From NCBI RefSeq assembly GCF_001553785.1, contig NZ_LOJP01000001.1:3682273-3746272 (forward strand): a stretch of DNA of 64,000 nucleotides, read 5' to 3'. The stretch is from Actinoplanes sp. TFC3. Lineage in GTDB: Bacteria; Actinomycetota; Actinomycetes; Mycobacteriales; Micromonosporaceae. Below the pieces are notes generated by a model that was given only the letters and a program-made list of their open reading frames with translations, was not told the origin of the DNA and did no database searches. Position numbers and translations under genes: made by a program. This document shows positions 1 to 64,000 of the stretch, piece by piece (within the stretch, counting starts at the first letter, position 1; each line of letters begins with the position of its first letter).

Positions 1-1757
1 GTGAACAGCCCGGACAGATCGCCGGGCGGGATGCCGATGCCGGTGTCGGTGACCGTGAGCACCGCCTTGCCGGCGTCCACGGCCACGCGGTAGGTGGCGT
101 GCCCGCCCGCGCCGGTGAACTTCATCGCGTTGTCGAACAGGTTGCGCAGGGCTCGTTCCAGGCGGCGGGGGTCGCCGAGCACCCAGGCCGGTGCGGTGCT
201 GCCGGTCAGGGTTATGTCGCGGCCCTCGGCCACCGGCACGAACTCGGTGTGCAGGGCGGTCACCACGGCGGCCAGGTCCACCGGCACCGGCTCGGCCAGC
301 GGGCTCCGGCCGATGGTGCCGCTGGCCTTGTCCAGCAGCAGCAGGTCGGCAACCGTGGCTTGCAGGCGGTGGGCGTTGCGCAGGATCGCCGATACGCCGC
401 GCTGCTGCATCGCGCTCAGTTCGCCGCCGTCGCCGTCGCTGAGCATCTCGGTGTAGCCCAGGATGCTGGTCAGCGGGGTGCGCAGCTCGTGCGTCACGGT
501 CGACACGAACACGTCCTTGCGCTCGTCGAGGGCACGCAGCTCGCCGATCAGCCGGGTCTGGCGGTCGTGCAGGCGGCGCTGGCGCACGGCGTGGTCGATC
601 TCGCGGGCCAGCGTGACCAGCAGGCGGCGGTCGTCGTCGCTCCACGGCCGGTCGTCGTGGCGGGCCACGTACAGCAGCCCCGGCGGGCATTCGCTATCAC
701 CGGGCAGGGGCACTGCGACCGCGCCCTGCACGTGCGGCACGATCTGGAAGGTGCCGGGTTCGCCGGCAAGAACATCGTGGACGGTACGCTCGGACAGCGA
801 CGGCACCGTCTGTGGCCAGCGCGCACTCAGGCTGCGCGTGGCGTCCAGGCTGACCCGCCCGTGCACCGCGCCGGCCCCGAGCGCCTCACCGATCATGGCC
901 GCCACCCGCCGCCCCGTCGCACCCGGGTCACCCGCGTCGCGCAGCGCGACGGCCACGGCCTGGCGCAGGTCGGTGCGCAGCAGCCGGGCCCGGTCGGCGG
1001 TGTGCAGGCGCTCGGTCTCGGCGGCCAGGTGGTTGAGGGTGCCGATCACCGAGCGAAGTTCGGCTGGCCCGGCGGGCACCGCGCGCGCCGACAACTCGCC
1101 CGCGGCGAGGCGCTGCAGGGTGCGCCGGATGTGGTCCAGCGGCGCCAGCAGCATCCGGCGGCTCCACAGGGCCAGCAGCATGGTCGCGACGAGCAGGAGG
1201 ACGCCCAGTGATTCGAACATCACCTCGGACAGGCGCTGCTCGCGGCGGCCGGCGGCGGCGGTGCGCGTCTGCAGGGCCTGGATGGCGTTGTCGACGGCGG
1301 CGTTGTCGGCGCGGATGCGGTCGAACAGGTCCTTGCCGCGGCGGGTCAGCGGGTACTCCGGGTCGGCCACCCCGGCGTTGACGATCGGGGTGGCGTAGGA
1401 GTACAGCCATTGCGACGCCGCCGTGCGTTCCTGCTTGAGCAGCCGCAGCACCTCGGGATCGGAGCTCTGGGTGGCCACCCGGTCGAAGGCGGTGAACGCG
1501 CCGACGCGGCCTTTGTCGTACGGCTCCAGGAAGTCCTTGTGCCCGGTCAGCTGGAACCCCCGCACCCCGGTCTCTGCGTCGGTCATGTGCTGCAGCGCCG
1601 CGACGTTGGCGTCGTGCGCTTCCTCCAGGCGCTGCGCCCGCGCGGTCCGGCGTTCCTGCATGCGGTCGCCGGCCACCACCTGGGTGACGACGTAGCCGAG
1701 GAACAGCAGGATCAGGACGACGAAACCGGCGTGCAGCCGGCGCCCAACCGAGCCCAC
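1..1757 (-). CDS. Sensor histidine kinase, CHASE3-HAMP-GAF-HisKA-HATPase (3' end outside window)
   Basis: Membrane sensor kinase that would autophosphorylate on His and pass phosphate to an unseen response regulator. The reading frame starts at GTG 1757, six bases after a GGAGG box, and stays open to the window edge (about 585 codons). Visible order: a first membrane helix near residues 10-27, a CHASE3-like extracellular region, a second helix near 180-200, HAMP, a GAF domain, then the H-box VTHELRTPL near residue 420, an N-box (LFDNAMKF) and the G1 motif DTGIGIP just before the edge. The last part of the ATPase domain is missing from the window. The start overlaps the stop of the kinase upstream (1759-3381), so the two are translationally coupled. 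No response regulator is next to them here. Cognate signal unknown. Confidence 0.85.
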   Translation of the reverse strand, partial: MGSVGRRLHAGFVVLILLFLGYVVTQVVAGDRMQERRTARAQRLEEAHDANVAALQHMTDAETGVRGFQLTGHKDFLEPYDKGRVGAFTAFDRVATQSSDPEVLRLLKQERTAASQWLYSYATPIVNAGVADPEYPLTRRGKDLFDRIRADNAAVDNAIQALQTRTAAAGRREQRLSEVMFESLGVLLLVATMLLALWSRRMLLAPLDHIRRTLQRLAAGELSARAVPAGPAELRSVIGTLNHLAAETERLHTADRARLLRTDLRQAVAVALRDAGDPGATGRRVAAMIGEALGAGAVHGRVSLDATRSLSARWPQTVPSLSERTVHDVLAGEPGTFQIVPHVQGAVAVPLPGDSECPPGLLYVARHDDRPWSDDDRRLLVTLAREIDHAVRQRRLHDRQTRLIGELRALDERKDVFVSTVTHELRTPLTSILGYTEMLSDGDGGELSAMQQRGVSAILRNAHRLQATVADLLLLDKASGTIGRSPLAEPVPVDLAAVVTALHTEFVPVAEGRDITLTGSTAPAWVLGDPRRLERALRNLFDNAMKFTGAGGHATYRVAVDAGKAVLTVTDTGIGIPPGDLSGLF

Positions 1758-1758
1758 C

Positions 1759-3381
1759 TCATGCCTCCGACACCGGGGCGTCGGGGACGGTGAAGGCGAC
1801 GGTGGTACCGCCGCCGGGCGCCTCGGTGGCCCAGATCCGGCCGCCGTGGCGTTCCACGATGCGCTGGCAGGTCGACAGTCCGACGCCGTAGCCGGGCTGG
1901 TCGCCGTCGATCTGGGTGAACATGTCGAACACCCGCTGACGCTCCGGCTTGGGGATGCCGATGCCGTTGTCGGTGACCGTGACCAGCCAGCCGCCGGTGG
2001 TCGCCTCGGCCGCCACGCTGATGCGGCACGGGCGGCCGGGATGGCGGTACTTGACCGCGTTGCCGATGAGGTTCTGCAGTAGCTGGCGGATCAGCGTCGG
2101 GTCCACCGCGAGAACCGGCAGCCCGGACGCGACGCTGACCTCGGCCCCGGCGTCGCGCACGGTGTCCCGCAGGTCCATCAGCGCCTGGTCGGCCACCTCA
2201 CCGAGGTCGGCCTTGGCCCGGCGGCACGGCGTGGAACCGGCCCGCGCGTAGTCCAGCAGCGCCTCGATCAGGCCCTGCACCCGGCCCACCGCACGCCCGG
2301 CCGAGGAGATCCACTTGAGCGCCTGATCGTCCAGGTCGTCGCGGTAGTTGTCGGCAAGCAGCTCCAGGTATCCGCTGATCACGGCCAGCGGGGCGGCGAG
2401 GTCGTGGCTGACCACGCCGGCGAACTGCTCGAGTTCCTGGTTCGAGCGGCGCAGCTCGATCAGGGCCCGCTCCAGGGCCTCGCGGCGCTGGCGGTCCGCA
2501 CTCACGTCGGTCATCGCGACCACCGCGCCCAGCGCCTGCCCGTCCGCCCCGGTCAGCGCGCGCCCGTCGGCCACCACGTGCACCGGGCGGCGCCCCTGCG
2601 GCTGAATGATCATCTCGGCGTTGCGTACGGTGCCGCCCCGCAGCGCGCGCAGCAGCGGAATCTCGTCCTCCGGCAGCGGCGTGGTCCCGTCGGTGCGAAA
2701 CAGCCGGTAGCGGCTGGAGAAGTCGCCCGGATCGATCGAGGGGTCGGCGTCGAGGCCGTGCCAGTCGCGGCTGGCCCGGTTGAACAGGGTGAGGTGCCCG
2801 GAGGGGTCGGCGGCGGCCACAGCCACGTCGATGGTCTCCAGCACCGCGTCGGTGAACTGCTGGCGCGCGTCGGCCTCGAGGAAGAGCCGGGCGTTGATCC
2901 GCGACTGCCGGCGGCGCTCGAACAACGCGAGGATCACCTGCGCCAGATCTTTGAGCCGCTCGATCTGCCCGTCGCTGAGCTCACGCGGCTGCGAGTCGAA
3001 CACGCACAGCGTGCCCAGCGCGTGGCCCTTGGGTGTGATCAGCGGCGCGGAGGCGTAGAAGCGCACGTCGGCGAGCAGCCCGGTCACCCACGGGTTGGCC
3101 TGGTACGTGGGGTCCTGGCTCGCATCGCGGGTGTAGGCCACCTTGCCGCTCTCGAACCGGATCGCGCACATGGAATCCGAGCGCGCCGAGATGCCGCCGT
3201 CGAACCCGGTGGTCGTCAACTGGCACTGGCGCTTCTCGTCGATCAGGTTCAGCGTCGCGGTGGGCACCCCGGCCACCATCGCGGCGACCCGCACCACGGC
3301 CGCGAGTTCGTCGTCGGCAGGCGCGTCGAGCAGGTGGTACTCATGCAGCGCCGCGAGTCGCTCTGCCTCCCGCTCATCCAC
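1759..3381 (-). CDS. Cytoplasmic sensor histidine kinase, GAF-PAS-HisKA-HATPase
   Basis: A 540-residue soluble histidine kinase without membrane segments. The N-terminal GAF domain (about residues 20-160) contains a run of the type seen in GAF domains that precede kinases (NLIDEKRQCQ, then LGTLCVFD), followed by a PAS domain (about 175-290), a coiled linker, a HisKA domain with phospho-acceptor His326 in FAGVVSHDLAAPL, and a HATPase domain with N-box LIGNAVKYR and G1 motif DNGIGIP. The family resembles phytochrome-like or light/redox GAF kinases, but I see no certain chromophore Cys-His site. GTG 3381 fits the start of the conserved GAF region. It is followed directly by the CHASE3 kinase, giving a tandem kinase pair with no response regulator in view. 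Confidence 0.85.
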   Translation of the reverse strand: MDEREAERLAALHEYHLLDAPADDELAAVVRVAAMVAGVPTATLNLIDEKRQCQLTTTGFDGGISARSDSMCAIRFESGKVAYTRDASQDPTYQANPWVTGLLADVRFYASAPLITPKGHALGTLCVFDSQPRELSDGQIERLKDLAQVILALFERRRQSRINARLFLEADARQQFTDAVLETIDVAVAAADPSGHLTLFNRASRDWHGLDADPSIDPGDFSSRYRLFRTDGTTPLPEDEIPLLRALRGGTVRNAEMIIQPQGRRPVHVVADGRALTGADGQALGAVVAMTDVSADRQRREALERALIELRRSNQELEQFAGVVSHDLAAPLAVISGYLELLADNYRDDLDDQALKWISSAGRAVGRVQGLIEALLDYARAGSTPCRRAKADLGEVADQALMDLRDTVRDAGAEVSVASGLPVLAVDPTLIRQLLQNLIGNAVKYRHPGRPCRISVAAEATTGGWLVTVTDNGIGIPKPERQRVFDMFTQIDGDQPGYGVGLSTCQRIVERHGGRIWATEAPGGGTTVAFTVPDAPVSEA

Positions 3382-3573
3382 ATGACCTATTTCGGCACGG
3401 TGCGCCCCAATCTGAACCTGTGAGCTCCCTGAAGGTCGTTATCCATTCGTTACCTTCGACCGACGACCACTTGTGGTGATCGTCACACGGTGGCTTGCCA
3501 GGCGAAATCCGCACTATGCCAGAATTGCCAAGCGCCGATGTAACGCTGGGTAGTTCGATCTTGTTTCGGGAAC

Positions 3574-3618
3574 GTTACCGGCCGGTAGCGCAGGCCCTTG
3601 TTCCTACTGGCGGGTAGG
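3574..3618. promoter_or_regulatory. Two tandem palindromic operators before the DUF6230 gene
   Basis: The 300-base gap 3382-3681 holds no gene. It contains two related inverted repeats with centres 29 bases apart: GTTACCGGCCGGTAGC (3574-3589) and CCTACTGGCGGGTAGG (3603-3618), sharing the core TACYGGCSGGTA. A weaker resemblance lies at 3541-3553. Palindromes of this kind are typical TetR-family operators. They sit 64-108 bases before the GTG start of the DUF6230 gene. The regulator is not identifiable from the window. Confidence 0.5.
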
Positions 3619-3681
3619 AGCAACATTTCCCGCACATCGCCGCCGCTGTCGCGCGCCGGCGCAGAGCCGGGAGGAAAATCG

Positions 3682-4311
3682 GTGGAGCAAGAGCAAGGCG
3701 ATCCGGCGTACGGTCGCACGAACTGGCGCCGCTTCGCGGTAGCCACGGCGGTACCCGGGGCGGTGATCGCCGGCCTGGTCATCGGGATGGCCAACGGGGC
3801 GTTCGCGGCCTCGTTCGCGGTGTCCGGCAAGTCGTTCAAGATCTCCGCCGACCAGCTCGACGGCACCGGCTTCTCGCAGTACGGCGGCACCGTGGAGACC
3901 GTCGACGGCAAGCAGATCCCGGTCGCCATCTCCGGCATCAAGAGCGGGGACCTGACCAACCTGTGCCAATCGGTACGCGTACCCGGTGCCCCGGTGTCGC
4001 TGACCATCCGGGCCGGGCGCGAGGCCGGCAAGCCCGCCAGCGCCACCGACCTGCTGATCGGCGTCAGCGAGCTCAGCGGTGATGCCACGTTCACCAACAT
4101 CAACATCGGTCAGGACGCCTCCACGCTGGGCAAGGGTGGCAAGGCGGCGCACGGCGAGGCCGGCATGTTCGGTCAGGAAGCCGACCACGTCGTCATCGAC
4201 GGCCTGCGCCAGACGGCGGTGTCCACGACCGCCGGCACGTTCACCCTCAACGGGCTCAACCTCAAGATCAACCTGCCGGGCTCGAACGGCCAGCCCGCGG
4301 AGTGCTTCTGA
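3682..4311 (+). CDS. DUF6230 family protein with N-terminal membrane helix
   Basis: A 209-residue protein of the actinobacterial DUF6230 family. After a short polar N-terminus (MEQEQGDPAYGRTNWRRF) there is one hydrophobic segment (about residues 18-43, VATAVPGAVIAGLVIGMANG) that can act as a signal or anchor. A beta-rich domain rich in Gly, Thr and Ser follows, with a single pair of cysteines (LCQSV and the terminal ECF). Function is unknown; older annotations of relatives were often non-specific. I chose GTG 3682 because it follows a GGGAGGAAAA ribosome site; the open frame extends upstream to 3598 without support. The next gene encodes DUF6114, the usual partner of this family, so the two probably form an envelope unit. 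Confidence 0.8.
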   Translation: MEQEQGDPAYGRTNWRRFAVATAVPGAVIAGLVIGMANGAFAASFAVSGKSFKISADQLDGTGFSQYGGTVETVDGKQIPVAISGIKSGDLTNLCQSVRVPGAPVSLTIRAGREAGKPASATDLLIGVSELSGDATFTNINIGQDASTLGKGGKAAHGEAGMFGQEADHVVIDGLRQTAVSTTAGTFTLNGLNLKINLPGSNGQPAECF

Positions 4312-4320
4312 TGCACGCGT

Positions 4321-4352
4321 GCGGCCCGCAGCCCGGCAAGGTTGCGGGCCGC
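4321..4352 (+). terminator. Intercistronic hairpin between DUF6230 and DUF6114 genes
   Basis: A perfect 10-bp inverted repeat, GCGGCCCGCA (4321-4330) and TGCGGGCCGC (4343-4352), encloses a 12-base loop. It starts nine bases after the DUF6230 stop and ends 29 bases before the DUF6114 start. It has no U-tract, so it may be a partial terminator or a stabilising/processing hairpin that lowers expression of the downstream gene relative to the upstream one. Confidence 0.55.
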
Positions 4353-4381
4353 TGCGCGTGCGGTCCACGGAAAGGACGTAC

Positions 4382-5908
4382 GTGAAGATCACCTGGGCGG
4401 GCTTCCGCCGGTGGCGGCGCACCCGGCCGTTCTGGGGCGGGCTCCTGCTGCTGCTCGCGGGTCTGGAGCTGTTCGCCAGCGCCAACCAGACGATCGGCGA
4501 CCTCGAAGTGCACTTCGGGCCCGAGGGCTTCCTGTCGTACCTGCTGCCGGTGCTGCTGGTGCTCAGTGGGGTGCTGACCTGGGTGACGCCCGCGCAACGG
4601 CTGTTCTACGGCATCCTCGGCCTGCTGACCGCTGTGTACTCGCTGATCGGGCTCAACTTCGGCGGCTTCGTGCTCGGCATGCTGCTCGGCATCCTCGGCG
4701 GTGCGCTGGTGCTGGCCTGGGCGCCACGCCGCACTCCCCCGCCCACGGCCCCGGCCGCCGCCGCTGACGCCAGTCACGACAGCGACAAGCCGGTCGCCTC
4801 GCACCTGCCCTACGGCGCTCCCCAGCAGTCGTCCCCGGAGATCGTTCCCGGTCTGCAGCCGGGCGTCGGCGACACGCAGGAGATCAAGACCGCAAAACCG
4901 GTGCACCGTAAGGCCTTCGTGCTGGTGTTCGTGCCGCTCGCGGTGACCGCTGCGGTGCTGCTGGCCGGCGCCCGGGTTCCGGCCAGCGCCGACGAGAAGT
5001 GCCCGGAGGGGCTGCCGTCGCGCTCGGCCGGCGCCGCGCCGCCCCGGGCCAGGAAACTGGCCTCCCCCAAGGTCACCCACAAGACCCCGGCGGCCAAGAA
5101 CCCGAACGCGGCGCCGCGCACCACCTCGCCCACCCCTTCCCCGCCGGACTCGTCCGATGACGCCGAGGAGGGCGACGCAAGCCCCGGCACCTCCGCAGGA
5201 TCCCTGGCCGATGGCCTGCACGACCTCGTTGACGGCGTCACCGGCATCATCGAGGGCCCCGGCCCGTCATCCCCGGCCTCCGCCGGCCCGTCCCCCTCCG
5301 TCTCCGCCGCGCCGGTTCCGTCCGAGCCTTCGGCACCGCCGTCGACCGCGCCGTCGACCGCGCCGTCCGCCGGGCAGCCGTCGTCCTCGGTCCAGCCGCC
5401 GTCGTCACCGCCGTCCGCCCAGCCGTCCCCCTCGGCCGGCACCGATGGCATCCCCTGCCTCGGCCCGCGGGTGTTCAAGCAGGCCGGCGCCGACGACGTA
5501 CCGATGGTCGCGGTCAAACCCGCAGTCCTCGAAACCGACAAGCTCACCCTGTACGACTCCACCTACGACGGGGTGGTCGACCTGCGGACGGCAACCGGCA
5601 CCATGGCGGCGTTGAAGTTCAGCATGAACAAGGCGGTGAACGAGCCGTTCAAGCTCAGCGTTGCCGAGGCCGGGGCGCACACCACGCTGATCACCAGCAA
5701 GAAGCTGGTCACCGACGGCACCGTGCGCTTCTACACCCCGAAGATGCAGGGCAAGTTGTTCGGCGTGATCCCGGTGACGTTCACCCCGCAGCAGCCGCCG
5801 CCGCTGACCTTGCCGGTGCTGTGGTTCACCGATGTGCGCATCGACCTGGCATTCATCCGCTGCGACGCGCTGAACGCGGACCCGCTGGACCTCTCCGAAA
5901 AGGCATGA
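4382..5908 (+). CDS. DUF6114 membrane protein with long Pro/Ser linker and extra C-terminal domain
   Basis: A 508-residue protein. Residues 1-115 are the DUF6114 region with several membrane helices (FWGGLLLLLAGLELF, YLLPVLLVLSGVL, YSLIGLNFGGFVLGMLLGILGGALVLAW). A cytoplasmic-looking stretch follows, then another helix (KAFVLVFVPLAVTAAVLLAGA), a long Ala/Pro/Ser-rich linker, and a beta-rich C-terminal domain of about 150 residues starting near LGPRVFKQAGADDVP. Usual DUF6114 proteins end soon after the membrane part, so the linker and C-terminal domain look like an addition. GTG 4382 is preceded by AAAGGA; an upstream open frame to 4079 overlaps the DUF6230 gene and is not used. Function unknown; probably works with the DUF6230 protein in the envelope. 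Confidence 0.75.
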   Translation: MKITWAGFRRWRRTRPFWGGLLLLLAGLELFASANQTIGDLEVHFGPEGFLSYLLPVLLVLSGVLTWVTPAQRLFYGILGLLTAVYSLIGLNFGGFVLGMLLGILGGALVLAWAPRRTPPPTAPAAAADASHDSDKPVASHLPYGAPQQSSPEIVPGLQPGVGDTQEIKTAKPVHRKAFVLVFVPLAVTAAVLLAGARVPASADEKCPEGLPSRSAGAAPPRARKLASPKVTHKTPAAKNPNAAPRTTSPTPSPPDSSDDAEEGDASPGTSAGSLADGLHDLVDGVTGIIEGPGPSSPASAGPSPSVSAAPVPSEPSAPPSTAPSTAPSAGQPSSSVQPPSSPPSAQPSPSAGTDGIPCLGPRVFKQAGADDVPMVAVKPAVLETDKLTLYDSTYDGVVDLRTATGTMAALKFSMNKAVNEPFKLSVAEAGAHTTLITSKKLVTDGTVRFYTPKMQGKLFGVIPVTFTPQQPPPLTLPVLWFTDVRIDLAFIRCDALNADPLDLSEKA

Positions 5909-5921
5909 CCCGGGTGGGCAC

Positions 5922-5927
5922 TACAGT
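5922..5927 (+). promoter_or_regulatory. Leaderless -10 box (TACAGT) for the MscS gene
   Basis: TACAGT ends seven bases before GTG 5934 and no ribosome site is present, the arrangement typical of leaderless actinobacterial transcripts. It separates this gene from the DUF6114 gene only 25 bases upstream. Confidence 0.45.
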
Positions 5928-5933
5928 GCGGGC

Positions 5934-6626
5934 GTGAACTCACTGCGGTTGCTGGAGCAGCACGTACGACCGGACTTCCGCAAGGCCGTGGCCTTCGGCC
6001 TGCTCGCCCTCGCCGCGTTGATCACCGGCACTCAGGTCGGTGGGGTCACCTCCCCGTCACTGCGCTCACGGCTGATCGCCTACGGCTGCGCGCTGGTCAT
6101 CGCCGTCGCCGGGTTCATCGCCAGCCGCACCGCCGCCCGCGAGGTGCACCGGGTCTCGCTGGCCCGCGCGGGCACCTCGGCGGCCAGCCCGCTGCGGCTG
6201 ATGACGCTGCTCGGCGGTTACCTGCTCACCCTGTTCACCGTGCTGGACATGGTGGGCGTCGGGCTCGAACGTTTCCTGGTCGGCGGCGCGGTCACCGGCG
6301 TCATCCTGGGCCTGGCCGCGCAGCCGGTGCTGGGCAACCTGTTCGCAGGCCTGGTGCTGATGTTCGCCCGCCCGTACGTGCCGGGTCAGCAGATCCGGGT
6401 CATGTCGGGGGCGATCAACGGCCTGCTGACCGGGGTGATCGTCTCCGCCGGGCTGCTCTACACCGTGCTGGACACCGAGGACGGCCCGCTCAACATCCCC
6501 AACTCGGTGCTCATGGGTTCGGCCGTCGGACCCGCGCCGGTCGAGTCCGACCCGGAACCCGAGCAGGAGCCGGCCGCACCGGACTCCCCGCCGCCGGCCG
6601 GGGCCGCTGCAGCAGCCGTCGCTTAG
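5934..6626 (+). CDS. Small MscS-family mechanosensitive channel
   Basis: A 230-residue membrane protein. It has N-terminal helices (AVAFGLLALAALITG, LIAYGCALVIAVAGFIAS), a third helix (LRLMTLLGGYLLTLFTVLDMVGV), and then the MscS pore-lining helix and beta entry (LVGGAVTGVILGLAAQPVLGNLFAGLVLMFARPYVPGQQI), which is the signature of the family. The beta domain that follows is short and the usual large alpha/beta vestibule is absent. The protein ends in an acidic Pro/Ala tail (about residues 200-230). It would release osmolytes on membrane tension. Its stop overlaps the stop of the converging DUF1992 gene by four bases. Confidence 0.85.
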   Translation: MNSLRLLEQHVRPDFRKAVAFGLLALAALITGTQVGGVTSPSLRSRLIAYGCALVIAVAGFIASRTAAREVHRVSLARAGTSAASPLRLMTLLGGYLLTLFTVLDMVGVGLERFLVGGAVTGVILGLAAQPVLGNLFAGLVLMFARPYVPGQQIRVMSGAINGLLTGVIVSAGLLYTVLDTEDGPLNIPNSVLMGSAVGPAPVESDPEPEQEPAAPDSPPPAGAAAAAVA

Positions 6627-7015
6627 GAGCGCCGGCGGCGTTCCCGCCAGCCGCGTACCACCTTGTCGGCGTCGAGCGGGGGCAGGAGCACCGGCGGGCC
6701 GTCGAGCAGCCCGGCGCGAGCCTTGCGCAGTTGCTCGTTCAAGGCTGCGACGTAGGAGCGTACCTCTTGCTCGGTGTGCCGTTTGTCGATGGTTTCCTGC
6801 AGGTCCTCGGCCTCGCGGCGCACGGCCAGGGTGGGTGGCAGCGCCCCGGCGCTCGCCCCCTCACGGCGCAGCCAGTCCTGAACCCACCAGTCCTCGGTGT
6901 ACTCCTGGCCGTGGTCGCTCAGCGGCTTGCCGGTGCCGGGCAGATCGTCGAACTGCCCCTGCTCCTGGGCCTCCCGGATCTTGCGGTCGATGTGCGATTC
7001 GTACCAGTACGCCAT
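6623..7015 (-). CDS. DUF1992 (DnaJ homologue C28-like) domain protein
   Basis: A 130-residue soluble protein matching the DUF1992 family: it begins with the characteristic WYESHIDRKIREAQEQGQFDDLPGTGKPL-type segment (residues 4-33), followed by a helical region rich in charged residues and a basic tail (RGWRERRRRS). The biochemical role is unknown. Bacterial members are small stand-alone proteins, while eukaryotic relatives carry a J domain. It lies four bases after the PEP-mutase-like gene and is probably the last gene of that leftward transcript. Confidence 0.85.
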   Translation of the reverse strand: MAYWYESHIDRKIREAQEQGQFDDLPGTGKPLSDHGQEYTEDWWVQDWLRREGASAGALPPTLAVRREAEDLQETIDKRHTEQEVRSYVAALNEQLRKARAGLLDGPPVLLPPLDADKVVRGWRERRRRS

Positions 7016-7018
7016 GAC

Positions 7019-7801
7019 TCAGTCTCCATCGGGCGCCAGCCCGTTGATCTGGTGGTAACCGGGCAGCCCACCGGGCGCCGGCTCGCCGCGCACCACCGCT
7101 CGGGCGAGGGTGACCGCCGCGTCCAGCGCCGCCCGGAACAGTAGCGAGCCGGTGCTCACCCGGGCCACCCCCAGATCGGCCAGCCGCGGCACGGTCATCC
7201 CCGGCAGCAGCAGGACGTTGAGCGGCGCCTCGATCTCGCGGGCCACCGTGCGGATCCGGTCGGCGCCGTTGAGCCCCGGGACGAACACCCCGTCCGCGCC
7301 CGCCGCCACATAGGTCTCCAGCCGTGACAGGGTCACGTGCAGCGGCGGCGGTTCCCCGTCGGCGAGCCAGTGGGTGTCCGTGCGCGCGTTCACGAACAGC
7401 CCCGGCACCTGCGCTTTCACCGCGCTGATCAGCTCGGCGTGCGCAGCCACCGGGACCATCGAGCCGTCGGCGCGCCCGTCCTCGATGTTGACCCCGGCCG
7501 CGCCCGCCTCGGCGAGTTCGGCGCACAGATCCGCCACGTCGTCCGGGTCGCCACCGAAGCCGCCCTCGATGTCCACGGTGAGCAGCACGGGCAGCGGCGC
7601 GAGCCGGCGGACCAGCGCGATCGTCTCGGCCCGCCCGAGGCCCTGAGCGTCGGGCAGCCCGTGCGCGGCGGCCACACCCAGGCTGGTGGTGCCGACCGCC
7701 GCGAAGCCGGCCGAGACCAGAATTGCCGCGGAGGCGACGTCCCAGGCGTTGGGCAGCACGAGCGGGTCGCCGGCGCGGTGCAAGGCAAAAAAATCGGCCA
7801 T
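7019..7801 (-). CDS. Isocitrate lyase / PEP mutase family protein
   Basis: A 260-residue TIM-barrel protein of the isocitrate lyase/phosphoenolpyruvate mutase superfamily. Family landmarks are LPNAWDVASA near the N-terminus, VDIEGGFGG with the metal-binding acidic residues, GVNIEDG, and NARTD. The KKCGH-type catalytic loop of true isocitrate and methylisocitrate lyases is not present, so it is more likely a PEP-mutase-like or oxaloacetate/carboxyvinyl-phosphonate-type enzyme whose substrate cannot be told from sequence. It follows the D-serine dehydratase-like pseudogene and precedes DUF1992. Confidence 0.8.
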   Translation of the reverse strand: MADFFALHRAGDPLVLPNAWDVASAAILVSAGFAAVGTTSLGVAAAHGLPDAQGLGRAETIALVRRLAPLPVLLTVDIEGGFGGDPDDVADLCAELAEAGAAGVNIEDGRADGSMVPVAAHAELISAVKAQVPGLFVNARTDTHWLADGEPPPLHVTLSRLETYVAAGADGVFVPGLNGADRIRTVAREIEAPLNVLLLPGMTVPRLADLGVARVSTGSLLFRAALDAAVTLARAVVRGEPAPGGLPGYHQINGLAPDGD

Positions 7802-7852
7802 ACCGTCACCGTAGGCAGATCAGGCTTCGGTCCTCAACGAAGAGTTCCGCTC

Positions 7853-8700
7853 CTACCACCCCCGGATGCGCGGCCAATACCCCTCGATCACCGCAGAACC
7901 GGTCGAAGCGCGCACGTGGTATCCGTCATGCTGGGCCGTCGTGGCGCAAGCGTGGTTGGGCAGGATCCGCACGCGGGCGCCGACCGGCAGGCCGGGCAAG
8001 GGCTCTGTGCTGCCGTCCCGCAGGGCGAGAGTGCCATGCTCCTGCGAGGCGTCGCGCATGAGCAGATCCGGGTACGGTGTGCCGTCCAGCGCCGTCACGA
8101 GCCCGTAGCCCTGGTCCATGGGCTGGCGGGATGTGCCGCGGTCGCGCGAGGTGGCCATCCAGCCGCCGTCGGTCATGATCCAGCCGCGCTCCGGCCGGTG
8201 GCCGATGACGGTGACGACCACCCTCTTCCGCAATGTCTCGGCGGCGCCCACAGCCACCGCGCGCTCCTTCTCCGCGGCCGCTTCCAGTGCTTGCGGGGTG
8301 CAGGCAAAATAGGATTCCCCCGCGTGCACGAGAATGCCGGCAGGGTCCCTGAGCGCCGCGGCGACGTTGAGCAGTCGGGGTCATCCGGCAGCAATCCGCC
8401 CCGGTGGCCGTCACAGTCAATTTCAACAAGCGCCCGCATTCCCACCGCGGCCACCGCTTCGGCTTGTTCGACGCTGTCCACCAGAAGCGTGAGCCGGTCC
8501 TTGAGCTTGCCTGCGGCGTGGACACCGTAATCGGACCGGGCTGCTCCGGATGAAGAAGACGCGCGATGTCGAGCGATTTCGTTGTCTTCACGTGCGGCCG
8601 CAATGGACCGTCGAGCCGGCCGCGCAGCCGGGCGATATTGGCCTCGGCGGTGGTGTCTGGTCATCTCCATCGACGACGGGGTGCAACTCCCGCTGGTGCA
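7853..8700 (-). pseudogene. Broken D-serine dehydratase-like (PLP fold-III, DSD1 type) gene
   Basis: Pieces of one fold-III PLP enzyme lie in order in different frames. Around 8530-8660 reads EANIARLRGRLDG then RPHVKTTKSLDIARL, containing the PLP-lysine region. Around 8395-8520 reads LKDRLTLLVDSVEQAEAV and LVEIDCDGHRGG. A frame change near 8375-8390 leads into LLNVAAALRDPAGILVHAGESY and then an intact C-terminal metal-binding domain (7853-8340). The N-terminus is also out of frame and is preceded by a stop. The sum, about 280 codons, is clearly shorter than the 370-400 residues usual for the family, so internal deletions are likely as well as frameshifts. It lies directly after the peptide importer ATPase, hinting at a lost D-amino-acid step. 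Confidence 0.75.
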
Positions 8701-8733
8701 GGTCATGCACCCCTGCACCAGCTCAAAGAGCCC

Positions 8734-10323
8734 TCACCGAGCCACAGACCGCCGCTCAGCCCGCCTCCTGCGCGCCTCCACCGGATCCGCCACCGGCACC
8801 GCGGCCAGCAGCTCTTTCGTATAAGCGTGCTGCGGCTGCTCCCACACCTGGGCCACGTCGCCCAGCTCCACCACCCGTCCCGAGTGCAGCACCGCCACCC
8901 GGTCCGCGATCTGCCGCAGCACCGCCAGGTCGTGGGTCACGAACACCATGGTCAGCCCGCGTTCGCGGCGGATGTCCTCCAGCAGGGCCAGCACCTGGGC
9001 CTGCGTGGTCACATCCAGTGATGACACCGGCTCGTCGCACACGATCAGCCGGGGGTCCGGGGCCAGGGCCCGGGCGATGCCGACGCGCTGACGCATGCCG
9101 CCGGACAGCTGGTGGGGGTAGCGGGAGTACAGCGACCGGCTCAGCCCCACCCGTACGAGCAGCTCCTCGACCTTGATCCTCGGGGCTGTCATCCCTTGCA
9201 GCCGCAGCGGATCGGCGATGCTCTCCCCGATGGTGCGCCGGGGGTTGAGCGAGGACAGCGGGTCCTGGAAGACCATCTGCACCGAGCGGCCACGGCGCCG
9301 GGTGATCGGAACGCCGTCGAAGGTGATCGAGCCGGATGTGGGTGGGATCAGGCCGACCATCATGCGGGCCAGGGTGGTCTTGCCGGTACCGCTCTCCCCC
9401 ACGATGCCCAGGGTTTCGCCGGCGCGGACGTCCAGGGTGATGCCGTCGACCGCCTTGACCGGCTCCAAGCGGCGCAAGCCTCGGCGGCGGGTCTGCGGGA
9501 AGTGCTTGCGGACCTCGGCAACCCGCAGCAACGGCGGGGAGGAGATCGGGCGGGCGGCAGACGGCTGGGGGCTGGCGGCCAGCAATTCGCGGGTGTACGG
9601 CTCCCGCGGCGTCACCAGCACCTGATCGGTGGGCCCGGACTCGACGGCCACGCCTGCGCGCATGACGATCACATCGTCGGTGGCGCCGGCTACGACACCC
9701 AGGTCGTGGCTGATCAGCAGCAGGGCCGTGCCGGTGGTGGTGCGGACCTCGTCGAGCAGGTCCAGGATCTGCGCCTGCACCGTCACGTCCAGCGCGGTGG
9801 TGGGTTCGTCGGCGACGATCAGCCGGGGGCGGCAGGACAGGGCCATCGCGATCAAGGCGCGCTGGCGCATGCCGCCGGAGAACTGATGGGGGTACGCATC
9901 AGCGCGGCGCTCGGGATCGGGAATGTGGACCTGAGCGAGGACCTCGATCGCGCGGGCCCTCGCTTCCTTCTTGGATGCGCCGGTGTGCAGGCGGTACACC
10001 TCGGCGATCTGGTCGCCTACGCGGTGGAACGGGCTCAGGGCGGTGAGCGGCTCCTGGAACACCATGGCAATGCCGGCGCCGCGGATCGCTCGGAGCCGGT
10101 CATCGGTTGCCTTGGTGATGTCCAGGCCGTCGAATGCGATCGTGCCGTCGATGGTGGCCCGGGTGTGCAGACCGAGCAGGGCCAGCGCGGTGGCGCTCTT
10201 GCCCGAGCCGGATTCCCCCACGATGCCCAGGGCGCCCCCCGGCTCGAGGTCGAAGGACAGCCCGTCGACCGCGGGGGTGTCGCCGAAGGTGATGCACAGG
10301 TCTCGTACCGACAGCAGGGTCAT
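8734..10323 (-). CDS. Peptide-type ABC importer ATPase, two fused nucleotide-binding domains (DppD-DppF type)
   Basis: A 529-residue protein with two complete ATPase domains that energises the importer encoded upstream. Domain 1 shows Walker A GESGSGKS, signature FSGGMRQRA, Walker B LIVADEPTTALD. Domain 2 shows GESGTGKT, LSGGMRQRV and LIVCDEPVSSLD. Each is followed by the oligopeptide-transporter C-terminal extension (EPYTRELLAASP; HAYTKELLAAVP). ATG 10323 overlaps the preceding permease stop as ATGA; the frame open further upstream runs through the permease gene and is not coding. In many systems the two ATPases are separate proteins, so this is the fused variant common in actinobacteria. 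Confidence 0.9.
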   Translation of the reverse strand: MTLLSVRDLCITFGDTPAVDGLSFDLEPGGALGIVGESGSGKSATALALLGLHTRATIDGTIAFDGLDITKATDDRLRAIRGAGIAMVFQEPLTALSPFHRVGDQIAEVYRLHTGASKKEARARAIEVLAQVHIPDPERRADAYPHQFSGGMRQRALIAMALSCRPRLIVADEPTTALDVTVQAQILDLLDEVRTTTGTALLLISHDLGVVAGATDDVIVMRAGVAVESGPTDQVLVTPREPYTRELLAASPQPSAARPISSPPLLRVAEVRKHFPQTRRRGLRRLEPVKAVDGITLDVRAGETLGIVGESGTGKTTLARMMVGLIPPTSGSITFDGVPITRRRGRSVQMVFQDPLSSLNPRRTIGESIADPLRLQGMTAPRIKVEELLVRVGLSRSLYSRYPHQLSGGMRQRVGIARALAPDPRLIVCDEPVSSLDVTTQAQVLALLEDIRRERGLTMVFVTHDLAVLRQIADRVAVLHSGRVVELGDVAQVWEQPQHAYTKELLAAVPVADPVEARRRRAERRSVAR

Positions 10324-11309
10324 CTGATCTGGACTCTCGGGTCGATGGCCGCATAGAGCAGGTCGGCGATGGCGTTGGCCACCACGACCAGGAAACCGGT
10401 CAGCAGGGTGACGCCGACGACCACCGGGAGGTCGATCTGGTTGACCGCCCCGACCAGTAGCTGACCGACACCGGGCAGACCGAACATGGTCTCGGTGAGC
10501 ACCGCGCTGGCCATGATGGCGGCCAGGTCGATAGCGGTCAGCGTGACCAGGGGAACCAGCGCTCCCCGCAGGGCGCGGCTGCGGATGATGCGTCGTTCGG
10601 GCAGGCCGTACGCCCGGGCGGTGCGCACGTAGTCCTCGGCGAGCGTCTGCTGCACCCCGGCCCGGGTGAGGCGCGCGTACCCGGCGGATTGGATCACGGC
10701 CAGGGCTGTCCAGGGCAGCAGCAGGTTCTGGGCCCAGGCCAGTGGATCGGTGGTCAGCGGCACGTACTGCGGGAACGGCAGCCATTGCAGGCGGACGCAG
10801 AACAGCAGCAAGAGGAACAGCCCGATCAGGAAGACCGGCACCGCGTAACCGGCCAGGATCAGGCCGTTGACCACGCGGTCGAGGAAGCGGAAGCGGCGCA
10901 GGCCCGAGAGCAGCCCGGCGCCGATGCCGATGGCCAGCGACAGGATTTCGGCGCCGATGGCCAGCGAGGCCGACACGGGCAGCCGATCGGCGAGCAGCTT
11001 GGTCACCGGCTGGTCGGTTTCGAAGGAGTAGCCCAGACACGGCGCCGGGCAGTGCCGCACGTCGGGGCCGGCCGGGAAGTCACGCCCGGCGACCAGGCCC
11101 TGCAGGAAGTGGCCGTACTGGGCGACCGGGGACTCGTCGAGGCCCATGGCGGCGTGCACCTGGGCCAGGCGTTCCGGGGTGCAGCCCTTGCCGCAGGTGA
11201 GCACGGCCGGGTCGCGCGGGGCGAGGTAGAACAGCGCGTACACGATGACGGACAGGCCGAAGAGCACGAGCAGGGCACCGGCGACGCGGCGCAGGACGTA
11301 GCCGATCAT
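10320..11309 (-). CDS. Peptide-type ABC importer permease (DppB type)
   Basis: A 329-residue inner-membrane permease with about six helices. It has the typical DppB N-terminus (YVLRRVAGALLVLFGLSVIVYAL), an unusually long external loop with several cysteines (residues about 38-95, TCGKGC ... HCPAPC), and the cytoplasmic EAA-like loop ARAYGLPERRIIRSRALRGALVPL that docks to the ATPase. Start and stop overlap the neighbours by four bases each, so it is part of one translationally coupled operon: binding protein, DppC type, DppB type, ATPase. The four loop cysteines could form disulfides. Confidence 0.9.
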   Translation of the reverse strand: MIGYVLRRVAGALLVLFGLSVIVYALFYLAPRDPAVLTCGKGCTPERLAQVHAAMGLDESPVAQYGHFLQGLVAGRDFPAGPDVRHCPAPCLGYSFETDQPVTKLLADRLPVSASLAIGAEILSLAIGIGAGLLSGLRRFRFLDRVVNGLILAGYAVPVFLIGLFLLLLFCVRLQWLPFPQYVPLTTDPLAWAQNLLLPWTALAVIQSAGYARLTRAGVQQTLAEDYVRTARAYGLPERRIIRSRALRGALVPLVTLTAIDLAAIMASAVLTETMFGLPGVGQLLVGAVNQIDLPVVVGVTLLTGFLVVVANAIADLLYAAIDPRVQIR

Positions 11310-12196
11310 CGCAGGACCTCACTCTGCCGGGGGTCGATCACGCGGCGCACGCCGTTGGCGACGAGCATGAACGCCAGCAGGGTGAGAAACAGCAGCCCGC
11401 CGGGCAGGAACACGTACATGGGGTCGGCGCGGAACCAGGTGGTCGCACTGGACAGCATCTGACCCCAGGACGGGGTGGGTGGGCGCACGCCGACGCCGAG
11501 GAAGGACAGGCCGGCTTCGGTGATCATGTTGCTGGGCAGCACCAGCGCGGCGTAGGTGAGCACGGGCGCGGCCAGGCCGGGCAGGATCTCGCGGCGGGCC
11601 ACCCGCCACGGGCCGGCCCCGGAGACCTGGGCGGCGGCCACGTAGTCGCGGGTCTTGAGCGACAGGGTCTCGCCGCGGGTGATGCGCGCGGTGCCACCCC
11701 ATTGCAGCAGCGCGATGACCACGGCCAGCAGCAGCGGGCGCGGCCAGTTCTGCGGGACGATGGCCAGCAGCGCGATCGCCAGCACCAGGCTGGGGAACGC
11801 CAGGGTCAGGTCGGTGAGGCGGCTGAGCGCGGCGTCGGCGTACCGGCCGCCGAGCCCCGCCGCGACGCCGACACCCACGCCGATGAGCAGTTGCAGTGCC
11901 AGCGCTGACAAGGCGACGCCGAGCGAGACCCGAGCGCCATAGACCACACGGGCGAACAGGTCGCGGCCGGTGCCCGGTTCGACGCCGAGCCAGTGCTCAC
12001 CGCTGATGCCGCCGAACCGGCCGATCGGCACGCCGCCGCGGGCGGAGTCGAGCAGCTCGTTGTGGAACGTCGTGGGGTCCTGCCCGGCGAGCTTGGTGAG
12101 CAGCGGCGCGAAGACTGCGATGAGGATCATGATGCCCGCGATGACCGCGCCGGTGGCGAAGGCGCGGTCATCGAACAGACGGCGCAGCAGGGTCAC
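11306..12196 (-). CDS. Peptide-type ABC importer permease (DppC type)
   Basis: A 296-residue inner-membrane permease. The N-terminal helix (GAVIAGIMILIAVFAPLL) and the downstream LGVEPGTGRDLFARVVYGARVSLGVAL segment are typical of DppC, and the coupling loop reads AAAQVSGAGPWRVARREILPGLAAPV. GTG 12196 overlaps the stop of the binding-protein gene as GTGA, which decides the start. The in-frame extension further upstream reads through the binding-protein gene in another frame and is rejected. Confidence 0.9.
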   Translation of the reverse strand: MTLLRRLFDDRAFATGAVIAGIMILIAVFAPLLTKLAGQDPTTFHNELLDSARGGVPIGRFGGISGEHWLGVEPGTGRDLFARVVYGARVSLGVALSALALQLLIGVGVGVAAGLGGRYADAALSRLTDLTLAFPSLVLAIALLAIVPQNWPRPLLLAVVIALLQWGGTARITRGETLSLKTRDYVAAAQVSGAGPWRVARREILPGLAAPVLTYAALVLPSNMITEAGLSFLGVGVRPPTPSWGQMLSSATTWFRADPMYVFLPGGLLFLTLLAFMLVANGVRRVIDPRQSEVLR

Positions 12197-13887
12197 TTGA
12201 CGGAGACCCTCGACAGGTCGTACTGCCCGCGCCAGCCGTCCGGCACGGCGTTCTTGACGTTCCTGCCGAACAGGTTGACGTCCTTCTCGTGGGTCAGCGG
12301 GATGACCAGCGCGAGCTTGCCGAGCTTGGCGTCCAGCGCCCCCCAGCGGGCCTGCGCGGCGGCCGGGTCCGTGAGCGCGTTGATGGCGTCGATCTCGCTG
12401 TTGACCGCCGGGTCGTTGTACTGCGCGAGGTTGAAGTTGCCACCCGCGGTGATGATCTGCCGGCCGTCGAAGATCGGGATGAGGAACGGGCCGCCGGAGG
12501 GCCAGTCGGCACCCCACGTGCTCAGCGCCAGGGCGGGCTGGGTGGCGGGCTTGCCGATCACGTCGCGGTAGGTGGCGGTCTCGATGGCGTTGAGCGTGAC
12601 GGTGACGCCGGCCTGCTTGAAGGCATCCTGCACGGCGGCGGCGACCTTGGGACCGATGCCCTCGGAGTCGTCGTTCCCGTGCGACAACTCGATGCTCAGG
12701 TTGCTCTGCCCGGCCGCGGCGAGCAGTTCCTTGGCCTTGGCCGCGTTGCCCGCGTCGCCGGCCGGGAAGTAGTCGTAGGGCGTGTAGCCCAGCGCCTTCT
12801 GCGGGGGCAGGAACGTGGTCGACGGTCCGGCCACCGCGCTGCCACCCAGGGCATTGACAACCGAGGTGCGATTGATGGCGTACGACAAAGCCTGCCGTAC
12901 CCGCTCGTCATCGAACGGTTTCTTGCTCGTGTTGAAAGCCAGGTACGTGGTCGACGGGAACTCACCCCGTGCCACCTGCTTGTCCAGCGGCCCGCCGTTG
13001 CCGAGCTGGGCGAGCTGTTCGGGGCCTACGTTGGCGTCGGTGGTGGTCGCGTTCGCGTCGGCTCCGGCACCGGCCTGCAACCGCTGGTTGATCACGGCCG
13101 AGTCGAGCCCCGCGGTGACCTCGATGCGGTCCGGGCACGCGTAGCGCAGGGTGTCCGAGGTGCGGCTCCAGTGCGGGTTGCGTACCAGATTCAGGGTCTT
13201 CTTGGGCTCGTAGCTCTCGACCATGTACGGCCCGGAGGAGACCGGGTGCTTCTCGTAGTCCGCGCCCTTGTCCTTGGCCTTGGGCACCGGCGCGAACTGC
13301 GTCGCCGTGGCCAGGTACGGGAAGTCACCCTCGGGCTTGCTCAGCTTGAAGATGATCGTCTTGTCGTCGGGCGTCTCGATGCTCGTGATGCCCTCGGGCT
13401 GCTTGTACGGCCCCTGGTAGTCCGCCGCACCGGTCAGCCAGTCGCGCAGGTACGGCGCGCCGCCGGGCAGCTCGGGGGCGAACGAGCGCTCGATGCCGTA
13501 CTTCACGTCGCCCGCGGTGATCGGCGAGCCGTCCTCGAAGAAGATGTCGCTGCGCAGCTTGTACGTCCACGTCTTCGCGCCGTCCGAGGGCGTGCCCAGG
13601 TCGGTGGCCAGGTCGGGTGCGGGCTTGGCGCCGGCTTCCCCGGCCTGGCGGTTGCGGGTGGTCAGCGTGCGGAACAGCAGCGACGGGATGTTGCCCCCGC
13701 CGGAGGTGTACAGCCGCGCCGGGTCGAGGTGGGTGATGCCGCTCTGGTTGAGCACCGGCAGCGTGCCGCCCTGGCAGGTGGCCGGGTCGAAGGCCGCGGT
13801 CGAGGTCTCGTTGCCGCCGCCTTGGCACGCCGCGAGCGCACCGGCCAGCAGGGTGAGGGCGAACGTTATCGGCAGGGTTCTGCGCAT
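12193..13887 (-). CDS. Solute-binding lipoprotein of peptide-type ABC importer (SBP_bac_5)
   Basis: A 564-residue periplasmic-side binding protein anchored by lipid. ATG 13887 gives a textbook lipoprotein signal (MRRTLPITFALTLLAGALAAC) with the lipidated Cys at residue 21. The SBP_bac_5 fold follows, with markers such as WTYKLRSDIFFEDGSPITAGDVKYGIERSF and AFNTSKKPFDDERVRQALSYAINR. First gene of the four-gene import operon. Its promoter region faces the EgtA-like gene and shares the 20-bp sulfur-island motif at 13966-13985. Substrate could be peptides, including sulfur-containing ones such as glutathione; that specificity is inference from context only. Confidence 0.9.
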   Translation of the reverse strand: MRRTLPITFALTLLAGALAACQGGGNETSTAAFDPATCQGGTLPVLNQSGITHLDPARLYTSGGGNIPSLLFRTLTTRNRQAGEAGAKPAPDLATDLGTPSDGAKTWTYKLRSDIFFEDGSPITAGDVKYGIERSFAPELPGGAPYLRDWLTGAADYQGPYKQPEGITSIETPDDKTIIFKLSKPEGDFPYLATATQFAPVPKAKDKGADYEKHPVSSGPYMVESYEPKKTLNLVRNPHWSRTSDTLRYACPDRIEVTAGLDSAVINQRLQAGAGADANATTTDANVGPEQLAQLGNGGPLDKQVARGEFPSTTYLAFNTSKKPFDDERVRQALSYAINRTSVVNALGGSAVAGPSTTFLPPQKALGYTPYDYFPAGDAGNAAKAKELLAAAGQSNLSIELSHGNDDSEGIGPKVAAAVQDAFKQAGVTVTLNAIETATYRDVIGKPATQPALALSTWGADWPSGGPFLIPIFDGRQIITAGGNFNLAQYNDPAVNSEIDAINALTDPAAAQARWGALDAKLGKLALVIPLTHEKDVNLFGRNVKNAVPDGWRGQYDLSRVSVK

Positions 13888-13965
13888 GACTGTCCTCGGG
13901 TCGTATCGGTGATGACCGATGCTCACCCTACTCAGCGGATCGACCATGATCCAGCATCCCCCCAT

Positions 13966-13985
13966 GGCCTATTGGTTTGGTAGGG
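13966..13985 (+). promoter_or_regulatory. Shared 20-bp motif, copy 1 (EgtA-like / peptide importer divergent promoter)
   Basis: GGCCTATTGGTTTGGTAGGG. The right end TAGGGT (13981-13986) is a plausible -10 box for the EgtA-like gene, whose start lies 34 bases further on behind AGGAAAA. The same motif, in the same orientation relative to the served gene, precedes the tau and met operons (26065-26084 and 28609-28628). The reverse strand points at the importer operon, so one site may serve both directions. Confidence 0.55.
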
Positions 13986-14020
13986 TTTACCATCCGGCCG
14001 CATCGACGCGAGGAAAACCC

Positions 14021-15070
14021 ATGCTCACGCTGACCGAGAACAAGGCCCGTACGCTGCTCGAAGACGCCGCGTTCGCCCCCGCACGGCCCGGTTTCGTGGG
14101 CGTCGAGGTGGACCTGCTGCTGGCCAGCCCGGGGTTGCCCGCCCCGCTGGTGTCCACGCTGACCGAGGGTGTCTCACCGTTGCGCCATGGTTACCTGGCG
14201 GCGCACTCGGCGCGCGTGGCCGTGGTCAGCGGGCCGCCATCGCCGGGTCTGGACGTGGCGCTCATCCGGATGGGTGAAGATCTGCCGCTGCCCTTGCCGC
14301 TGCTCGCCGGTCACGACCTGGCAGTGCTGTCGGAGGCCGCCGACGAATCCCCCGCACTGGCCGGGACCGCCGGGGTGCGGGTCAGCCTGGAGACCGGGCT
14401 CGACGAGGACGGCCTGCTGGGGCTGCGGCGCCGGTGGACGCTGGCTCACGCGCTGGCCCCGGTGCTGGCGGCGGCGTTCGCGAACTCGCCGCTGCGGCGC
14501 GGGCGGCCGACCGGCTGGCGGTCGACGCGCCAGGCGCTGCGCGCGCTGAACCCGGTGCTGGGCGATCCGCGCTCGGACTGGGCGGACACCGTGCTCGACG
14601 CCCCGGTGGCCGGCACCGCGATCACCTTCCGCGCCTGGACCCGCGCCGCCGACCGGCCCACCTGCGAGGACCTGATGCGCCACACGGCCACGGTCCGCCC
14701 GCCGATCGCCGCGCGCGGGCATCTGGAGATCGACGTCGCCGACCGTCAGCCGGGGGCGGGCTGGCGGGTGCCGGCCGCGGTGATCACGGCGTTGCTCGAC
14801 GAACCCCGGGCGGCGGTGCAGGCGCTCAACGCCACGGCGGCGCTGGCCGGTCAGCATCGGCTGTGGGAGCGGGCGGCGCGCGAGGGGCTCAGCGACCCGG
14901 TGCTCGCTCGGGCGGCGCGGCTGTGTTTCGTGGCGGCGTACGAGGGCCTGACCCGGCAAGGGATCTCGCGTGAGGTGCGCGACGCGGTCGCGGCGTTCAC
15001 CGACCGCTACGTGATGCGCGGGCGCTGCCCGGCCGACGACGTGCTGGACCGCGCGGCCGCCCCGCATTGA
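14021..15070 (+). CDS. Divergent glutamate-cysteine ligase family 2 (EgtA-like) protein
   Basis: A 349-residue relative of EgtA, the gamma-glutamylcysteine ligase of ergothioneine biosynthesis. Similarity is clear in RWTLAHALAPVLAAAFANSPLRRGRPTGWRSTRQ, in DPRSDWADTVLDAPVAG and in the C-terminal helices ending MRGRCPADDV. It is shorter than typical EgtA (about 430 residues). Residues I expect to bind metal and glutamate look replaced: the first strand reads VGVEVDLLL, the acidic GGxxELSG-type element is VAVVSGPP, the QxN-type strand is RVSLETG, and LEIR is LEID. Catalysis is therefore doubtful. No egtB, egtC or egtD gene is in the window. ATG 14021 follows GAGGAAAA; a longer in-frame start at 13919 would cross the promoter motif. 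Confidence 0.65.
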   Translation: MLTLTENKARTLLEDAAFAPARPGFVGVEVDLLLASPGLPAPLVSTLTEGVSPLRHGYLAAHSARVAVVSGPPSPGLDVALIRMGEDLPLPLPLLAGHDLAVLSEAADESPALAGTAGVRVSLETGLDEDGLLGLRRRWTLAHALAPVLAAAFANSPLRRGRPTGWRSTRQALRALNPVLGDPRSDWADTVLDAPVAGTAITFRAWTRAADRPTCEDLMRHTATVRPPIAARGHLEIDVADRQPGAGWRVPAAVITALLDEPRAAVQALNATAALAGQHRLWERAAREGLSDPVLARAARLCFVAAYEGLTRQGISREVRDAVAAFTDRYVMRGRCPADDVLDRAAAPH

Positions 15071-15107
15071 AGGGTTGAGGGCGGCGAGGGCCGGGATGGC
15101 GCACGGA

Positions 15108-16652
15108 CTACTTCTTCGGCCGGAAGCTGGCGAAGATCAGCTTGAGGTCGCTCTGGCCGTCGGCCCAGTCGCTCTCGCGGGTCGACCAGTAGATGCCGTA
15201 GGCCTGCTTGTTCGAGGTGATCACCCCGCGGTTGTTGACGTGGCGCCGGGTGCCGCCGGAGACAAAGGAGTATTCCCAGTCGGCCGCCTTGACGAAGTAC
15301 TTGACCTCGGCGATCTTGATTTTCCGGTACGCCGGGAAGTCGCCGCTGCCGACCCGCGCGTCGGACTTGCCCTCCCAATCGGCCACCGGGTCCCACTGCG
15401 GCTTGGTTGTCTGGTCGATGCCGAGCACGTGGCCCTTGCCGTCGCGGAAGTAGATCATGCCCTTGGCGGTGGTGCCCTCCTCCTTGGTCCGCGTCCAGCC
15501 CTCGGGCACGTACAGGGCGAACCCGGTCGGATCCCGGTAGTCCCGCCAGCCCGACGGCAGCTTGGGCAGACTGCTGCTCGCCTCGGGCTTCGCGGTTGTC
15601 GGCTTGACCGTTGGCTGGGTCGTCGGCGGCGGCGTGGAGGAGGAGGAGGAGGAGGAGGGAGCCGGCGCCGGCGTCGTGGTGGTGGCAGTAGCTACGGGCG
15701 GTGGCACCGCCTTGTTCTGCGGTCTGCCGTCAGGCGACAGCGTGACGAAGGCAACCGCTCCCCCGGCGGCCAGCACCGCCGCGGTGGCTCCGGCCGCAAT
15801 CAAGGGGGTAAGCCGGGAGCGCGCCGGTGCGGGCGGGGTCACCACGGCCCGCAGCCGGCGCCGGGTCTCCGCCGCGTCGATCCGCTGGGCCGGGTCCTTG
15901 CGCAGCAACCCGTCCAGCACCGGCCTGAGCGCCCCGGCCTGCTGCGGCGGGGCCGGTTCGTCGGCGGCCAGCGCGGTCAGCGTGCCGATCGCCGTGCCCT
16001 TCTGGTACGGCGGCCGGCCCTCCACCGCCGCGTACAGGGTGGCGCCCAGCGACCACAGGTCGGAAGCCGGTTCGGCGGTGCCGTCGCGGGCCCGCTCGGG
16101 TGACATGTACTGCGGGGAGCCCAGCACCAGCTCCGAGCTGGTGGTGACCACGCTGTCACCCTCGATCGAGGCGATGCCGAAGTCGGTGAGCACGATGCGC
16201 CCGTCGGTGCCCAGCAGCACGTTCGCGGGCTTGACGTCGCGGTGACGCACCCCGGCGCGGTGCGCGGCCTCCAGCGCGTCGAGCACCTCCAGACCCAGCA
16301 GCGCAGCCCAGCGCGGTTCGAGGGGGCCGTCCTCGCTGATCACTTCCTGCAGCGAGCGCGACTCTACGTACTCCATGACGATCCACGCGTGGTCGTCGTT
16401 CTCCACCACGTCGAAGACCTGGACCACGTTGCGGTGGCTGAGCCGGGCCGCCGCCCGCGCCTCCTGCACCATGCGCCGGTGCACGGCGTCGCGCTCGGCG
16501 GCAACCAAGTCGTGGGGCAGCACGATCTCCTTGACCGCCACATCGCGTTGCAGCAGCTCGTCGCGCGCCTTCCAGACCCGGCCCATCCCGCCGGCGCCCA
16601 GCTCGTCCCCGAGCCGGTAACGCCCGGCTACCTCGATCGGCCCGGCACTCAT
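15108..16652 (-). CDS. Membrane Ser/Thr protein kinase with C-terminal extracellular domain
   Basis: A 514-residue Hanks-type kinase. The glycine loop is GAGGMG (residues 19-24), catalytic Lys41 in VAVKEI, HRD at 137-139 and DFG at 157-159, so it should be active. After the kinase domain (to about 270) comes a single membrane helix (LIAAGATAAVLAAGGAVAFVTL), then a Thr/Pro/Ser-rich linker containing seven consecutive serines encoded by a TCC repeat, and a compact C-terminal domain of about 150 residues (LPSGWRDYRDPTGFALYVPEGW ...) with no PASTA repeats. The outside domain could sense ligand or wall state. Convergent with the EgtA-like gene. Confidence 0.9.
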   Translation of the reverse strand: MSAGPIEVAGRYRLGDELGAGGMGRVWKARDELLQRDVAVKEIVLPHDLVAAERDAVHRRMVQEARAAARLSHRNVVQVFDVVENDDHAWIVMEYVESRSLQEVISEDGPLEPRWAALLGLEVLDALEAAHRAGVRHRDVKPANVLLGTDGRIVLTDFGIASIEGDSVVTTSSELVLGSPQYMSPERARDGTAEPASDLWSLGATLYAAVEGRPPYQKGTAIGTLTALAADEPAPPQQAGALRPVLDGLLRKDPAQRIDAAETRRRLRAVVTPPAPARSRLTPLIAAGATAAVLAAGGAVAFVTLSPDGRPQNKAVPPPVATATTTTPAPAPSSSSSSSTPPPTTQPTVKPTTAKPEASSSLPKLPSGWRDYRDPTGFALYVPEGWTRTKEEGTTAKGMIYFRDGKGHVLGIDQTTKPQWDPVADWEGKSDARVGSGDFPAYRKIKIAEVKYFVKAADWEYSFVSGGTRRHVNNRGVITSNKQAYGIYWSTRESDWADGQSDLKLIFASFRPKK

Positions 16653-16731
16653 GCCCGCCGATATACCCCAGCCACGCCGGTATGGAACTTGTCCCGGGAA
16701 TTGGCGCAGCGCCGGCCCTGCGACCCGCGGT

Positions 16732-16737
16732 TATGCT
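16732..16737 (+). promoter_or_regulatory. Leaderless -10 box (TATGCT) for the DUF6461 gene
   Basis: TATGCT is followed after seven bases by GTG 16745 with no ribosome site. It overlaps the in-frame ATG 16733, which argues against that ATG and supports GTG 16745 as the start. Confidence 0.4.
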
Positions 16738-16744
16738 TCTGCGC

Positions 16745-17674
16745 GTGGATGATCTGGACTACGCCCGCAAGCGCGTGGCCGAGTTCGGCCCGGCGTTCAC
16801 CCTGACCTGGGTGAAGGGGGTCGACGAGCAGGCGGCGCTGCGGCGCATGGGCGCCTACCCGGACACCCTCGAAGTGCGCGAGCCGGGCACGCACGCCGCT
16901 GCCTTGCCGCTGGGAGCCTGGACGCTGGTCATCGAGCCCGGTGGCCGTGCGGGCGGCGATCATGTCCTGCTGGAGGCGGTCTCGCGCGAGACCGAGGCGA
17001 TATCGCTGCTGCGAGACGACAAGGCAACCCCACGATTTACCTACGCCCGCAGCGGTCGCACCGAGGTCGCCTTCGACCCGGCGTACCCGTCACCCGAGCT
17101 GACCTGGGGTGCCGAGCCGAACCTGCTGGACCACCTGATGCACGCGCTGAACCTGCGGGAGCCGGACAGCGAGGACGACGATTCGTGGCGCGACGCCGAG
17201 GCCAAGGCGCTGGTGCTGGCTCAGCGGCTGACCAATGTGCGAGTGCCGGCGGGGGCTTTGGACGTACCGCGGATGTCTGCTGTTCTTGAGCCTTGGTTTG
17301 TTGGCGGGGTTCGGCCCGGGGATCTGCTTCGCCTGCGCACGCCGGTGGACGCCTCCCCCGCCGACAAGCGCCAGACCGCGGTCTCGCTTCTCCACCGCCT
17401 CGCCATCGAAATGGATATTTCCGATCTGGACCTGGATTCCGATGCAGGTGGATCGGAGCCAGGTGAGGCGGGCTCTGTCTTTGGGCCGGTGAATCCGGAG
17501 TCGGCGTTGGGGCGGCGGGCCCGGGAGTGGCTGGCGGACCCGCTGACCTACGGCGATTTCACCACGGCGTTGCGCGGCGTGCTCGATCCGGACCCCGATG
17601 TGGCGCTGCGGGCGGCGTTGCGCCCGTTGAATCCGGACGAGCGCGCCGCCGTACTGGCAAAGCTCACCGCATGA
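16745..17674 (+). CDS. DUF6461-like hypothetical protein
   Basis: About 309 residues from GTG 16745, soluble, no signal peptide or membrane segment. It starts MDDLDYARKRVAEFGPAFTLTWVKGVDEQAALRRMG and contains GAWTLVIEPGG, a pattern I associate with DUF6461 proteins of actinomycetes. A less conserved C-terminal half ends in two short helical repeats. Function unknown. In-frame starts at 16682 and 16733 exist; I prefer 16745 because of the leaderless promoter geometry. The 3' end overlaps the converging membrane-protein gene by 11 bases. Confidence 0.65.
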   Translation: MDDLDYARKRVAEFGPAFTLTWVKGVDEQAALRRMGAYPDTLEVREPGTHAAALPLGAWTLVIEPGGRAGGDHVLLEAVSRETEAISLLRDDKATPRFTYARSGRTEVAFDPAYPSPELTWGAEPNLLDHLMHALNLREPDSEDDDSWRDAEAKALVLAQRLTNVRVPAGALDVPRMSAVLEPWFVGGVRPGDLLRLRTPVDASPADKRQTAVSLLHRLAIEMDISDLDLDSDAGGSEPGEAGSVFGPVNPESALGRRAREWLADPLTYGDFTTALRGVLDPDPDVALRAALRPLNPDERAAVLAKLTA

Positions 17675-19472
17675 TCGCGCACTGAGCCGGCTGCCACACC
17701 AGCACGTCCTGCACCTGGGTGGGCAGCCCGTACAACTGATCGGCCAGCCCGCGCAGCGCCGTTGATTTCAGATCAGCGCGCATCACCACGGCCGACACGT
17801 CCCACCGGCGCACATCGGCACACGCGGCGCGGCGCTGCTCAGCGGTCACGGCCGGGACCTGCTGGGTACGTATCGCCTCGACGGCCATCGTGGTGGTGGC
17901 CGACACGGTCGCCGGGCCCATCTGACCGGCACCGCCGGGTCCGGGACCCAGGAAGTAGCCCTCGGGCACGGCGAACTCGTGCTGCGCCCAGGCACTCCAG
18001 CTCAGCGTGTCGCGGCCCACCCAGTTGCTCGGCAGCGGCAACGGCAGCATGGCCCGGCCCGGCGGCACATAGCTGTGCCACGCCCCGGACGTGATGAACG
18101 TGGGCGGCCGTTGCTCGGGCATCGCCGGCACCGGGGTGGGAATGAGCGGGATCAGCGCTGCCGCGATCAGGATCCGGCGCACCGGGCGGTCGCGGCCCCG
18201 CCGGTCCCAGCCGATCGCGAGCAGCACAGCGAACGCGCCGGCCACCGCGTACGTCAGCCGGCTCGGCATCATCATGTCGAGCACCGGCACCGCTTCCTCG
18301 AGGAACGCCAGCGGGCCCGGCACCCCGGTGAGCTGGCCGGCGAAGCGGATCTCCTGGCCCAGCGACAGCACGGCGAACACGAGGGTCACCACGAGAGCGA
18401 TCCGGGTCACCATCTGCCGCCAGGTCAGCACGCCCAGCAGGATCACGGCCAGCACGAGCGGCCACCCGAACCAGCTGTTCTGCTCGGTCCGCCCGACAAC
18501 CGCCTCGCTCGCCGCATCCCCGGCCAGGCTGTCGCGCGGGAACGTCAGCCACGCCAGCGGGTCCTCACCCCAGGTGTTGAACATCGGCACACCCCGGAAA
18601 GAGCCAGGACCGGCGAACTGAAACCACAAGGGGTACGCACACAGCACCCCCGCCACCCCAGCCGTAACCGCCAACGCCCGCAGGAAATCCGCTCGCCGCT
18701 TCGGCAGGCGCACCAGCACGATCACCGCACAAGCCAGGGCAGTGACCAGCAACATCTCCTCGTTGATGAACAACTGCCAGGTCACCAGCAGCCCCAGAAC
18801 CAGCCCGTCACGCATCCAGCGACCGGCACACCCGAGCCGGGCAGCGCCGGCCACGATCAGCGGGAGCAGGAAGTTCGACACGAAGTTGGGCTGACCGTTC
18901 GCGTGGTGCACCACCCCGGGCGCGAACCCGGCGAACGCTCCCGCCACCGCGGCGGCCATTGGCGAGCGAACCACATAGCGGCGCAGCACCCAGTAGGTTG
19001 TCGCCGCCGTCGCTGCCATCGCCCCGGCCAGCCACACCAGGTACATCACCCGCGGCCCGGCCAGCATGGTCAACGGCGCCAGCGGGATCGTGACGCCCAG
19101 CACCGAGGTGTTGGCCATCATGTTCACGCCGTCGGGCACGTTCTGCTGCGCCGAGAACAGCGGGTTGCCGAGGTGCCGCACGGTGTACGCGCCGTGCGAG
19201 AGCAGCCACTCGAACCAGGTGTGATCGGTGGGCAGGTGGCTGGAGACGCGGCCGTTGGGATCCCCGAGGTAGCGGCCGATCACCACGAGCGCCAGGGTGA
19301 CATAGCCGGCCAGCACCGCCAGGTCGGTACGTACCAGACGCCACCGCAGCATCCGGCCGCCCGCGAGCACTGCCGCCTGCACCTTCTCCTCGATCACGCC
19401 GACCGGTAAGGGCGGCGTCGCAGCCACGTACGCCCGCAATTCGCCCACCAGAGGGCTGTGCTTGTTGATCAC
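17664..19472 (-). CDS. Polytopic GT-C-like membrane protein, copy 1
   Basis: A 602-residue protein with about ten membrane helices, of the type usually annotated as integral membrane protein or GT-C glycosyltransferase-like. Its first outside loop carries the conserved block DHTWFEWLLSHGAYTVRHLGNPLFSA followed by NVPDGVNMMANTSVLGV, and a C-terminal soluble domain begins near residue 480. GT-C enzymes transfer sugars from polyprenyl-phosphate donors; the substrate here is unknown. It is a tandem paralogue of the gene at 19521-21431. Long DNA stretches are nearly identical between the two (for example 18555-18645 with 20403-20493, and 19080-19205 with 20939-21064). Confidence 0.75.
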   Translation of the reverse strand: MINKHSPLVGELRAYVAATPPLPVGVIEEKVQAAVLAGGRMLRWRLVRTDLAVLAGYVTLALVVIGRYLGDPNGRVSSHLPTDHTWFEWLLSHGAYTVRHLGNPLFSAQQNVPDGVNMMANTSVLGVTIPLAPLTMLAGPRVMYLVWLAGAMAATAATTYWVLRRYVVRSPMAAAVAGAFAGFAPGVVHHANGQPNFVSNFLLPLIVAGAARLGCAGRWMRDGLVLGLLVTWQLFINEEMLLVTALACAVIVLVRLPKRRADFLRALAVTAGVAGVLCAYPLWFQFAGPGSFRGVPMFNTWGEDPLAWLTFPRDSLAGDAASEAVVGRTEQNSWFGWPLVLAVILLGVLTWRQMVTRIALVVTLVFAVLSLGQEIRFAGQLTGVPGPLAFLEEAVPVLDMMMPSRLTYAVAGAFAVLLAIGWDRRGRDRPVRRILIAAALIPLIPTPVPAMPEQRPPTFITSGAWHSYVPPGRAMLPLPLPSNWVGRDTLSWSAWAQHEFAVPEGYFLGPGPGGAGQMGPATVSATTTMAVEAIRTQQVPAVTAEQRRAACADVRRWDVSAVVMRADLKSTALRGLADQLYGLPTQVQDVLVWQPAQCAIMR

Positions 19473-19520
19473 ACCCCCATAACGCGAGCCGGGCTCGAAA
19501 AGGTTGCTTCGTGAGCAGGA

Positions 19521-21431
19521 TCAACAGTGCGCCGGTTGCCACACGTCAACGTCGCCGACCCGGGTGGGCGGGCCGTACAACTGCTCGGCGAGCTTCGAGA
19601 GGGCAGGCGAGCCGAGGTCGGCGCGCATCACCACGACGGAGGTGTGCCAGCGGCTCAGGTCGGCGCAGACGGCCTGCTCATCGGCCGGGCTCACGACCGG
19701 CACCTTGCCGTCGCTGAGCGCCGCGACGGTCAACCGGCTGGTCACTGACACCGTCGCCGGGCCCATCTGCCCCTCACCCTGCGGACCTGGACCCAGGAAG
19801 TACCCCTCGGGCACCGCGAACTCGTGGCGTTCTGACGCACTCCACGACAGCGTGTCCCGGCCGAGCCAGTTGCTGGGCACGGGCAGCGGCAGCATGGTGC
19901 CACCCGGCGGCACGTAGCTGCGCCAGGCTCCCGAGGTGATGAACACCGGGGGCTGGCGCTGCGCCTTGGCCGGCACGGGGGTGGGGATGAGCGGGATCAG
20001 CGCCGCCGCGATCACCGTGCGGCGCAGCGTGCGGCGGCGTCCGTACCGGTCCCAGCCGACGGCCAGCAGCACGGTGAACGCGCCCGCGACCGCTGTGGTC
20101 AGCCGGCTCGGCATCATCATGTCGAGCACCGGCACCGCCTCCTCCAGGAAGGCCAGCGGGCCGGGCACGCCGGTGAGGTGACCGGCGAAGCGCAGGCGGG
20201 GACCCAGGGCCAGCAGGCCGAAGACGAGGGCCACGGTCACGGCCACCCGGGTCACGGCCAGCCGCCAGGTCAGCACCGCGAGCAGCACCGCGACCAGCGT
20301 GAGGGGCCAGCCGAACCAGCTGTTCTGCTCGATGAGCCCCACCACCGTCTCGCTGGAGGCGTCCCCGGCCAGGCTGTCGCGCGGGAACGTCAGATAGGTC
20401 AGCGGATCCTCACCCCAGGTGTTGAACATCGGCACACCCCGGAAAGAGCCAGGACCGGCGAACTGAAACCACAAGGGGTACGCACACAGCACCGCGGCCC
20501 CCGCAGCCGTCACTGCCAGCCCTCGCAGGAAGTCCGCTCGCCGCTTGGGCAGGCGCACCAGCACGATCACCGCACACGCCAAGGCCGTGACCAGCAACAT
20601 CTCCTCGTTGAGGAACAACTGCCAGGTCACCAGCAACGCGAGAAGAATTCCGTCACGAGCCCATCTGCCGTCGCGTCCCAGCCGGACCGCACGCGCCACG
20701 ATCAGCGGGAGCAGGAAGTTCGACACGAAGTTGGGCTGACCGTTCGCGTGGTGCACCACCCCGGGCGCGAACCCGGCGAACGCCCCGGCCACCGCCGCCG
20801 CCGTCCGCGAGCGAACCACATAGCGGCGCAGCACCCAGCACGTGGTCGCCGACGTCGCCACCATCGCCCCGGCCAGCCAGATCAAGTAGGTGATCCTCGG
20901 CCCGGCCAGCATGGTCAACGGCGCCAGCGGGATCGTGACGCCCAGCACCGAGGTGTTGGCCATCATGTTCACGCCGTCGGGCACGTTCTGCCGGGCCGAG
21001 AACAGCGGGTTGCCGAGGTGCCGCACGGTGTACGCGCCGTGCGAGAGCAGCCACTCGAACCAGGTGTGATCGGCGGGCACCTGGGTGGTGATCCGGCCCT
21101 GTGGGTCGGCGAGGAACCGGCCCACCACGATCACGGCCAGGCTCACGTACGCGGCCGCCACCGCCAGCTCGGCGCGTCCCGGCCGCCACCGGCGCCGAGC
21201 GGGCCCGGCCTCCCCGTCCGCCAGGGGCCCACTCTCTGCTGCCGGGCCGGGCGCATCGTTCTCCGCCCGGCCGGCAGCGTCCCGTTCCGCCGGGCCCAGC
21301 GCGTCCTGTTCCGCTCGGACGGGCGCGGCGCCGGTCCGGCTGCCGGGGGCAGAGCCGGCTCTGGCGCCGGTCGCCGGCTCGGACTCGACGCCTCTGACCG
21401 CCACGCTGCGGTATTCCCGCATTTCACCCAC
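19521..21431 (-). CDS. Polytopic GT-C-like membrane protein, copy 2
   Basis: A 636-residue paralogue of the downstream gene, with the same helices and the same DHTWFEWLLSHGAYTVRHLGNPLF block. It differs mainly by an N-terminal cytoplasmic tail of about 75 residues rich in Ala, Gly, Pro and acidic residues, with a repeated GP-AE-D pattern (DALGPAERDAAGRAENDAPGPAAE). The start is GTG 21431; ATG 21422, three codons later, is equally possible. A 48-base gap separates it from copy 1, so they probably share a transcript. Both the shared helices and the soluble end are kept, so both copies may be functional. Confidence 0.75.
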   Translation of the reverse strand: MGEMREYRSVAVRGVESEPATGARAGSAPGSRTGAAPVRAEQDALGPAERDAAGRAENDAPGPAAESGPLADGEAGPARRRWRPGRAELAVAAAYVSLAVIVVGRFLADPQGRITTQVPADHTWFEWLLSHGAYTVRHLGNPLFSARQNVPDGVNMMANTSVLGVTIPLAPLTMLAGPRITYLIWLAGAMVATSATTCWVLRRYVVRSRTAAAVAGAFAGFAPGVVHHANGQPNFVSNFLLPLIVARAVRLGRDGRWARDGILLALLVTWQLFLNEEMLLVTALACAVIVLVRLPKRRADFLRGLAVTAAGAAVLCAYPLWFQFAGPGSFRGVPMFNTWGEDPLTYLTFPRDSLAGDASSETVVGLIEQNSWFGWPLTLVAVLLAVLTWRLAVTRVAVTVALVFGLLALGPRLRFAGHLTGVPGPLAFLEEAVPVLDMMMPSRLTTAVAGAFTVLLAVGWDRYGRRRTLRRTVIAAALIPLIPTPVPAKAQRQPPVFITSGAWRSYVPPGGTMLPLPVPSNWLGRDTLSWSASERHEFAVPEGYFLGPGPQGEGQMGPATVSVTSRLTVAALSDGKVPVVSPADEQAVCADLSRWHTSVVVMRADLGSPALSKLAEQLYGPPTRVGDVDVWQPAHC

Positions 21432-21494
21432 GGACGGGTTATACAGGTGTAAACCCGCGAAATACCATCCTTACCGGGTGTACGGGTGGGTGGT

Positions 21495-22412
21495 TCACGC
21501 TTTACGGTGGTTAACCGCGCTGGGCCGCTCCTCGGCACGCCGCTCTCGTTCTTCCCTGCGGTACTCGCGGATCGAGTAGGCGATGGCGCCCGCCCAGGCC
21601 AGATAGATCACCGCGTAGACGCCGTAACGCACGCCGCCGGACGCGTCGATCCAGTCGCTCCTGAGCAGCGTGCGGACGTTGGTCAGGATGATCACGCCGC
21701 CCACCGCCGAGCCGAGCACCCGCGGCGGGATGTGGCGCACCAGCCACGCCGCGACCGGGGCCGCGATCACCCCACCGGCCAGCAGGGCGAGCACCCAGGT
21801 GACGTCGATGTCCTCGCCCCCGAGGCCCACGAAGAAACCGATGCTGGCCGCGACGGCGACGATGAACTCGCTGGTGTCGATGGATCCGATCGTCTTGCGC
21901 GGTTCGAGGCGCCCGCTGGCCAGGATGGCCGGGGTGCCGACCGGTCCCCAGCCACCGCCGCCGGTGGCGTCGACGAACCCGGCCACCAGCCCGAGTGGGG
22001 CCAGGAACCGTTTGCGCAGCGGCTTGTCCAGGGCGGCCTGCGGCAGACCCTGCCAGGTGAAGCGGATGAAGACGTACAGGCCCAGGATCAGCAGGATCAC
22101 CGACATCAGCGGGGCTGCGGTCCCGGTGTCCAGCCCGGACAAGAAGGTGGCACCGGCGAACGCGCCCACCGCGCCGGGCAGGCCGATCTTGAGCACCACC
22201 CGCCAGTCCACGTTGCCGAACCGCCAGTGCGACAAACCTGACATGAGCGTGGTGCCGATCTCCGCCAGGTGCACAGTGGCCGACGCCGCGGCCGGGTTGG
22301 TGCCGATCGCCAGCAGCAGAGTCGTGGAGGTGACGCCGTACGCCATCCCCAGACTGCCGTCGACGAGTTGGGCGCCCAACCCGACCAGGGCGAGGAGCAG
22401 CAACCTACGCAT
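21495..22412 (-). CDS. TauE/SafE family sulfite (anion) exporter
   Basis: A 305-residue membrane protein of the TauE/SafE family with about eight helices. Typical features are the N-terminal GLGAQLVDGSLGMAYGVTSTTLLLAIG with its small-residue turn, and the internal repeat LGLVAGFVDATGGGGWGPVGTPAI. It would export sulfite or a related sulfonate anion. It overlaps the TauD gene by eight bases and is the last gene of the tau operon, which makes sense because TauD releases sulfite from taurine. The cytoplasmic C-terminus is highly charged. Confidence 0.9.
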   Translation of the reverse strand: MRRLLLLALVGLGAQLVDGSLGMAYGVTSTTLLLAIGTNPAAASATVHLAEIGTTLMSGLSHWRFGNVDWRVVLKIGLPGAVGAFAGATFLSGLDTGTAAPLMSVILLILGLYVFIRFTWQGLPQAALDKPLRKRFLAPLGLVAGFVDATGGGGWGPVGTPAILASGRLEPRKTIGSIDTSEFIVAVAASIGFFVGLGGEDIDVTWVLALLAGGVIAAPVAAWLVRHIPPRVLGSAVGGVIILTNVRTLLRSDWIDASGGVRYGVYAVIYLAWAGAIAYSIREYRREERERRAEERPSAVNHRKA

Positions 22413-23268
22413 CAGCCGGACCCGCGGGGAGGTCCCCGCGCAGGGTGATCCGGTGCATCACCCGCCGGTCGGTCCCGTAGTCACGGTTGGCGTAGTGCAG
22501 GGTGCTGCGGTTGTCCCACATGGCCACGTCACCGAGGCGCCAGCGGTGCCGCACGATGTGCTCGGGCTTGGTGAGGTGGGCGTAGAGCAGGTCCAGGATC
22601 GAGCGGCTCTCGAACTCCGAGACGCCGACGATGTGCGAGGTGAAGCCCGGGTTGACGAAGATGCCCTTGCGCCCGGTCTCGGGGTGCACGCGCACCACCG
22701 GGTGCTCGATCGGGTCGAGCTTGGTGACGATCTCGCCGTCCCACTCGTTGCCCTGCCCGCCGCGGCGCTGCGCCAGGTAGTAGCCGAACTCGCGGGTACC
22801 GTCGTGCACCGCGGTCAGGCCGTCGATGAGCTTCTGAACGCGCGGGTGCAGCGACTCGTACGCCAGCTGAGCGTCGGCCCAGTTGGTGTCGCCGCCGGTG
22901 GGCGGCAGGACCACCGGGCGCAGGATCGAGCCCAGTGGGGGGCGGCGCATGAAGGTGACGTCGGTGTGCCACACGTCGGCGAAGCCATTGTCGGTGCTGT
23001 CCAGCGCGTACACCTCGGGGTGGGCCGCGTCGACGCCGCCGACCACCGGGTGCGAGGCGGTCAGCTCGCCGATGCGCCGGCCGAGGCCGACGTGGTCGTC
23101 GTCGGTCAGCGGCTGGTCGCGGAAGAACAACACCTTGCGCTCGACGAGGGCAGCGCGCACGGCGGCGACCTCCTCGTCGCTCGCGGTGGCCAGGTCGATG
23201 CCGTGCACGATCGACCCGAAGTGGGGGCCGAGCGGCTCGAGCTTGAGGTCGACGAGAGCTGCGGTCAC
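22405..23268 (-). CDS. tauD: TauD/TfdA family 2-oxoglutarate-dependent dioxygenase
   Basis: A 287-residue Fe(II)/2-oxoglutarate dioxygenase that oxidises an alkyl sulfonate such as taurine, releasing sulfite and an aldehyde. The iron-binding facial triad is visible: His and Asp in VWHTDVTF, and the distal His in VMHRITLRGD with the 2-oxoglutarate-binding Arg nearby. NRSTLHYANRDYG is also a family hallmark. ATG 23268 overlaps the ATPase stop as ATGA. Its position in the importer operon supports a sulfonate substrate; other members of the family act on sulfate esters or herbicides, so the exact substrate is inferred. Confidence 0.9.
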   Translation of the reverse strand: MTAALVDLKLEPLGPHFGSIVHGIDLATASDEEVAAVRAALVERKVLFFRDQPLTDDDHVGLGRRIGELTASHPVVGGVDAAHPEVYALDSTDNGFADVWHTDVTFMRRPPLGSILRPVVLPPTGGDTNWADAQLAYESLHPRVQKLIDGLTAVHDGTREFGYYLAQRRGGQGNEWDGEIVTKLDPIEHPVVRVHPETGRKGIFVNPGFTSHIVGVSEFESRSILDLLYAHLTKPEHIVRHRWRLGDVAMWDNRSTLHYANRDYGTDRRVMHRITLRGDLPAGPADA

Positions 23269-24056
23269 GAGGTGACTCCTTCCGGAACATATGGCGCCGA
23301 TGGTGCTGATGCCGCCGCACGGACGGCGTGACCGATCTGCGAGCGCAGAGCGGCGTACTCCGGCAGGCCGCGCAGTTCGTCCGGGGCGAGCCCGGTGCGC
23401 GGCAGGCCGACCTTGAGGTCGAGGGCGATCCGGCCCGGCCGGGCGGTCAGCACGACCACCCGGCTGCCGAGGAAGACCGCCTCGTCAACGCTGTGGGTGA
23501 CGAACACGCAGGTACGGCCGGACTCCGCGCTCACCCGGCGCAGGTCCTCCTGCAGCCGCTCGCGGGTCAGCGCGTCGAGCGCGGCGAACGGCTCGTCCAG
23601 CAGCAGCAACGGGTTCTCCACGGCCAGGGCCCGCGCGATGGCCACGCGCTGCTGCTGACCGCCGGAGATCTGCCAGGTACGCCGGTGCGCGACGTCGTGC
23701 AGGCCGACTCCGGCCAGCAGCTCGTCGACCCGGTCGGTGGGCAGCCCCGCGTACTTGAGCGCCAGCTCGACGTTGCCGCCCACGGTCTTCCACGGGAACA
23801 GCCGCGGCTGCTGGAACACCAGCCCGGCGCCCCGGCCCGGCACGGGTGCCTTGCCGACGGTGAGCACCGAGCCCTCGGTGGGGCTCTCGAACCCGGCAAT
23901 CAGGCGCAGCAGCGTGCTCTTGCCACAGCCGGACGCGCCGACCAGCACCAGGAACTCCCCGGTGGGCACGCTCAGGTCGACCGGGCCGACCGCGGTGACG
24001 TCGCCGTACGAGTGCCGGACGCCCTCGAGGGTGATCGCCGCGTCAGCCGAGGACAC
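23265..24056 (-). CDS. tauB: Taurine/sulfonate ABC importer ATPase
   Basis: A 263-residue ATPase of the nitrate/sulfonate/taurine class. It has Walker A GASGCGKSTLLRLIAGF, Q-loop FQQPRLFPWKTV, signature ISGGQQQRVAIARAL, Walker B LLLLDEPFAALD and the H-loop VTHSVDEA. It drives uptake with the TauC-like permease and the TauA-like binding protein of the same operon. The gene overlaps the binding-protein gene by 14 bases and the dioxygenase gene by four. Confidence 0.9.
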   Translation of the reverse strand: MSSADAAITLEGVRHSYGDVTAVGPVDLSVPTGEFLVLVGASGCGKSTLLRLIAGFESPTEGSVLTVGKAPVPGRGAGLVFQQPRLFPWKTVGGNVELALKYAGLPTDRVDELLAGVGLHDVAHRRTWQISGGQQQRVAIARALAVENPLLLLDEPFAALDALTRERLQEDLRRVSAESGRTCVFVTHSVDEAVFLGSRVVVLTARPGRIALDLKVGLPRTGLAPDELRGLPEYAALRSQIGHAVRAAASAPSAPYVPEGVTS

Positions 24057-25071
24057 CGGGCAGGCCCTTCACATAGACGCCCTTCTGCACGGTTGCGAGG
24101 TCCGGGACGGCGTCGATCTTCTGCTGGTCCTTGAGGAACTGGGCGGCGCTGAGCAGGTTGTCGGCGATCTTGCCGACCTTGGTCTCGGTGCCCAGCCACT
24201 CGTCGGTGGACAGGTCGGAGGGCTTGAGGAACACGCCCTGGTCGAGCTGGTGCTGAGCCTCCTCGGGGCTCAGGTTGAGTTCCTGGCCCACGGCCTTGGC
24301 CGCGCTGGGCTTGTCGTTCGCGATGACGTCGAGGGCCTGCGCCTCGACCTTGCGCCAGGCGTCGACCGCGTCGGGGTGGGCCTCGGCGAACGGGGTGGAC
24401 ACCACACCGAGGTCCAGCGTCGGCTTGCCCGCCGTGGCCAGCTCGCGGCTGCTGATCAGGACCTTGCCGTCCTTCTTGATGGTGTCGAGCACCGGCAGCC
24501 AGGTGTAGGCGGCGTCGAGGTCACCGCGCGCCCACGCGGCCTGGATGTCCTGTGGTTCCAGGTCGACGATGGTCAGGTCCTTCTCGGCCAGCCCGGCCTG
24601 CTTGAGCGCGGCCAGCAGGCTGTAGTGCGACGTCGACGCGAACGAGGTGGCGACCTTCTTGCCCTTGAGGCCGGCCACGTCGGTGACCCCGGAGCCGTTG
24701 CGGGCCACCAGCGCCTCGTTGTCGCCGGCCACGTCGAGCACGAACGCCACCTGGTAGGGGATGTTCAGCGGCGCGGACAGCCCGCGGGCGACCGGGCTGG
24801 AGCCGATGGCCGCGAAGTCGACGCTCTTGGCTACGAACGCGGTGTTGATACTCGCGCCGGAGTCGAACTTGGTCCAGGTGATCTGGTAGTCGGGTAGCGC
24901 CTTCTCGAGCAGTCCCTGGTTCTTGACGATCAGGTCACCGCTCGGGAACGCCTGGTACGCGATCCGGATCGTCTTCTTGTCCGGGTTGGCGCCGCCGCCG
25001 GCGGCACCGTTGCCGCACGCGCCAACCGCGAGCAGGAGCGCGGCGCCAAGGACGGACAGGGTTCTCTTCAT
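24043..25071 (-). CDS. tauA: Taurine/sulfonate-binding lipoprotein
   Basis: A 342-residue binding protein with lipoprotein signal MKRTLSVLGAALLLAVGAC (lipidated Cys19). The mature part follows the aliphatic-sulfonate/taurine-binding pattern: IRIAYQAFPSGDLIVKNQGLLEKAL, FDSGASINTAFVAKSVDFAAIGSSPVARG and WARGDLDAAYTWLPVLDTI. It captures the sulfonate for the TauBC transporter. Second gene of the operon, 14 bases after the permease gene. Taurine versus other sulfonates cannot be decided from sequence alone, but the downstream TauD favours taurine-like substrates. Confidence 0.9.
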   Translation of the reverse strand: MKRTLSVLGAALLLAVGACGNGAAGGGANPDKKTIRIAYQAFPSGDLIVKNQGLLEKALPDYQITWTKFDSGASINTAFVAKSVDFAAIGSSPVARGLSAPLNIPYQVAFVLDVAGDNEALVARNGSGVTDVAGLKGKKVATSFASTSHYSLLAALKQAGLAEKDLTIVDLEPQDIQAAWARGDLDAAYTWLPVLDTIKKDGKVLISSRELATAGKPTLDLGVVSTPFAEAHPDAVDAWRKVEAQALDVIANDKPSAAKAVGQELNLSPEEAQHQLDQGVFLKPSDLSTDEWLGTETKVGKIADNLLSAAQFLKDQQKIDAVPDLATVQKGVYVKGLPGVLG

Positions 25072-25085
25072 GTGCGGTTTCCCTT

Positions 25086-25943
25086 TTAACTACGGCCGCG
25101 CCACGGGATCAGCCGAGTTTCGGCCGTCCGCAGCAGGGCGTCGATGAGCAGGCCGGAGAGGCCGATGGCGAACAGTCCGAGCACGACCACGTCGGTCTGG
25201 GAGTAGCGCTGGGCGTCGCGGATGAGCCCGCCGATGCCGGGTACGCCGTTGATGGTCTCGGCGGCGACCACCGAGGAGTAGGCGACGCCGACCGCGAGGC
25301 GGATGCCGGTAAAGATCTCCGGCAGCGCGTTGGGCAGCACCACGTCGCGGATGGCCTGCCCGCGGCTGGCGCCCAGCGCCCGCGCCGCTTCGACCAGGCC
25401 GGTGGGGGCGGAGTAGACGGCCGCGGCGGTGGCCACGTCGACCGGGGGCAGCGCAGCGATCGACAGCAGCCACAGCTTGGGCGTCTCGTCGATGCCGAAC
25501 CAGATGATGAACAGGCTGAAGTAGGCCAGCGGAGGCAGTGCCCGCACGAAGGTCACCACCGGCTCGGCCACCACCCGGATCCAGCTGACCGAGCCCATGA
25601 CCACACCGATCAGCAGGCCGGCGGCGATGCCGACGACCGAGCCGATGAGGATGCGGCGCAGGCTGACCCCGAGGTGCTCGATGAGCAGGTGGCCGCTGTA
25701 GCCGCGCACGCCGTCGTGGGTGGTCGAGGTGACGATCAGCTGGTGCCACACCGCGCCGGGCGCAGGGATGAAGGCGGGGTTCTGCATGATCCGCGCGGTG
25801 ATCTCCCACAGCACGTACAGCACGACCAGCGCGACGACCCGCAGCAGCACACGCCGCCGCCGGTTGCCGGAGTTTCCCCGGGTGACGCGCGGGCCACCGA
25901 CGACGGGTTCCGCCGCGGGTCGCGCGGGCGCGGAAATGCTCAC
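25086..25943 (-). CDS. tauC: Taurine/sulfonate ABC importer permease
   Basis: A 285-residue permease with about six membrane helices after an Arg-rich, Pro/Ala N-terminus. The cytoplasmic coupling loop is EAARALGASRGQAIRDVVLPNALPEIFTG, as in SsuC/TauC proteins. First gene of the tau operon (tauC-A-B-D-E), an order in which the permease leads rather than the binding protein. Transcription likely starts about 115 bases upstream from the promoter that carries the shared motif at 26065-26084. Confidence 0.9.
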   Translation of the reverse strand: MSISAPARPAAEPVVGGPRVTRGNSGNRRRRVLLRVVALVVLYVLWEITARIMQNPAFIPAPGAVWHQLIVTSTTHDGVRGYSGHLLIEHLGVSLRRILIGSVVGIAAGLLIGVVMGSVSWIRVVAEPVVTFVRALPPLAYFSLFIIWFGIDETPKLWLLSIAALPPVDVATAAAVYSAPTGLVEAARALGASRGQAIRDVVLPNALPEIFTGIRLAVGVAYSSVVAAETINGVPGIGGLIRDAQRYSQTDVVVLGLFAIGLSGLLIDALLRTAETRLIPWRGRS

Positions 25944-26064
25944 AGATCACCTCAGGGTCGAAGTCGGGGGCATCGATGCGATGCCGCCCCCATTTCCTAC
26001 CCTGCCGATCGACTTTTCGGCAATCCCCCGTGATCCTCGTCCCGCCTGGTGGACGCGATTTTAA

Positions 26065-26084
26065 TCCTACCGAGTCCATCGGTT
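26065..26084 (-). promoter_or_regulatory. Shared 20-bp motif, copy 2 (tau operon promoter)
   Basis: On the minus strand AACCGATGGACTCGGTAGGA, continuing as TAGGAT, a good -10 hexamer for the tau operon. It contains the imperfect dyad ACCGA-gtcca-TCGGT. It matches copies 1 and 3 at the positions CC-AT-G and GTAGG. Its distance to the tauC start is about 120 bases. Confidence 0.55.
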
Positions 26085-26099
26085 AAAAAGTATTACAGC

Positions 26100-26127
26100 G
26101 GCCCGCCCCCGGACCGGGGAGCGGGCC
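26100..26127 (-). terminator. Terminator hairpin after metQ
   Basis: A GC-rich dyad, GGCCCGC (26100-26106) and GCGGGCC (26121-26127), with inner pairing between the CCCGG and CGGGG runs. It begins 14 bases after the metQ stop on the minus strand and separates the met operon from the tau promoter. Confidence 0.6.
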
Positions 26128-26140
26128 TGGCCGGCGAGGA

Positions 26141-26953
26141 TCAGAAAGCGGCGAGCACCGAGCCCTGATACTTGTCCTCGATGAACTTCTTCACCTCGGG
26201 CGAGTGCAGCAGCGTCTCCAGCTTGGTGATCCGCGGGTCGTTCTCCTCGCCGGTGCGCACCACCACGAGGTTGGCGTACGGGTTGTCCTTGCCGTCCTCG
26301 AGCGCCAGCGCGTCCTTGGCCGGGCTGAGCCCGGTCTGGATGGCGTAGTTGCCGTTGACGATCGACGCGGCGGTGTCCTCCAGGCTGCGCGGTAGCTGGG
26401 CGGCCTCGAGCGCGGAGAACTTCAGGTTCTTCGGGTTGCCGGTGATGTCCTTCTCGGTGGCCTTGACCCCGACGCCGTCCTTGAGCGTGATGAGCCCGTT
26501 CTTGGCCAGCAGCGCCAGCGCCCGGCCCGAGTTCGACGGGTCGTTGGGGATGCCGATGGTGCCGCCGGCCGGGATCTCGGCGATCGACTTGACCGTCTTG
26601 GAGTACAACCCGAGCGGCTCGATGTGCACCGGCTTGAGCGGGGTGAACTTGTAGCCCTTGGCCGCTACCTCCTCGTCGAGGTACGGGATGTGCTGGAAGT
26701 AGTTGGCGTCGAGCTGCTTCTCCTGAAGGGCCACATTGGGCTGCACGTAGTCGTTGAACTCGACGATGTCCAGCTTGAGCCCTTCCTTGGCGGCGAGGTT
26801 GTCCTTGACGTACGTCAGGATCTCACCATGCGGGACGGGGCTGACACCGACCTTGAGGGTGCCGGAGGCCGACGAGGACTCGTCGCTGGAGCCACACCCG
26901 GCGGCGGTGAGGCCGAGGACCAGCACGGCGGCGAGCAGTGAGCGGCGGAGCAT
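26141..26953 (-). CDS. metQ: Methionine-binding lipoprotein MetQ
   Basis: A 270-residue NlpA/MetQ-family binding protein with lipoprotein signal MLRRSLLAAVLVLGLTAAGC (Cys20). Family blocks include LKVGVSPVPHGEIL, LDIVEFNDYVQPNVALQEKQLDANYFQHIPYLDE, and IPNDPSNSGRALALLAKNGLI. It delivers methionine (possibly also other sulfur amino acids) to MetNI. Last gene of metN-I-Q, 13 bases after metI, and followed by a terminator hairpin. Confidence 0.93.
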   Translation of the reverse strand: MLRRSLLAAVLVLGLTAAGCGSSDESSSASGTLKVGVSPVPHGEILTYVKDNLAAKEGLKLDIVEFNDYVQPNVALQEKQLDANYFQHIPYLDEEVAAKGYKFTPLKPVHIEPLGLYSKTVKSIAEIPAGGTIGIPNDPSNSGRALALLAKNGLITLKDGVGVKATEKDITGNPKNLKFSALEAAQLPRSLEDTAASIVNGNYAIQTGLSPAKDALALEDGKDNPYANLVVVRTGEENDPRITKLETLLHSPEVKKFIEDKYQGSVLAAF

Positions 26954-26966
26954 GGCAAATGCCTTT

Positions 26967-27623
26967 CTATCGGTGGGACAGGCGCCGGACGACCACGTCG
27001 CCCAGCATCTGGATGAGTTGCACGAACACCACGAGCACCACCACGGTGGCGATCATGACCTCGGTTTCGAAGCGCTGGTAGCCGTAGCGGATGGCCAGAT
27101 CACCGAGCCCGCCGCCGCCGACCACGCCGGCCATCGCCGAGTAGCCGACCAGCGCGATCACCGTGATGGTGAGCCCGGCGACCAGCGCGGGGCGGGCCTC
27201 ACGCAGCAGCACCTTGCCGACGATCTGCCGGCGCGAGGACCCCATGGCGATCGCGGCGCTGACCACGTCGGCGGGTACCTCGCGCAGCGCGGTCTCGACG
27301 ATGCGGGCGTAGAACGGGATCGCGCCGATGGTCAGCGGCACGATTGCGGCGGTGGTGCCGATGGTGGTGCCGACCACGGCCCGGGTGAACGGGATGACCG
27401 CGACCAGCAGAATGATGAACGGCAGCGAGCGGCCGACGTTGACCACCAGGCCGAGCAGGGCGTTGAGCGGGGGCGCGGCCAGCAGCCCGCCACGCGCGGT
27501 GAGCACGAGCAGCACCCCGAGCAGCAGCCCGCCGACCGCGGTCAGCACGGCGGACAATCCGACCATCCACGCGGTTTCCTGGAAGCCTTCCCAGAGCAGG
27601 TCGCTGATGTCGGACCAGGTCAT
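26967..27623 (-). CDS. metI: Methionine ABC importer permease MetI
   Basis: A 218-residue permease with five predicted membrane helices, the normal size for MetI. The coupling loop is REVPADVVSAAIAMGSSRRQIVGKVLLREARPALVAG, and the C-terminal GYSAMAGVVGGGGLGDLAIRYGYQRFE is diagnostic for the family. ATG 27623 overlaps the metN stop as ATGA, so translation is coupled. Confidence 0.93.
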   Translation of the reverse strand: MTWSDISDLLWEGFQETAWMVGLSAVLTAVGGLLLGVLLVLTARGGLLAAPPLNALLGLVVNVGRSLPFIILLVAVIPFTRAVVGTTIGTTAAIVPLTIGAIPFYARIVETALREVPADVVSAAIAMGSSRRQIVGKVLLREARPALVAGLTITVIALVGYSAMAGVVGGGGLGDLAIRYGYQRFETEVMIATVVVLVVFVQLIQMLGDVVVRRLSHR

Positions 27624-28597
27624 CGGGTCACCTCCGTGACGAGTGCGCCGCGCCGGCGCAGGAATCCGGCAGCGTCCTCGCCGCGCCCGGCGACGGCCAG
27701 CCGCAGCCGCCCGGCCCGGGTGGCCGCCAGGGTTTCCACCCCGCCGCCGAGCAGCCGGATGTCGACGCCCAGCTCGCGGACCAGCTCGGACAGCAGTGGC
27801 TCGTCGGCCGCCGGCCCGCTCACGGTCACGTCGAACGCCGTCTCGCCCTGCCGGGTCTGCACGGCGGGCAGCGGGAACAGTCCGGCGGCGAGCTCGGAGC
27901 CCTCGGTGAGCAGCAGCTCGCTGACCGGGCCGGACTCGGTGAACCGGCCCTCGCGCATCACGGCGGCCGCGTGGCAGACCCGTTTCACCACGTCCATCTC
28001 GTGGGTGATCAGCAGGATGGTCAGCCCGAGCCGGCGGTTGAGGTCGAGCAGCAGGTCCAGGATGGAGCGGGTGGTGTCCGGGTCGAGCGCCGAGGTGGCC
28101 TCGTCGGACAGCAGCACGGTCGGTTCGGCGGCCAGCGCCCGGGCAATGCCGACGCGCTGCTTCTGCCCGCCGGACAGCTGCGCCGGGTAGGCCCCGGCGC
28201 GGTCGGACAACCCGACAAGCTCGAGCAGCTCGGCGACGCGCGCGGACCGCTGGGTCCGCGGCACCCCGGCCACTTCCAGCGGGAACGCGACGTTGCCGGC
28301 CACCGTGCGCGAGGACAGCAGGGCGAAATGCTGGTGGATCATGCCGACCCGGCGCCGGGCGGCCCGCAGCTTGCGGTCGCTGAGCGCGGTCAGCTCCACC
28401 CCATCGACCAGCACCGTGCCCGCGTCGGGGCGTTCCAGCAGGTTGACGCAGCGCAGCAGGGTGCTCTTGCCGGCGCCGCTGCGCCCGAGCACACCGAAGA
28501 TCTCCCCAGGGCGCACCTCGAGGTCCACGTCGTTGACGGCGACGACCTCGCGCCGGCGGGCATGGTAGGTCTTACGCAGACCGCTGACCGTGATCAC
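27620..28597 (-). CDS. metN: Methionine ABC importer ATPase MetN with NIL domain
   Basis: A 325-residue ATPase. Walker A is GRSGAGKSTLLRCVNLLERP, signature LSGGQKQRVGIARAL, Walker B VLLSDEATSALD. The C-terminal 80 residues form the NIL regulatory domain (VSGPAADEPLLSELVRELGVDIRLLGGGVE), where cytoplasmic methionine causes feedback inhibition of the transporter. I place the start at GTG 28597, preceded by GGAG; an in-frame TTG at 28618 lies inside the shared regulatory motif and is unlikely. First gene of metNIQ. Confidence 0.92.
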   Translation of the reverse strand: MITVSGLRKTYHARRREVVAVNDVDLEVRPGEIFGVLGRSGAGKSTLLRCVNLLERPDAGTVLVDGVELTALSDRKLRAARRRVGMIHQHFALLSSRTVAGNVAFPLEVAGVPRTQRSARVAELLELVGLSDRAGAYPAQLSGGQKQRVGIARALAAEPTVLLSDEATSALDPDTTRSILDLLLDLNRRLGLTILLITHEMDVVKRVCHAAAVMREGRFTESGPVSELLLTEGSELAAGLFPLPAVQTRQGETAFDVTVSGPAADEPLLSELVRELGVDIRLLGGGVETLAATRAGRLRLAVAGRGEDAAGFLRRRGALVTEVTR

Positions 28598-28608
28598 AAC
28601 GCCCAATC

Positions 28609-28628
28609 TCCTACTCAACCTATAGGTT
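28609..28628 (-). promoter_or_regulatory. Shared 20-bp motif, copy 3 (met operon promoter)
   Basis: On the minus strand AACCTATAGGTTGAGTAGGA. It includes the perfect dyad AACCTATAGGTT and the TAGGAG end that could be a -10 box. The motif ends only 11 bases from the metN GTG, so a bound regulator would block initiation. Same orientation relative to the gene as copies 1 and 2. Confidence 0.55.
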
Positions 28629-28729
28629 TTGGATATGTGACCCTAGCGCGACGACGCCGGGCAGCGCGCGCCGGTGTAACGACCATCACCGATCAGCACG
28701 CCTGACCATGGGCGCCGGAAGGGGATTGC

Positions 28730-30019
28730 ATGAACCCCGAGGACGAGGTTGCGACGCTCGCCAGCGAGCTGATTGCGATCGACACGACAAACCCCGGCAC
28801 GTACGGCGGACCGGGACCCGAGCGGGCCGGCGCCGAGTACGTGGCCGCCAAGCTCGCCGAGGCCGGATACGCCCCCCACTACGTGGAATCCGGTGCACCC
28901 GGACGCGGCAACGTGGTGGTGCGGGTGGCCGGGGCCGACCCGGCGCGCGGGGCGCTGCTGGTGCACGGCCACCTTGACGTCGTACCGGCGGATCCGGCCG
29001 ATTGGTCGGTGCACCCGTTCTCGGGCGAGATCCGTGACGGTTACGTGTGGGGACGCGGGGCCGTGGACATGAAGGGCATGCTGGCGATGATGCTGGCCGT
29101 GGCCCGGCACTTCCGGCGCACCGGTGTGGTGCCGCCTCGCGACCTGGTGTTCGCGTTCCTGGCCGACGAGGAAGCCGGCGGCGTGGCGGGCGCGCAGTGG
29201 CTGGTCGAGCACCGCCGGGACCTGTTCGACGGCGTTACCGAGGCGGTCAGCGAGGTCGGCGGGTTCTCGGTGCAGCTCGGTGACGGGCCGCGCGCCTACC
29301 TGGTGGAGACGGCCGAGAAGGGCTCGATGTGGGTGCGCCTGGCCGCACGGGGCACCGCCGGGCACGGCTCACTGCTGCACACCGACAACCCGATCGCCAC
29401 CCTGGCGGCGGCGCTGACCCGGCTCGGCGAACATCGCTTCCCGCTGATCCTCACCCAGCCGGTGCGCGAGTTCCTCGAAGGTTCGGGGCTGCCGTTCGAC
29501 CCCGCCGATCCCGAGGCCACGGTGGGCAAACTCGGTCATCTGTCCCGGCTGATCGAGGCCACGCTGCGCGACACCGCAACGGTCACCATTGTCAACGCCG
29601 GCTACAAGTCCAATGTGGTGCCCTCGATCGCGCGGGCCGAGGTGGACGCACGCACGCTACCCGGGCGCGACGAGGCGTTCCGCACCGAACTCGCCCGCGT
29701 GCTGGGGCCGGACATCGAGATCGAATGGAGCAGCCTGCCCGCCGTGCAGACAACGTTCGACGGCGACCTGGTCGCAGCCATGGGTGCGGCCATCGCGGCC
29801 GAGGATCCAAGGGCACGCTTGATTCCCTACATGCTTCCCGCCGGTACGGACGCAAAGTCGTTCGCCCGTCTCGGCATCCGCCACCTCGGCTTCGCACCCC
29901 TGCGACTACCCCCGGAACTGGACTTCACCGCGCTGTTCCACGGCGTCGACGAGCGCGTACCGGTGGACGCGCTGCGCTTCGGCACCCGCGTTCTCGACCG
30001 GTTGCTGCGCTCGTGCTGA
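28730..30019 (+). CDS. M20-family metallopeptidase (ArgE/DapE/ACY1/CPG2 type)
   Basis: A 429-residue cytosolic dizinc hydrolase. The metal ligands are visible in VHGHLDVVP, GRGAVDMKG and LADEEAGG (catalytic Glu), then SEVGGFS, and a C-terminal His in ALFHGVDERVP. The dimerisation domain is inserted in the middle (RLAARGTAGHGSLLHTDNPIATL). Members split N-acyl amino acids or dipeptides. Located between the met operon and the SAM-riboswitch gene, it could release sulfur amino acids from acyl or peptide forms; that is inference. ATG 28730 follows GGAAGGGG. Confidence 0.85.
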   Translation: MNPEDEVATLASELIAIDTTNPGTYGGPGPERAGAEYVAAKLAEAGYAPHYVESGAPGRGNVVVRVAGADPARGALLVHGHLDVVPADPADWSVHPFSGEIRDGYVWGRGAVDMKGMLAMMLAVARHFRRTGVVPPRDLVFAFLADEEAGGVAGAQWLVEHRRDLFDGVTEAVSEVGGFSVQLGDGPRAYLVETAEKGSMWVRLAARGTAGHGSLLHTDNPIATLAAALTRLGEHRFPLILTQPVREFLEGSGLPFDPADPEATVGKLGHLSRLIEATLRDTATVTIVNAGYKSNVVPSIARAEVDARTLPGRDEAFRTELARVLGPDIEIEWSSLPAVQTTFDGDLVAAMGAAIAAEDPRARLIPYMLPAGTDAKSFARLGIRHLGFAPLRLPPELDFTALFHGVDERVPVDALRFGTRVLDRLLRSC

Positions 30020-30040
30020 TCCTCTGCTACCGTCGGCAGC

Positions 30041-30156
30041 GGTCATGAGTGCCAGCGTGTAGCCCCGGCTTGCTGGCCGGCAACCCTTGCGTCCGCGATG
30101 GGGTGCCCCGGGTGAGGACCGGGCCCTGCGTCAACAGGCGAGGGCAAGCGCGAGAC
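30041..30156 (+). ncRNA. SAM-IV riboswitch
   Basis: The leader reads GGTCATGAGTGCCAGCGTGT, then AGCCCCGGCTTGCTGGCCGG, CAACCCTTGCGTCCGCGATG, GGGTGCCCCGGGTGAGGACC and ends with GGCAAGCGCGAG. This is the conserved core of the actinobacterial SAM-IV class: the GCCAGC/GCTGGC stem, the CCGGCAACC internal loop, GGGGTGCC pairing and the downstream pseudoknot segment. It binds S-adenosylmethionine and normally lowers expression when SAM is plentiful. It sits just before the RBS (GGAGG, 30161-30166 region) of the class-V aminotransferase gene, where it could mask the ribosome site. TACCGT at 30028-30033 is a possible -10 box. Confidence 0.9.
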
Positions 30157-30172
30157 TCCGCGGAGGATCCTG

Positions 30173-31390
30173 ATGACCCTGGCCCTGTGTACCGACCTGT
30201 CCGTGGTCGGCGACGACCTGACCACCACGCTCCCCGGCGGCGAGCGGGTACGGTTCGCGCACTTCGACTACGCGGCTTCGGCCCCGGCGGTGCGGGCGGC
30301 CTACGAGGCGGCGACCGCGATCCTGCCCTACGCCGGCAGCGTGCACCGCGGCACCGGCCTGCGCGCCGAGACCTCGACGCTGGAGTACGAGCGCGCCCGC
30401 GACCTGGTGGGCGAGTTCGTGGGGGTGCGCCCGGGCGACCAGGTCGTGTTCACCCGCAACACCACGGACGCCTTGAACCTGCTGGCCCGCTGTCTGCCCG
30501 AGGGCACCACGACAATCGTGTTCGAGGGCGAGCACCACGCGAACCTGCTCCCGTGGCCCCGCCAGATCCGCCTGCCCCTGCCGGGCTCGGCGGACGAGGC
30601 AGTGGCGGCGGTGGAGCGCTGTGTCCGTACCGTCGAAGGCCCTGTGCTTGTGGCTGTCACCGGCGCCAGCAACGTGACCGGGGAAGTGTGGCCGGTGCGC
30701 CGCATCGCCGACGTGGCCCACGCGCACGGCGCCCGCGTGCTCGTCGACGCCGCCCAGTTGGCCCCGCACGCCGCCGTGGATCTCACCGGCCTCGGCGCCG
30801 ATTACCTCGCCTTCTCCGGGCACAAGCTGTACGCCCCGTTCGGCGCCGGAGTGCTGGCCGGGCGCAGCGACTGGCTCGACGCCGCCCCGCCCTACCTGGC
30901 CGGCGGCGGGGCCAGCGCGAGCGTCGGCGGGCAGCCGGGCGACGTGGTGTGGAAAACCGGCCCGGCGCGCCACGAGGGCGGCACCCCCAACCTGCTCGGC
31001 GCGGTGACCATCGGCGCGGTGTGCGCGGCGCTGCTCAGGACCGACCGCGACGCGCTGCACGAGCGCGAGCAGGACCTGCTGGAACGCCTGCGCTCAGGGC
31101 TGCCGGGCGAGGTCAGCATCTTCGGCCCCGATCACCCGCGCGTCGGCATCGTCTCGCTCGCCCTGCCCGGCCACGACCCGGTTACGCTGGCGGCGACACT
31201 GGCGCAACAGCACGGCATCGGGGTACGCGCCGGGCAGTTCTGCGCGCACCCGCTGGTCCGGCGCCTCACCGGCTCAGCCGCCGTCGAGCAATGCGCGACC
31301 GCGCCGGACAGCCTGCTGCGGATCAGTTTCGGACTGGGCACCACCGACCAGGACGTGGACCGCTTGATCGGTGCCCTCAGCCGACTTTGA
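30173..31390 (+). CDS. Class-V aminotransferase / cysteine desulfurase-like PLP enzyme under SAM-IV control
   Basis: A 405-residue PLP fold-I enzyme related to cysteine desulfurases and EgtE-type C-S lyases. Markers: NTTDALNLLARCLP, VTGASNVTGEVWPV, VDAAQLAPHAAVDL (PLP-ring Asp), and SGHKLYAPFGAGVLAG with the PLP-binding Lys. The region where a desulfurase has its catalytic Cys reads GVRAGQFCAHPL, so a Cys is present (near residue 359). Control by a SAM-IV riboswitch places it in sulfur amino-acid metabolism; whether it acts as desulfurase, transaminase or C-S lyase cannot be decided. The 3' end overlaps the converging subtilase gene by 14 bases. Confidence 0.85.
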   Translation: MTLALCTDLSVVGDDLTTTLPGGERVRFAHFDYAASAPAVRAAYEAATAILPYAGSVHRGTGLRAETSTLEYERARDLVGEFVGVRPGDQVVFTRNTTDALNLLARCLPEGTTTIVFEGEHHANLLPWPRQIRLPLPGSADEAVAAVERCVRTVEGPVLVAVTGASNVTGEVWPVRRIADVAHAHGARVLVDAAQLAPHAAVDLTGLGADYLAFSGHKLYAPFGAGVLAGRSDWLDAAPPYLAGGGASASVGGQPGDVVWKTGPARHEGGTPNLLGAVTIGAVCAALLRTDRDALHEREQDLLERLRSGLPGEVSIFGPDHPRVGIVSLALPGHDPVTLAATLAQQHGIGVRAGQFCAHPLVRRLTGSAAVEQCATAPDSLLRISFGLGTTDQDVDRLIGALSRL

Positions 31391-32765
31391 TGGTGCTGGA
31401 GACGGCGATCTTCTGACCGTCGGCTCCCGTACCGCGCACGGTGAGGGTTCCCGACTTGGCCGGCTGCACCGGCGTCACCATCCGCGTAGCGGTGCCGGCG
31501 CGGCTCACCCGGGCGGTGCCCAGCGCCACGGTCTTGCTGATGAACACGCTCTTCCTGGCGTAGCGGTACGTCTCGGTGACGGTGAGCGTGGTGCCCGGTT
31601 CGAACGCCGCGACGTTCACGGTGATGCGGGCGCGCTTGGCGACCTTCAGAGCCGACAGGGTCACCGTGGGCGTCGCGCCGGTCAGCATCGCGTACGGGTT
31701 GACCGCGCCGTTCGGCCCGGCCGTCGAGGTCAGCGCCTGCGTCACCTGCACCGTGGTCGCCGTGTCGTGCTTGGTCTTGTACAACGCCACGGACGCGGCG
31801 ACCAGCGGGGACGCCATCGACGTACCGCTCTTGTGGACGTAGCCGCCGGAGCCCGCATCCAAACCGTCGATGTCGCTGCCGGGTGCCGTGACATCGGCGG
31901 TGCCGCTGGCGTTGGAGTACGAAGCCACCGCCCCGTCCTGCTGCAGCGCCCCAACCCCGATTGCACCGGGTGACGCGGCCGGCCACATCGTCTGGTCACC
32001 GTCGTCGCCGTTGTTGCCCACGGCCACGACCACCGGCACGTCGCGCTGGCTCGCGTAGGCCACCGCGGTGTCGTACACCGCCGAGTAGTCGCCCGCCGCC
32101 GACACGTTGATCACCGTGGCGCCGTGGTCGACCGCGTAGACGATGCCGTCGGCGATGGCCGTCGACGTGCCCGCACCGTTCGCGCCCAGGGCTCGTACCG
32201 GAAGAATCTGCACGCCCGACGCGATGCTGGCCACGCCCTTGGCGTTGTTGCTCACCGCGCCCGCGATGCCCGCCACGTGCGTGCCGTGCCCCTGCGGGTC
32301 GGCGCAGCCGTTCTGCGCCGGGTCGAGCGCGTCGCCGACCAGGTCGGTGCCCAGGTCGCAGCGCACCTGACCGGCGGCGAAGTCCTCGTGCCCCGCGTCG
32401 ACACCGGTGTCCACCACCGCGATCAACTGGTTGCTCAGGTCCACTGCGGGCAGGTCGTTGCCGCGCAGCAGGTCGAGCGACCACTGCTGGGGCCGTTCCG
32501 GGTCGTCCGGGGCCGCCGCGATGCGCACCGGCGCCTCGCTCGCATAGCCGACGCTGCCCGGCAGACTCGCCGCGCGGCGGCGCTCCTCGGCCACCGTGCG
32601 CGCCTCGACCTCGACAAAGCTCGGCCGCCCGCTCGCGTCGATCACCCGCGCCACCGTGGTGATCTGCGCCCCGTCGCCCGGCGCGGCCAGCACCGGGGTG
32701 CCGGCAGCCAGCCCGGCCACGGCCAGAACCGGCACGAAAACCCACGAACGGGTACGGACCCTCAC
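31377..32765 (-). CDS. Secreted subtilisin-like serine protease (S8)
   Basis: A 462-residue secreted protease. GTG 32765 follows a strong GGGGGAGG site and gives a signal peptide (VRVRTRSWVFVPVLAVAGLAAGTPVLAAPG). The catalytic triad is present: Asp119 in IAVVDTGVD, His160 in GHGTHVAGIAG, Ser316 in KSGTSMASPLVA; the oxyanion Asn lies in VAVGNNGDDGD. A propeptide region of about 75 residues precedes the domain, and a C-terminal beta domain of about 110 residues (PTVTLSALKVAKRARITVNV ...) follows. No C-terminal membrane anchor, so it is released or wall-associated. Confidence 0.9.
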   Translation of the reverse strand: MRVRTRSWVFVPVLAVAGLAAGTPVLAAPGDGAQITTVARVIDASGRPSFVEVEARTVAEERRRAASLPGSVGYASEAPVRIAAAPDDPERPQQWSLDLLRGNDLPAVDLSNQLIAVVDTGVDAGHEDFAAGQVRCDLGTDLVGDALDPAQNGCADPQGHGTHVAGIAGAVSNNAKGVASIASGVQILPVRALGANGAGTSTAIADGIVYAVDHGATVINVSAAGDYSAVYDTAVAYASQRDVPVVVAVGNNGDDGDQTMWPAASPGAIGVGALQQDGAVASYSNASGTADVTAPGSDIDGLDAGSGGYVHKSGTSMASPLVAASVALYKTKHDTATTVQVTQALTSTAGPNGAVNPYAMLTGATPTVTLSALKVAKRARITVNVAAFEPGTTLTVTETYRYARKSVFISKTVALGTARVSRAGTATRMVTPVQPAKSGTLTVRGTGADGQKIAVSSTIKVG

Positions 32766-32893
32766 GCTACCTCCCCCAATGAGCACGCCTGGTTATCGGC
32801 AGCGGCGCGGGCCCACCTGAGGGTTTGATCTCAGGGCCGGGTCAGGGCTCTTCCCGATGGTTGCCGGGCGGTTGCGAAGCCACCATTGATGAC

Positions 32894-33103
32894 ATGAACA
32901 CGTTCTCCGGGTCCATGACCCGTCAAGGCCTGGTCCGCCCCCGCGAGGGTCGCGTGCTCGGCGGTGTGTGCGCGGGTCTGGCCCGCCGCTTCGGTCTCGA
33001 CCCGTGGGTCGCCCGCCTGCTGTTCATGCTGATCCTGTTCATCATCCCCGGCAGTCAGCTACTGGTGTATCCGCTGCTGTGGATCCTCATGCCGAGCGCT
33101 TGA
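32894..33103 (+). CDS. PspC domain protein
   Basis: A 69-residue small membrane protein made almost entirely of a PspC domain: RQGLVRPREGRVLGGVCAGLARRFGLDPWVARLLFMLILF, followed by a second hydrophobic segment ending PLLWILMPSA. PspC proteins take part in envelope-stress signalling. ATG 32894 gives the conserved length; a longer frame from 32825 is unlikely. It is followed 54 bases later by a Ser/Thr kinase gene. Confidence 0.85.
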   Translation: MNTFSGSMTRQGLVRPREGRVLGGVCAGLARRFGLDPWVARLLFMLILFIIPGSQLLVYPLLWILMPSA

Positions 33104-33157
33104 TCGTCACCGGTAAGGTCCCACTCGAACTTTCGTCGAGGTTTGAGGTGAGGACCG

Positions 33158-34654
33158 ATGAGCCGGCCGCTGCGCCCCGGCGACCCGCGCCGGCTCGGCG
33201 GCTACGAGGTGCTGGGTCGCCTCGGTGAGGGCGGCATGGGCACGGTGTTCCTGGGCCAGGACGCCCAGGGGCACCAGGTGGCCATCAAGGTCGTCCGGGC
33301 CGAGTTCGCCACCGAGGACGAATACCGCAGGCGCTTTCGCAGCGAGGTGAACCGGGCCAAGCAGGTCCCGCCGTTCTCCACCGCGGAGGTGCTCGGCGCG
33401 GACCCGGACCACGACCCGCCGTACCTGGTGGTCGAGTACGTCGACGGTCCCAGCCTGGCCACCGTGGTCCGAGACAAGGGCCCGATGACCGGGGCGGCGC
33501 TGCAGAGCGTGGCGGTCGGCATCGCCACCGCGCTGACCGCCATCCACGGCGCCGGGGTCATTCACCGCGATCTCAAGCCCGGCAATGTGCTGTTCGCCCT
33601 GGGCGGTGTCAAGGTCATCGACTTCGGCATCGCCCAGCCGCTCGAGCTGACCAGCCAGCACACCGCCACCAACCACATGGTCGGCACGGTGGCCTACATG
33701 GCTCCCGAGCGCTTCGAGCCCGACGCCCGCACGATCGTGGGCTTCCCGGCCGACATCTTCGCCTGGGGCGCGGTCGTGATGTATGCGGCGACCGGACGTA
33801 CCCCCTTCGCCGGGGAGTCGGCGCCCGCGACGGCCATGCGCATCCTCACCCAGCCGCCCGACCTCACGGGGCTGGACGGACCGCTGCGTGATCTCGTCGC
33901 CCGCGCGCTGGCCAAACGCGCCGCCGACCGGCCCACCGCGCGGGAACTGCTCGACGCCCTGCTCGCCGTGCAGACCCCGCCGGCGCCGACCGGCACGCAG
34001 ACCCCGCCGGCGCCGACCGGCACGCCGCCGGCCGCCGGCCAGCCGTCGCGCCCGGCCCGCAACCGCCGCCGGGTGCTCATCTCGGTCACCGCCGTGCTGG
34101 CCGCGCTGGGCATCGGCGCCGCGATCATCCTGGCCACAGCCCACCGCGGCGACTCCCCCACCGCCAGCTCCTCGGCCTCCCCTGCGCCGGTGGCGATGCC
34201 GTCGAAGGGCACGATCCTGGCCGGCACGCGGCACACGCTGTTGCACATGTCCGAAATTGATCGCGACCTCGAGCTGCCCCTGGACGGCGAGGCGGTGGCG
34301 TCGGACGGCACCGGGCAGGAGGCGTTCTTCACGCTCGTGCCCAGCGGCGTCGACTACCTCATCAAGTCGGTGCTGCCCGGCCCGGACAACGCCGAACGCT
34401 GTCTGGGCGTACGGCTGGATCCCGACGGCCCCGGGGAACTGGTCGCAACGACCTGCGCGGTGTCGAAGGCCACGCTGTTCCAGATCGACAAGGCCGGCGG
34501 CAAGGACGACAAGGGCCGGGCGACCTATTTCATCGCCAGTGGCTCCTACGGCGTCGTGCAATGGGACGAGACCGAGCGCAAGGTGTACGTCGAGGAGCTC
34601 GGCGACGGCGAACCGGGCCTCAGCTTCAGCTTCGTCGACCGCGGCCCGGTCTGA
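33158..34654 (+). CDS. Membrane Ser/Thr protein kinase with C-terminal sensor domain
   Basis: A 498-residue Hanks-type kinase. The glycine loop GEGGMG is at residues 23-28, catalytic Lys44 in VAIKVV, HRD 136-138, DFG 155-157, and the activation segment ends MVGTVAYMAPERF. The linker carries the duplicated unit TPPAPTGTQ (DNA repeat around 33976-34020), then one membrane helix (VLISVTAVLAALGIGAAIILATA, about 303-325) and a C-terminal outside domain of about 150 residues rich in Asp/Gly with one conserved Cys pair. No PASTA. Start ATG 33158 follows GAGGTGAGGACCG. Confidence 0.9.
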   Translation: MSRPLRPGDPRRLGGYEVLGRLGEGGMGTVFLGQDAQGHQVAIKVVRAEFATEDEYRRRFRSEVNRAKQVPPFSTAEVLGADPDHDPPYLVVEYVDGPSLATVVRDKGPMTGAALQSVAVGIATALTAIHGAGVIHRDLKPGNVLFALGGVKVIDFGIAQPLELTSQHTATNHMVGTVAYMAPERFEPDARTIVGFPADIFAWGAVVMYAATGRTPFAGESAPATAMRILTQPPDLTGLDGPLRDLVARALAKRAADRPTARELLDALLAVQTPPAPTGTQTPPAPTGTPPAAGQPSRPARNRRRVLISVTAVLAALGIGAAIILATAHRGDSPTASSSASPAPVAMPSKGTILAGTRHTLLHMSEIDRDLELPLDGEAVASDGTGQEAFFTLVPSGVDYLIKSVLPGPDNAERCLGVRLDPDGPGELVATTCAVSKATLFQIDKAGGKDDKGRATYFIASGSYGVVQWDETERKVYVEELGDGEPGLSFSFVDRGPV

Positions 34655-34679
34655 TCCTCGGGCGATGGCGCCGGTCTGC

Positions 34680-35543
34680 TCAGCCGGCGATCGCGTTCAG
34701 CTCGGCCAGCGCCTCGGCGGGCAGCTTCAGCGCGGCCCCGGCGATGTTCTCCCGCAGATGCTCGACGGACGAGGTGCCGGGGATCAGCAAAATGTTGGGT
34801 GAGCGCTGCAGCAGCCAGGCCAGCGCGACGGACATCGGCGTCGTCTCCAGCCGCTTGGCCACCGAGTGCAGGGTGTCCGACTGCACCGGGGAGAAGCCGC
34901 CGAGCGGGAAGTACGGCACGTACGCGATGCCCTGCTCGGCCGTGCTGCCGACCAAGTCGTCGTCGCGCCGGTTGGCGATGTTGTAGAAGTTCTGCACGCA
35001 CACCACCGGTGCGATCCGCTGGGCCTCGGCGAGCTGGCCGGCGTTCACCGTGCTAAGGCCCAAGTGCCGGATCAGCCCGCGCTCGCGCAGCTCGGCGAGC
35101 GCCCCGAACTGTTCGGCGATCGAGCCCGGCTCGGGCGCGTCGAAGCCGCCGACGCGCAAATTGACCACGTCGAGGGTGTCGAGGCCCAGGCGTTGCAGGT
35201 TGTCGTGCACCTGCTGCACCAGCTCGGCCGGGGTGCGCGCGTGCGGCCAGCCACCCTGTTCGTCGCGGCGGGCACCGACCTTGGTGACGATGTGCAACCC
35301 GGCCGGGTACGGCGCGAGCGCCTCGCGGATGATCTCGTTGGTGACGTGCGGGCCGTAGAAGTCGGCGGTATCGATGTGGGTTATCCCCAGCTCGACCGCG
35401 GCACGTAACACGGCCACGGCAGCCGCGCGGTCGCGCGGCGGGCCGAACACGCCCGGGCCGGCCAGCTGCATGGCGCCGTAGCCGAAGCGGGTGACCGTGA
35501 GGCCGGCGAGCCGGTACGTCCCGCCCGGAAGGTTCTCTGTCAT
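34680..35543 (-). CDS. Aldo/keto reductase
   Basis: A 287-residue NADPH-dependent oxidoreductase with the aldo/keto reductase barrel. The catalytic Asp and Tyr lie in GITHIDTADFYGP, and the Lys in HIVTKVGAR. The C-terminal NADP-binding part reads WLLQRSPNILLIPGTSSVEHLRENIAG. ATG 35543 begins the conserved domain; the in-frame GTG at 35624 adds a non-conserved tail. It is divergent from an XRE regulator 104 bases away, a likely controller. Confidence 0.87.
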   Translation of the reverse strand: MTENLPGGTYRLAGLTVTRFGYGAMQLAGPGVFGPPRDRAAAVAVLRAAVELGITHIDTADFYGPHVTNEIIREALAPYPAGLHIVTKVGARRDEQGGWPHARTPAELVQQVHDNLQRLGLDTLDVVNLRVGGFDAPEPGSIAEQFGALAELRERGLIRHLGLSTVNAGQLAEAQRIAPVVCVQNFYNIANRRDDDLVGSTAEQGIAYVPYFPLGGFSPVQSDTLHSVAKRLETTPMSVALAWLLQRSPNILLIPGTSSVEHLRENIAGAALKLPAEALAELNAIAG

Positions 35544-35634
35544 GACCACCACGATGCCGCCGGACCCGGCAGGCGGCCAGGGCCCTGCCCACCCTGGGTG
35601 TGACAGGACCAGGATGCGCGGCACCCGGTTCTCC

Positions 35635-35640
35635 TAAGAT
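35635..35640 (+). promoter_or_regulatory. Leaderless -10 box (TAAGAT) for XRE regulator
   Basis: TAAGAT is followed after six bases by GTG 35647 and there is no ribosome site, so the transcript probably starts at the start codon. Confidence 0.45.
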
Positions 35641-35646
35641 TGCCGG

Positions 35647-36462
35647 GTGACCAGGCCGAACCCGCTCGGGGAATACCTGCGCGCCCGGCGCGCGCTGGTC
35701 GACCCGTCGGATGCGGGCCTGCCGGTACGTGGTGTACGCCGCACCCCGGGGCTGCGCCGCGAGGAGGTCGCCACCCTCGCCGGGATCAGCGCCGACTACT
35801 ACCTGCGCCTCGAACAGGGCCGCGACCGCAACCCGTCCCCGCAGGTCCTCGAGGCCCTCGCCCGGGTGTTCCGGCTCGACGCGGTGGCCACCCAGTACCT
35901 GCTCAGCCTCTCCGCCGCGCAGCCCTCGACGCCGCGTCGGCCCCGGCGCGAGGTGGTGCCGGCCGGCATCCGCCAGCTACTCGACACGATCAACCTGCCG
36001 GCGTTCGTGGAGAGCCGCCGCTTCGACGTGCTCGCCGCCAACCGGCTGGCCATCGCGGTGTCGCCGAACAACAAACCCGGCAGCAACCGGCTGCGCGCGA
36101 TCTTCCTCGACCCCGACGAGCAGGACCTGTTCGTCGACTGGGAGCAGGCGGTCGGCGGCATGGTAGCCGGGTTCCGCGCCGCGCTGGGCAACGATGCGGC
36201 CGACCCGCGCACGGTCCAGCTCGTCGGCGAGCTGTCGCTGGCCAGCGAGCTGTTCCGGAGGCTGTGGGCGCGCCACGACGTGACCGCGCTGGCCGGGGGC
36301 AGGTTCCGGTTGCGCCACCCGCTGGTCGGCGAGCTCGACCTGCGGCGCGAAAAGCTGCCCCTGAGCGCCAGCGGCGGCCAGATCCTGGCGATCTATCACG
36401 CCGAGCCGGGCTCGGAGTCGGCCCGCTCGCTGGAGCTGCTGGCCTCGCTGGCCGCCGTCTGA
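35647..36462 (+). CDS. XRE-family transcriptional regulator with MmyB-like ligand domain
   Basis: A 271-residue regulator. The N-terminal helix-turn-helix (residues about 5-75) has the family signature RTPGLRREEVATLAGISADYYLRLEQGRD followed by PSPQVLEALARVFRLD. The rest (about 100-265) is a MmyB-like PAS-related ligand-binding domain with PAFVESRRFDVLAANRLA and LRHPLVGELDL. It probably controls the divergent aldo/keto reductase. The same gene family appears again at 44997 next to another oxidoreductase. Confidence 0.87.
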   Translation: MTRPNPLGEYLRARRALVDPSDAGLPVRGVRRTPGLRREEVATLAGISADYYLRLEQGRDRNPSPQVLEALARVFRLDAVATQYLLSLSAAQPSTPRRPRREVVPAGIRQLLDTINLPAFVESRRFDVLAANRLAIAVSPNNKPGSNRLRAIFLDPDEQDLFVDWEQAVGGMVAGFRAALGNDAADPRTVQLVGELSLASELFRRLWARHDVTALAGGRFRLRHPLVGELDLRREKLPLSASGGQILAIYHAEPGSESARSLELLASLAAV

Positions 36463-36481
36463 GCCGGGCGGGGCGGCGGGC

Positions 36482-36607
36482 AGCGTCGAGACGGCCGTGC
36501 GGGTGCTCGACCGGCTCGCCGTCGAGGCCGGGCAGACCGTGCCGGCGCAGGGCGCGGCGGGTGGCACGGGCGCGGTCGCGGTGCAGGCCGCGGCCGCACG
36601 CCCGTGG
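36482..36607 (+). pseudogene. Fragment of MDR-type quinone oxidoreductase
   Basis: In the frame beginning 36482 the DNA reads SVETAVRVLDRLAVEAGQTV, then PAQGAAGGTGAVAVQAAAAR, which is the Rossmann entry of zinc-type NADPH:quinone reductases (normally VLVxGAAGGVGxxAVQLA). No start codon, no N- or C-terminal parts, and the frame runs into unrelated sequence. I read it as a remnant. It lies in the 498-base gap 36463-36960. Confidence 0.55.
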
Positions 36608-36786
36608 CAGAATCGTCCTGGTGCACTAGCGTTGCACAATGGACACCGCTGGCCGGCACCCGGTTGCGGGTGACCCATTCCGGGTTCTACGACGAGGCCA
36701 TGGCCCGCGGCCACGAGCAGGCGTGGCAGCAGCACGTCCTCCCCCATCTCGACGAGGTTCTGCCTGCCCAGCCGCCCGCGGTGTGA
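36604..36786 (+). pseudogene. C-terminal fragment of SRPBCC/AHSA1-like protein
   Basis: Sixty codons whose latter part, GTRLRVTHSGFYDEAMARGH then EQAWQQHVLPHLDEVL, looks like the last strand and long C-terminal helix of an AHSA1/SRPBCC protein. The first two thirds of the family domain are absent. It immediately follows the quinone-oxidoreductase fragment, so both are probably debris. The remaining gap to 36947 shows no recognisable gene. Confidence 0.45.
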
Positions 36787-36947
36787 TGACGTCAGCACCA
36801 GGTGCACCCGGTGAGCCGCTCTCGCCGGCGGCCTCCTGCTGACCGTCCCGCAGCCTGTCTGCGTAGCCTTGGCCTTCATCGGCGTCGTCTGCCTCATCAG
36901 TTAACCCGTTCGGGGCCGCCCAGTGAGCCGATCTTGATAGCCGCGGC

Positions 36948-36953
36948 TATCCT
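36948..36953 (+). promoter_or_regulatory. Leaderless -10 box (TATCCT) for STAS gene
   Basis: TATCCT is followed after seven bases by ATG 36961; no ribosome site is present. Confidence 0.4.
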
Positions 36954-36960
36954 CGGGCAG

Positions 36961-37296
36961 ATGTCAGGGAACACGTTGGTCGATTACGAGGCGGTCACCA
37001 CCGACGGGCTGCTGGTCGCATCGCTCGCGGGCGAGCTCGACCTGGACAGCGCCGACGAGGTGCGCGACAGCCTCGCCGCCGCGGCCGAGGGCACCGGCTG
37101 CCGCTACCTGCACGTCGACGTCAGCCAGCTCGGCTTCATCGACTCGTACGCCCTGGGCGCGCTGGTCAGCGCACGCAACAGCGCCGCCGCCCTCGGTGTC
37201 ACGCTGACGCTGGTCAACCCGTCGGGCCCGGTTCGCAAGGCCATCAACGTGACAGGCCTAGCCGACGTTTTCGGCCTACCGGCCGGCAGCGAGTAG
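36961..37296 (+). CDS. STAS-domain anti-sigma factor antagonist
   Basis: A 111-residue single STAS domain: GLLVASLAGELDLDSADEVRDSL, then HVDVSQLGFIDSYALGALVSARN, then TLTLVNPSGPVRKAINVTGL. The Ser in FIDSYALGAL is at the usual phosphorylation site of SpoIIAA/RsbV proteins. It would bind an anti-sigma factor in its unphosphorylated state; no partner kinase is adjacent. ATG 36961 fits the domain start and the leaderless promoter. Confidence 0.85.
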   Translation: MSGNTLVDYEAVTTDGLLVASLAGELDLDSADEVRDSLAAAAEGTGCRYLHVDVSQLGFIDSYALGALVSARNSAAALGVTLTLVNPSGPVRKAINVTGLADVFGLPAGSE

Positions 37297-37338
37297 CGCG
37301 TTCTGCTCGATGGCGTCCACGATCACCGGCCACAGTTC

Positions 37339-38154
37339 CTACGGCAGATCGTGGCCCATGCCGGCGATGGTCAGCAGCTTCGCTCCCGGGATCGCCGCCG
37401 CCGTGGCCCGCCCGCCGTCGACCCCGATCAGCGGATCGTCCTCGCCGTGGATCACCAGCGCCGGCACGGTGATCCCGCCCAGCTCGGTCGTGCGGTCCGG
37501 GGACGCCAGGATCGCCGCGTACTGCCGCATTGTGCCCTGCGGGCGGTAGGAACGGTCGTACTTGGCCGCGGCCCGGCGCAGCAGCTCCTGCTCGGCGGCC
37601 GGGAAGCCCGGTGAGCCGATCACCCGGGAGACAGCGACCGCGCCGGCGATGGCCCGCTCGCGGTCCGTGGCGGCCGGGCGGCCCAGCATCGCCGCGGCCT
37701 GCGGGGTCGCTCGGCCCACGGTGCGGTCGCCGGTCATGGACATGATCGAGCACAGGCTCGCCACGCGCTGCGGGTGATCGATGGTCAGTTGCTGCGCGAT
37801 CATGCCGCCCAGCGAGGCCCCCACCACGTGCACCCGGTCCACCCCGAGGGCGTCGAGCAGGCCGGCCGTGTCCGCCGCGAAATCGCCCATCACATAGGGC
37901 GCGGAGCTTCGGTCACCGCGCAGCAAGGCGGGGATATCGGGTACGCCCCAATCATCGAGGGCCGTGGAAAGTCCCGAATCCCGGTTGTCGAAGCGGATCA
38001 CCTGGAAGCCGCGCTCGGCGAGCAGCTCCACGAAGGGCAGGGGCCAGTCGACCAGCTGCGCTCCCAGCCCCATGATCAGGAGCAGGGGCCGGCCGGACGG
38101 GTCGCCCGTGGTCTCGTACGCCATCTCGATGCCGTTGGTTCTCGCAGTGGGCAC
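37339..38154 (-). CDS. Alpha/beta hydrolase, truncated by an early amber stop
   Basis: About 271 residues of an alpha/beta hydrolase with nucleophile Ser in VVGASLGGMIAQQL, an Asp in VIHGEDDPLI and His in IAGMGHDLP. The protein stops at TAG right after GHDLP. Past the stop the same frame continues ELWPVIVDAIEQNALLAAGR to a second TAG near 37279, which is the normal C-terminal helix of this family. The stop thus removes about 20 residues but leaves the catalytic His. GTG 38154 (PTARTNGIEMAYETTGD) is my preferred start; upstream frame to 38187 is not conserved. Confidence 0.75.
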   Translation of the reverse strand: MPTARTNGIEMAYETTGDPSGRPLLLIMGLGAQLVDWPLPFVELLAERGFQVIRFDNRDSGLSTALDDWGVPDIPALLRGDRSSAPYVMGDFAADTAGLLDALGVDRVHVVGASLGGMIAQQLTIDHPQRVASLCSIMSMTGDRTVGRATPQAAAMLGRPAATDRERAIAGAVAVSRVIGSPGFPAAEQELLRRAAAKYDRSYRPQGTMRQYAAILASPDRTTELGGITVPALVIHGEDDPLIGVDGGRATAAAIPGAKLLTIAGMGHDLP

Positions 38155-38241
38155 GCAGGAAGTCTGCCAGATCTTGACCGGCGGCATCGACAGGAGTTGG
38201 GTGTGGAATACAGCTTTTCATTCACCCAGGGAGACATCTGA

Positions 38242-40212
38242 ATGTTGATCCCCTCAACCCTGAGGTACCGGATCACGGCCGTCGTCGCCGTGGGCGCGGC
38301 CGCCGCTTCGGTCCTCGGCGCGTCACCGGCTCAGGCGGCGCGACCCGGGCGGCACACGCTGAGCGGCACCAAGCCGCAGTGGCTGGCGCGGGCCAAGGAT
38401 GCCGGCGCCCCGGCGTCGGCCGGCACCATCCAGTTCGGCCTGCTGCTCGCCATGCGCGACAAGGCCGGAGCAGAGTCGAAGCTCGCCGCCCTGAGCGACC
38501 CGGCCAGCGCGAGCTACGGCAAGTACCTGAGCAGCAGCCAGTTCACCGCCAGCTACGCCCCGGCCGCGGCCGACGTGAAGTCGGTGACCTCCTGGCTCGC
38601 CGGTCAGGGCCTGACGGTGCGCGACACCCTCGCCGGCGGCCTGTACGTCGAGGCGTCCGGCACCACCGCCCAGATCAACAAGACGTTCGGCACCACCGTG
38701 CGCGACTACACCTACGAGGGCAAGACGGTCCACGCGAACAGCACCGACCTGTCGCTGCCCGAGAACGCGCCCGCCGTGGTGACCGGGCTGGTGCACGGCG
38801 TGGTCGGCATCGACCAGGGCGCGCTGCTCAAGGAGCCCGGCGAAACACTGCCCCCGCCCGGGGACGGCTTCCGGGCGGGCACGCCGTGCTCGTCGTACTA
38901 CGGTGAGAAGATCGCCACCACCCTGCCCGAGGCCCCGGACGGCAAGAGGGCGCCGTACGTGGTCTGCGGTTACACGCCCAAGCAGTACCAGAAGGCGTAC
39001 GGCGCCACCGGCCAGATCAAGAAGGGTCTGGACGGCAGGGGCGTCACCGTGGCGGTGACCGATGCCTACGCGTCGCCGACGATCGTGCAGGACCTGCAGA
39101 AGTACAACAAGAGGTACGGTCTGCCGGCCTTCAAGCGCGGTCAGTTCTCCCAGATCACCCCGCCTGCCGACGGCTACGGCTACACCGAGGACTGCGACGC
39201 CACCGGCTGGTACGGCGAGGAGACCCTGGACATCGAGGCCGTGCACAGCATGGCCCCCGGCGCCAAGATCGTGTACGTGGGCGGCAGCGACTGCGTCACC
39301 GGGCTCGACGAGGCATGGGCCGAAACCATCGACAACCACGTCGCCGACATCATCACCAACTCGTGGGGCAACAGCACCGACGACATCAACCTGCTCGGCG
39401 AGGAAACGGTCGAGTTCTACAGCCTGTTCTCGCTGGAGGCGGCGCTGACCGGCATCACCGTCGACTTCTCCAGCGGCGACGCCGGCGACGAGACCGCCGG
39501 TGGCACCAACCTGCCGGCCAAGACCGTGGACTTCCCGTCCGACCTGCCATTCGTCACGGCGGTCGGCGGCACGAGCGTCGGCATCGACAAGCGCGGCGAG
39601 CGGGCCTGGGAGCACGGCTGGCAGAACGCGTACCAGAACCTGACCGATGGCGCGTGGGGCCCGTCGGCGTACAGCTCCGGCGGTGGCGGCGGCACCAGCG
39701 TGCTGTTCGCGCAGCCGTTCTATCAGAGGGGAAAGGTGCCGGCGTCGATTTCCAAGTACTTCGGCTCAACCCCGGCGCGCACCACCCCCGACATCGCCAT
39801 GCCGGGCGACCCCAACACCGGCTTCCGGGTCGGGCAGACCCAGAAGTTCCCGGACGGCACCTACTACGACGAGTACCGCATCGGTGGCACCAGCTTGGCG
39901 TCCCCGCTGCTGGCCGGCATCCAGGCGATCGCGAACCAGAAGGCCCACCACGCTTTGGGCTTCGTGAACCCGCTGTACTACGCCGAACTCGGCACACCGG
40001 CCCTCAACGACATCAAGGCCCCGAAGAAGCAGGTGTACGAAGCCCGCGCCAACTTCGTGAACTCGGTCGACGCTACCGAGGGCCGCACGTACCTGCTCCG
40101 CCAGGTCGACGTGCAGACCAGCACCATCCACAGCACCCCGGGCTACGACGCCGAAACTGGCGTGGGCGTACCGGGTGAGAAGTTCTTCGCGGCCGTTCCC
40201 GGTCGCTGGTAA
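38242..40212 (+). CDS. Secreted sedolisin (S53) serine-carboxyl protease with propeptide
   Basis: A 656-residue pro-kumamolisin-type protease. It has a signal peptide (ITAVVAVGAAAASVLGASPAQA), an activation propeptide (about 35-200), then the catalytic domain. The sedolisin residues are all visible: Glu326 and Asp330 in GEETLDIEAVH, Asp413 in SSGDAG, Ser551 in GGTSLASPLLAG. It should be an acid-active secreted endopeptidase. A GGGAGA site seven bases before ATG 38242 sets the start. A hairpin at 40250-40267 may terminate it. Confidence 0.92.
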   Translation: MLIPSTLRYRITAVVAVGAAAASVLGASPAQAARPGRHTLSGTKPQWLARAKDAGAPASAGTIQFGLLLAMRDKAGAESKLAALSDPASASYGKYLSSSQFTASYAPAAADVKSVTSWLAGQGLTVRDTLAGGLYVEASGTTAQINKTFGTTVRDYTYEGKTVHANSTDLSLPENAPAVVTGLVHGVVGIDQGALLKEPGETLPPPGDGFRAGTPCSSYYGEKIATTLPEAPDGKRAPYVVCGYTPKQYQKAYGATGQIKKGLDGRGVTVAVTDAYASPTIVQDLQKYNKRYGLPAFKRGQFSQITPPADGYGYTEDCDATGWYGEETLDIEAVHSMAPGAKIVYVGGSDCVTGLDEAWAETIDNHVADIITNSWGNSTDDINLLGEETVEFYSLFSLEAALTGITVDFSSGDAGDETAGGTNLPAKTVDFPSDLPFVTAVGGTSVGIDKRGERAWEHGWQNAYQNLTDGAWGPSAYSSGGGGGTSVLFAQPFYQRGKVPASISKYFGSTPARTTPDIAMPGDPNTGFRVGQTQKFPDGTYYDEYRIGGTSLASPLLAGIQAIANQKAHHALGFVNPLYYAELGTPALNDIKAPKKQVYEARANFVNSVDATEGRTYLLRQVDVQTSTIHSTPGYDAETGVGVPGEKFFAAVPGRW

Positions 40213-40249
40213 CGGGCGGTTCCAGGACCGCGGGTACGTCGATGATCCC

Positions 40250-40267
40250 CGGTGGCGCCGGCCACCG
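40250..40267 (+). terminator. Hairpin after sedolisin gene
   Basis: CGGTGGC (40250-40256) pairs with GCCACCG (40261-40267) across a four-base loop, 38 bases after the sedolisin stop and before the converging HD gene. Confidence 0.5.
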
Positions 40268-40317
40268 AGGGTCACGCAGCCGGCCCGCACGCAAGCCCCT
40301 CACTGAAATGTCCAGTC

Positions 40318-40887
40318 TCAGGACGCGATACGAGACCGCCGCAGCGCGGCCTCCATCCGCTCGGCCACCGCCGCCAGGAACGGGCCACGCAAGTGATCGA
40401 CCTGCGCGTTGACCGACTCCGGGCCGTGGCGCAGCAGCATTTCCTCGTGCCGCTCCGTCGCTGTCACCCGGCCGCCGTCCGGGCCGACGGTCTGGTCGGC
40501 ATAGGTCAAGGCGTCGGAGAGCACGTTCTCCTCATAGGGGTACGAAGCCAGCAGCCGTTCCCGCAAACCTCGCGCCGCCGCGACGTACCGCGCCCCTGAA
40601 TGATGCGCCACGCGCGCCGCCACCGACAACGGCCACCCGTGCGCCGTCAAATGATCCGCACCGTCGAGGGGGTGGAAGCCGGTGACCTTGAGCGGCGCGG
40701 CGTACCCGATGTCGTGCAGCCACGCCGCCGCGACCAGCGTGTCGTGGTCCAGGCCCAGCGCATCCGCGAGTTCACCGGCTCGTTCCGCGACGCCTTGCGT
40801 GTGCCGCCACCGGTTGCCCATCGCGCCGAGGTAGTCGGAGGCGAGCTGCTGGGCCGCGGTGAGGAATGCCCGGGTTTGGACGCTCAT
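40318..40887 (-). CDS. HD-domain phosphohydrolase-like protein
   Basis: A 189-residue soluble protein with an HD domain: His in RWRHTQGVAERAGELAD, the HD pair in AAWLHDIGYA, and later HHSGARYVA, matching metal-dependent phosphohydrolases. Substrate unknown. The C-terminal half is helical. No obvious operon partner; the 278-base gap upstream contains a 12-bp palindrome at 41064. Confidence 0.85.
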   Translation of the reverse strand: MSVQTRAFLTAAQQLASDYLGAMGNRWRHTQGVAERAGELADALGLDHDTLVAAAWLHDIGYAAPLKVTGFHPLDGADHLTAHGWPLSVAARVAHHSGARYVAAARGLRERLLASYPYEENVLSDALTYADQTVGPDGGRVTATERHEEMLLRHGPESVNAQVDHLRGPFLAAVAERMEAALRRSRIAS

Positions 40888-41063
40888 CAGCGGATGGTGA
40901 GCCGCTCAGATTAACAACGCGTGAACCCCGGCTGGCGTCCGCTTGAATCAGCGGCAAGCCGGGTGTGCGGCTCCGTTCCTGGCGGTGGCCGAACGGCGTT
41001 GGGTATCGGCCGATTGGCGCGTAACCGGCAGCCGATCTTTCCTTTGCGCGCACCCGTGTGCAT

Positions 41064-41075
41064 CTGCACGTGCAG
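41064..41075. promoter_or_regulatory. 12-bp palindrome in the promoter region of the 79-residue protein
   Basis: CTGCACGTGCAG is perfectly symmetric and is surrounded by further TGCA/TGCAC elements (GTGTGCAT before, TTGCACAG after). It lies about 90 bases before ATG 41166. Possible operator; no regulator assigned. Otherwise the gap 40888-41165 shows no gene. Confidence 0.3.
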
Positions 41076-41165
41076 GAGAGCTTGCACAGCGGTTACCCAG
41101 AGCGAGATGCTGAACGACAAGCGATGCGCCGTACCGCGGCGCAGTCATACACAGCAGGAGTACGA

Positions 41166-41405
41166 ATGGACCGTAATCGTGGCCCGGTGAGCTGTTTCGC
41201 CGAGTCGGACTACCGCTTCGGCGCCGGTCCGCTGTGGATGCGCGTCGAGCGCGTGGACTGGACCAGCCCGGTGCGCTACGACGAGGACAACTGGTACGAA
41301 GTGGATGGAGTCGAGACCACCTCGGACGGCCGCGACATCGGGCGCCGCCAGGCCCTGGTCCGGGCCCGCAGCCTGGGGGCCCTGCGCCGCAACCGGCGCA
41401 CTTGA
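41166..41405 (+). CDS. Small conserved actinobacterial protein (79 residues), function unknown
   Basis: From ATG 41166, preceded by AGGAG at a six-base distance. It is polar and has no membrane segment. The segment FGAGPLWMRVERVDWTSPVRYDEDNWYEVDGVE, with later RDIGRRQALVRARSLGALRR, resembles small proteins often found alone in actinomycete genomes. I do not recognise a biochemical role. The longer open frame upstream to 41058 crosses the palindrome region and is not used. Confidence 0.6.
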   Translation: MDRNRGPVSCFAESDYRFGAGPLWMRVERVDWTSPVRYDEDNWYEVDGVETTSDGRDIGRRQALVRARSLGALRRNRRT

Positions 41406-41411
41406 GGCGGG

Positions 41412-41417
41412 TAGGTT
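41412..41417 (+). promoter_or_regulatory. Leaderless -10 box (TAGGTT) for LLM oxidoreductase
   Basis: TAGGTT is followed after six bases by ATG 41424; the 18-base gap after the previous stop leaves no space for a normal leader. Confidence 0.45.
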
Positions 41418-41423
41418 CGTCCC

Positions 41424-42302
41424 ATGACCAAGTTCGGAGTTTTCGTCCCGCAGGGCTGGCAGACCGACCTAGCCGAGATCGCCGACCCGATCGAGCAGTA
41501 CGAGGCGATGACGGCGGTGGCCAAGCTGGCCGACGCTGGGCCGTGGGACTCGGTGTGGGTGTACGACCACTTCCACACCGTCCCCGAGCCGACAATCAAC
41601 TCAACGTTCGAGTGCTGGACGGTGACCTCCACCCTCGCCCGCGACACCACCCGGGTCAACATCGGCCAGATGGTCGGCTGCAACGGCTACCGCCAGCCCT
41701 CCCTGTACGCCAAAATCGCCTCCACCGTTGACGTGGCCAGTCACGGCCGGCTGTACGCGGGCCTGGGCGCCGGCTGGTACGAGCACGAGTGGAAGGCCTA
41801 CGGCTACGAGTGGCGAGACGTACCGCAGCGCATGAGCGAATTCCGCGAAGCGGTGCAAATCGTGCACAAGATGTGGACCGAGGAACGCCCCGTTTTTCAG
41901 GGAAAGCACTACTCCATCGACGGCCCGATCAACGAGCCCAAGGGCGTCCGCAAGCCCCACCCTTCCTTCTGGCTGGGCGGCGGTGGCGAGAAGGTGACGC
42001 TCAAGCTGGTCGCCCAGTACGCGGACGCCTGCAACGTCGGCGGCAGTGACCCCGAGGTGATCCGCCACAAACTGGCAGTGCTCAAGGGCCACTGCGAAGC
42101 CCTCGACCGCGACTACGACCGCATCATCAAGTCCACGTCCATGAACCTCGACCCGGCCGCGTCATCGGCCGAAAACGCCGGGCGCGTGGAAGCGGCGCTC
42201 GAAGCCGGGGCCGACTACTTCATCCTGTACATCCCGCGGGTGGCTTACGACCATGAGCCCCTGCAGCGCTTCGCCGCCGAGGTCATTCCTCAGTTCAGCT
42301 GA
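41424..42302 (+). CDS. LLM-class F420-dependent oxidoreductase
   Basis: A 292-residue luciferase-like TIM-barrel flavin/F420 enzyme. Markers: SVWVYDHFHTVPEP, NIGQMVGCNGYRQPSLYAKIASTVDVASHGRLYAGLGAGWYEHEW, and PSFWLGGGGEKVTLKLVAQYADACNVGG. The family moves hydride from F420H2 (some use FMN) to various substrates; specificity cannot be read. Single gene with a leaderless promoter and a strong hairpin after it (42322-42347). Confidence 0.87.
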   Translation: MTKFGVFVPQGWQTDLAEIADPIEQYEAMTAVAKLADAGPWDSVWVYDHFHTVPEPTINSTFECWTVTSTLARDTTRVNIGQMVGCNGYRQPSLYAKIASTVDVASHGRLYAGLGAGWYEHEWKAYGYEWRDVPQRMSEFREAVQIVHKMWTEERPVFQGKHYSIDGPINEPKGVRKPHPSFWLGGGGEKVTLKLVAQYADACNVGGSDPEVIRHKLAVLKGHCEALDRDYDRIIKSTSMNLDPAASSAENAGRVEAALEAGADYFILYIPRVAYDHEPLQRFAAEVIPQFS

Positions 42303-42321
42303 GCGTCCCCCGGGTAATGCC

Positions 42322-42347
42322 GCGGCCCGCGTATCAACGCGGGCCGC
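42322..42347. terminator. Bidirectional terminator hairpin between converging genes
   Basis: GCGGCCCGCG (42322-42331) and CGCGGGCCGC (42338-42347) form a perfect 10-bp stem with loop TATCAA. It lies between the stop of the LLM gene (42302) and the stop of the converging acyltransferase gene (42382). Confidence 0.7.
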
Positions 42348-42381
42348 TCTGCCGCGCGGGCCGCGGCGGCCGGTCAGGCCG

Positions 42382-43467
42382 TCAGCTACCGACCCGGCTG
42401 AGGGCGTGCCGCGGAGCCGGAACCTGTCGCACCGGCCAGGGCCGCAGCCGAGGCGACCGCCGTGCCGCCAGGTCCTCCACCCACCCGAACGCCAGCACAG
42501 CCCCAGCCAGCAGAGCCAGCGCCATCGCGGTGAAGGTCACGTACGTCAGCAACCCGCGGTGCCACAAGCCGAGGCGGTCGCCGGCGAGGATGGCCGCTGT
42601 GATCATCACGTTGTGCCAGAGGTAGATGGTGACGGCTCGGTTGTTGAGCGCGGCGACCATGCGTTGGATCAGGGGCAGGCGGGCCAGCCAGCCCATGGGC
42701 GGGGTGAGGCGCAGCAGGGCCAGGACGAAGCCCATGGAGTACAGGGCGTGGGCGAGGGGGAACGGCACCAGGTCGAGGCCGCCGGGGCCGGGGTGGTCGA
42801 CAACCCAGGCGATGCTTGGCACGGTGCAGGTCACGGCCAGGGCTGCCACAAGCGCGGGGTGCAGGGCTTTCAGGTCACCGTCGCGGTGGGCGAAGCCGAG
42901 GAGCCAGCAGGGCAGGAACGTGAGGACGTACCCGAAAATCTGCTCGGCGTTGTTGCCGGTGGCCAGCGGTGCGTTGTGCAGGATCGCGAGGGCGAGCAGG
43001 GGCAGCCCGACGGTCAGCAGCCGCCGGCGGCGGTAGAGGCGCAGGAGCAGAGGCGAGAGCAGGACAAGCCAGAGGTACGTCGCCAGGTACCAGAGCACGC
43101 CCGCGCCCTCGGCACCCACGTCGCCGAAGCCGTGCCCGGCCGGTGGGGTGGCCAGCGGCACGACCCAGAGCAGCAGGCCGGGCCACGGCGGCCGGTGTCC
43201 CCAGCCGGCGATGAGCATCAGCGGGACCAGGACCAGACCCATCAGCCAGAGCGCGGGCAGCAACCGGCGTAAGCGGCTGCGCACCACCTCGGGGCCGGGT
43301 TTGCGGTCGAGCGAGCTGGCCATCAGCGAGCCGCCGAGCGCGAACATCACGCCCATGGACGGAAAGACCAGGGCGAGAACGGCATAGTGAAACGCGTGGT
43401 ACGCCACCACGCGCACAATCGCGACAGCGCGCAGCGTGTCGAAGTAGCCGTCCCGTGCACTAGCCAC
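42382..43467 (-). CDS. Acyltransferase-3 (OafA-like) membrane protein
   Basis: About 361 residues with ten or so membrane helices. The N-terminal block RDGYFDTLRAVAIVRVVAYHAF carries the conserved Arg and the catalytic-type His of membrane acyltransferases that O-acylate sugars or lipids. Late markers are YLWHNVMITAAILAGDRLG. I take GTG 43467 (VASARDGYF) with GGAG seven bases upstream; the frame also extends to 43539 without conservation. It ends in a basic cytoplasmic tail. Confidence 0.82.
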   Translation of the reverse strand: MASARDGYFDTLRAVAIVRVVAYHAFHYAVLALVFPSMGVMFALGGSLMASSLDRKPGPEVVRSRLRRLLPALWLMGLVLVPLMLIAGWGHRPPWPGLLLWVVPLATPPAGHGFGDVGAEGAGVLWYLATYLWLVLLSPLLLRLYRRRRLLTVGLPLLALAILHNAPLATGNNAEQIFGYVLTFLPCWLLGFAHRDGDLKALHPALVAALAVTCTVPSIAWVVDHPGPGGLDLVPFPLAHALYSMGFVLALLRLTPPMGWLARLPLIQRMVAALNNRAVTIYLWHNVMITAAILAGDRLGLWHRGLLTYVTFTAMALALLAGAVLAFGWVEDLAARRSPRLRPWPVRQVPAPRHALSRVGS

Positions 43468-43547
43468 CCGATTACTCCCCGCATGGTAACGACATTGCAA
43501 CCGGCCGACCGTAACGGATCTTGTGCGCGTAGCGACCAACCGTTCGG

Positions 43548-43796
43548 CTAGATCGCGGCCTCCAACGGGCTTTCCACCCGTTGGACCAGCTCAGCGGGGC
43601 TGAACGGCTTGGTCAGGTAGTCGTCAGCACCGATAGCGAATCGCAGGTCGATGTCGTACGGCCGGGCCCTGGCGCTCAGTATCAGCACCGGAATGTCCCA
43701 GGTGGCGGCAGAGCGGTGGATAGCATGACAGACGGTGAGCCCGTCCAGCCCCGGCATCGACACGTCCCCGTCCCGGATCGGCGTGGGTGAGGCCAT
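43548..43796 (-). pseudogene. Truncated response-regulator receiver domain behind a kinase remnant
   Basis: Eighty-two codons containing the back half of a receiver domain: DVSMPGLDGLTVCHAI with the phospho-Asp position, PVLILSARARPYD, and FAIGADDYLTKPFSPAELVQRV. The first beta strand, acidic pocket and first helices are missing, and there is no output domain. A good ribosome site (AAGGAG) precedes ATG 43796, so it may still be made. Upstream on the same strand (43800-43890) another frame reads EATSGGLGYVFTVPINRA, like the last strand of a histidine-kinase ATPase domain. This suggests a former kinase-regulator pair reduced by deletion. Confidence 0.6.
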
Positions 43797-43865
43797 GGTG
43801 GAACTCCTTGCGATGCTCGGTTGATCGGCACGGTGAACACGTATCCGAGCCCTCCGGAGGTTGCT

Positions 43866-44936
43866 TCACGGGAGCGGTTGAACCACGACAAATCCGGGAC
43901 TCGCGGTGCGCTCGGCCAGATCGAGCGCCGCTGCCGGATCCGCGAAGCCGGCGACCACCGCGTCGAGGCGTCCGAGATCGATCAGCCCGGCCCGGATCAG
44001 CTGCCAGACGCCGAGGACGGTCTCACCCCGAGCCATCCAGGAGCCACGGATCGTGAGACGACGACGCATGATTTCCCCGTACGGTAGAAGCAGGTCGTGC
44101 CGCACCCCGCCGATCAACGTCATCGTGCCGCCGGGGCGCAGGCTGTCGAACCCGGCCAGCGTGAAGCTCGTGTCCGGGGTGGCACCGAGCGCATCCAGCA
44201 CCAGATCCGGCTCCCCCGCATGCCGCAGCGCCGCCGCGTCAGTGCCCCTGTCCCCGGTCATGGCGACCGGCACCACCCGCGAGTCCCACCCGGCCAGCCG
44301 TTGCAGGGCCGCCCGGTTGCGCCCCGCAACGATCACCCGCGCAGCGCCCCTGGCCAACGCGACCAGAACGGCGGCCGTGCCCAGCTGACCGGTAGCGCCC
44401 AGGATCAGCACTGTGCCGCCGGGCTGTTGCAGTCCCTCGGCGGCGATGCTCAGCCACGGCAGGAACGCCACCTGCTCGAGACGGCCATGGGTTTCCGCGC
44501 CGGGCAGGCGTACCAAGGTCTCCTTGGCGCACAACGCACGCTGCGCAAGCGTCCCGTGCCGCCAGAGCTTCCGCATGGCCGTGATCTGCGCGGTGTTCTC
44601 CCCGCGCCCACCGATGCCCGTCCACCCGACCAGGCATTCCTGCGGATCGCTGAGGTCTCCCGTGCGCAGCAACCCGTGATCGACCACGATGTCGCCGGAG
44701 CGCACGTTGAAGACATCCTCCGCCACCTCGCGCACCCGAGCGATGGCGACCGGACCGAGCACCGCGGGCACCGGAATGTCACCGCGAACCCCCGTCGTCA
44801 GAGTTTTCGTGTACGCCGGTACGTGCACCGCCAGCACATCGACGATCGCGCTACCGCCTCGCAGCACCGGTTCGGGAACGTCGGTGGCGTGCAGCCCGCC
44901 ACCCGTCTCGTGCAGCATCCAAGCTCTCATGATCAC
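43866..44936 (-). CDS. MDR-superfamily alcohol dehydrogenase-like oxidoreductase
   Basis: A 356-residue NAD(P)H-dependent oxidoreductase. The Rossmann motif is TVLILGATGQLGTAAVLVALARGAARVIVAGRN. The N-terminal GroES-like part is diverged and lacks clear zinc-ligand Cys residues, so this is probably a zinc-free member. The C-terminal ends LDLAERTASPGFVVVQPLP. Divergent from the XRE regulator at 44997, which likely controls it. Some of its 3' end overlaps the kinase remnant region. Confidence 0.8.
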   Translation of the reverse strand: MIMRAWMLHETGGGLHATDVPEPVLRGGSAIVDVLAVHVPAYTKTLTTGVRGDIPVPAVLGPVAIARVREVAEDVFNVRSGDIVVDHGLLRTGDLSDPQECLVGWTGIGGRGENTAQITAMRKLWRHGTLAQRALCAKETLVRLPGAETHGRLEQVAFLPWLSIAAEGLQQPGGTVLILGATGQLGTAAVLVALARGAARVIVAGRNRAALQRLAGWDSRVVPVAMTGDRGTDAAALRHAGEPDLVLDALGATPDTSFTLAGFDSLRPGGTMTLIGGVRHDLLLPYGEIMRRRLTIRGSWMARGETVLGVWQLIRAGLIDLGRLDAVVAGFADPAAALDLAERTASPGFVVVQPLP

Positions 44937-44996
44937 CAGCCTGCCCGCAGTTCAGCCTGGTATCCAGAGCCGCTTTATTCTGGTATTGAAGGTGCC

Positions 44997-45743
44997 ATGA
45001 AAACCGAACTAGCGGCGTTTCTCCGGAGCCGGCGCGAACGGCTGACCCCGGCCGACGCCGGCCTGCCGATGACCGGGCGCCGCCGCACTCCCGGGCTGCG
45101 CCGCGAGGAAGTCGCCATGCTCGCCGGGGTGAGCGCCACCTGGTACACCTACCTGGAACAGGGCCGCGACGTGCGCCCGTCGGAGCAGGTGCTCAACGCC
45201 ATCGCCGGCACGCTGCAACTGAGCGGCCCGGAACGCGACCACCTGCAGCAGTTGGCCGGCACCACCACGCCGCCACCGATGCAGGAGACCGCCGACCCGG
45301 GCGTCGCGGCGCTGCCCTCGCTGCTCGGCGAAAATCCGGCGTACGTGACCGGGGCGACGTTCGACCTGCTGGCCTGCAACGACGCCGTGACCGAGCTCCT
45401 CGCCGGCCTGCACACCGGCGCGAACCTGGCCCGCTGGATGTTCACCCACCCCGGAGCCAAGCAGGTGCTGGTCGACTGGGAACCGGTCGCGCAGAGCCTG
45501 CTGGCCCGCCTGCGCGCCACAGCGGTACGCGACAAGGGCGTCTTCAGCCGGCTCATCGAGGACCTGCACGCCGCCAGCCCGGAAGTCCGCCAGTGGTGGC
45601 CCCGCTACGACATCGCCACGGCCCGATCCGGCACCAAACGCCTCCGCCACCCCCGGCGCGGAGTGATCACCTTCCAGTACACGTCACTGCTCGTCGCCGA
45701 CCACCCCGACGAAACCGTCGTCATCTACACGCCAGCAGCCTGA
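44997..45743 (+). CDS. XRE-family transcriptional regulator with MmyB-like ligand domain
   Basis: A 248-residue regulator homologous to that at 35647. The HTH reads RRTPGLRREEVAMLAGVSATWYTYLEQGRDVRPSEQVLNAIAGTLQL (residues about 23-70). The ligand domain carries PAYVTGATFDLLACNDAVTELL and RLRHPRRGVITFQYTSLLVADHPDE. ATG 44997 fits conservation; the longer open frame upstream covers the divergent dehydrogenase gene. The 60-base divergent gap with TATTCT/TATTGA elements is the likely operator region. Confidence 0.87.
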   Translation: MKTELAAFLRSRRERLTPADAGLPMTGRRRTPGLRREEVAMLAGVSATWYTYLEQGRDVRPSEQVLNAIAGTLQLSGPERDHLQQLAGTTTPPPMQETADPGVAALPSLLGENPAYVTGATFDLLACNDAVTELLAGLHTGANLARWMFTHPGAKQVLVDWEPVAQSLLARLRATAVRDKGVFSRLIEDLHAASPEVRQWWPRYDIATARSGTKRLRHPRRGVITFQYTSLLVADHPDETVVIYTPAA

Positions 45744-45774
45744 ACAAAACCGGCCACGCCCCGAGCCGCCGCCG

Positions 45775-47103
45775 TCACCGCATGGCGACCCGGTACACCG
45801 CCCCCGCCAGGTCGTCGCTGACGTACAGCGCCTTGTCCGGTCCTTGCACCGCCATGACCGGCCGGCCCCACCGCGACCCGTTGTCCAGTTGGAAGCCGGT
45901 CAGCAACGTCTGCTGCGGCCCGAGGGTCCCGTCGCGCCAGGCGAAGAACGACACCTCCGGCGCGCGCGGTGGGTTGCGGTTCCAAGAGCCGTGGATGCCG
46001 ACCAGTGCTCCCGGCCCGTACTGTCCCGCCAGCCCAGGTGAGGTGGCGAAGCTGAGTCCGAGCGGGGCCGAGTGCGCGCCCATGCCTTGTTCGATCGGGG
46101 GCAGCGTGGCGCAGTTCAGCTTGCTGCCGTCGGCGTTGGTCTGCACGTCGCGCAGGAACGGGCGCTGGGTGTAGGCGCGGTCGCCGGCGTTGAGGTCGGG
46201 GTCGGGGTTGCAGTACGGCCAGCCGAGGTCGCGGCCCTGGGTGAGCTTGGCCAGGGGTTCGAGGGGGTGGTCGTTGACGTACGACTGCACCACCTTGCCG
46301 TGGTCGTCGCCCTCATGCGGGTAGCCGATGTTGTCGCGGTTGTTGACCGCCGTCCACACCGCGCCGGACGGGTCCACGGCGAGGCCGGTGCCGTTGCGAA
46401 CTCCGCGCGCGAACACCGAGGCCTCGCCGCCGCCCGGGGGCACCCGCAGGATGGCAGCGCGCTGCGGGCCGGCTTCGCGATCCTCGGCGGAGATGTTGCC
46501 GGTGGAACCGATCGACACGTACAACGCGCCGTCCGGGCCGGCGGTCACGCTCTTGAGGGCGTGGGCGTAGGCGCCGTGCAGTTCCGGGCTTTTGGCGTCG
46601 GGCAACCCGTCGACCACCACTTGCTTGTCCGACACGGCTCCGGCCTGGTAGGTGAACGAATCGACCTGATCGCTCTCGGCCACGAACAGCTTGACGGCGC
46701 CGGGCTCGGTGGCGCCGGGCTCGAAGGCGAGCCCGTGCGGCTGGTTGAGCCCGGACACCAGGGTGTGCTGAGCCGGGGCGGCGTCGCCCTGGCCGGGGAC
46801 CAGTTCGACCACGTCACCGGACTTGGGCCGTGACACGAGCAGGCGGCCGTCGGGGGTCCACGCGAGGAGCCGGGCACCGGGAACCCGAGCCCAGACGGTT
46901 ACTGTCCAGCCTGGTGGGGCTTGCAGGTGACGGTCCTGGTCGAAGGGAGCTGTGTTGGTGCCCGGAAGGGTCTTCACGGTTGTGGCAGTCAAGGAGGACG
47001 ACGCAGGGGCGGGGGCGGCAGCCGGCGAAGGTGGGGACGAGGAGCACGCCACGACAGCGAGCGCCGAACTGACGGCGGCCATTGCACGGGCGATCGTCCT
47101 CAT
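45775..47103 (-). CDS. PQQ-type sugar/sorbosone dehydrogenase-like lipoprotein
   Basis: A 442-residue beta-propeller of the glucose/sorbosone dehydrogenase family, anchored by lipid: MRTIARAMAAVSSALAVVAC is the signal with Cys20, followed by a Pro/Ala/Ser spacer. Propeller blades show ARLLAWTPDGRLLVSRP, QPHGLAFEPG, GPDGALYVSIGSTGNIS, RNGTGLAVDPSGAVWTAVNNRDNIG, and VGIHGSWNR. It would oxidise a sugar or polyol outside the membrane with PQQ, if PQQ is supplied. Last gene of a three-gene run, its ATG overlapping the stop of the SRPBCC gene. Confidence 0.85.
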   Translation of the reverse strand: MRTIARAMAAVSSALAVVACSSSPPSPAAAPAPASSSLTATTVKTLPGTNTAPFDQDRHLQAPPGWTVTVWARVPGARLLAWTPDGRLLVSRPKSGDVVELVPGQGDAAPAQHTLVSGLNQPHGLAFEPGATEPGAVKLFVAESDQVDSFTYQAGAVSDKQVVVDGLPDAKSPELHGAYAHALKSVTAGPDGALYVSIGSTGNISAEDREAGPQRAAILRVPPGGGEASVFARGVRNGTGLAVDPSGAVWTAVNNRDNIGYPHEGDDHGKVVQSYVNDHPLEPLAKLTQGRDLGWPYCNPDPDLNAGDRAYTQRPFLRDVQTNADGSKLNCATLPPIEQGMGAHSAPLGLSFATSPGLAGQYGPGALVGIHGSWNRNPPRAPEVSFFAWRDGTLGPQQTLLTGFQLDNGSRWGRPVMAVQGPDKALYVSDDLAGAVYRVAMR

Positions 47104-47597
47104 GAGGGCATCTCCGCGAGGCGCTTGAAGGTGAGCAGTTGCCGGCGCGCCATCACCAGGTCGCCCACGGACAGCGCGGCGCCCAGCCAGCGGTTGGTCC
47201 GCATGACCACTTTGAGCAGCAGACGCGTCGAGGCCGCGGCCTCGGGCACCAGCACGTACGACATGAAAGCTCCCATGATCGCGCCCGTCAGCTGTTTTCC
47301 CGGATCGACCGAAACTATCTCGCCCACCCGCCGCCCGCCCACGGCAGTGAACGGTTCCCCGGTTCGTGGTTCCGGCAGATCCACGAGCCGCCGAGGTGAG
47401 CGGCGCCCGAGATTGTCGATCAGGTCATAGGAGTACGGGGCCAGCCGCACCTGTGTGACCCAGCGCCACACCACCGTGGCCGGTGCCTGCACGCTCACGC
47501 CCCGCCAGGCCTGCACCGCCGGCCGGACGACCAGTTCATCGCACGGATAGACCCGCGACACCTCAGCATCCGTGACTCCCCACCGGTCCCCGATCAC
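47100..47597 (-). CDS. SRPBCC / polyketide cyclase-like protein
   Basis: About 165 residues with the START/SRPBCC fold: YPCDELVVRPAVQAWRGVSVQAPATVVWRWVTQVRLAPYSYDLIDN, the strand VGEIVSVDPGKQLTGAIM, and the C-terminal helix. It probably binds a small hydrophobic ligand; function unknown. GTG 47597 with GGAG seven bases upstream is the best start, ten bases after the DUF1963 gene; the in-frame extension to 47672 overlaps that gene. Confidence 0.75.
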   Translation of the reverse strand: MIGDRWGVTDAEVSRVYPCDELVVRPAVQAWRGVSVQAPATVVWRWVTQVRLAPYSYDLIDNLGRRSPRRLVDLPEPRTGEPFTAVGGRRVGEIVSVDPGKQLTGAIMGAFMSYVLVPEAAASTRLLLKVVMRTNRWLGAALSVGDLVMARRQLLTFKRLAEMPS

Positions 47598-47607
47598 AAG
47601 CCCGCTC

Positions 47608-48219
47608 CTACTGCTGCCAGAGAAATGCAGCGTTGTCGCAGGTCTCGCAGCGGAACCCGTAGCCGCACCCACCCCCGAAGTTCGCCGACGTCCGATGGTT
47701 GTGGCCCTCTTCCAACTGGACGACGAACGTCATCGGCGTGGCACATTTCTCGCACGCAGGCGTCTCGTCGTCCTGCAACCACGCCGGCTGCCCGCCCAAC
47801 TGTCCGAGCACCACACGCCCCGGCCCGCCCGCCGCCTCGGTCCACTTGGTCCGGGCACTCCAGTAGTCCGAGCCGTCAACCTCGCGGACGTCGACAGCGG
47901 ACACCTCACCCAGCGACGTGTCGCCCTCCCCCGGCACCTGCGCGGCGCGCACGGGCCCGGCCGGGAACACGAACGCCTTGTTGCCGCCGAGCTTGGCGTC
48001 CCACTCCTCGCACAGGCCGGGATCGTTCTGGCACATGAAGATGGACAGCAGGGCAGGCTCGGGACGCACGTGCTCGACCTGGGCCAGGAACTGCATCGGC
48101 CCGTCACAGGTCGCGCAGCACGGCCACTCGAAGTTCGCAGGCACCAGCGGAACGCCACCGGTGCGGGTGCCGGGCGCGTCCGGCGCCGCAGCGCCGGCAT
48201 AGACCATGAGTTCAACCAC
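47608..48219 (-). CDS. DUF1963 (YwqG-like) protein
   Basis: A 203-residue soluble protein of the DUF1963 family: GGVPLVPANFEWPCCATCDGPMQFLAQVEH near the start, FMCQNDPGLCEEWD, and LGGQPAWLQDDETPACEKCATPMTFVVQLEEG. Two CxxC pairs (CATC, CEKC) and the terminal CGYGFRCETC suggest a zinc site. Function unknown. First gene of the run leading to the SRPBCC protein and the sugar dehydrogenase. The gap 48220-48390 downstream of the aldo/keto reductase shows no convincing gene. Confidence 0.82.
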   Translation of the reverse strand: MVELMVYAGAAAPDAPGTRTGGVPLVPANFEWPCCATCDGPMQFLAQVEHVRPEPALLSIFMCQNDPGLCEEWDAKLGGNKAFVFPAGPVRAAQVPGEGDTSLGEVSAVDVREVDGSDYWSARTKWTEAAGGPGRVVLGQLGGQPAWLQDDETPACEKCATPMTFVVQLEEGHNHRTSANFGGGCGYGFRCETCDNAAFLWQQ

Positions 48220-48390
48220 GGCGGCGAGAGTACGGGAAATCGAGGCGACCCGAGGGCGACCGTGGGCCCGTCACCCTCGACTGCTACGGCGTGGAAGTCC
48301 TCGACGCTGGTTTTCTTGCTGGGTTCGCCGACGCGCAGGTCGCCTTTCCAACGGGTACGAACAAACGCCGCCTCCTGCGATGTCCCGTGC

Positions 48391-49443
48391 TCAGCCCAGG
48401 TGCGGGCCGAGCAGCGTCAGATCGGCCGGGGACAGCCGGTCGCCGGCCGTGCGGGCCTGATGCCAGTACGGGTACAGCAGGGCCGGCGCGCTCACCTCGT
48501 CGAGGCGCTGGCGTTCCTCGTCGCTGAGCTTGAGCTCGGCCGCCGCGAGGTTGTCGGTCAACTGCTCGGCAGTGCGGGCGCCGATCACCAGCGTGGTCAC
48601 GGCCGGACGGCCCAGCAGGTATGCCAGGGCGACCTGAGCCGCGGAAACGCCCCGGTCCTGGCCGATGGAGACGAGCACTTCGACGGTGTCGTAGAGCTTG
48701 TCCTGGTCGTACACCGGCGGCTCGTTCCACTCCGAGAGCTGACGGGAGCCGGCCGGGGGCTGCTGGTTGCGCCGGTATTTGCCGGACAGCAGGCCACCGG
48801 CGAGCGGGCTCCAGACCAGCACACCGAGGCCCTGATCGACGGCGGCGGGGATGAGTTCGTACTCAGCGTCGCGGGCCTGCAGCGAGTAGTAGATCTGCTG
48901 GCTGACGAAGCGGGGTGCGCCGGTGCGGTCGGCCGTGCCCAGAGCCTTGAGCAGTTGCCAGCCGGCGTAGTTCGAAGCGCCGACATAGCGGACCTTGCCC
49001 TGCTTGACCAGCGTGTCGAGCGCGTCCAGGGTCTCGTCCAGCGGGGTCTGACCGTCCCACTCGTGCACCTGGTAGAGGTCGATGTGGTCGGTGCGCAAGC
49101 GGCGCAGGCTGGCCTCGCAGCCGGCGATGATGTGGTGACGCGACAGCCCGGCGTCGTTGGGGCCCGGCCCCATCGTCATGCGTACCTTGGTGGCCACGAG
49201 CACGTCGTCGCGGCGGCCTTCGAGCACCTCGCCGACGATCTCCTCGGAGAGCCCCTCGGAGTAGACGTCGGCGGTGTCGATGAGGTTGATGCCCGCGTTC
49301 AGGCACTGGTCCACCTGCCGGCGCGCCTCGGCTACGTCGGTGGAGCCGACCATGGCGAAATTACCCTTGCCGCCGAAGGTCATGGTGCCCATGGTGAGAA
49401 CGGAAACTCTGAGGCCGGACCGGCCAAGCTGGCGATATTCCAT
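48391..49443 (-). CDS. Aldo/keto reductase
   Basis: A 350-residue aldo/keto reductase of the larger (Tas/YghZ-like) group. It shows LGRSGLRVSVLTMGTMTFGG at the start, NLIDTADVYSEGLSEEIVGE with catalytic Asp and Tyr, LVATKVRMTMGPGPND with catalytic Lys, and VTTLVIGARTAEQLTDNLAA for NADPH binding. Stand-alone gene; no regulator beside it. It is unrelated in detail to the shorter reductase at 34680. Confidence 0.88.
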   Translation of the reverse strand: MEYRQLGRSGLRVSVLTMGTMTFGGKGNFAMVGSTDVAEARRQVDQCLNAGINLIDTADVYSEGLSEEIVGEVLEGRRDDVLVATKVRMTMGPGPNDAGLSRHHIIAGCEASLRRLRTDHIDLYQVHEWDGQTPLDETLDALDTLVKQGKVRYVGASNYAGWQLLKALGTADRTGAPRFVSQQIYYSLQARDAEYELIPAAVDQGLGVLVWSPLAGGLLSGKYRRNQQPPAGSRQLSEWNEPPVYDQDKLYDTVEVLVSIGQDRGVSAAQVALAYLLGRPAVTTLVIGARTAEQLTDNLAAAELKLSDEERQRLDEVSAPALLYPYWHQARTAGDRLSPADLTLLGPHLG

Positions 49444-49460
49444 GCCCCCAACCTAACCCC

Positions 49461-49577
49461 GTCAGCGGCGCTGCCCGCTGCTTCAGCTTCCCCCGCCCGC
49501 TGGCCGCCGTCCCTCCCCGCTGCCCGTTTCCCGGCCGGTCCAGCCTCTTTCGCCGCGGATTCAGCTTCTTTCGCCGG
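49461..49577 (-). repeat. Degenerate tandem copies of the 3' end of the CBS gene
   Basis: On the plus strand TTCAGCTTCTTTCGCCGG (49560-49577, the end and stop of the CBS gene on the minus strand) is echoed by TCCAGCCTCTTTCGCCGC at 49540, TTCAGCTTCCCCCGCCCG at 49481 and GTCAGCGGCGCTGCCCGC at 49461. Each unit begins with TCA or TCCA, that is, the stop codon read on the minus strand. Spacing is about 20, 59 and 20 bases. A similar array is at 63091-63187. Confidence 0.45.
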
Positions 49578-49998
49578 TGATGTAGCCGGACAGCGCTGTG
49601 GCCTCGACCTCGAGCTCGGTGATCCGTTTCTTCACCACGTCACCGATGCTGACGATGCCGGTCAGCCGGTTGCCGAGCACCACTGGCACATGCCGGAAGC
49701 GCCTCTCGGTCATCAGCCGCTCGACCTCGGCGATGTCCGCGTCCGGGGGCACAGTGTGCACCCGGGTGGTGGCGATGGCGGACACCGGCTCGGTCAGCAC
49801 GCCGGCACCGCGGGCGGCCAAGGCCCGCACGATGTCCCGCTCGCTGACGATGCCGTCCACCGAGTTCGCGCCGGTGGAGACTACCGCGGCCCCGATGCCG
49901 TGCTCGGCCAGCGTGGTGAGCAGATCCTGCACGATCATGGCGGGCGGAACGGTGACGACCTCGCCGCCCTTGTCCTTCAGGACATCACTGATGCGCAT
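49561..49998 (-). CDS. CBS-domain pair protein
   Basis: A 145-residue protein made of two CBS domains: DVLKDKGGEVVTVPPAMIVQDLLTTLAEHGIGAAVVS with GIVSERDIVRAL, then PVSAIATTRVHTVPPDADIAEVERLMTERRFRHVPVVLGNRLTGIVSIGDVVKKRI. Such proteins bind adenine nucleotides and act as energy or redox sensors. In mycobacteria a close relative belongs to the DevR dormancy set, and a DevR-type module is present at 54-58 kb, but I see no DevR box directly upstream here. Confidence 0.9.
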   Translation of the reverse strand: MRISDVLKDKGGEVVTVPPAMIVQDLLTTLAEHGIGAAVVSTGANSVDGIVSERDIVRALAARGAGVLTEPVSAIATTRVHTVPPDADIAEVERLMTERRFRHVPVVLGNRLTGIVSIGDVVKKRITELEVEATALSGYITGERS

Positions 49999-50213
49999 CT
50001 CGAACTCTCCCTCGAACGCCTCGTTGCGTGCCGGAAGTGGTTCCCCTTGCTGCAGTATTCACCGATGTCACCGTATGACGCGTCGGCCCCGGCGCACCCC
50101 TTCGGGTCAGATCACGAACATTCCGGCTGCATCCGGGGAGTTCTGCAGTACTCTGCGCCGCCTGGGGAGCCCTAGAGTGTCTCCCGGATGAGCGACCGCC
50201 CGAAGGAGGCCGG

Positions 50214-51374
50214 ATGAGCGCGCGCAGCGGGCCAAGAACAGTGACGACGCGCTATGTCTGGCTGCCTCATGGCCGCACCGGCGGTTGGCTGCTCGTGCAC
50301 CGCAGCATCAGCCGCAGCGCCAAGGACGTCACCCACGACTTCTGGATCACCGGCGAGATCGCCCCCGAGGACGCCAGCGACGTGCTCAAGGACTCAACCG
50401 CGGACTGGGCGCCGCTGGTGCTGGGAGAACAGATCAACTTCTTGCTCTGGCCGTACGTCCTCACTGCTGTCACGGGAAAGCAACTACGCCGGGTCCGGGA
50501 GCAGTTGCTGCTCGCCCCGGTCCGCCCGCTCGCCGACATCACCGTCTCGGTGGCTGACGGCCCGGACGGCCCCCGGGCCACCGAACCGTCCATCATGCTG
50601 GCCGACGACCCCTACGCCCCCGAGCACGAGGACCTCGACCTGGCCGGGCACTGGTCAACCGGGGCCCTGGACGCGTCGACCCGCCGCGCTGAACTGCTGA
50701 CCGCGGTGTCATCCCGCACCGGCTCCCCCGAGCCGCTGCGACGCATGGTGCAGGTCAACCGCTTCGTCACCCAGGACGTCCTGGCCGGCACGGCGCTCGG
50801 TGACGTCCTGGCTCGCCGAGCGGTGCGCACCGCAACAGCGGCCCTGCTGGCCGACCCGGCCGCCGAGGAGGCCCGGGAACGGCTGGTCGACGAGCTGCGC
50901 GGGCACGGCTGGCGCTTCGACAGCGTACCGATCACCCTGCAGGACACGCCGAAGCCCGGGTTCCTGGAGCGACTCGTGTTCTTCCTGGCCGACCAGGGCC
51001 CGGAGCACCAGGCGACGTACCGCATCGCCACGCTGCCCACCTGCGCCGATCTGCTGGACACACCCGGCCTGGCGCAGGCCCTCGCCGACCATCTCGGCCC
51101 GCTGGACCCCTCCCTGCGCTCCGACCCGGCCAAGTTCCGCGCCGCCCTGACCGAACTCCCCCCGGAATGGGACCCGCCCCGCGAACGAGGCGTACACCTC
51201 GCCCCACCGGACACCGACGAAATCACCACCGTCGCAGGCCCAAGCCCGGTCAGCATCGGTGCACCACCCACTGGAGACCCCCGCTTCCCCCACATCGCCG
51301 AGATCCACCACATCGAACTGTTCGACAGCCGAGGAGTGGCCCAGGGCACCTACAACCTGTCCCGCCCGGTCTGA
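50214..51374 (+). CDS. Hypothetical protein, 386 residues, no family recognised
   Basis: ATG 50214 follows a near-ideal AGGAGG site, so the gene is well supported. The protein is soluble, without signal peptide or helices. The N-terminal third (TTRYVWLPHGRTGGWLLVHRSIS, DFWITGEIAPEDASDVL, WAPLVLGEQINFLLWPYVL) looks like an alpha/beta domain. The middle (RRMVQVNRFVTQDVLAGTALGDVLARRAVRTATAALLADPAAEEARERLVDEL) is helical. The C-terminal part has FLERLVFFLADQGPEHQATYRIATLP and a Pro-rich tail ending HIELFDSRGVAQGTYNLSRPV. No function proposed. It converges on the F420 enzyme at 51526. Confidence 0.75.
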   Translation: MSARSGPRTVTTRYVWLPHGRTGGWLLVHRSISRSAKDVTHDFWITGEIAPEDASDVLKDSTADWAPLVLGEQINFLLWPYVLTAVTGKQLRRVREQLLLAPVRPLADITVSVADGPDGPRATEPSIMLADDPYAPEHEDLDLAGHWSTGALDASTRRAELLTAVSSRTGSPEPLRRMVQVNRFVTQDVLAGTALGDVLARRAVRTATAALLADPAAEEARERLVDELRGHGWRFDSVPITLQDTPKPGFLERLVFFLADQGPEHQATYRIATLPTCADLLDTPGLAQALADHLGPLDPSLRSDPAKFRAALTELPPEWDPPRERGVHLAPPDTDEITTVAGPSPVSIGAPPTGDPRFPHIAEIHHIELFDSRGVAQGTYNLSRPV

Positions 51375-51525
51375 TCGGATTTCGCTCTCGCCGGTGCGCC
51401 CGTTCCGCTCGCTGTGGCCGCCAGCTTCCCCGATATCACGCCGGCTTGCGGACACGCCAGCGGCGGGCTTCACAGTGGCGATATCCCCCTGGCTGACGGC
51501 CGCAGCGCGCGGTAACCAGACCGGC

Positions 51526-52482
51526 TCATCGCAGTGCGGGCAACACCTTGGCGCCGAACGTCTCGATGAACCCAGTGAGGTCCTGACCGACATGGTGCAA
51601 GTAGATGCGATCGAAGCCGAGCGCCGCATAGCCGCGCAGCCATTCGATGTGCTGGTCGGGATCGGCCGAGATGTTGACGACTTCCCGGACCCTCTCCAGG
51701 GGCACGTCCTGCCCGACGACGTCGAAGTGCTCGGCGAGTTCGAGGTCCCAGCACACCGGCGGCGGGAAGACGTTGGTGCGCCATTGGTCGTACGCGATGC
51801 GCTCGGCCTCCTCGATGGTGGGCGCCCAGCTCAGGTGGACCTGCAGGCAGACCGGTCCGCGGCCGCCGTTGTCACGGTAGGCGGCGATCATGTCGCGCAG
51901 CTTCTGCTCCGGGGCGTTCACCGTGACGAGCCCGTCGGCCCAGGAGGCGCACCACTTCGCCGTCTTCTCGCTGACCGCGGCACCGATCAGCGGCGGGGGC
52001 TCGTCCGGGCGGGTCCAGAGCCGGGCGCGGTCCACGGTGACCAGGCCGTCGCGCGTCACCTCCTTGCCGGCCAGCAGATCACGGATCACCTCGACGCTTT
52101 CCAGCAGGCGGGCGTTGCGCATCTCTTTGCGCGGCCACGGCTTACCGGTGATGTGCTCGTTGCTGTACTCACCGCTGCCCAGCGCCGCCCAGAACCGGCC
52201 CGGGTACATGCTGGCAAGCGTGCCGATGGCCTGGGCGATGATCGCCGGGTGGTAGCGCTGGCCGGGGGCGTTGACCACGCCGAAGCTCAGATTCGTGGCC
52301 TGCAGCGCGGCACCCAGCCACGACCAGGCAAAAGCGGACTGTCCCTGCCGTTCGCTCCACGGCGAGAAGTGATCGGAGCACATCGCGGCATCGAACCCGG
52401 CGCGCTCGGCGGCGATCACGGCATTCAGGAGCTCGGCGGGCCGGATCTGCTCATGGGAACAATGGATTCCGTAGTCCGTCAT
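51526..52482 (-). CDS. F420-dependent LLM oxidoreductase (TIGR03557-like, F420-glucose-6-phosphate dehydrogenase relative)
   Basis: About 318 residues from ATG 52482. It has the F420 glucose-6-phosphate dehydrogenase pattern YGIHCSHEQIRPAELLNAVIAAERAGFDAAMCSDHFSPWSERQGQSAFAWSWLGAALQ, then HPAIIAQAIGTLASMYPGRFWAALGSGEYSNEHITG, and GLVTVNAPEQKLRDMIAAYRDNGG. Substrate unknown; the family includes enzymes that reduce F420 with sugars or other hydroxy compounds. The frame extends ten codons further upstream but conservation begins at MTDYGIH. Confidence 0.87.
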   Translation of the reverse strand: MTDYGIHCSHEQIRPAELLNAVIAAERAGFDAAMCSDHFSPWSERQGQSAFAWSWLGAALQATNLSFGVVNAPGQRYHPAIIAQAIGTLASMYPGRFWAALGSGEYSNEHITGKPWPRKEMRNARLLESVEVIRDLLAGKEVTRDGLVTVDRARLWTRPDEPPPLIGAAVSEKTAKWCASWADGLVTVNAPEQKLRDMIAAYRDNGGRGPVCLQVHLSWAPTIEEAERIAYDQWRTNVFPPPVCWDLELAEHFDVVGQDVPLERVREVVNISADPDQHIEWLRGYAALGFDRIYLHHVGQDLTGFIETFGAKVLPALR

Positions 52483-52535
52483 GCGCTGCGTACCTACCCG
52501 CTGACTGGTCACCGCAATCGGGTTGCCCCGTCCAC

Positions 52536-52541
52536 TAGGTT
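52536..52541 (+). promoter_or_regulatory. Leaderless -10 box (TAGGTT) for VOC gene
   Basis: TAGGTT is followed after six bases by ATG 52548; same geometry as for the LLM gene at 41424. Confidence 0.45.
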
Positions 52542-52547
52542 GGACGG

Positions 52548-52913
52548 ATGATCCGGTGGGCTTACGCGTTCATCGACCAGGTTTGCCTGGACATACCGGC
52601 CGCAGAGTACGACGCCGAAGTGAGCTTCTGGGCGCGGCTGACCGGGTGGGAGTTGCAGCCTTCACCACCGGAGTTCCACCGGCTCAAGCACCCGACCGGC
52701 ATCCCCGTGCAGATCCTGCTGCAACGCCTTGACGACGACGGCGAGGGCGGCAGCAGCGCTCATCTCGACCTGGACTGCGTGGACGCCGATGAGGAGCGTC
52801 GCCGGCATGAAGCGCTCGGTGTCACCTTCATCGCCGACTTCCCCGAGTGGATCGTGATGCGAGACCCGGCCGCCGGCACCTACTGTCTGACCAGGAGAGA
52901 GCCCCGTGGCTGA
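52548..52913 (+). CDS. VOC-family (glyoxalase-like) protein
   Basis: A 121-residue vicinal-oxygen-chelate protein: FIDQVCLDIPAAEYDAEVSFWARLTGWELQ, HRLKHPTGIPVQILLQRLDDD, SSAHLDLDCVDADEERRRHEALGVTF, and VMRDPAAGTYCLTRREP. Such small members act as glyoxalase, antibiotic-binding or isomerase-type proteins; the precise role is unknown. Its end overlaps the nucleoside hydrolase start by eight bases, so the two are co-expressed. Confidence 0.83.
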   Translation: MIRWAYAFIDQVCLDIPAAEYDAEVSFWARLTGWELQPSPPEFHRLKHPTGIPVQILLQRLDDDGEGGSSAHLDLDCVDADEERRRHEALGVTFIADFPEWIVMRDPAAGTYCLTRREPRG

Positions 52914-53844
52914 CGCCCTCTACCTCGACTGCGACACCGGCGTGGACGACGCCATGGCCATCGCGCTGCTGCTGCACAGTCCGGCCGTGGAACTGCTCGG
53001 CGTCGGCACGGTCAGCGGCAACACCGGCGCCGCGCAGGCGGCACGTAACACCCTCGACGTGCTCGCGCTCGGCGGGCTGTCCGCCGTACCGGTGGCGGTT
53101 GGCGCACTGCACCCACTGCGGGGCACGTTCGCCGGTGGAGCCAGCCGGGTGCACGGCGGGAACGGCATCGGCGGGGCTGTGCTGCCGCGTTCCAAGACCG
53201 ACCCGGTGCCGGTCAGCGCGGCGGACCTGCTGATCACGCTGGCGCGGGCGCGGCCCGGCACGTTGCGAATTCTGGCGACCGGGCCGCTGACCAATCTGGC
53301 GCTGGCGCTGCGCCGCGAGCCGAAGCTGCCGTCGCTGGTGCGGGACGTCACGATCATGGGTGGCGCGGTGCGGGTGCCGGGCAACATCACCGGGCACGCC
53401 GAGGCCAACATCGCCAACGATCCGGACGCGGCCGCCGAGGTGCTGGCGGCGGCGTGGCCGGTGACCCTGGTGCCGCTCGACGTGACGCTGCAGCACCGGC
53501 TCACCGTCGCCGACCATGAAGCGCTGCGCACGCACGGCAGCCCGCTGACCATTGCGCTGGCCGACATGCTGGGTGGCTACTTCGACTTCTACGAGCCGTC
53601 GCTGGGTGTGCGAGAGGTGCCGCAGCATGACGCCCTCGCCGCGGGGGTGCTGACCGGGGCCTTGGAACCGGCCGATGCGCCGGAGGTGGGTCTGCGGGTG
53701 GATCTCGACGAGCACCGCGGCAAGCTGATCGAGGACGAGACGGTGACTCCCAAGACCCGCGTGGTGCTCACGCTTACGGCCGGCGCAGGACCGATCATTC
53801 GTACGCTCGCCGCAGGCAACGGACCTGAGACACCGCCGGGTTGA
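52906..53844 (+). CDS. Nucleoside hydrolase (IunH-like)
   Basis: A 312-residue enzyme of the inosine-uridine nucleoside N-ribohydrolase family. The N-terminal YLDCDTGVDDAMAIALLL carries the Asp cluster that binds calcium and activates water, and VTIMGGAVRVPGNITGHAEANIANDPDAA plus VPLDVTLQHRLT follow the family. It splits ribonucleosides into base and ribose for salvage. GTG 52906 overlaps the VOC gene. A hairpin at 53861 may terminate it. Confidence 0.9.
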   Translation: MADALYLDCDTGVDDAMAIALLLHSPAVELLGVGTVSGNTGAAQAARNTLDVLALGGLSAVPVAVGALHPLRGTFAGGASRVHGGNGIGGAVLPRSKTDPVPVSAADLLITLARARPGTLRILATGPLTNLALALRREPKLPSLVRDVTIMGGAVRVPGNITGHAEANIANDPDAAAEVLAAAWPVTLVPLDVTLQHRLTVADHEALRTHGSPLTIALADMLGGYFDFYEPSLGVREVPQHDALAAGVLTGALEPADAPEVGLRVDLDEHRGKLIEDETVTPKTRVVLTLTAGAGPIIRTLAAGNGPETPPG

Positions 53845-53860
53845 GGCATCCCCCGGAGCA

Positions 53861-53877
53861 GCCCGCGATTGGCGGGC
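53861..53877 (+). terminator. Hairpin after nucleoside hydrolase gene
   Basis: GCCCGC (53861-53866) pairs with GCGGGC (53872-53877) across GATTG, 17 bases after the stop. No gene is seen in the rest of 53845-54062. Confidence 0.5.
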
Positions 53878-54062
53878 GTTGCATCCGTGCAGCCCCGAGC
53901 CGCACCAGGAACGCAGGTCTTCTCTGGTGGTGACGGCGCTCGTCGCCGGCGGATCGTGTCGACGTCGGCTCTGCCGATTCGGTCCTGCCGTATCGACCGG
54001 GCTGACCCGCCTCTGCGGTGCGGTCGACCGCCCAGCCCGGCCTCCCCGCAGATATGCCGGGG

Positions 54063-54692
54063 TCAGGAGAGCAAACGGGTCGCGAGCACCGCCGCCTGCG
54101 TCCTGCGTTCCAGGCCCAGCTTGGCCAGCAGGCTCGACACGTAGTTCTTGACGGTCTTCTCGGCCAGGAACATCTTCCCGGCGATCTCGCGGTTGGTCAG
54201 GCCCTCGGCCACGTACTCCAGGATGCGGCGTTCCTGGTCGGTCAGCGCGGCCAGCTCGCGGGGCTGCTCGACGCCGTTACGGATGCGTTCGAGCACGCGC
54301 TGCGTCACGGCCGGGTCGAGCAGCGACTGGCCGGCGGCGATCCGGCGGACCGCGTCCACCAGGTCGGTGCCGCGGATCTGCTTGAGGACGTAGCCTGACG
54401 CGCCGGCCATGATCGCCGCGAACAGGGCCTCGTCGTCCTCGTACGAGGTCAGGATCAGGCCCTTGATCGTGGAGTCGACGGCTCGCACGTCGCGGCACAC
54501 GTCGATGCCGTTGCCATCGGGCAGCCGCGCGTCGAGCACGGCCACGTCGGGGCGCAGCGCGGGGATGCGGCGCGCGGCTTCCTGGGCCGAACCGGACTCG
54601 CCGATCACCTCGATGTCGCCGGCGGCGTGCAGCAGCTCGGCCAGGCCGCGGCGGACCACCTCATGGTCGTCGAGCAAGTAGACGCGGATCAT
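54063..54692 (-). CDS. devR: NarL/DevR-type response regulator
   Basis: A 209-residue response regulator with receiver plus LuxR-type HTH. Phospho-acceptor Asp54 lies in DVAVLDARLPDGNGID, the same number as in mycobacterial DevR/DosR. The output domain reads LTDQERRILEYVAEGLTNREIAGKMFLAEKTVKNYVSSLLAKLGLERRTQAAV. Its ATG overlaps the stop of a nitroreductase gene, making it the last gene of the acg-acg-devR operon. The likely partner is the GAF kinase at 56693. Assignment as DevR rests on similarity and context. Confidence 0.85.
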   Translation of the reverse strand: MIRVYLLDDHEVVRRGLAELLHAAGDIEVIGESGSAQEAARRIPALRPDVAVLDARLPDGNGIDVCRDVRAVDSTIKGLILTSYEDDEALFAAIMAGASGYVLKQIRGTDLVDAVRRIAAGQSLLDPAVTQRVLERIRNGVEQPRELAALTDQERRILEYVAEGLTNREIAGKMFLAEKTVKNYVSSLLAKLGLERRTQAAVLATRLLS

Positions 54693-55612
54693 GTGTCCTT
54701 CCTACCCGCAACGAGCCCGGAGTCAACGAAGCTCACCTCGGCCACCGGGCGGCGCGCTGCAGGCCGACCCGGCTGGCCGTAACCCAAGCGCAGAGCGATC
54801 TGAGGCACGCCCACCCGCAGCGAACGTTGCAGCCGCTCACGCGCCGCGGGTACCTCAACAGGCTGAGAGATCATCGAGCTGGCCAGCCCCTCGGCAGTCG
54901 CGGTGAGCAGCACCCGCTGCAGCGCCTGCCCGGCCACAACCTGGTCGACCGGCAGGTCACCAGGGGTACCCAGAATCGCCACGAGCGGCTCAGGGTCCCA
55001 GTCGCGGTCGATGTAGTGGCGCTGCGGCAGCAAAGCGCCGGCGGGGATCGGCACGCCCACCTGCGCCCACGTAGCCATCTCGGCCTGGTAACCGGGATTA
55101 CGCCGCAACACCCGATCGGCGCTGCCCGCGATCTCACCGAAAGCGGCCAGCGCCGCCGTACCGATGATCAATTCCAGCCTTGCCGACTCCGTCCGGGCCG
55201 CCTCGATCAGCCGCACGCGGGACTGCGAAGGCACCGGATCGCTGAAGAACGGCTTGCGGTTGCTGAACCTCCGCGCGATCGCCGAGGCCAATTCCTCTTC
55301 GGCACAGGTGGGCCGGCGCGGCGCCGCGGGAGTCAGTCTGGCGATTGTTTCCCGGTACGGCCGCAGCTCGGCCACCGCCGGCACGCCAGCCGCCGCCAAC
55401 GCCATCCGCGCGTTGAACGTCGCCGCACCGCACGCCATCCGCACCGCCCAGCCGGCGGTGTCCGCGATCGCCAATTGACGCGACCGGTCGGCCAGCACCT
55501 CGATCGCTCCCCCGGCCAGCCGGAAACGCCACGGCTGCGAGTTGTGCAGCGAGGGCGCCCGGACCGCAGCAGCCACCGCGAGGCGCAGGTCGTCGACCGT
55601 GTAGCCGGCCAT
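54689..55612 (-). CDS. Acg-type nitroreductase family protein, copy 1
   Basis: About 307 residues of the Acg/Rv3131-type nitroreductase family that is controlled by DevR in mycobacteria. It shows RAPSLHNSQPWRFRLAGGAIEVLADRSRQL, WAVRMACGAATFNARMALAAAGV, FSNRKPFFSDPVP, and the C-terminal GVPQIALRLGYGQPGRPAARRPVAEV. The family binds or sequesters FMN; enzymatic activity is uncertain. ATG 55612 lies two bases after the stop of copy 2; the upstream extension of this frame overlaps copy 2 and is not coding. Confidence 0.83.
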   Translation of the reverse strand: MAGYTVDDLRLAVAAAVRAPSLHNSQPWRFRLAGGAIEVLADRSRQLAIADTAGWAVRMACGAATFNARMALAAAGVPAVAELRPYRETIARLTPAAPRRPTCAEEELASAIARRFSNRKPFFSDPVPSQSRVRLIEAARTESARLELIIGTAALAAFGEIAGSADRVLRRNPGYQAEMATWAQVGVPIPAGALLPQRHYIDRDWDPEPLVAILGTPGDLPVDQVVAGQALQRVLLTATAEGLASSMISQPVEVPAARERLQRSLRVGVPQIALRLGYGQPGRPAARRPVAEVSFVDSGLVAGRKDT

Positions 55613-55614
55613 GA

Positions 55615-56586
55615 TCAGCTGTCCGTCCGGATGCTGATGGCGTCGGCGCGGCGCGGAACCGGCGGCAGGTCCGCGCTGTCCAGCGGGTAGCCCACCCGCA
55701 CCGCCACGTACGGCTCGCCGATGTCCGACAGCAGCCCGCGCAGCAGGTGCCGGGGCCACGCCACCTCGACGCTGTCGCTGATCGGCTCGGTGGCCAGCCC
55801 GTCGGCGGTTGCCGCGAGCAGCAGCGCGGACAACGCCTCACCGCCGCGCAGGAAGTCGGCCGGGCGGTCGGTCAGGCCGAACAGGATCACGTACTCGGCG
55901 CCGGCGTCGTAGCCCGCACCGGCCTGCAGCCCGGCGACGCCGTCCTGGGCGTAGTCGCGCACCGGCACCCGGCGCAGCACCGGCTCAACCGCAGTGTTCA
56001 AAGGCACCCCGTCACCGGCTTCGGCGGGCCGGTGCGTCCAGTGCTCCAGCTCCTCGCGGTAGCGCGGGTCACGCTGCTCGGCGGCACCGGCGAGCTCGGT
56101 CGAGATGGCCAGCATCGGCACCTGGTCGCGGCTCACCGTGTGCAGGTACGCACCCTCGGCCTCGACGACCCGGCGCAGCGCGGTCAGCTGGGCCTCGGTG
56201 ACCGGCCGGTCCCCGTACGAACGCCGGTCGGTCCGGCGCAGCCCCACCGCAGCAGCCACCCGCTCGGCCTGCGCGTCAGCCGGACGCGCGCCGGTGAACG
56301 TCAGGCGCGCCAGCAGCTCCGGGTCGGCCGGGTCGGGCAGCCGCTCCACCATCGCGTGCCACCCGGCGGCGGCCAGCGCCACCCGCGCGTGGTGCAGCGC
56401 GGCACCGCAGCTGAGCAGCAACAACCGCCCGTCGGGGTCGGTGGCGGGCAGCGCCCGGTCGCGCTCGGCGCGCAGCGTCATCGTGTCGCCGTCGATGTGC
56501 CAGCGCCACGGCTGGGTGTTGAACACCGACGGGGCTTTCAGCGCGGTCCGCGCCGCGTCAGCCAGCGCGCCGGACGGAGTGGTCAT
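55615..56586 (-). CDS. Acg-type nitroreductase family protein, copy 2
   Basis: About 323 residues. Same family as the neighbour but diverged: LKAPSVFNTQPWRWHIDGDTMTLRAERDRALPATDPDGRLLLLSCGAALHHARVALAAAG and RRTDRRSYGDRPV match Acg proteins. ATG 56586 has GGAGG eight bases upstream. First gene of the acg-acg-devR operon; a DevR-box-like palindrome lies 60-75 bases upstream (56645-56659). Confidence 0.83.
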   Translation of the reverse strand: MTTPSGALADAARTALKAPSVFNTQPWRWHIDGDTMTLRAERDRALPATDPDGRLLLLSCGAALHHARVALAAAGWHAMVERLPDPADPELLARLTFTGARPADAQAERVAAAVGLRRTDRRSYGDRPVTEAQLTALRRVVEAEGAYLHTVSRDQVPMLAISTELAGAAEQRDPRYREELEHWTHRPAEAGDGVPLNTAVEPVLRRVPVRDYAQDGVAGLQAGAGYDAGAEYVILFGLTDRPADFLRGGEALSALLLAATADGLATEPISDSVEVAWPRHLLRGLLSDIGEPYVAVRVGYPLDSADLPPVPRRADAISIRTDS

Positions 56587-56644
56587 CGGGGAAACCTCCA
56601 GGTCGTTCACCTGACCACCGTCTCCCGTCCCGCCCGGCACAGTC

Positions 56645-56659
56645 AGGGCCGAAAGTCCC
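56645..56659 (-). promoter_or_regulatory. DevR/DosR-box-like site upstream of acg-acg-devR
   Basis: On the minus strand GGGACTTTCGGCCCT, close to the mycobacterial DevR consensus with GGGAC and GNCCC half sites. It lies 59 bases before the first nitroreductase start. This suggests autoregulation of the operon by its own DevR-like protein. Confidence 0.6.
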
Positions 56660-56692
56660 GACTTGCCAGGACCTGGTCACCGGACAAGCCGC

Positions 56693-58435
<1,743 letters not shown>

Positions 58436-58487
58436 TCACCGCCACGACGCTGACCATCAAGCTGGAGCCGACAGCCCGCGACCGCTG

Positions 58488-58526
58488 GACCTTGGCCGGG
58501 ACGGTGGAGGCGTCCCGGCCAAGGTC
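58488..58526 (-). terminator. Strong terminator after LAxTG protein gene
   Basis: A perfect 15-bp inverted repeat, GACCTTGGCCGGGAC (58488-58502) and GTCCCGGCCAAGGTC (58512-58526), with a nine-base loop. It begins nine bases beyond the stop codon of the minus-strand gene at 58535. One of the best hairpins in the window. Confidence 0.75.
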
Positions 58527-58534
58527 TGGGCCGG

Positions 58535-60163
58535 TTACTGCCCGCCGGCCCGGCGCCGCCGGGTGGCGCTGAGGACCAGCAGCCCGGCCAGAATCAGCAC
58601 GGCGCCACCCAGGGTGACTGCCATGACGTTCGCACCGGTCAGAGCAAGCTTGTTCTCCGGTACGGGCGTAGCTGCCACATCCTTGACAGTTGCCTGAGTA
58701 GCGTCCGGCGCACCGGTGTCCTCATCGTCGTCCGAGGTAGCCGCAGCAGCGGTGGTCTTGCTCGGCTTCGGCGACGCCTTCTTCCCCGTGACGTTCTGGG
58801 CCTTGGCGTCCTCGTCCTCGGCAGCCGGCTCATCGCTCTTGCCCGCGTCGCTCTTGCCCGCGTCGTCCTTGCCCGCGTCGTCCTTGTCTGCGTCGCCCTT
58901 GTCTGCGTCGCCCTTGTCTGCGTCGCCCTTGTTCTCAGAGGCCGACTCGGCGTCCCCGGTCTTCGCGGGCTTGGGGGCGGCGGTCGTCTTCACCGGCTCC
59001 GGGGCCTGACCGGTGGCCTGATCGCCGGGCTTCCCGGCCGGCGGAAGGCTCACGGTCGGCGCCTTGGGCGGCGTGGTGCCGGTCTCGGTCTGCGGCGCGT
59101 CGCTGCTGGCCCCGGGCTCGGGTTGAGCAGTCCCGCCATCCCCGTTGTCACCGCCACCGTTGCCGTTCTCGTTATCGCCGTTGTTGCCACCGCCGTTGTT
59201 GCCGCCGCCGTTGTTGCCGCCGCCGTTGTTGCCGCCGGCGCCGTTGTCGTCACCGTTGCCGTCGTTGTTGTCGCCTCCGGCTGCGGCGCCGACCTTTACC
59301 CGTACCGCATCGATGGCAGGTGTTTCGTTGGCGCGCTGCATCATCGGCACCCGGTGGGATCCGTCACCGGCCCACGACGCACATTGGGCGATGCCCTCCT
59401 GGGGCAGGCCCGGCACCTGGATCGTCACGGTGTCCGGCACCGCGTTGCCCTTGCCGTCCTCGGTCGCCACGAAGAACGCCGGCACCGGCGAGGGGTCGAC
59501 GGCCTCGGAGGTGCTGGCCAGCATCCGGCATGCGGTGTGGAAGTGGCCGCGGGTCAGGCCCTCCGCGGTGAGCACCGAGCTCTCCACGTAGTAGCCGCCC
59601 TGCCCGGCCGCCAGGAACCGGTCGCGGACCAGGTTGCGCGTGCTCACCTTGAGGGTGAAGGGCTGCCCGACGCTGACCTGTTCGGGGAACTCGGTGATCA
59701 GCAGCGACGGGTTCTTCGCAGCCACGCTGACCTCGCCGAATTCGGTGGACACACAGCGGTCGCCGTTCTGGAAGCCGTCGTGCGGCTGGAACTGGCTGCC
59801 CTCGCAGGTGTCGGTAAGGATCTCGAGCCCGTTGACGGTCTTCTTGACCGTGGCGCCGTCCTTGCACTCGCCGGCCGGCTCGGGCTCGGGCGCCTGCTCC
59901 CCCTTGGCGAGCTGGCCGTCGCCCTTGTGCTGCACGTCGCCGTCCTTGTCGGTGTACGTGCCGACCTTGGGATCGCTAGCCGACTTGGCTCCGGCTGTCC
60001 TGCCGGGCGCGGGCGAGGAGCAGGCCGCCATCGTGGTTTCGCCGGCGTTGGAGATCTGGGTGATGCCGACGACTCCACCGAACGCCACGAGCACCGCAGC
60101 GGCGGCGATGACACGACGGTCGGGACCGCGACGGGTAGCGGCCCGGCGGGAAGACCTTCGCAT
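58535..60163 (-). CDS. LAxTG cell-wall-anchored surface protein with amplified Asn/Gly and Asp/Lys repeats
   Basis: A 542-residue exported protein. It starts with a basic N-terminus and signal helix (DRRVIAAAAVLVAFGGVVGITQISNA), then an outside domain (about 45-300) with several Cys (AACSS, GECKD, DTCEG, GDRCVS, ACRML, QCASW). A long low-complexity stalk follows with NNGGG repeats, Thr/Pro/Glu runs and DADKG/DAGKS repeats. It ends in the sorting signal LALTG, a hydrophobic helix and RRRRAGGQ. LAxTG is the class-E sortase signal of high-GC actinobacteria, so the protein should be linked to peptidoglycan. The function of the outside domain is unknown. A tandem 11-bp repeat lies upstream, and no sortase gene is in the window. 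Confidence 0.8.
   Translation of the reverse strand: MRRSSRRAATRRGPDRRVIAAAAVLVAFGGVVGITQISNAGETTMAACSSPAPGRTAGAKSASDPKVGTYTDKDGDVQHKGDGQLAKGEQAPEPEPAGECKDGATVKKTVNGLEILTDTCEGSQFQPHDGFQNGDRCVSTEFGEVSVAAKNPSLLITEFPEQVSVGQPFTLKVSTRNLVRDRFLAAGQGGYYVESSVLTAEGLTRGHFHTACRMLASTSEAVDPSPVPAFFVATEDGKGNAVPDTVTIQVPGLPQEGIAQCASWAGDGSHRVPMMQRANETPAIDAVRVKVGAAAGGDNNDGNGDDNGAGGNNGGGNNGGGNNGGGNNGDNENGNGGGDNGDGGTAQPEPGASSDAPQTETGTTPPKAPTVSLPPAGKPGDQATGQAPEPVKTTAAPKPAKTGDAESASENKGDADKGDADKGDADKDDAGKDDAGKSDAGKSDEPAAEDEDAKAQNVTGKKASPKPSKTTAAAATSDDDEDTGAPDATQATVKDVAATPVPENKLALTGANVMAVTLGGAVLILAGLLVLSATRRRRAGGQ
58845..58934 (-). repeat. Six 15-bp repeats coding DADKG/DAGKS
   Basis: Six head-to-tail units of the form GCGTCGYYCTTGYYY (58845, 58860, 58875, 58890, 58905, 58920) encode the stalk pentapeptides DADKG, DADKD, DAGKD and DAGKS. 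The units nearest 58890-58919 are identical, so they were amplified recently by slippage. Confidence 0.8.
59178..59237 (-). repeat. Four 15-bp repeats coding the NNGGG stalk
   Basis: Four units CCGTTGTTGCCRCCG (59178, 59193, 59208, 59223) encode NNGGG runs in the surface protein; three are identical. Confidence 0.8.
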
Positions 60164-60276
60164 GGGTGATACCTCTTCTGTAGTCTCGCGCTCATCGTCA
60201 GCAACCTTTTCGGCCGCCGGGCGAGCTGGCTCCCAGACGGTAAGAGAGCGAAAGAGGAAAAGCCATTTCCGGCCGG

Positions 60277-60298
60277 ATTCTTAGGCCATTCTTAGGCC
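60277..60298 (-). promoter_or_regulatory. Perfect 11-bp tandem repeat upstream of LAxTG gene
   Basis: ATTCTTAGGCC occurs twice without gap (60277-60287, 60288-60298); on the minus strand GGCCTAAGAAT twice. An 11-bp head-to-tail spacing is the normal binding layout of OmpR/PhoB-family regulators. It lies 114-135 bases before the LAxTG gene start in an AT-richer stretch of the 570-base gap 60164-60733. Confidence 0.5.
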
Positions 60299-60483
60299 CG
60301 AATTAAAGAAGAAATATGTGATCTCCGGCGAACCGCGGGGATCCCCCGAACGGATGATGCCGGAGGTTCAGAGCCGCGCCACATTTTTCCGCGCGATCTG
60401 CAGCCAGCATCGGTCATCATCGCGTCCGGGGCAAGACCCCGGCGGGCCGTCAACCCAACCCGCCGACCGTGAAGGCCGCGCCG

Positions 60484-60615
60484 TCAGCCCAATCGGCCGG
60501 CCACGAACGACGTTGCAGCGGCAGCGCACCGGGCGAACGTCAGCGGAGCTACCGCCAGGCAGGCCGCACCCACCACGCCCACCGCGGCCATCATCAAGAC
60601 CTTCCGGATCCTCAT
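60484..60615 (-). CDS. Possible 43-residue secreted peptide
   Basis: ATG 60615 opens a short frame, MRIRKVLMMAAVGVVGAACL followed by AVAPLTFARCAAAATSFVAGRLG, which looks like a signal sequence with little mature protein and two Cys residues. A purine-rich AAGGGATGA precedes it. Could be a small secreted peptide or chance; no relatives recognised. It sits in the gap between the VOC gene and the LAxTG gene. Confidence 0.25.
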   Translation of the reverse strand: MRIRKVLMMAAVGVVGAACLAVAPLTFARCAAAATSFVAGRLG

Positions 60616-60733
60616 TGCCGTCATCCCTTCGCCGACCGGCAACTTCATGCACCCGGCGCGCACAAAACCCGTCACCACGATGGGCACTGACTAATTTTTC
60701 ACGGCCACTGCAAATTGATCGTATCTTCGCTGC

Positions 60734-61429
60734 TCACCAGAGGCAGAACTCGTTGCCGTCCGGATCGGCCAGCTCAACGGCACCGCCCGCATCGGCGTTC
60801 AGGCAGGTGGCACCCAGCCTGACCAGCCAATCGATCTGGTCCTGCCGATCACCGGTGGCCGCGAGGTCGAAGTGCTGCCGGTTGCGCCCGCGCTTGGGTT
60901 CCAGCGGTGGGCCTCCCCACGCGATCTTCGTACCTCCTTGCGGGGATTGGATCGCGGTTTCCTCGTCCTGATCCCAGACCAAGGGCCAGCCCAGCACCTC
61001 GGCCCAGAACAGACCAACCGCGCGCGTACCATCGCAGGCAACCTCGCCGAGCAGCCCGCAGCCGGCGAGGAAGTTGTTGTGCGGTTCGATCACGCAGAAC
61101 TCGTTGCCGCCGGGATCGGCCAGCACGATGTGACCCTCCTCGGGACGCTGCCCCACATCGAGATGGCTGGCGCCGAGCTTCAGGGCCGCGGCCACCTTCT
61201 GCTGCTGGTCGGCGAGGCTGTCGCTGGTCACATGCAGATGCAGGCGGTTCGGCCCGGCCTTGGGCGCGGCATTCGAAAAAAATCGAAGACCAACCTGACC
61301 TTCCTCACCGGGTACGACCACACTGCGCGCATCCTCGGCAACATCTCGCCCGAGCAGTTCGCCCCAGAACCGCGCCACATCACGGGGATCCTGCGCCGCG
61401 AAGGTGACACTCAACAATTGCGCAACCAT
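60734..61429 (-). CDS. Two-domain VOC (glyoxalase-like) protein
   Basis: A 231-residue protein with two VOC modules. Module 1: LLSVTFAAQDPRDVARFWGELLGRDVAEDARS to DPGGNEFCVIEPHNN. Module 2: GLFWAEVLGWPLVWDQDEETAIQSPQGG to ELADPDGNEFCLW, ending abruptly at the last strand. The residues LHLHVTSD and FDLAATGD supply the usual metal-ligand positions. Function unknown, probably binding or resistance. It is divergent from the TetR gene at 61530, its likely regulator. Confidence 0.83.
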   Translation of the reverse strand: MVAQLLSVTFAAQDPRDVARFWGELLGRDVAEDARSVVVPGEEGQVGLRFFSNAAPKAGPNRLHLHVTSDSLADQQQKVAAALKLGASHLDVGQRPEEGHIVLADPGGNEFCVIEPHNNFLAGCGLLGEVACDGTRAVGLFWAEVLGWPLVWDQDEETAIQSPQGGTKIAWGGPPLEPKRGRNRQHFDLAATGDRQDQIDWLVRLGATCLNADAGGAVELADPDGNEFCLW

Positions 61430-61517
61430 GACCGCACGCTAGGCAGAGACACGTCTGCCCACAAGGCAATAATCAGCGCCGGGCGTCCGTGTTGTCACGA
61501 CGGGTCATCAGGACGGG

Positions 61518-61523
61518 TAGTCT
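61518..61523 (+). promoter_or_regulatory. Leaderless -10 box (TAGTCT) for TetR gene
   Basis: TAGTCT is followed after six bases by ATG 61530 without ribosome site. Confidence 0.4.
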
Positions 61524-61529
61524 CCCACC

Positions 61530-62135
61530 ATGCCCCGGTGGGAACACGGCAGTGAAGAGCGGATGCGAAAAGCCGCAATGGAACTGTTCGACGAGCAAGG
61601 CTTCGAGCAAACCAGCGCCGTCCAGATCGCCGACCGCGCCCGCGTGACGACAAGGACTTTCTTCCGCTACTTCCCCGACAAGGAAGAAGTCCTCTTCGCC
61701 GACGCAGACGCGCTCAACGAGGCCCTGATCCAGGAACTCCGCCGAACCGCTGACATAGCGCAGCCGTTGCGGGCGGTGACGCGGACGTTGGCCGGTTACG
61801 ACTGGGAGCAACTCGGATCCCGCGAATCGCTGCGCCGGCGAGATCAGCTGATCGCCTCGAACCCCAGGCTGCTCGAACGGGACTTGATCAAACAACGGCA
61901 GATGGCCGACGGTTTCCGCGACGCCCTCCTGGACCGCGGAGTCGACCCGGACATCGCCGAAATCGCAGCCACCACCGGGAGCCATATCTTTCGTACCGCC
62001 TATCGGCAGTGGCTGGAAAGCACCGGCGACCTCGGCCTACCCGCCCGAACCGAAGCCGTGATGTCGCTGCTCGCCACGATTGTCTCCGCGGCTCCTGCGT
62101 CCGCGGTTCGCAGGGCCCGGAAGAAGCCTGCTTAG
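61530..62135 (+). CDS. TetR-family transcriptional regulator
   Basis: A 201-residue repressor. The HTH region reads RMRKAAMELFDEQGFEQTSAVQIADRARVTTRTFFRYFPDKEEVLF (residues about 12-57), the classic TetR layout. The rest is the helical ligand domain, ending in a basic tail. It may control the divergent VOC gene. It could also be the regulator of the four-palindrome promoter 500 bases downstream, although none of those palindromes occurs before its own gene. Its stop overlaps the converging cupin gene by four bases. Confidence 0.87.
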   Translation: MPRWEHGSEERMRKAAMELFDEQGFEQTSAVQIADRARVTTRTFFRYFPDKEEVLFADADALNEALIQELRRTADIAQPLRAVTRTLAGYDWEQLGSRESLRRRDQLIASNPRLLERDLIKQRQMADGFRDALLDRGVDPDIAEIAATTGSHIFRTAYRQWLESTGDLGLPARTEAVMSLLATIVSAAPASAVRRARKKPA

Positions 62136-62596
62136 GGCTGGAACTCGGCAGAGATCTCGGTGGCGTACCGCTGCCAGAGCGGCGTCATGGTTTCCGGCGT
62201 TACCGCTTGTCCCGACTCGACCATTTCCTTGAGGTCGCGGAAATACTGCACGTACAGGTCGGGCGTGAACGTGGACAGCATGACCGCCGGCTCGTCCCCG
62301 GAATTGGCGAAAGTGTGCGGTGCCCCCGGCGGAACGATGACCCAGGTGCCCGTCCCGGCGTCGTAGTTGTCCTGGCCGATCGTGAATCGCACCTCGCCCG
62401 AAAGCACGTAGAAGCCTTCGTCGTGCTGGGCGTGGCGGTGCTGAAACGGGCCGGGAGTGTGCGGCTGAAGGGTGATTTCGCCGATTCCCAGCCGGTGACC
62501 GGTGTTGCTGCCATCTTCCAGGATGCGGATCTGCGACGGCCCATTGCTGGCGATGAGCTCGCCCTCGCCGGGTCGGACGATCGACACTGCAGCCAT
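62132..62596 (-). CDS. Cupin-domain protein
   Basis: A 154-residue single cupin. The metal motif 1 is visible in FQHRHAQHDEGFYVLSGEVRF, and motif 2 in VIVPPGAPHTFANSGDEPAVMLSTFTP. It may be a small dioxygenase or a sensor; substrate unknown. ATG 62596 is preceded by AAGGAGG at a good distance. It is divergent from the muconolactone-isomerase-like gene, and four copies of one palindrome fill the shared promoter. Confidence 0.85.
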   Translation of the reverse strand: MAAVSIVRPGEGELIASNGPSQIRILEDGSNTGHRLGIGEITLQPHTPGPFQHRHAQHDEGFYVLSGEVRFTIGQDNYDAGTGTWVIVPPGAPHTFANSGDEPAVMLSTFTPDLYVQYFRDLKEMVESGQAVTPETMTPLWQRYATEISAEFQP

Positions 62597-62637
62597 GAAA
62601 AGCCTCCTTGCAGGGGGTTCGACGGGCGCCCACCAAT

Positions 62638-62745
62638 ATGTCGCGCCGAGACATGACGCTACCACCGATGTCGCTACGAGACATCAAACTACCGGGCGTT
62701 GACGTCCCACCGCGACATCGCTAGCATGATGTCGCAGCGGGACAT
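62638..62745. promoter_or_regulatory. Array of four 17-bp palindromic operators
   Basis: ATGTCGCGCCGAGACAT (62638-62654), ATGTCGCTACGAGACAT (62668-62684), ACGTCCCACCGCGACAT (62702-62718) and ATGTCGCAGCGGGACAT (62729-62745). Starts are 30, 34 and 27 bases apart. The consensus is ATGTCGCNNCGRGACAT. Two potential -10 boxes are each flanked by two sites: TAGCGT on the minus strand between sites 1 and 2 (cupin gene), and TAGCAT at 62722-62727 on the plus strand between sites 3 and 4 (isomerase-like gene). Confidence 0.8.
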
Positions 62746-62788
62746 CACAACACTCCCCCCTGCTCAACCGTCATCGAAAGGCAAAGCC

Positions 62789-63094
62789 ATGCCGAACCCC
62801 ACCGCCACGTTCATGGTGTTCGCCACTCTCCGCGCCGGCACAAACGTCGAGGAGTTCAACGCCCTGCGAGAGGACGAGCAGAAGCAGCTCGAGGTTCTCC
62901 GCTCCGAGGGAAAAGTGGGCGCGCACTACATCTCGCCGGCCCGCGGAGCAACGTTCGTCGAGGTCATCGCCGCAGACGAAAGGGAGGCAGCGGCGACCTT
63001 GGCCACCCTGCCGTTCGCCCGATTCTTCGAGGCTGAGGTCTACCCGACGACGCCCCCGGACGCGGCAGAACTCGCCCACCGCGCCCGCTTGTAA
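62789..63094 (+). CDS. Muconolactone isomerase-like (ferredoxin-fold) small protein
   Basis: A 101-residue protein: MVFATLRAGTNVEEFNALREDEQKQLEVLRSEGKVGAHYISPARGATFVEVIAADEREAAATLATLPFARFFEAEVYPT. The alternating strand-helix pattern and central dimer surface resemble muconolactone delta-isomerase/YciI-type proteins. Likely a small isomerase or heme/aromatic-binding protein. ATG 62789 has GAAAGG upstream. Divergent from the cupin gene and controlled by the four-palindrome region. Confidence 0.75.
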   Translation: MPNPTATFMVFATLRAGTNVEEFNALREDEQKQLEVLRSEGKVGAHYISPARGATFVEVIAADEREAAATLATLPFARFFEAEVYPTTPPDAAELAHRARL

Positions 63095-63187
63095 GCCGCC
63101 CCCACCCGCTGGCTTGCAAGTCGTCCCCCCGCGCCGGCCGGTAAGCCGTTCCACGTCCGGCCCGTAAGCCGTCCTGCGCGCGGCTTG
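63091..63187. repeat. Four degenerate ~25-bp repeats between converging genes, with terminator potential
   Basis: Units begin GTAAGCCGCC (63091), GCAAGTCGTC (63116), GTAAGCCGTT (63141) and GTAAGCCGTC (63164), with periods 25, 25 and 23. The first unit contains the TAA stop of the isomerase-like gene. The last unit can fold with CGGCTT (63181-63186) against AAGCCG (63167-63172), a hairpin placed to terminate both converging transcripts. Similar stop-codon-containing repeats occur at 49461-49577. Confidence 0.5.
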
Positions 63188-63188
63188 C

Positions 63189-64000
63189 TCAGACGTCGAA
63201 GTCCGCGATGACCTTCACCGTCTCGGGGATCGCTTGACAGGTCAGCACATAACCCTGCGCCACCTCGCCCGCTTCCAGAGCGAAGTTGCGCCGCATCCGT
63301 ACCTCACCCTCGGTCACCTTCGCCCGGCACGTTCCACACACGCCGCCCTTGCAAGCGAACGGCAGATCCGGCCGGGAGCGCTGCGCTCCTTCCAGGATGG
63401 TCTGCCCGGCGGCCACCGCGATCGTGGTCGCCCGCCCGTCGAGCACCACCGTCACCTCGGTCGGCGTTCCGTCGCTCTGCCGCTCGTCGCGGATCAATTC
63501 CGGGGGTGCTTCATCGACCCAGAAGAGTTCCCGGTGAATGCGATCATCGCTTGTTCCGTACGATCCCAGCACCGCCACGGCATCGCTGACCATCCCGTAC
63601 GGCCCGCACAGCCACCAGTGATCGACCCCGTCGACATCGATGAGCAACGGTAGCAACGTGCGCAGCTTCTCCGCGTCGAGTCGCCCGCTCAGCAGTTCGG
63701 TTTCCCGAGCCTCCCGCGACAATACGTGCACCAGTTCCAGCCGATCCGAGTAGGCGTCCTTGAGGTCGGCCAGGTCCTCGGCGAACATGACGGTTTCGGC
63801 GCGCCGGTTGCCGTACAGAATGGAGACTTGGCTTGTCGGATGGCGCAACAATGATGCCGCGATGGACAGCACGGGGGTTATCCCGGAGCCGGCGGCGATC
63901 AGCACGTGCCGCCCACCCCGCTCGAGGTCAGGCGTGAACGAGCCGCTCGGCGGGGCCACCTCGACCACGTCGCCCGGCCGCACCTGATGCACAAGCCATG
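63189..64000 (-). CDS. paaE: PaaE-type ferredoxin reductase subunit (5' end outside window)
   Basis: At least 270 residues of an FAD/NAD(P) reductase fused to a plant-type [2Fe-2S] ferredoxin. In the visible part: PPSGSFTPD and AAGSGITPVLSIAASLL (FAD/NAD domain), SILYGNRRAETVMFAEDLADLKDAY, LCGPYGMVSDAV (NAD motif), and the ferredoxin cluster Cys in CKGGVCGTCRAKVTEG plus a fourth Cys in LTCQAIPE. The pattern DHWWLCGPYGMVSDAVAVL and HRELFWVDEAPP is close to PaaE, which feeds electrons to phenylacetyl-CoA epoxidase. The frame continues past the right edge, so the N-terminus is missing. Other ring-hydroxylase reductases (KshB-like) are the alternative. Confidence 0.8.
   Translation of the reverse strand, partial: WLVHQVRPGDVVEVAPPSGSFTPDLERGGRHVLIAAGSGITPVLSIAASLLRHPTSQVSILYGNRRAETVMFAEDLADLKDAYSDRLELVHVLSREARETELLSGRLDAEKLRTLLPLLIDVDGVDHWWLCGPYGMVSDAVAVLGSYGTSDDRIHRELFWVDEAPPELIRDERQSDGTPTEVTVVLDGRATTIAVAAGQTILEGAQRSRPDLPFACKGGVCGTCRAKVTEGEVRMRRNFALEAGEVAQGYVLTCQAIPETVKVIADFDV

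Follow-up and report, generated by a model that had tools for sequence, protein, structure and literature searches.

A conserved palindrome before sulfur genes of Actinoplanes and its probable Rrf2-family repressor

The window (the whole 64,000-nucleotide stretch of Actinoplanes DNA analysed here) contains an EgtA-like gene facing a peptide-type importer, a tau operon and a set of metNIQ-type genes. Their assignments rest on profile scores, on orthologues or on inspection by eye, as given for each gene.

8734..12192, minus strand: rest of the peptide-type importer, permeases and ATPase domains (by eye, gene limits approximate)
12193..13887, minus strand: oligopeptide-type substrate-binding lipoprotein, the importer's first gene (PF00496, 252.5 bits)
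14021..15070, plus strand: EgtA-like protein, a relative of GCS2 family glutamate-cysteine ligases (PF04107, 76.6 bits; EgtA equivalog model TIGR03444, 163.9 bits, below its cut-off of 370.8)
21495..22412, minus strand: TauE/SafE-like permease (PF01925, 147.9 bits)
22405..23268, minus strand: TauD-like dioxygenase (PF02668, 226.3 bits; taurine dioxygenase model NF007104, 284.5 bits, below its cut-off of 313)
23265..24056, minus strand: taurine/sulfonate-type ABC ATPase (by eye)
24043..25071, minus strand: taurine/sulfonate-type ABC substrate-binding protein (TIGR01729, 219.5 bits, below its cut-off of 304.25)
25086..25943, minus strand: taurine/sulfonate-type ABC permease, first gene of the tau operon (by eye and orthologues)
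26141..26953, minus strand: MetQ-like lipoprotein (NF008285, 221.3 bits, and TIGR00363, 206.4 bits, both below cut-off)
26967..27623, minus strand: MetI-like permease (by eye and orthologues)
27620..28597, minus strand: MetN-like ATPase (TIGR02314, 337.5 bits, below its cut-off of 499.7)

The original prediction placed one 20-bp motif at three promoters here, and a sequence check of the window finds all three 20-mers at the predicted positions and on the predicted strands. We describe the sites by their cores and by their scores under R1, a sequence-only model trained on 60 sites from other genomes, with the own genome excluded.

13927..13943, minus strand: tentative weak operator TCGAT-N7-GTAGG facing the peptide importer gene (3 mismatches)
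13968..13984, plus strand: predicted operator core CCTAT-N7-GTAGG, site 1 of the prediction, 36 nt 5′ of the egtA-like ATG (R1 E 0.019)
25996..26012, minus strand: predicted proximal tau operator core TCGAT-N7-GTAGG, absent from the prediction (R1 E 0.15)
26066..26082, minus strand: predicted distal tau operator core CCGAT-N7-GTAGG, site 2 (R1 E 0.089)
28610..28626, minus strand: predicted metN operator core CCTAT-N7-GTAGG, site 3, 12 nt 5′ of the likely metN GTG start (R1 E 0.066)

Searched against the window alone (E ≤ 10, filters off), R1 gives six rows at four places (13967-13988, 28609-28629, 26062-26083 and 25992-26015), two of which are also matched on the opposite strand (E 1.5 and 5). 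The reversed-sequence control model, R2, gives no row in the window under the same settings, and R1 does not match the weak site at 13927..13943. A second site on the importer side of the egtA-like gene is seen in two congener loci (L020 and L023). The list of three sites was incomplete, as it missed the conserved tau site at 25996-26012. This proximal site corresponds to the tau site in congeners and lies in the same GGTAGGAAATGGGGGCGGCAT context as in L082 and L083; two tau sites are also found in some congeners (e.g., L086, L095, L098, L100, L108).

The pattern common to the three original sites, CCKATNGRNTNRGTAGGR, has three copies in the 7.75 Mb genome, all inside the window, and none when read backwards. 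This count is not an independent test, because the pattern was derived from the same three sites. Looser patterns behave differently: with up to 3 mismatches, the window has 6 copies of CCTATNGGNTNRGTAGG where 2.98 are expected (a count reached in 11 of 100 shuffles), CCTAN9TAGG with 1 mismatch occurs 6 times against 4.48 expected, and CCTAYN7RTAGG is found at 8 places in the own genome versus 7 for its reversal, and is therefore not counted as evidence of enrichment. On the whole own genome (E ≤ 10), R1 returns five rows at four places, the best at E 1.86; of the window sites it recovers site 1 alone, missing sites 2 and 3, and it also misses the site of the own Rrf2 gene described below. Position and conservation carry the evidence; raw counts within one genome do not.

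The sites all follow one palindrome, ATTCCTAT-N7-ATAGGAAT (CCTAT-N7-ATAGG). The claim of a shared motif is thereby borne out; that the copies share one orientation, as was also pointed out, has little meaning for a palindrome. Because congeners show full palindromes, we no longer read the motif as directional and promoter-like. Conservation was followed in 30 loci per gene (the own genome and the 29 congeners that matched best among 60 genomes searched), allowing at most 2 mismatches among the 10 half-site positions. With the own genome included, a site is present before the Rrf2 gene in 30/30 loci, tau in 29/30, the egtA-like gene in 28/30 and metN in 22/30, leaving 8 of 30 metN regions with no site at this threshold; in the 29 congeners alone, the counts are 29, 28, 27 and 21, respectively. 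Related genomes are not independent events, and these and all other conservation counts given here should be read in that light. Other spacers, from 3 to 12, are found in 0–8 loci of 30, the exception being spacer 5 for tau (15 loci). The reversed pattern with spacer 7 and 2 mismatches is found in 13 of 30 loci for the egtA-like gene and in 2 each for Rrf2, tau and metN, and with spacer 12 in 10 of 30 for Rrf2; across the 30 loci per gene it is never found with 0 mismatches and at most twice with 1. Half-sites are 79–93% pairwise identical, figures inflated by selection, and sequence 11–50 nt from the site is 29–36% identical, or 55% to the left of the Rrf2 sites.

These data bear on whether the shared letters are simply the −10 element of promoters (TAGGRT), with matches further upstream due to chance, and no regulon at all. 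The TAGGR end does fall near a plausible −10, and the loose patterns in the window are near chance level. Yet conservation is as strong in the left half-site, CCTAT, as in the right one, the spacer is fixed at 7 nt, the reversed control is nearly empty, and the distance from site to gene start differs widely between loci. We regard this reading, already contradicted, as having hardly any probability left. The three sites are not due to chance.

The original prediction would have fallen had its matches been scattered at random. Over 60 genomes (own plus 59 congeners; E ≤ 3), R1 gives 397 rows in 59 genomes, while R2 gives 4 rows in 4 genomes. The genes behind the matches were surveyed at 93 loci, comprising 90 among about 150 R1 rows listed and 3 of the own genome; two pairs of these loci (L189/L249 and L182/L250) are duplicates with the same sites, and at one of the 93 (L202) no site was seen on rescan. 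A predicted gene start lies −30 to 250 nt from the site in 76 of 92 loci. For the other 16, the predicted frame covers the site in 12; the gene finder is crude, and two of the 16 (L170 and L219) are in fact egtA-like and importer sites. Target clusters were named from one representative each, ten by Pfam and the rest by eye. The commonest genes behind the examined matches are sulfur-related, so that the proposed sulfur theme holds, and predicted operators stand 5′ of ssu, tau, met, cysteine dioxygenase and flavin reductase genes. Outside the training set, the largest cluster is cysteine dioxygenase, in 12 genomes including the own; an FMN reductase cluster also spans 12 genomes. Further representatives are SBP_bac_5, luciferase-like, flavin reductase, DUF1684 and molybdopterin oxidoreductase proteins. 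Single matches precede other genes too, among them carbonic-anhydrase-, agmatinase-, carboxypeptidase- and response-regulator-like genes (by eye). The importer was said to share a regulon with the EgtA-like protein, and its orthologues support this: lipoprotein orthologues of 81–82% identity carry their own operator (L193, L210, L219), and in the three examined that are unlinked from the egtA-like gene, the site lies 9 nt 5′ of the start.

Which protein may bind the palindrome? The original prediction assumed one regulator for the three promoters, which comparative genomics supports, and mentioned Rrf2 proteins among its candidates. We can now name a gene of that family, G000:C12:225978-226379, which heads an ssuA-type sulfonate ABC operon and encodes a protein of 134 residues with no cysteine. 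It belongs to the Rrf2 superfamily by PF02082 (109.9 bits, cut-off 30) and TIGR00738 (111.3 bits, cut-off 73.3). Its own site is imperfect (CCCAT-N7-ATAGA, 2 mismatches). Among 46 named Actinoplanes-type loci, which overlap in kind with the 30 above, 45 have a site within 300 nt 5′ of the Rrf2 gene; 44 of the encoded proteins lack cysteine and two have one, and among the 30 orthologues the count is zero throughout. Beyond the genus, 10 of 14 genomes of the family, from two genera, have a close orthologue (66–73% identity), and all 10 have a site. In eight of these loci, the Rrf2 gene comes last and the site is found some 2.8 kb upstream of it, at the expected operon start; the eight sites are nearly identical. 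That scan covered whole stretches of 6.5–10 kb at up to 2 mismatches, and a few further matches looked like chance. Two congeners without a close orthologue (G007 and G021) have 0 and 2 R1 rows versus a mean of 6.8; five genomes with the orthologue also show just 1–2.

It is conceivable, if rather improbable, that the palindrome belongs to a different regulator, either the Rrf2 paralogue at C1:5058886 or a non-Rrf2 protein, and that the ssu-linked Rrf2 gene is one more target. The paralogue type is present in 60/60 genomes (44–48% identity to the query), and LysR, ROK or TetR types govern sulfur genes in other bacteria. We set the paralogue (L076) aside as the regulator: its promoters lack the site within 400 nt in 15/15 genomes and carry another conserved element instead, AATTCCC followed after about 8 nt by TGGGG or CGGGG. 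Moreover, the ssu-type Rrf2 retains the site across genera despite changed gene order, and the own genome has only two full-length Rrf2 genes plus two partial matches. That the ssu-linked Rrf2 protein binds the palindrome, represses, and responds to sulfur status is what we infer.

The candidate invites comparison with known regulators. McbR, CysR and SsuR of Corynebacterium glutamicum control sulfur and sulfonate genes in an actinobacterium; they are of TetR and ROK types and not Rrf2 proteins. By sequence, the candidate matches the Rrf2 fold of CymR from Staphylococcus aureus (3t8r, E 4.3e-13) and Bacillus subtilis (2y75, E 8.9e-11). CymR controls ssu and cysteine uptake and synthesis (PMC3828012). 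However, the candidate scores far under the CymR equivalog cut-off (NF047409, 66.3 versus 195 bits), falls in its own clade with relatives from the same family, has no counterpart of the regulatory cysteine, Cys25, described for S. aureus CymR (PMC12822559), and has predicted targets that take in the import of sulfonates and peptides as well as cysteine dioxygenase. A literature search, including the accessible part of PMC2869319, found no CymR operator sequence. The Fe-S proteins IscR, RirA and NsrR share the superfamily with the candidate, which lacks their cluster-binding cysteines; the three cysteines of IscR are absent from all 30 orthologues, the IscR model gives 73 versus 207.55 bits, and no Fe-S assembly genes are found among the target clusters named. 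Another likeness is the candidate CymR/Rrf2 protein IGTS8_peg394 of Rhodococcus qingshengii, which rises together with TauAB, TauD, SsuABD, MetNQ and EgtA when dibenzothiophene replaces sulfate; sulfate genes also rise in that comparison and two rhodanese-type proteins fall, and the accessible portion of the report gives IGTS8_peg394 no adjoining sulfur genes, operator or regulon (PMC8557817).

Without cysteines in the Rrf2 protein, an Fe-S or thiol switch is unlikely as the signal input; a small ligand or a CysK-type partner, by analogy with CymR, is most likely. It is also possible, though we consider it unlikely, that the regulator is real and acts as an activator, or as a sensor of redox or metal stress for which sulfur genes form one branch. 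The signals of other Rrf2 proteins include nitric oxide, iron limitation, cysteine availability and Fe-S status (PMC5015018), and a redoxin-like gene and DUF1684 are targets that are not obvious sulfur genes. Against this, cysteine-free orthologues make a cluster or thiol less likely, the most frequent targets relate to sulfur, and the operators lie near gene starts, where a repressor would be expected to block the promoter.

Thus, we think it likely, on comparative sequence grounds, that a single Rrf2-family repressor of organosulfur scavenging, autoregulated and CymR-like without being CymR, uses these sites as its operators. A dimer would sit on the palindrome, over or beside the core promoter. 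With ample sulfur, it would keep off the genes for the import and cleavage of sulfonates and taurine, for methionine-type and peptide import, and for cysteine dioxygenase, flavin reductase, monooxygenases and the EgtA-like ligase, and would limit its own gene through its own operator; in sulfur shortage, it would be released. The three sites of the window would then probably mark a genome-wide sulfur-scavenging gene set, turned off under plentiful sulfur by a small, so far undescribed repressor. Slightly better than even, in our judgment, are the chances of a broader reading, in which a cysteine-free Rrf2 protein, so far seen only in Micromonosporaceae and not descended from CymR, is a global organosulfur switch that senses a ligand or partner directly and joins sulfonate use, peptide import, cysteine oxidation and the EgtA-like ligase in one regulon.

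A literature search found no published description of this operator or regulon. Control of organic sulfur supply is poorly described in antibiotic-producing actinomycetes, and what is known of streptomycete sulfur metabolism is described as generally fragmentary in a 2024 review (PMC11356490). The present prediction couples a named regulator with a precise operator and a list of targets, which makes the question testable. For the EgtA-like GCS2 protein, the peptide importer and DUF1684, the regulon offers a first physiological hint, namely that they may serve in sulfur scavenging.

The original prediction held that one 20-bp motif precedes the egtA-like gene, the tau operon and metN, and all three 20-mers are indeed present where it placed them. 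The pattern they share has three matches in the 7.75 Mb genome of Actinoplanes sp. TFC3, all within the window, and its reversal has none. Since this pattern was built from the sites themselves, other genomes were used for evidence. In 35 congeners (other genomes of the genus), the pattern has 11 matches versus 4 for its reversal, and in 24 genomes of other families 1 versus 0. Several of the congener matches lie directly before genes: two precede the same egtA-like gene, and further ones precede, as judged by eye, DUF1684, monooxygenase-like or nitroreductase-like genes.

These sites correspond to a palindrome, CCTAT-N7-ATAGG. Upstream regions of the egtA-like gene, the tau permease gene, metI and an ssu-linked Rrf2 gene (the candidate regulator) were compared in strand-corrected sets of 30 loci per gene, our genome plus 29 congeners, chosen as the best matches from a search of 60 genomes. 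With up to 2 mismatches in 10 positions, the palindrome lies upstream of the Rrf2 gene in 30/30 loci, the tau permease gene in 29/30, the egtA-like gene in 28/30 and metI in 22/30. Exact palindromes with the 7-nt spacer number 4, 0, 14 and 2, respectively; with any other spacer between 3 and 12 nt, none is seen in the 30 loci of any of the four genes. When 2 mismatches are allowed, these other spacers return 0–8 loci, except for tau at spacer 5 (15 loci). Half-sites are 79–93% identical between genomes, figures inflated by the sites having been chosen by those letters, and sequence 11–50 nt off the sites is 29–36% identical (55% to the left of the Rrf2 sites).

A sequence-only site model, R1, was trained on 60 of the 90 distinct sites among the 105 that 116 congener loci had yielded, our own genome being excluded; its consensus is nATTCCTATCGGnnnGATAGGAATnn, and the same sequences reversed, R2, served as control. 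Run unfiltered on the window, R1 picks out four places, namely the three original sites and 25992-26015 before the tau permease gene, and R2 picks out none. The fourth site is the counterpart of the congener tau site, including the following AAATGGGGGCGGCAT in loci L082 and L083. A scan of genomes with a site model, proposed along with the motif, supports it: across 60 genomes (our own and 59 congeners) at E≤3, R1 yields 397 rows, spread over 59 of them, and R2 yields 4, each in a different genome. The 397 include training sites, and one palindrome can enter twice, once per strand. Adjoining the tau operon, two tandem, similar large membrane proteins were noted by eye (17664-19472 and 19521-21431).

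Which genes stand behind the sites? We examined 93 loci around R1 matches, 90 among the genus matches listed and 3 of our own; the site is present in 92, and a predicted gene start falls within -30 to 250 nt in 76 of these. The largest gene clusters encode cysteine dioxygenase (at least 12 genomes, our own included), EgtA-like proteins (at least 12) and NADPH-dependent FMN reductase (at least 12), and peptide-type SBP_bac_5 binding proteins occur at no fewer than six loci in five genomes. Pfam searches of ten representatives returned CDO_I, FMN_red, SBP_bac_5, Bac_luciferase (three times, one slightly under the cut-off at 27.1 vs 27.9), Flavin_Reduct, Oxidored_molyb, DUF1684 and Acyl-CoA_dh_2. 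By eye, SsuA-like and MetQ-like proteins, a polar amino acid permease and a sarcosine-oxidase-like protein were also recognized, as were carbonic-anhydrase-, agmatinase- and carboxypeptidase-like genes without obvious link to sulfur. No sulfate-assimilation genes were seen among the gene clusters of the 93 loci, in which few singletons were annotated. In our own genome, where targets were named by eye or by likeness to the Pfam-named representatives, sites precede a DUF1684 gene, a hydrolase plus luciferase-type monooxygenase, a polar amino acid ABC permease, an FAD/NAD(P) protein and the following:

G000:C1:463301-463317 (locus L350, contig C1), full palindrome, followed by a cysteine dioxygenase-like gene and then a rhodanese-like gene

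Two operator-like sites 1 kb apart, at G000:C1:3858760 and 3859785 (L157, L355), were observed around a sulfotransferase-like gene, the second inside the predicted frame.

The peptide importer had been placed in one regulon with the EgtA-like protein, and this claim gains from orthologues of its substrate-binding protein (81–82% identity) in L193, L210 and L219, loci found by R1 itself. In these, the egtA-like gene is located elsewhere, and a site precedes the start of every importer orthologue by 9 nt (CCTATCGGTAAGATAGG, CCTATCGGTGAGGTAGG and CCTATCGATCCGATAGG). Such unlinked orthologues with their own site imply that the importer is a regulon member in its own right, at least there. In the window, its site is weak:

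13927-13943, importer site, 3 mismatches

The window egtA-like gene (14021-15070) scores under the EgtA cut-off, and a second homologue (42% identity) is found at G000:C12:364383-365234; thus, the window gene may have a different substrate.

Two Rrf2 genes in our genome are full-length, and two further matches are partial. The candidate regulator, L077 (C12:225978), heads an operon encoding an SsuA-family binding protein (217.8 bits, exceeding the 163.5 cut-off) along with an ATPase and a permease. The site core starts 48–70 nt before the Rrf2 start in 29/30 loci and 26 nt before it in one, and a site lies ≤300 nt upstream in 45/46 named Actinoplanes-type loci. Elsewhere in the family, 10 of 14 genomes from other genera have a close Rrf2 orthologue (66–73% identity), and the site is present in all 10, in scans of whole stretches with up to 2 mismatches whose few extra matches resemble chance. 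In eight of these, Rrf2 comes last in the gene order, with the site ~2.8 kb upstream, as expected for the operon start; of the remaining two, one has a site with 2 mismatches directly before the Rrf2 gene, and the other has it 26 nt before that gene. L077-type proteins and their relatives form one clade (support 100/100), the outer placement of which is unsure because the sequences from other phyla sit on long branches. Two congeners without an L077-type gene give 0 and 2 R1 rows versus a mean of 6.8, but five possessing it give 1–2, so the support from this for L077 as the regulator is weak. The paralogous Rrf2 belongs to a type that is widespread in the order:

G000:C1:5058886-5059275 (L154), paralogous Rrf2 gene; 14 congener loci, L140-L153

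The operator precedes this gene in 0/15 loci (our own and 14 congeners). Its promoters carry another, conserved element in 15 loci, AATTCCC followed ~8 nt on by TGGGG or CGGGG, with spacing that varies by a base.

In several congener egtA-like promoters, the operator is directly followed by AATGCTATGCT, plausibly the -10 element, and at metN in the window 12 nt separate the end of the operator core from the likely start codon. This closeness to the gene start fits repression by a dimer. A candidate dimeric repressor would bind the operator near the gene start and block its target genes, and the signal would likely be sulfur sufficiency. In outline, such working resembles that of CymR, whose signal is relayed by CysK and O-acetylserine (PMC3828012). 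However, the L077-type Rrf2 fails the CymR equivalog score and lacks the regulatory cysteine of CymR, there being no cysteine in 30/30 L077-type orthologues. When Rhodococcus is grown on dibenzothiophene rather than sulfate, TauAB, TauD, SsuABD, MetNQ, EgtA, SfnG, SoxA and a CymR/Rrf2 protein rise, some sulfate genes are up too, and two rhodanese-type proteins are down (PMC8557817). This joint rise offers indirect support for co-regulation. In the literature searched, which covers few subscription journals, we found no description of an actinobacterial Rrf2 sulfur operator. Finally, DUF1684-type genes are repeatedly observed behind the operator (L351, L242, L012 and L013; Pfam on L242 only), which hints at a role for the DUF1684 family in sulfur supply.
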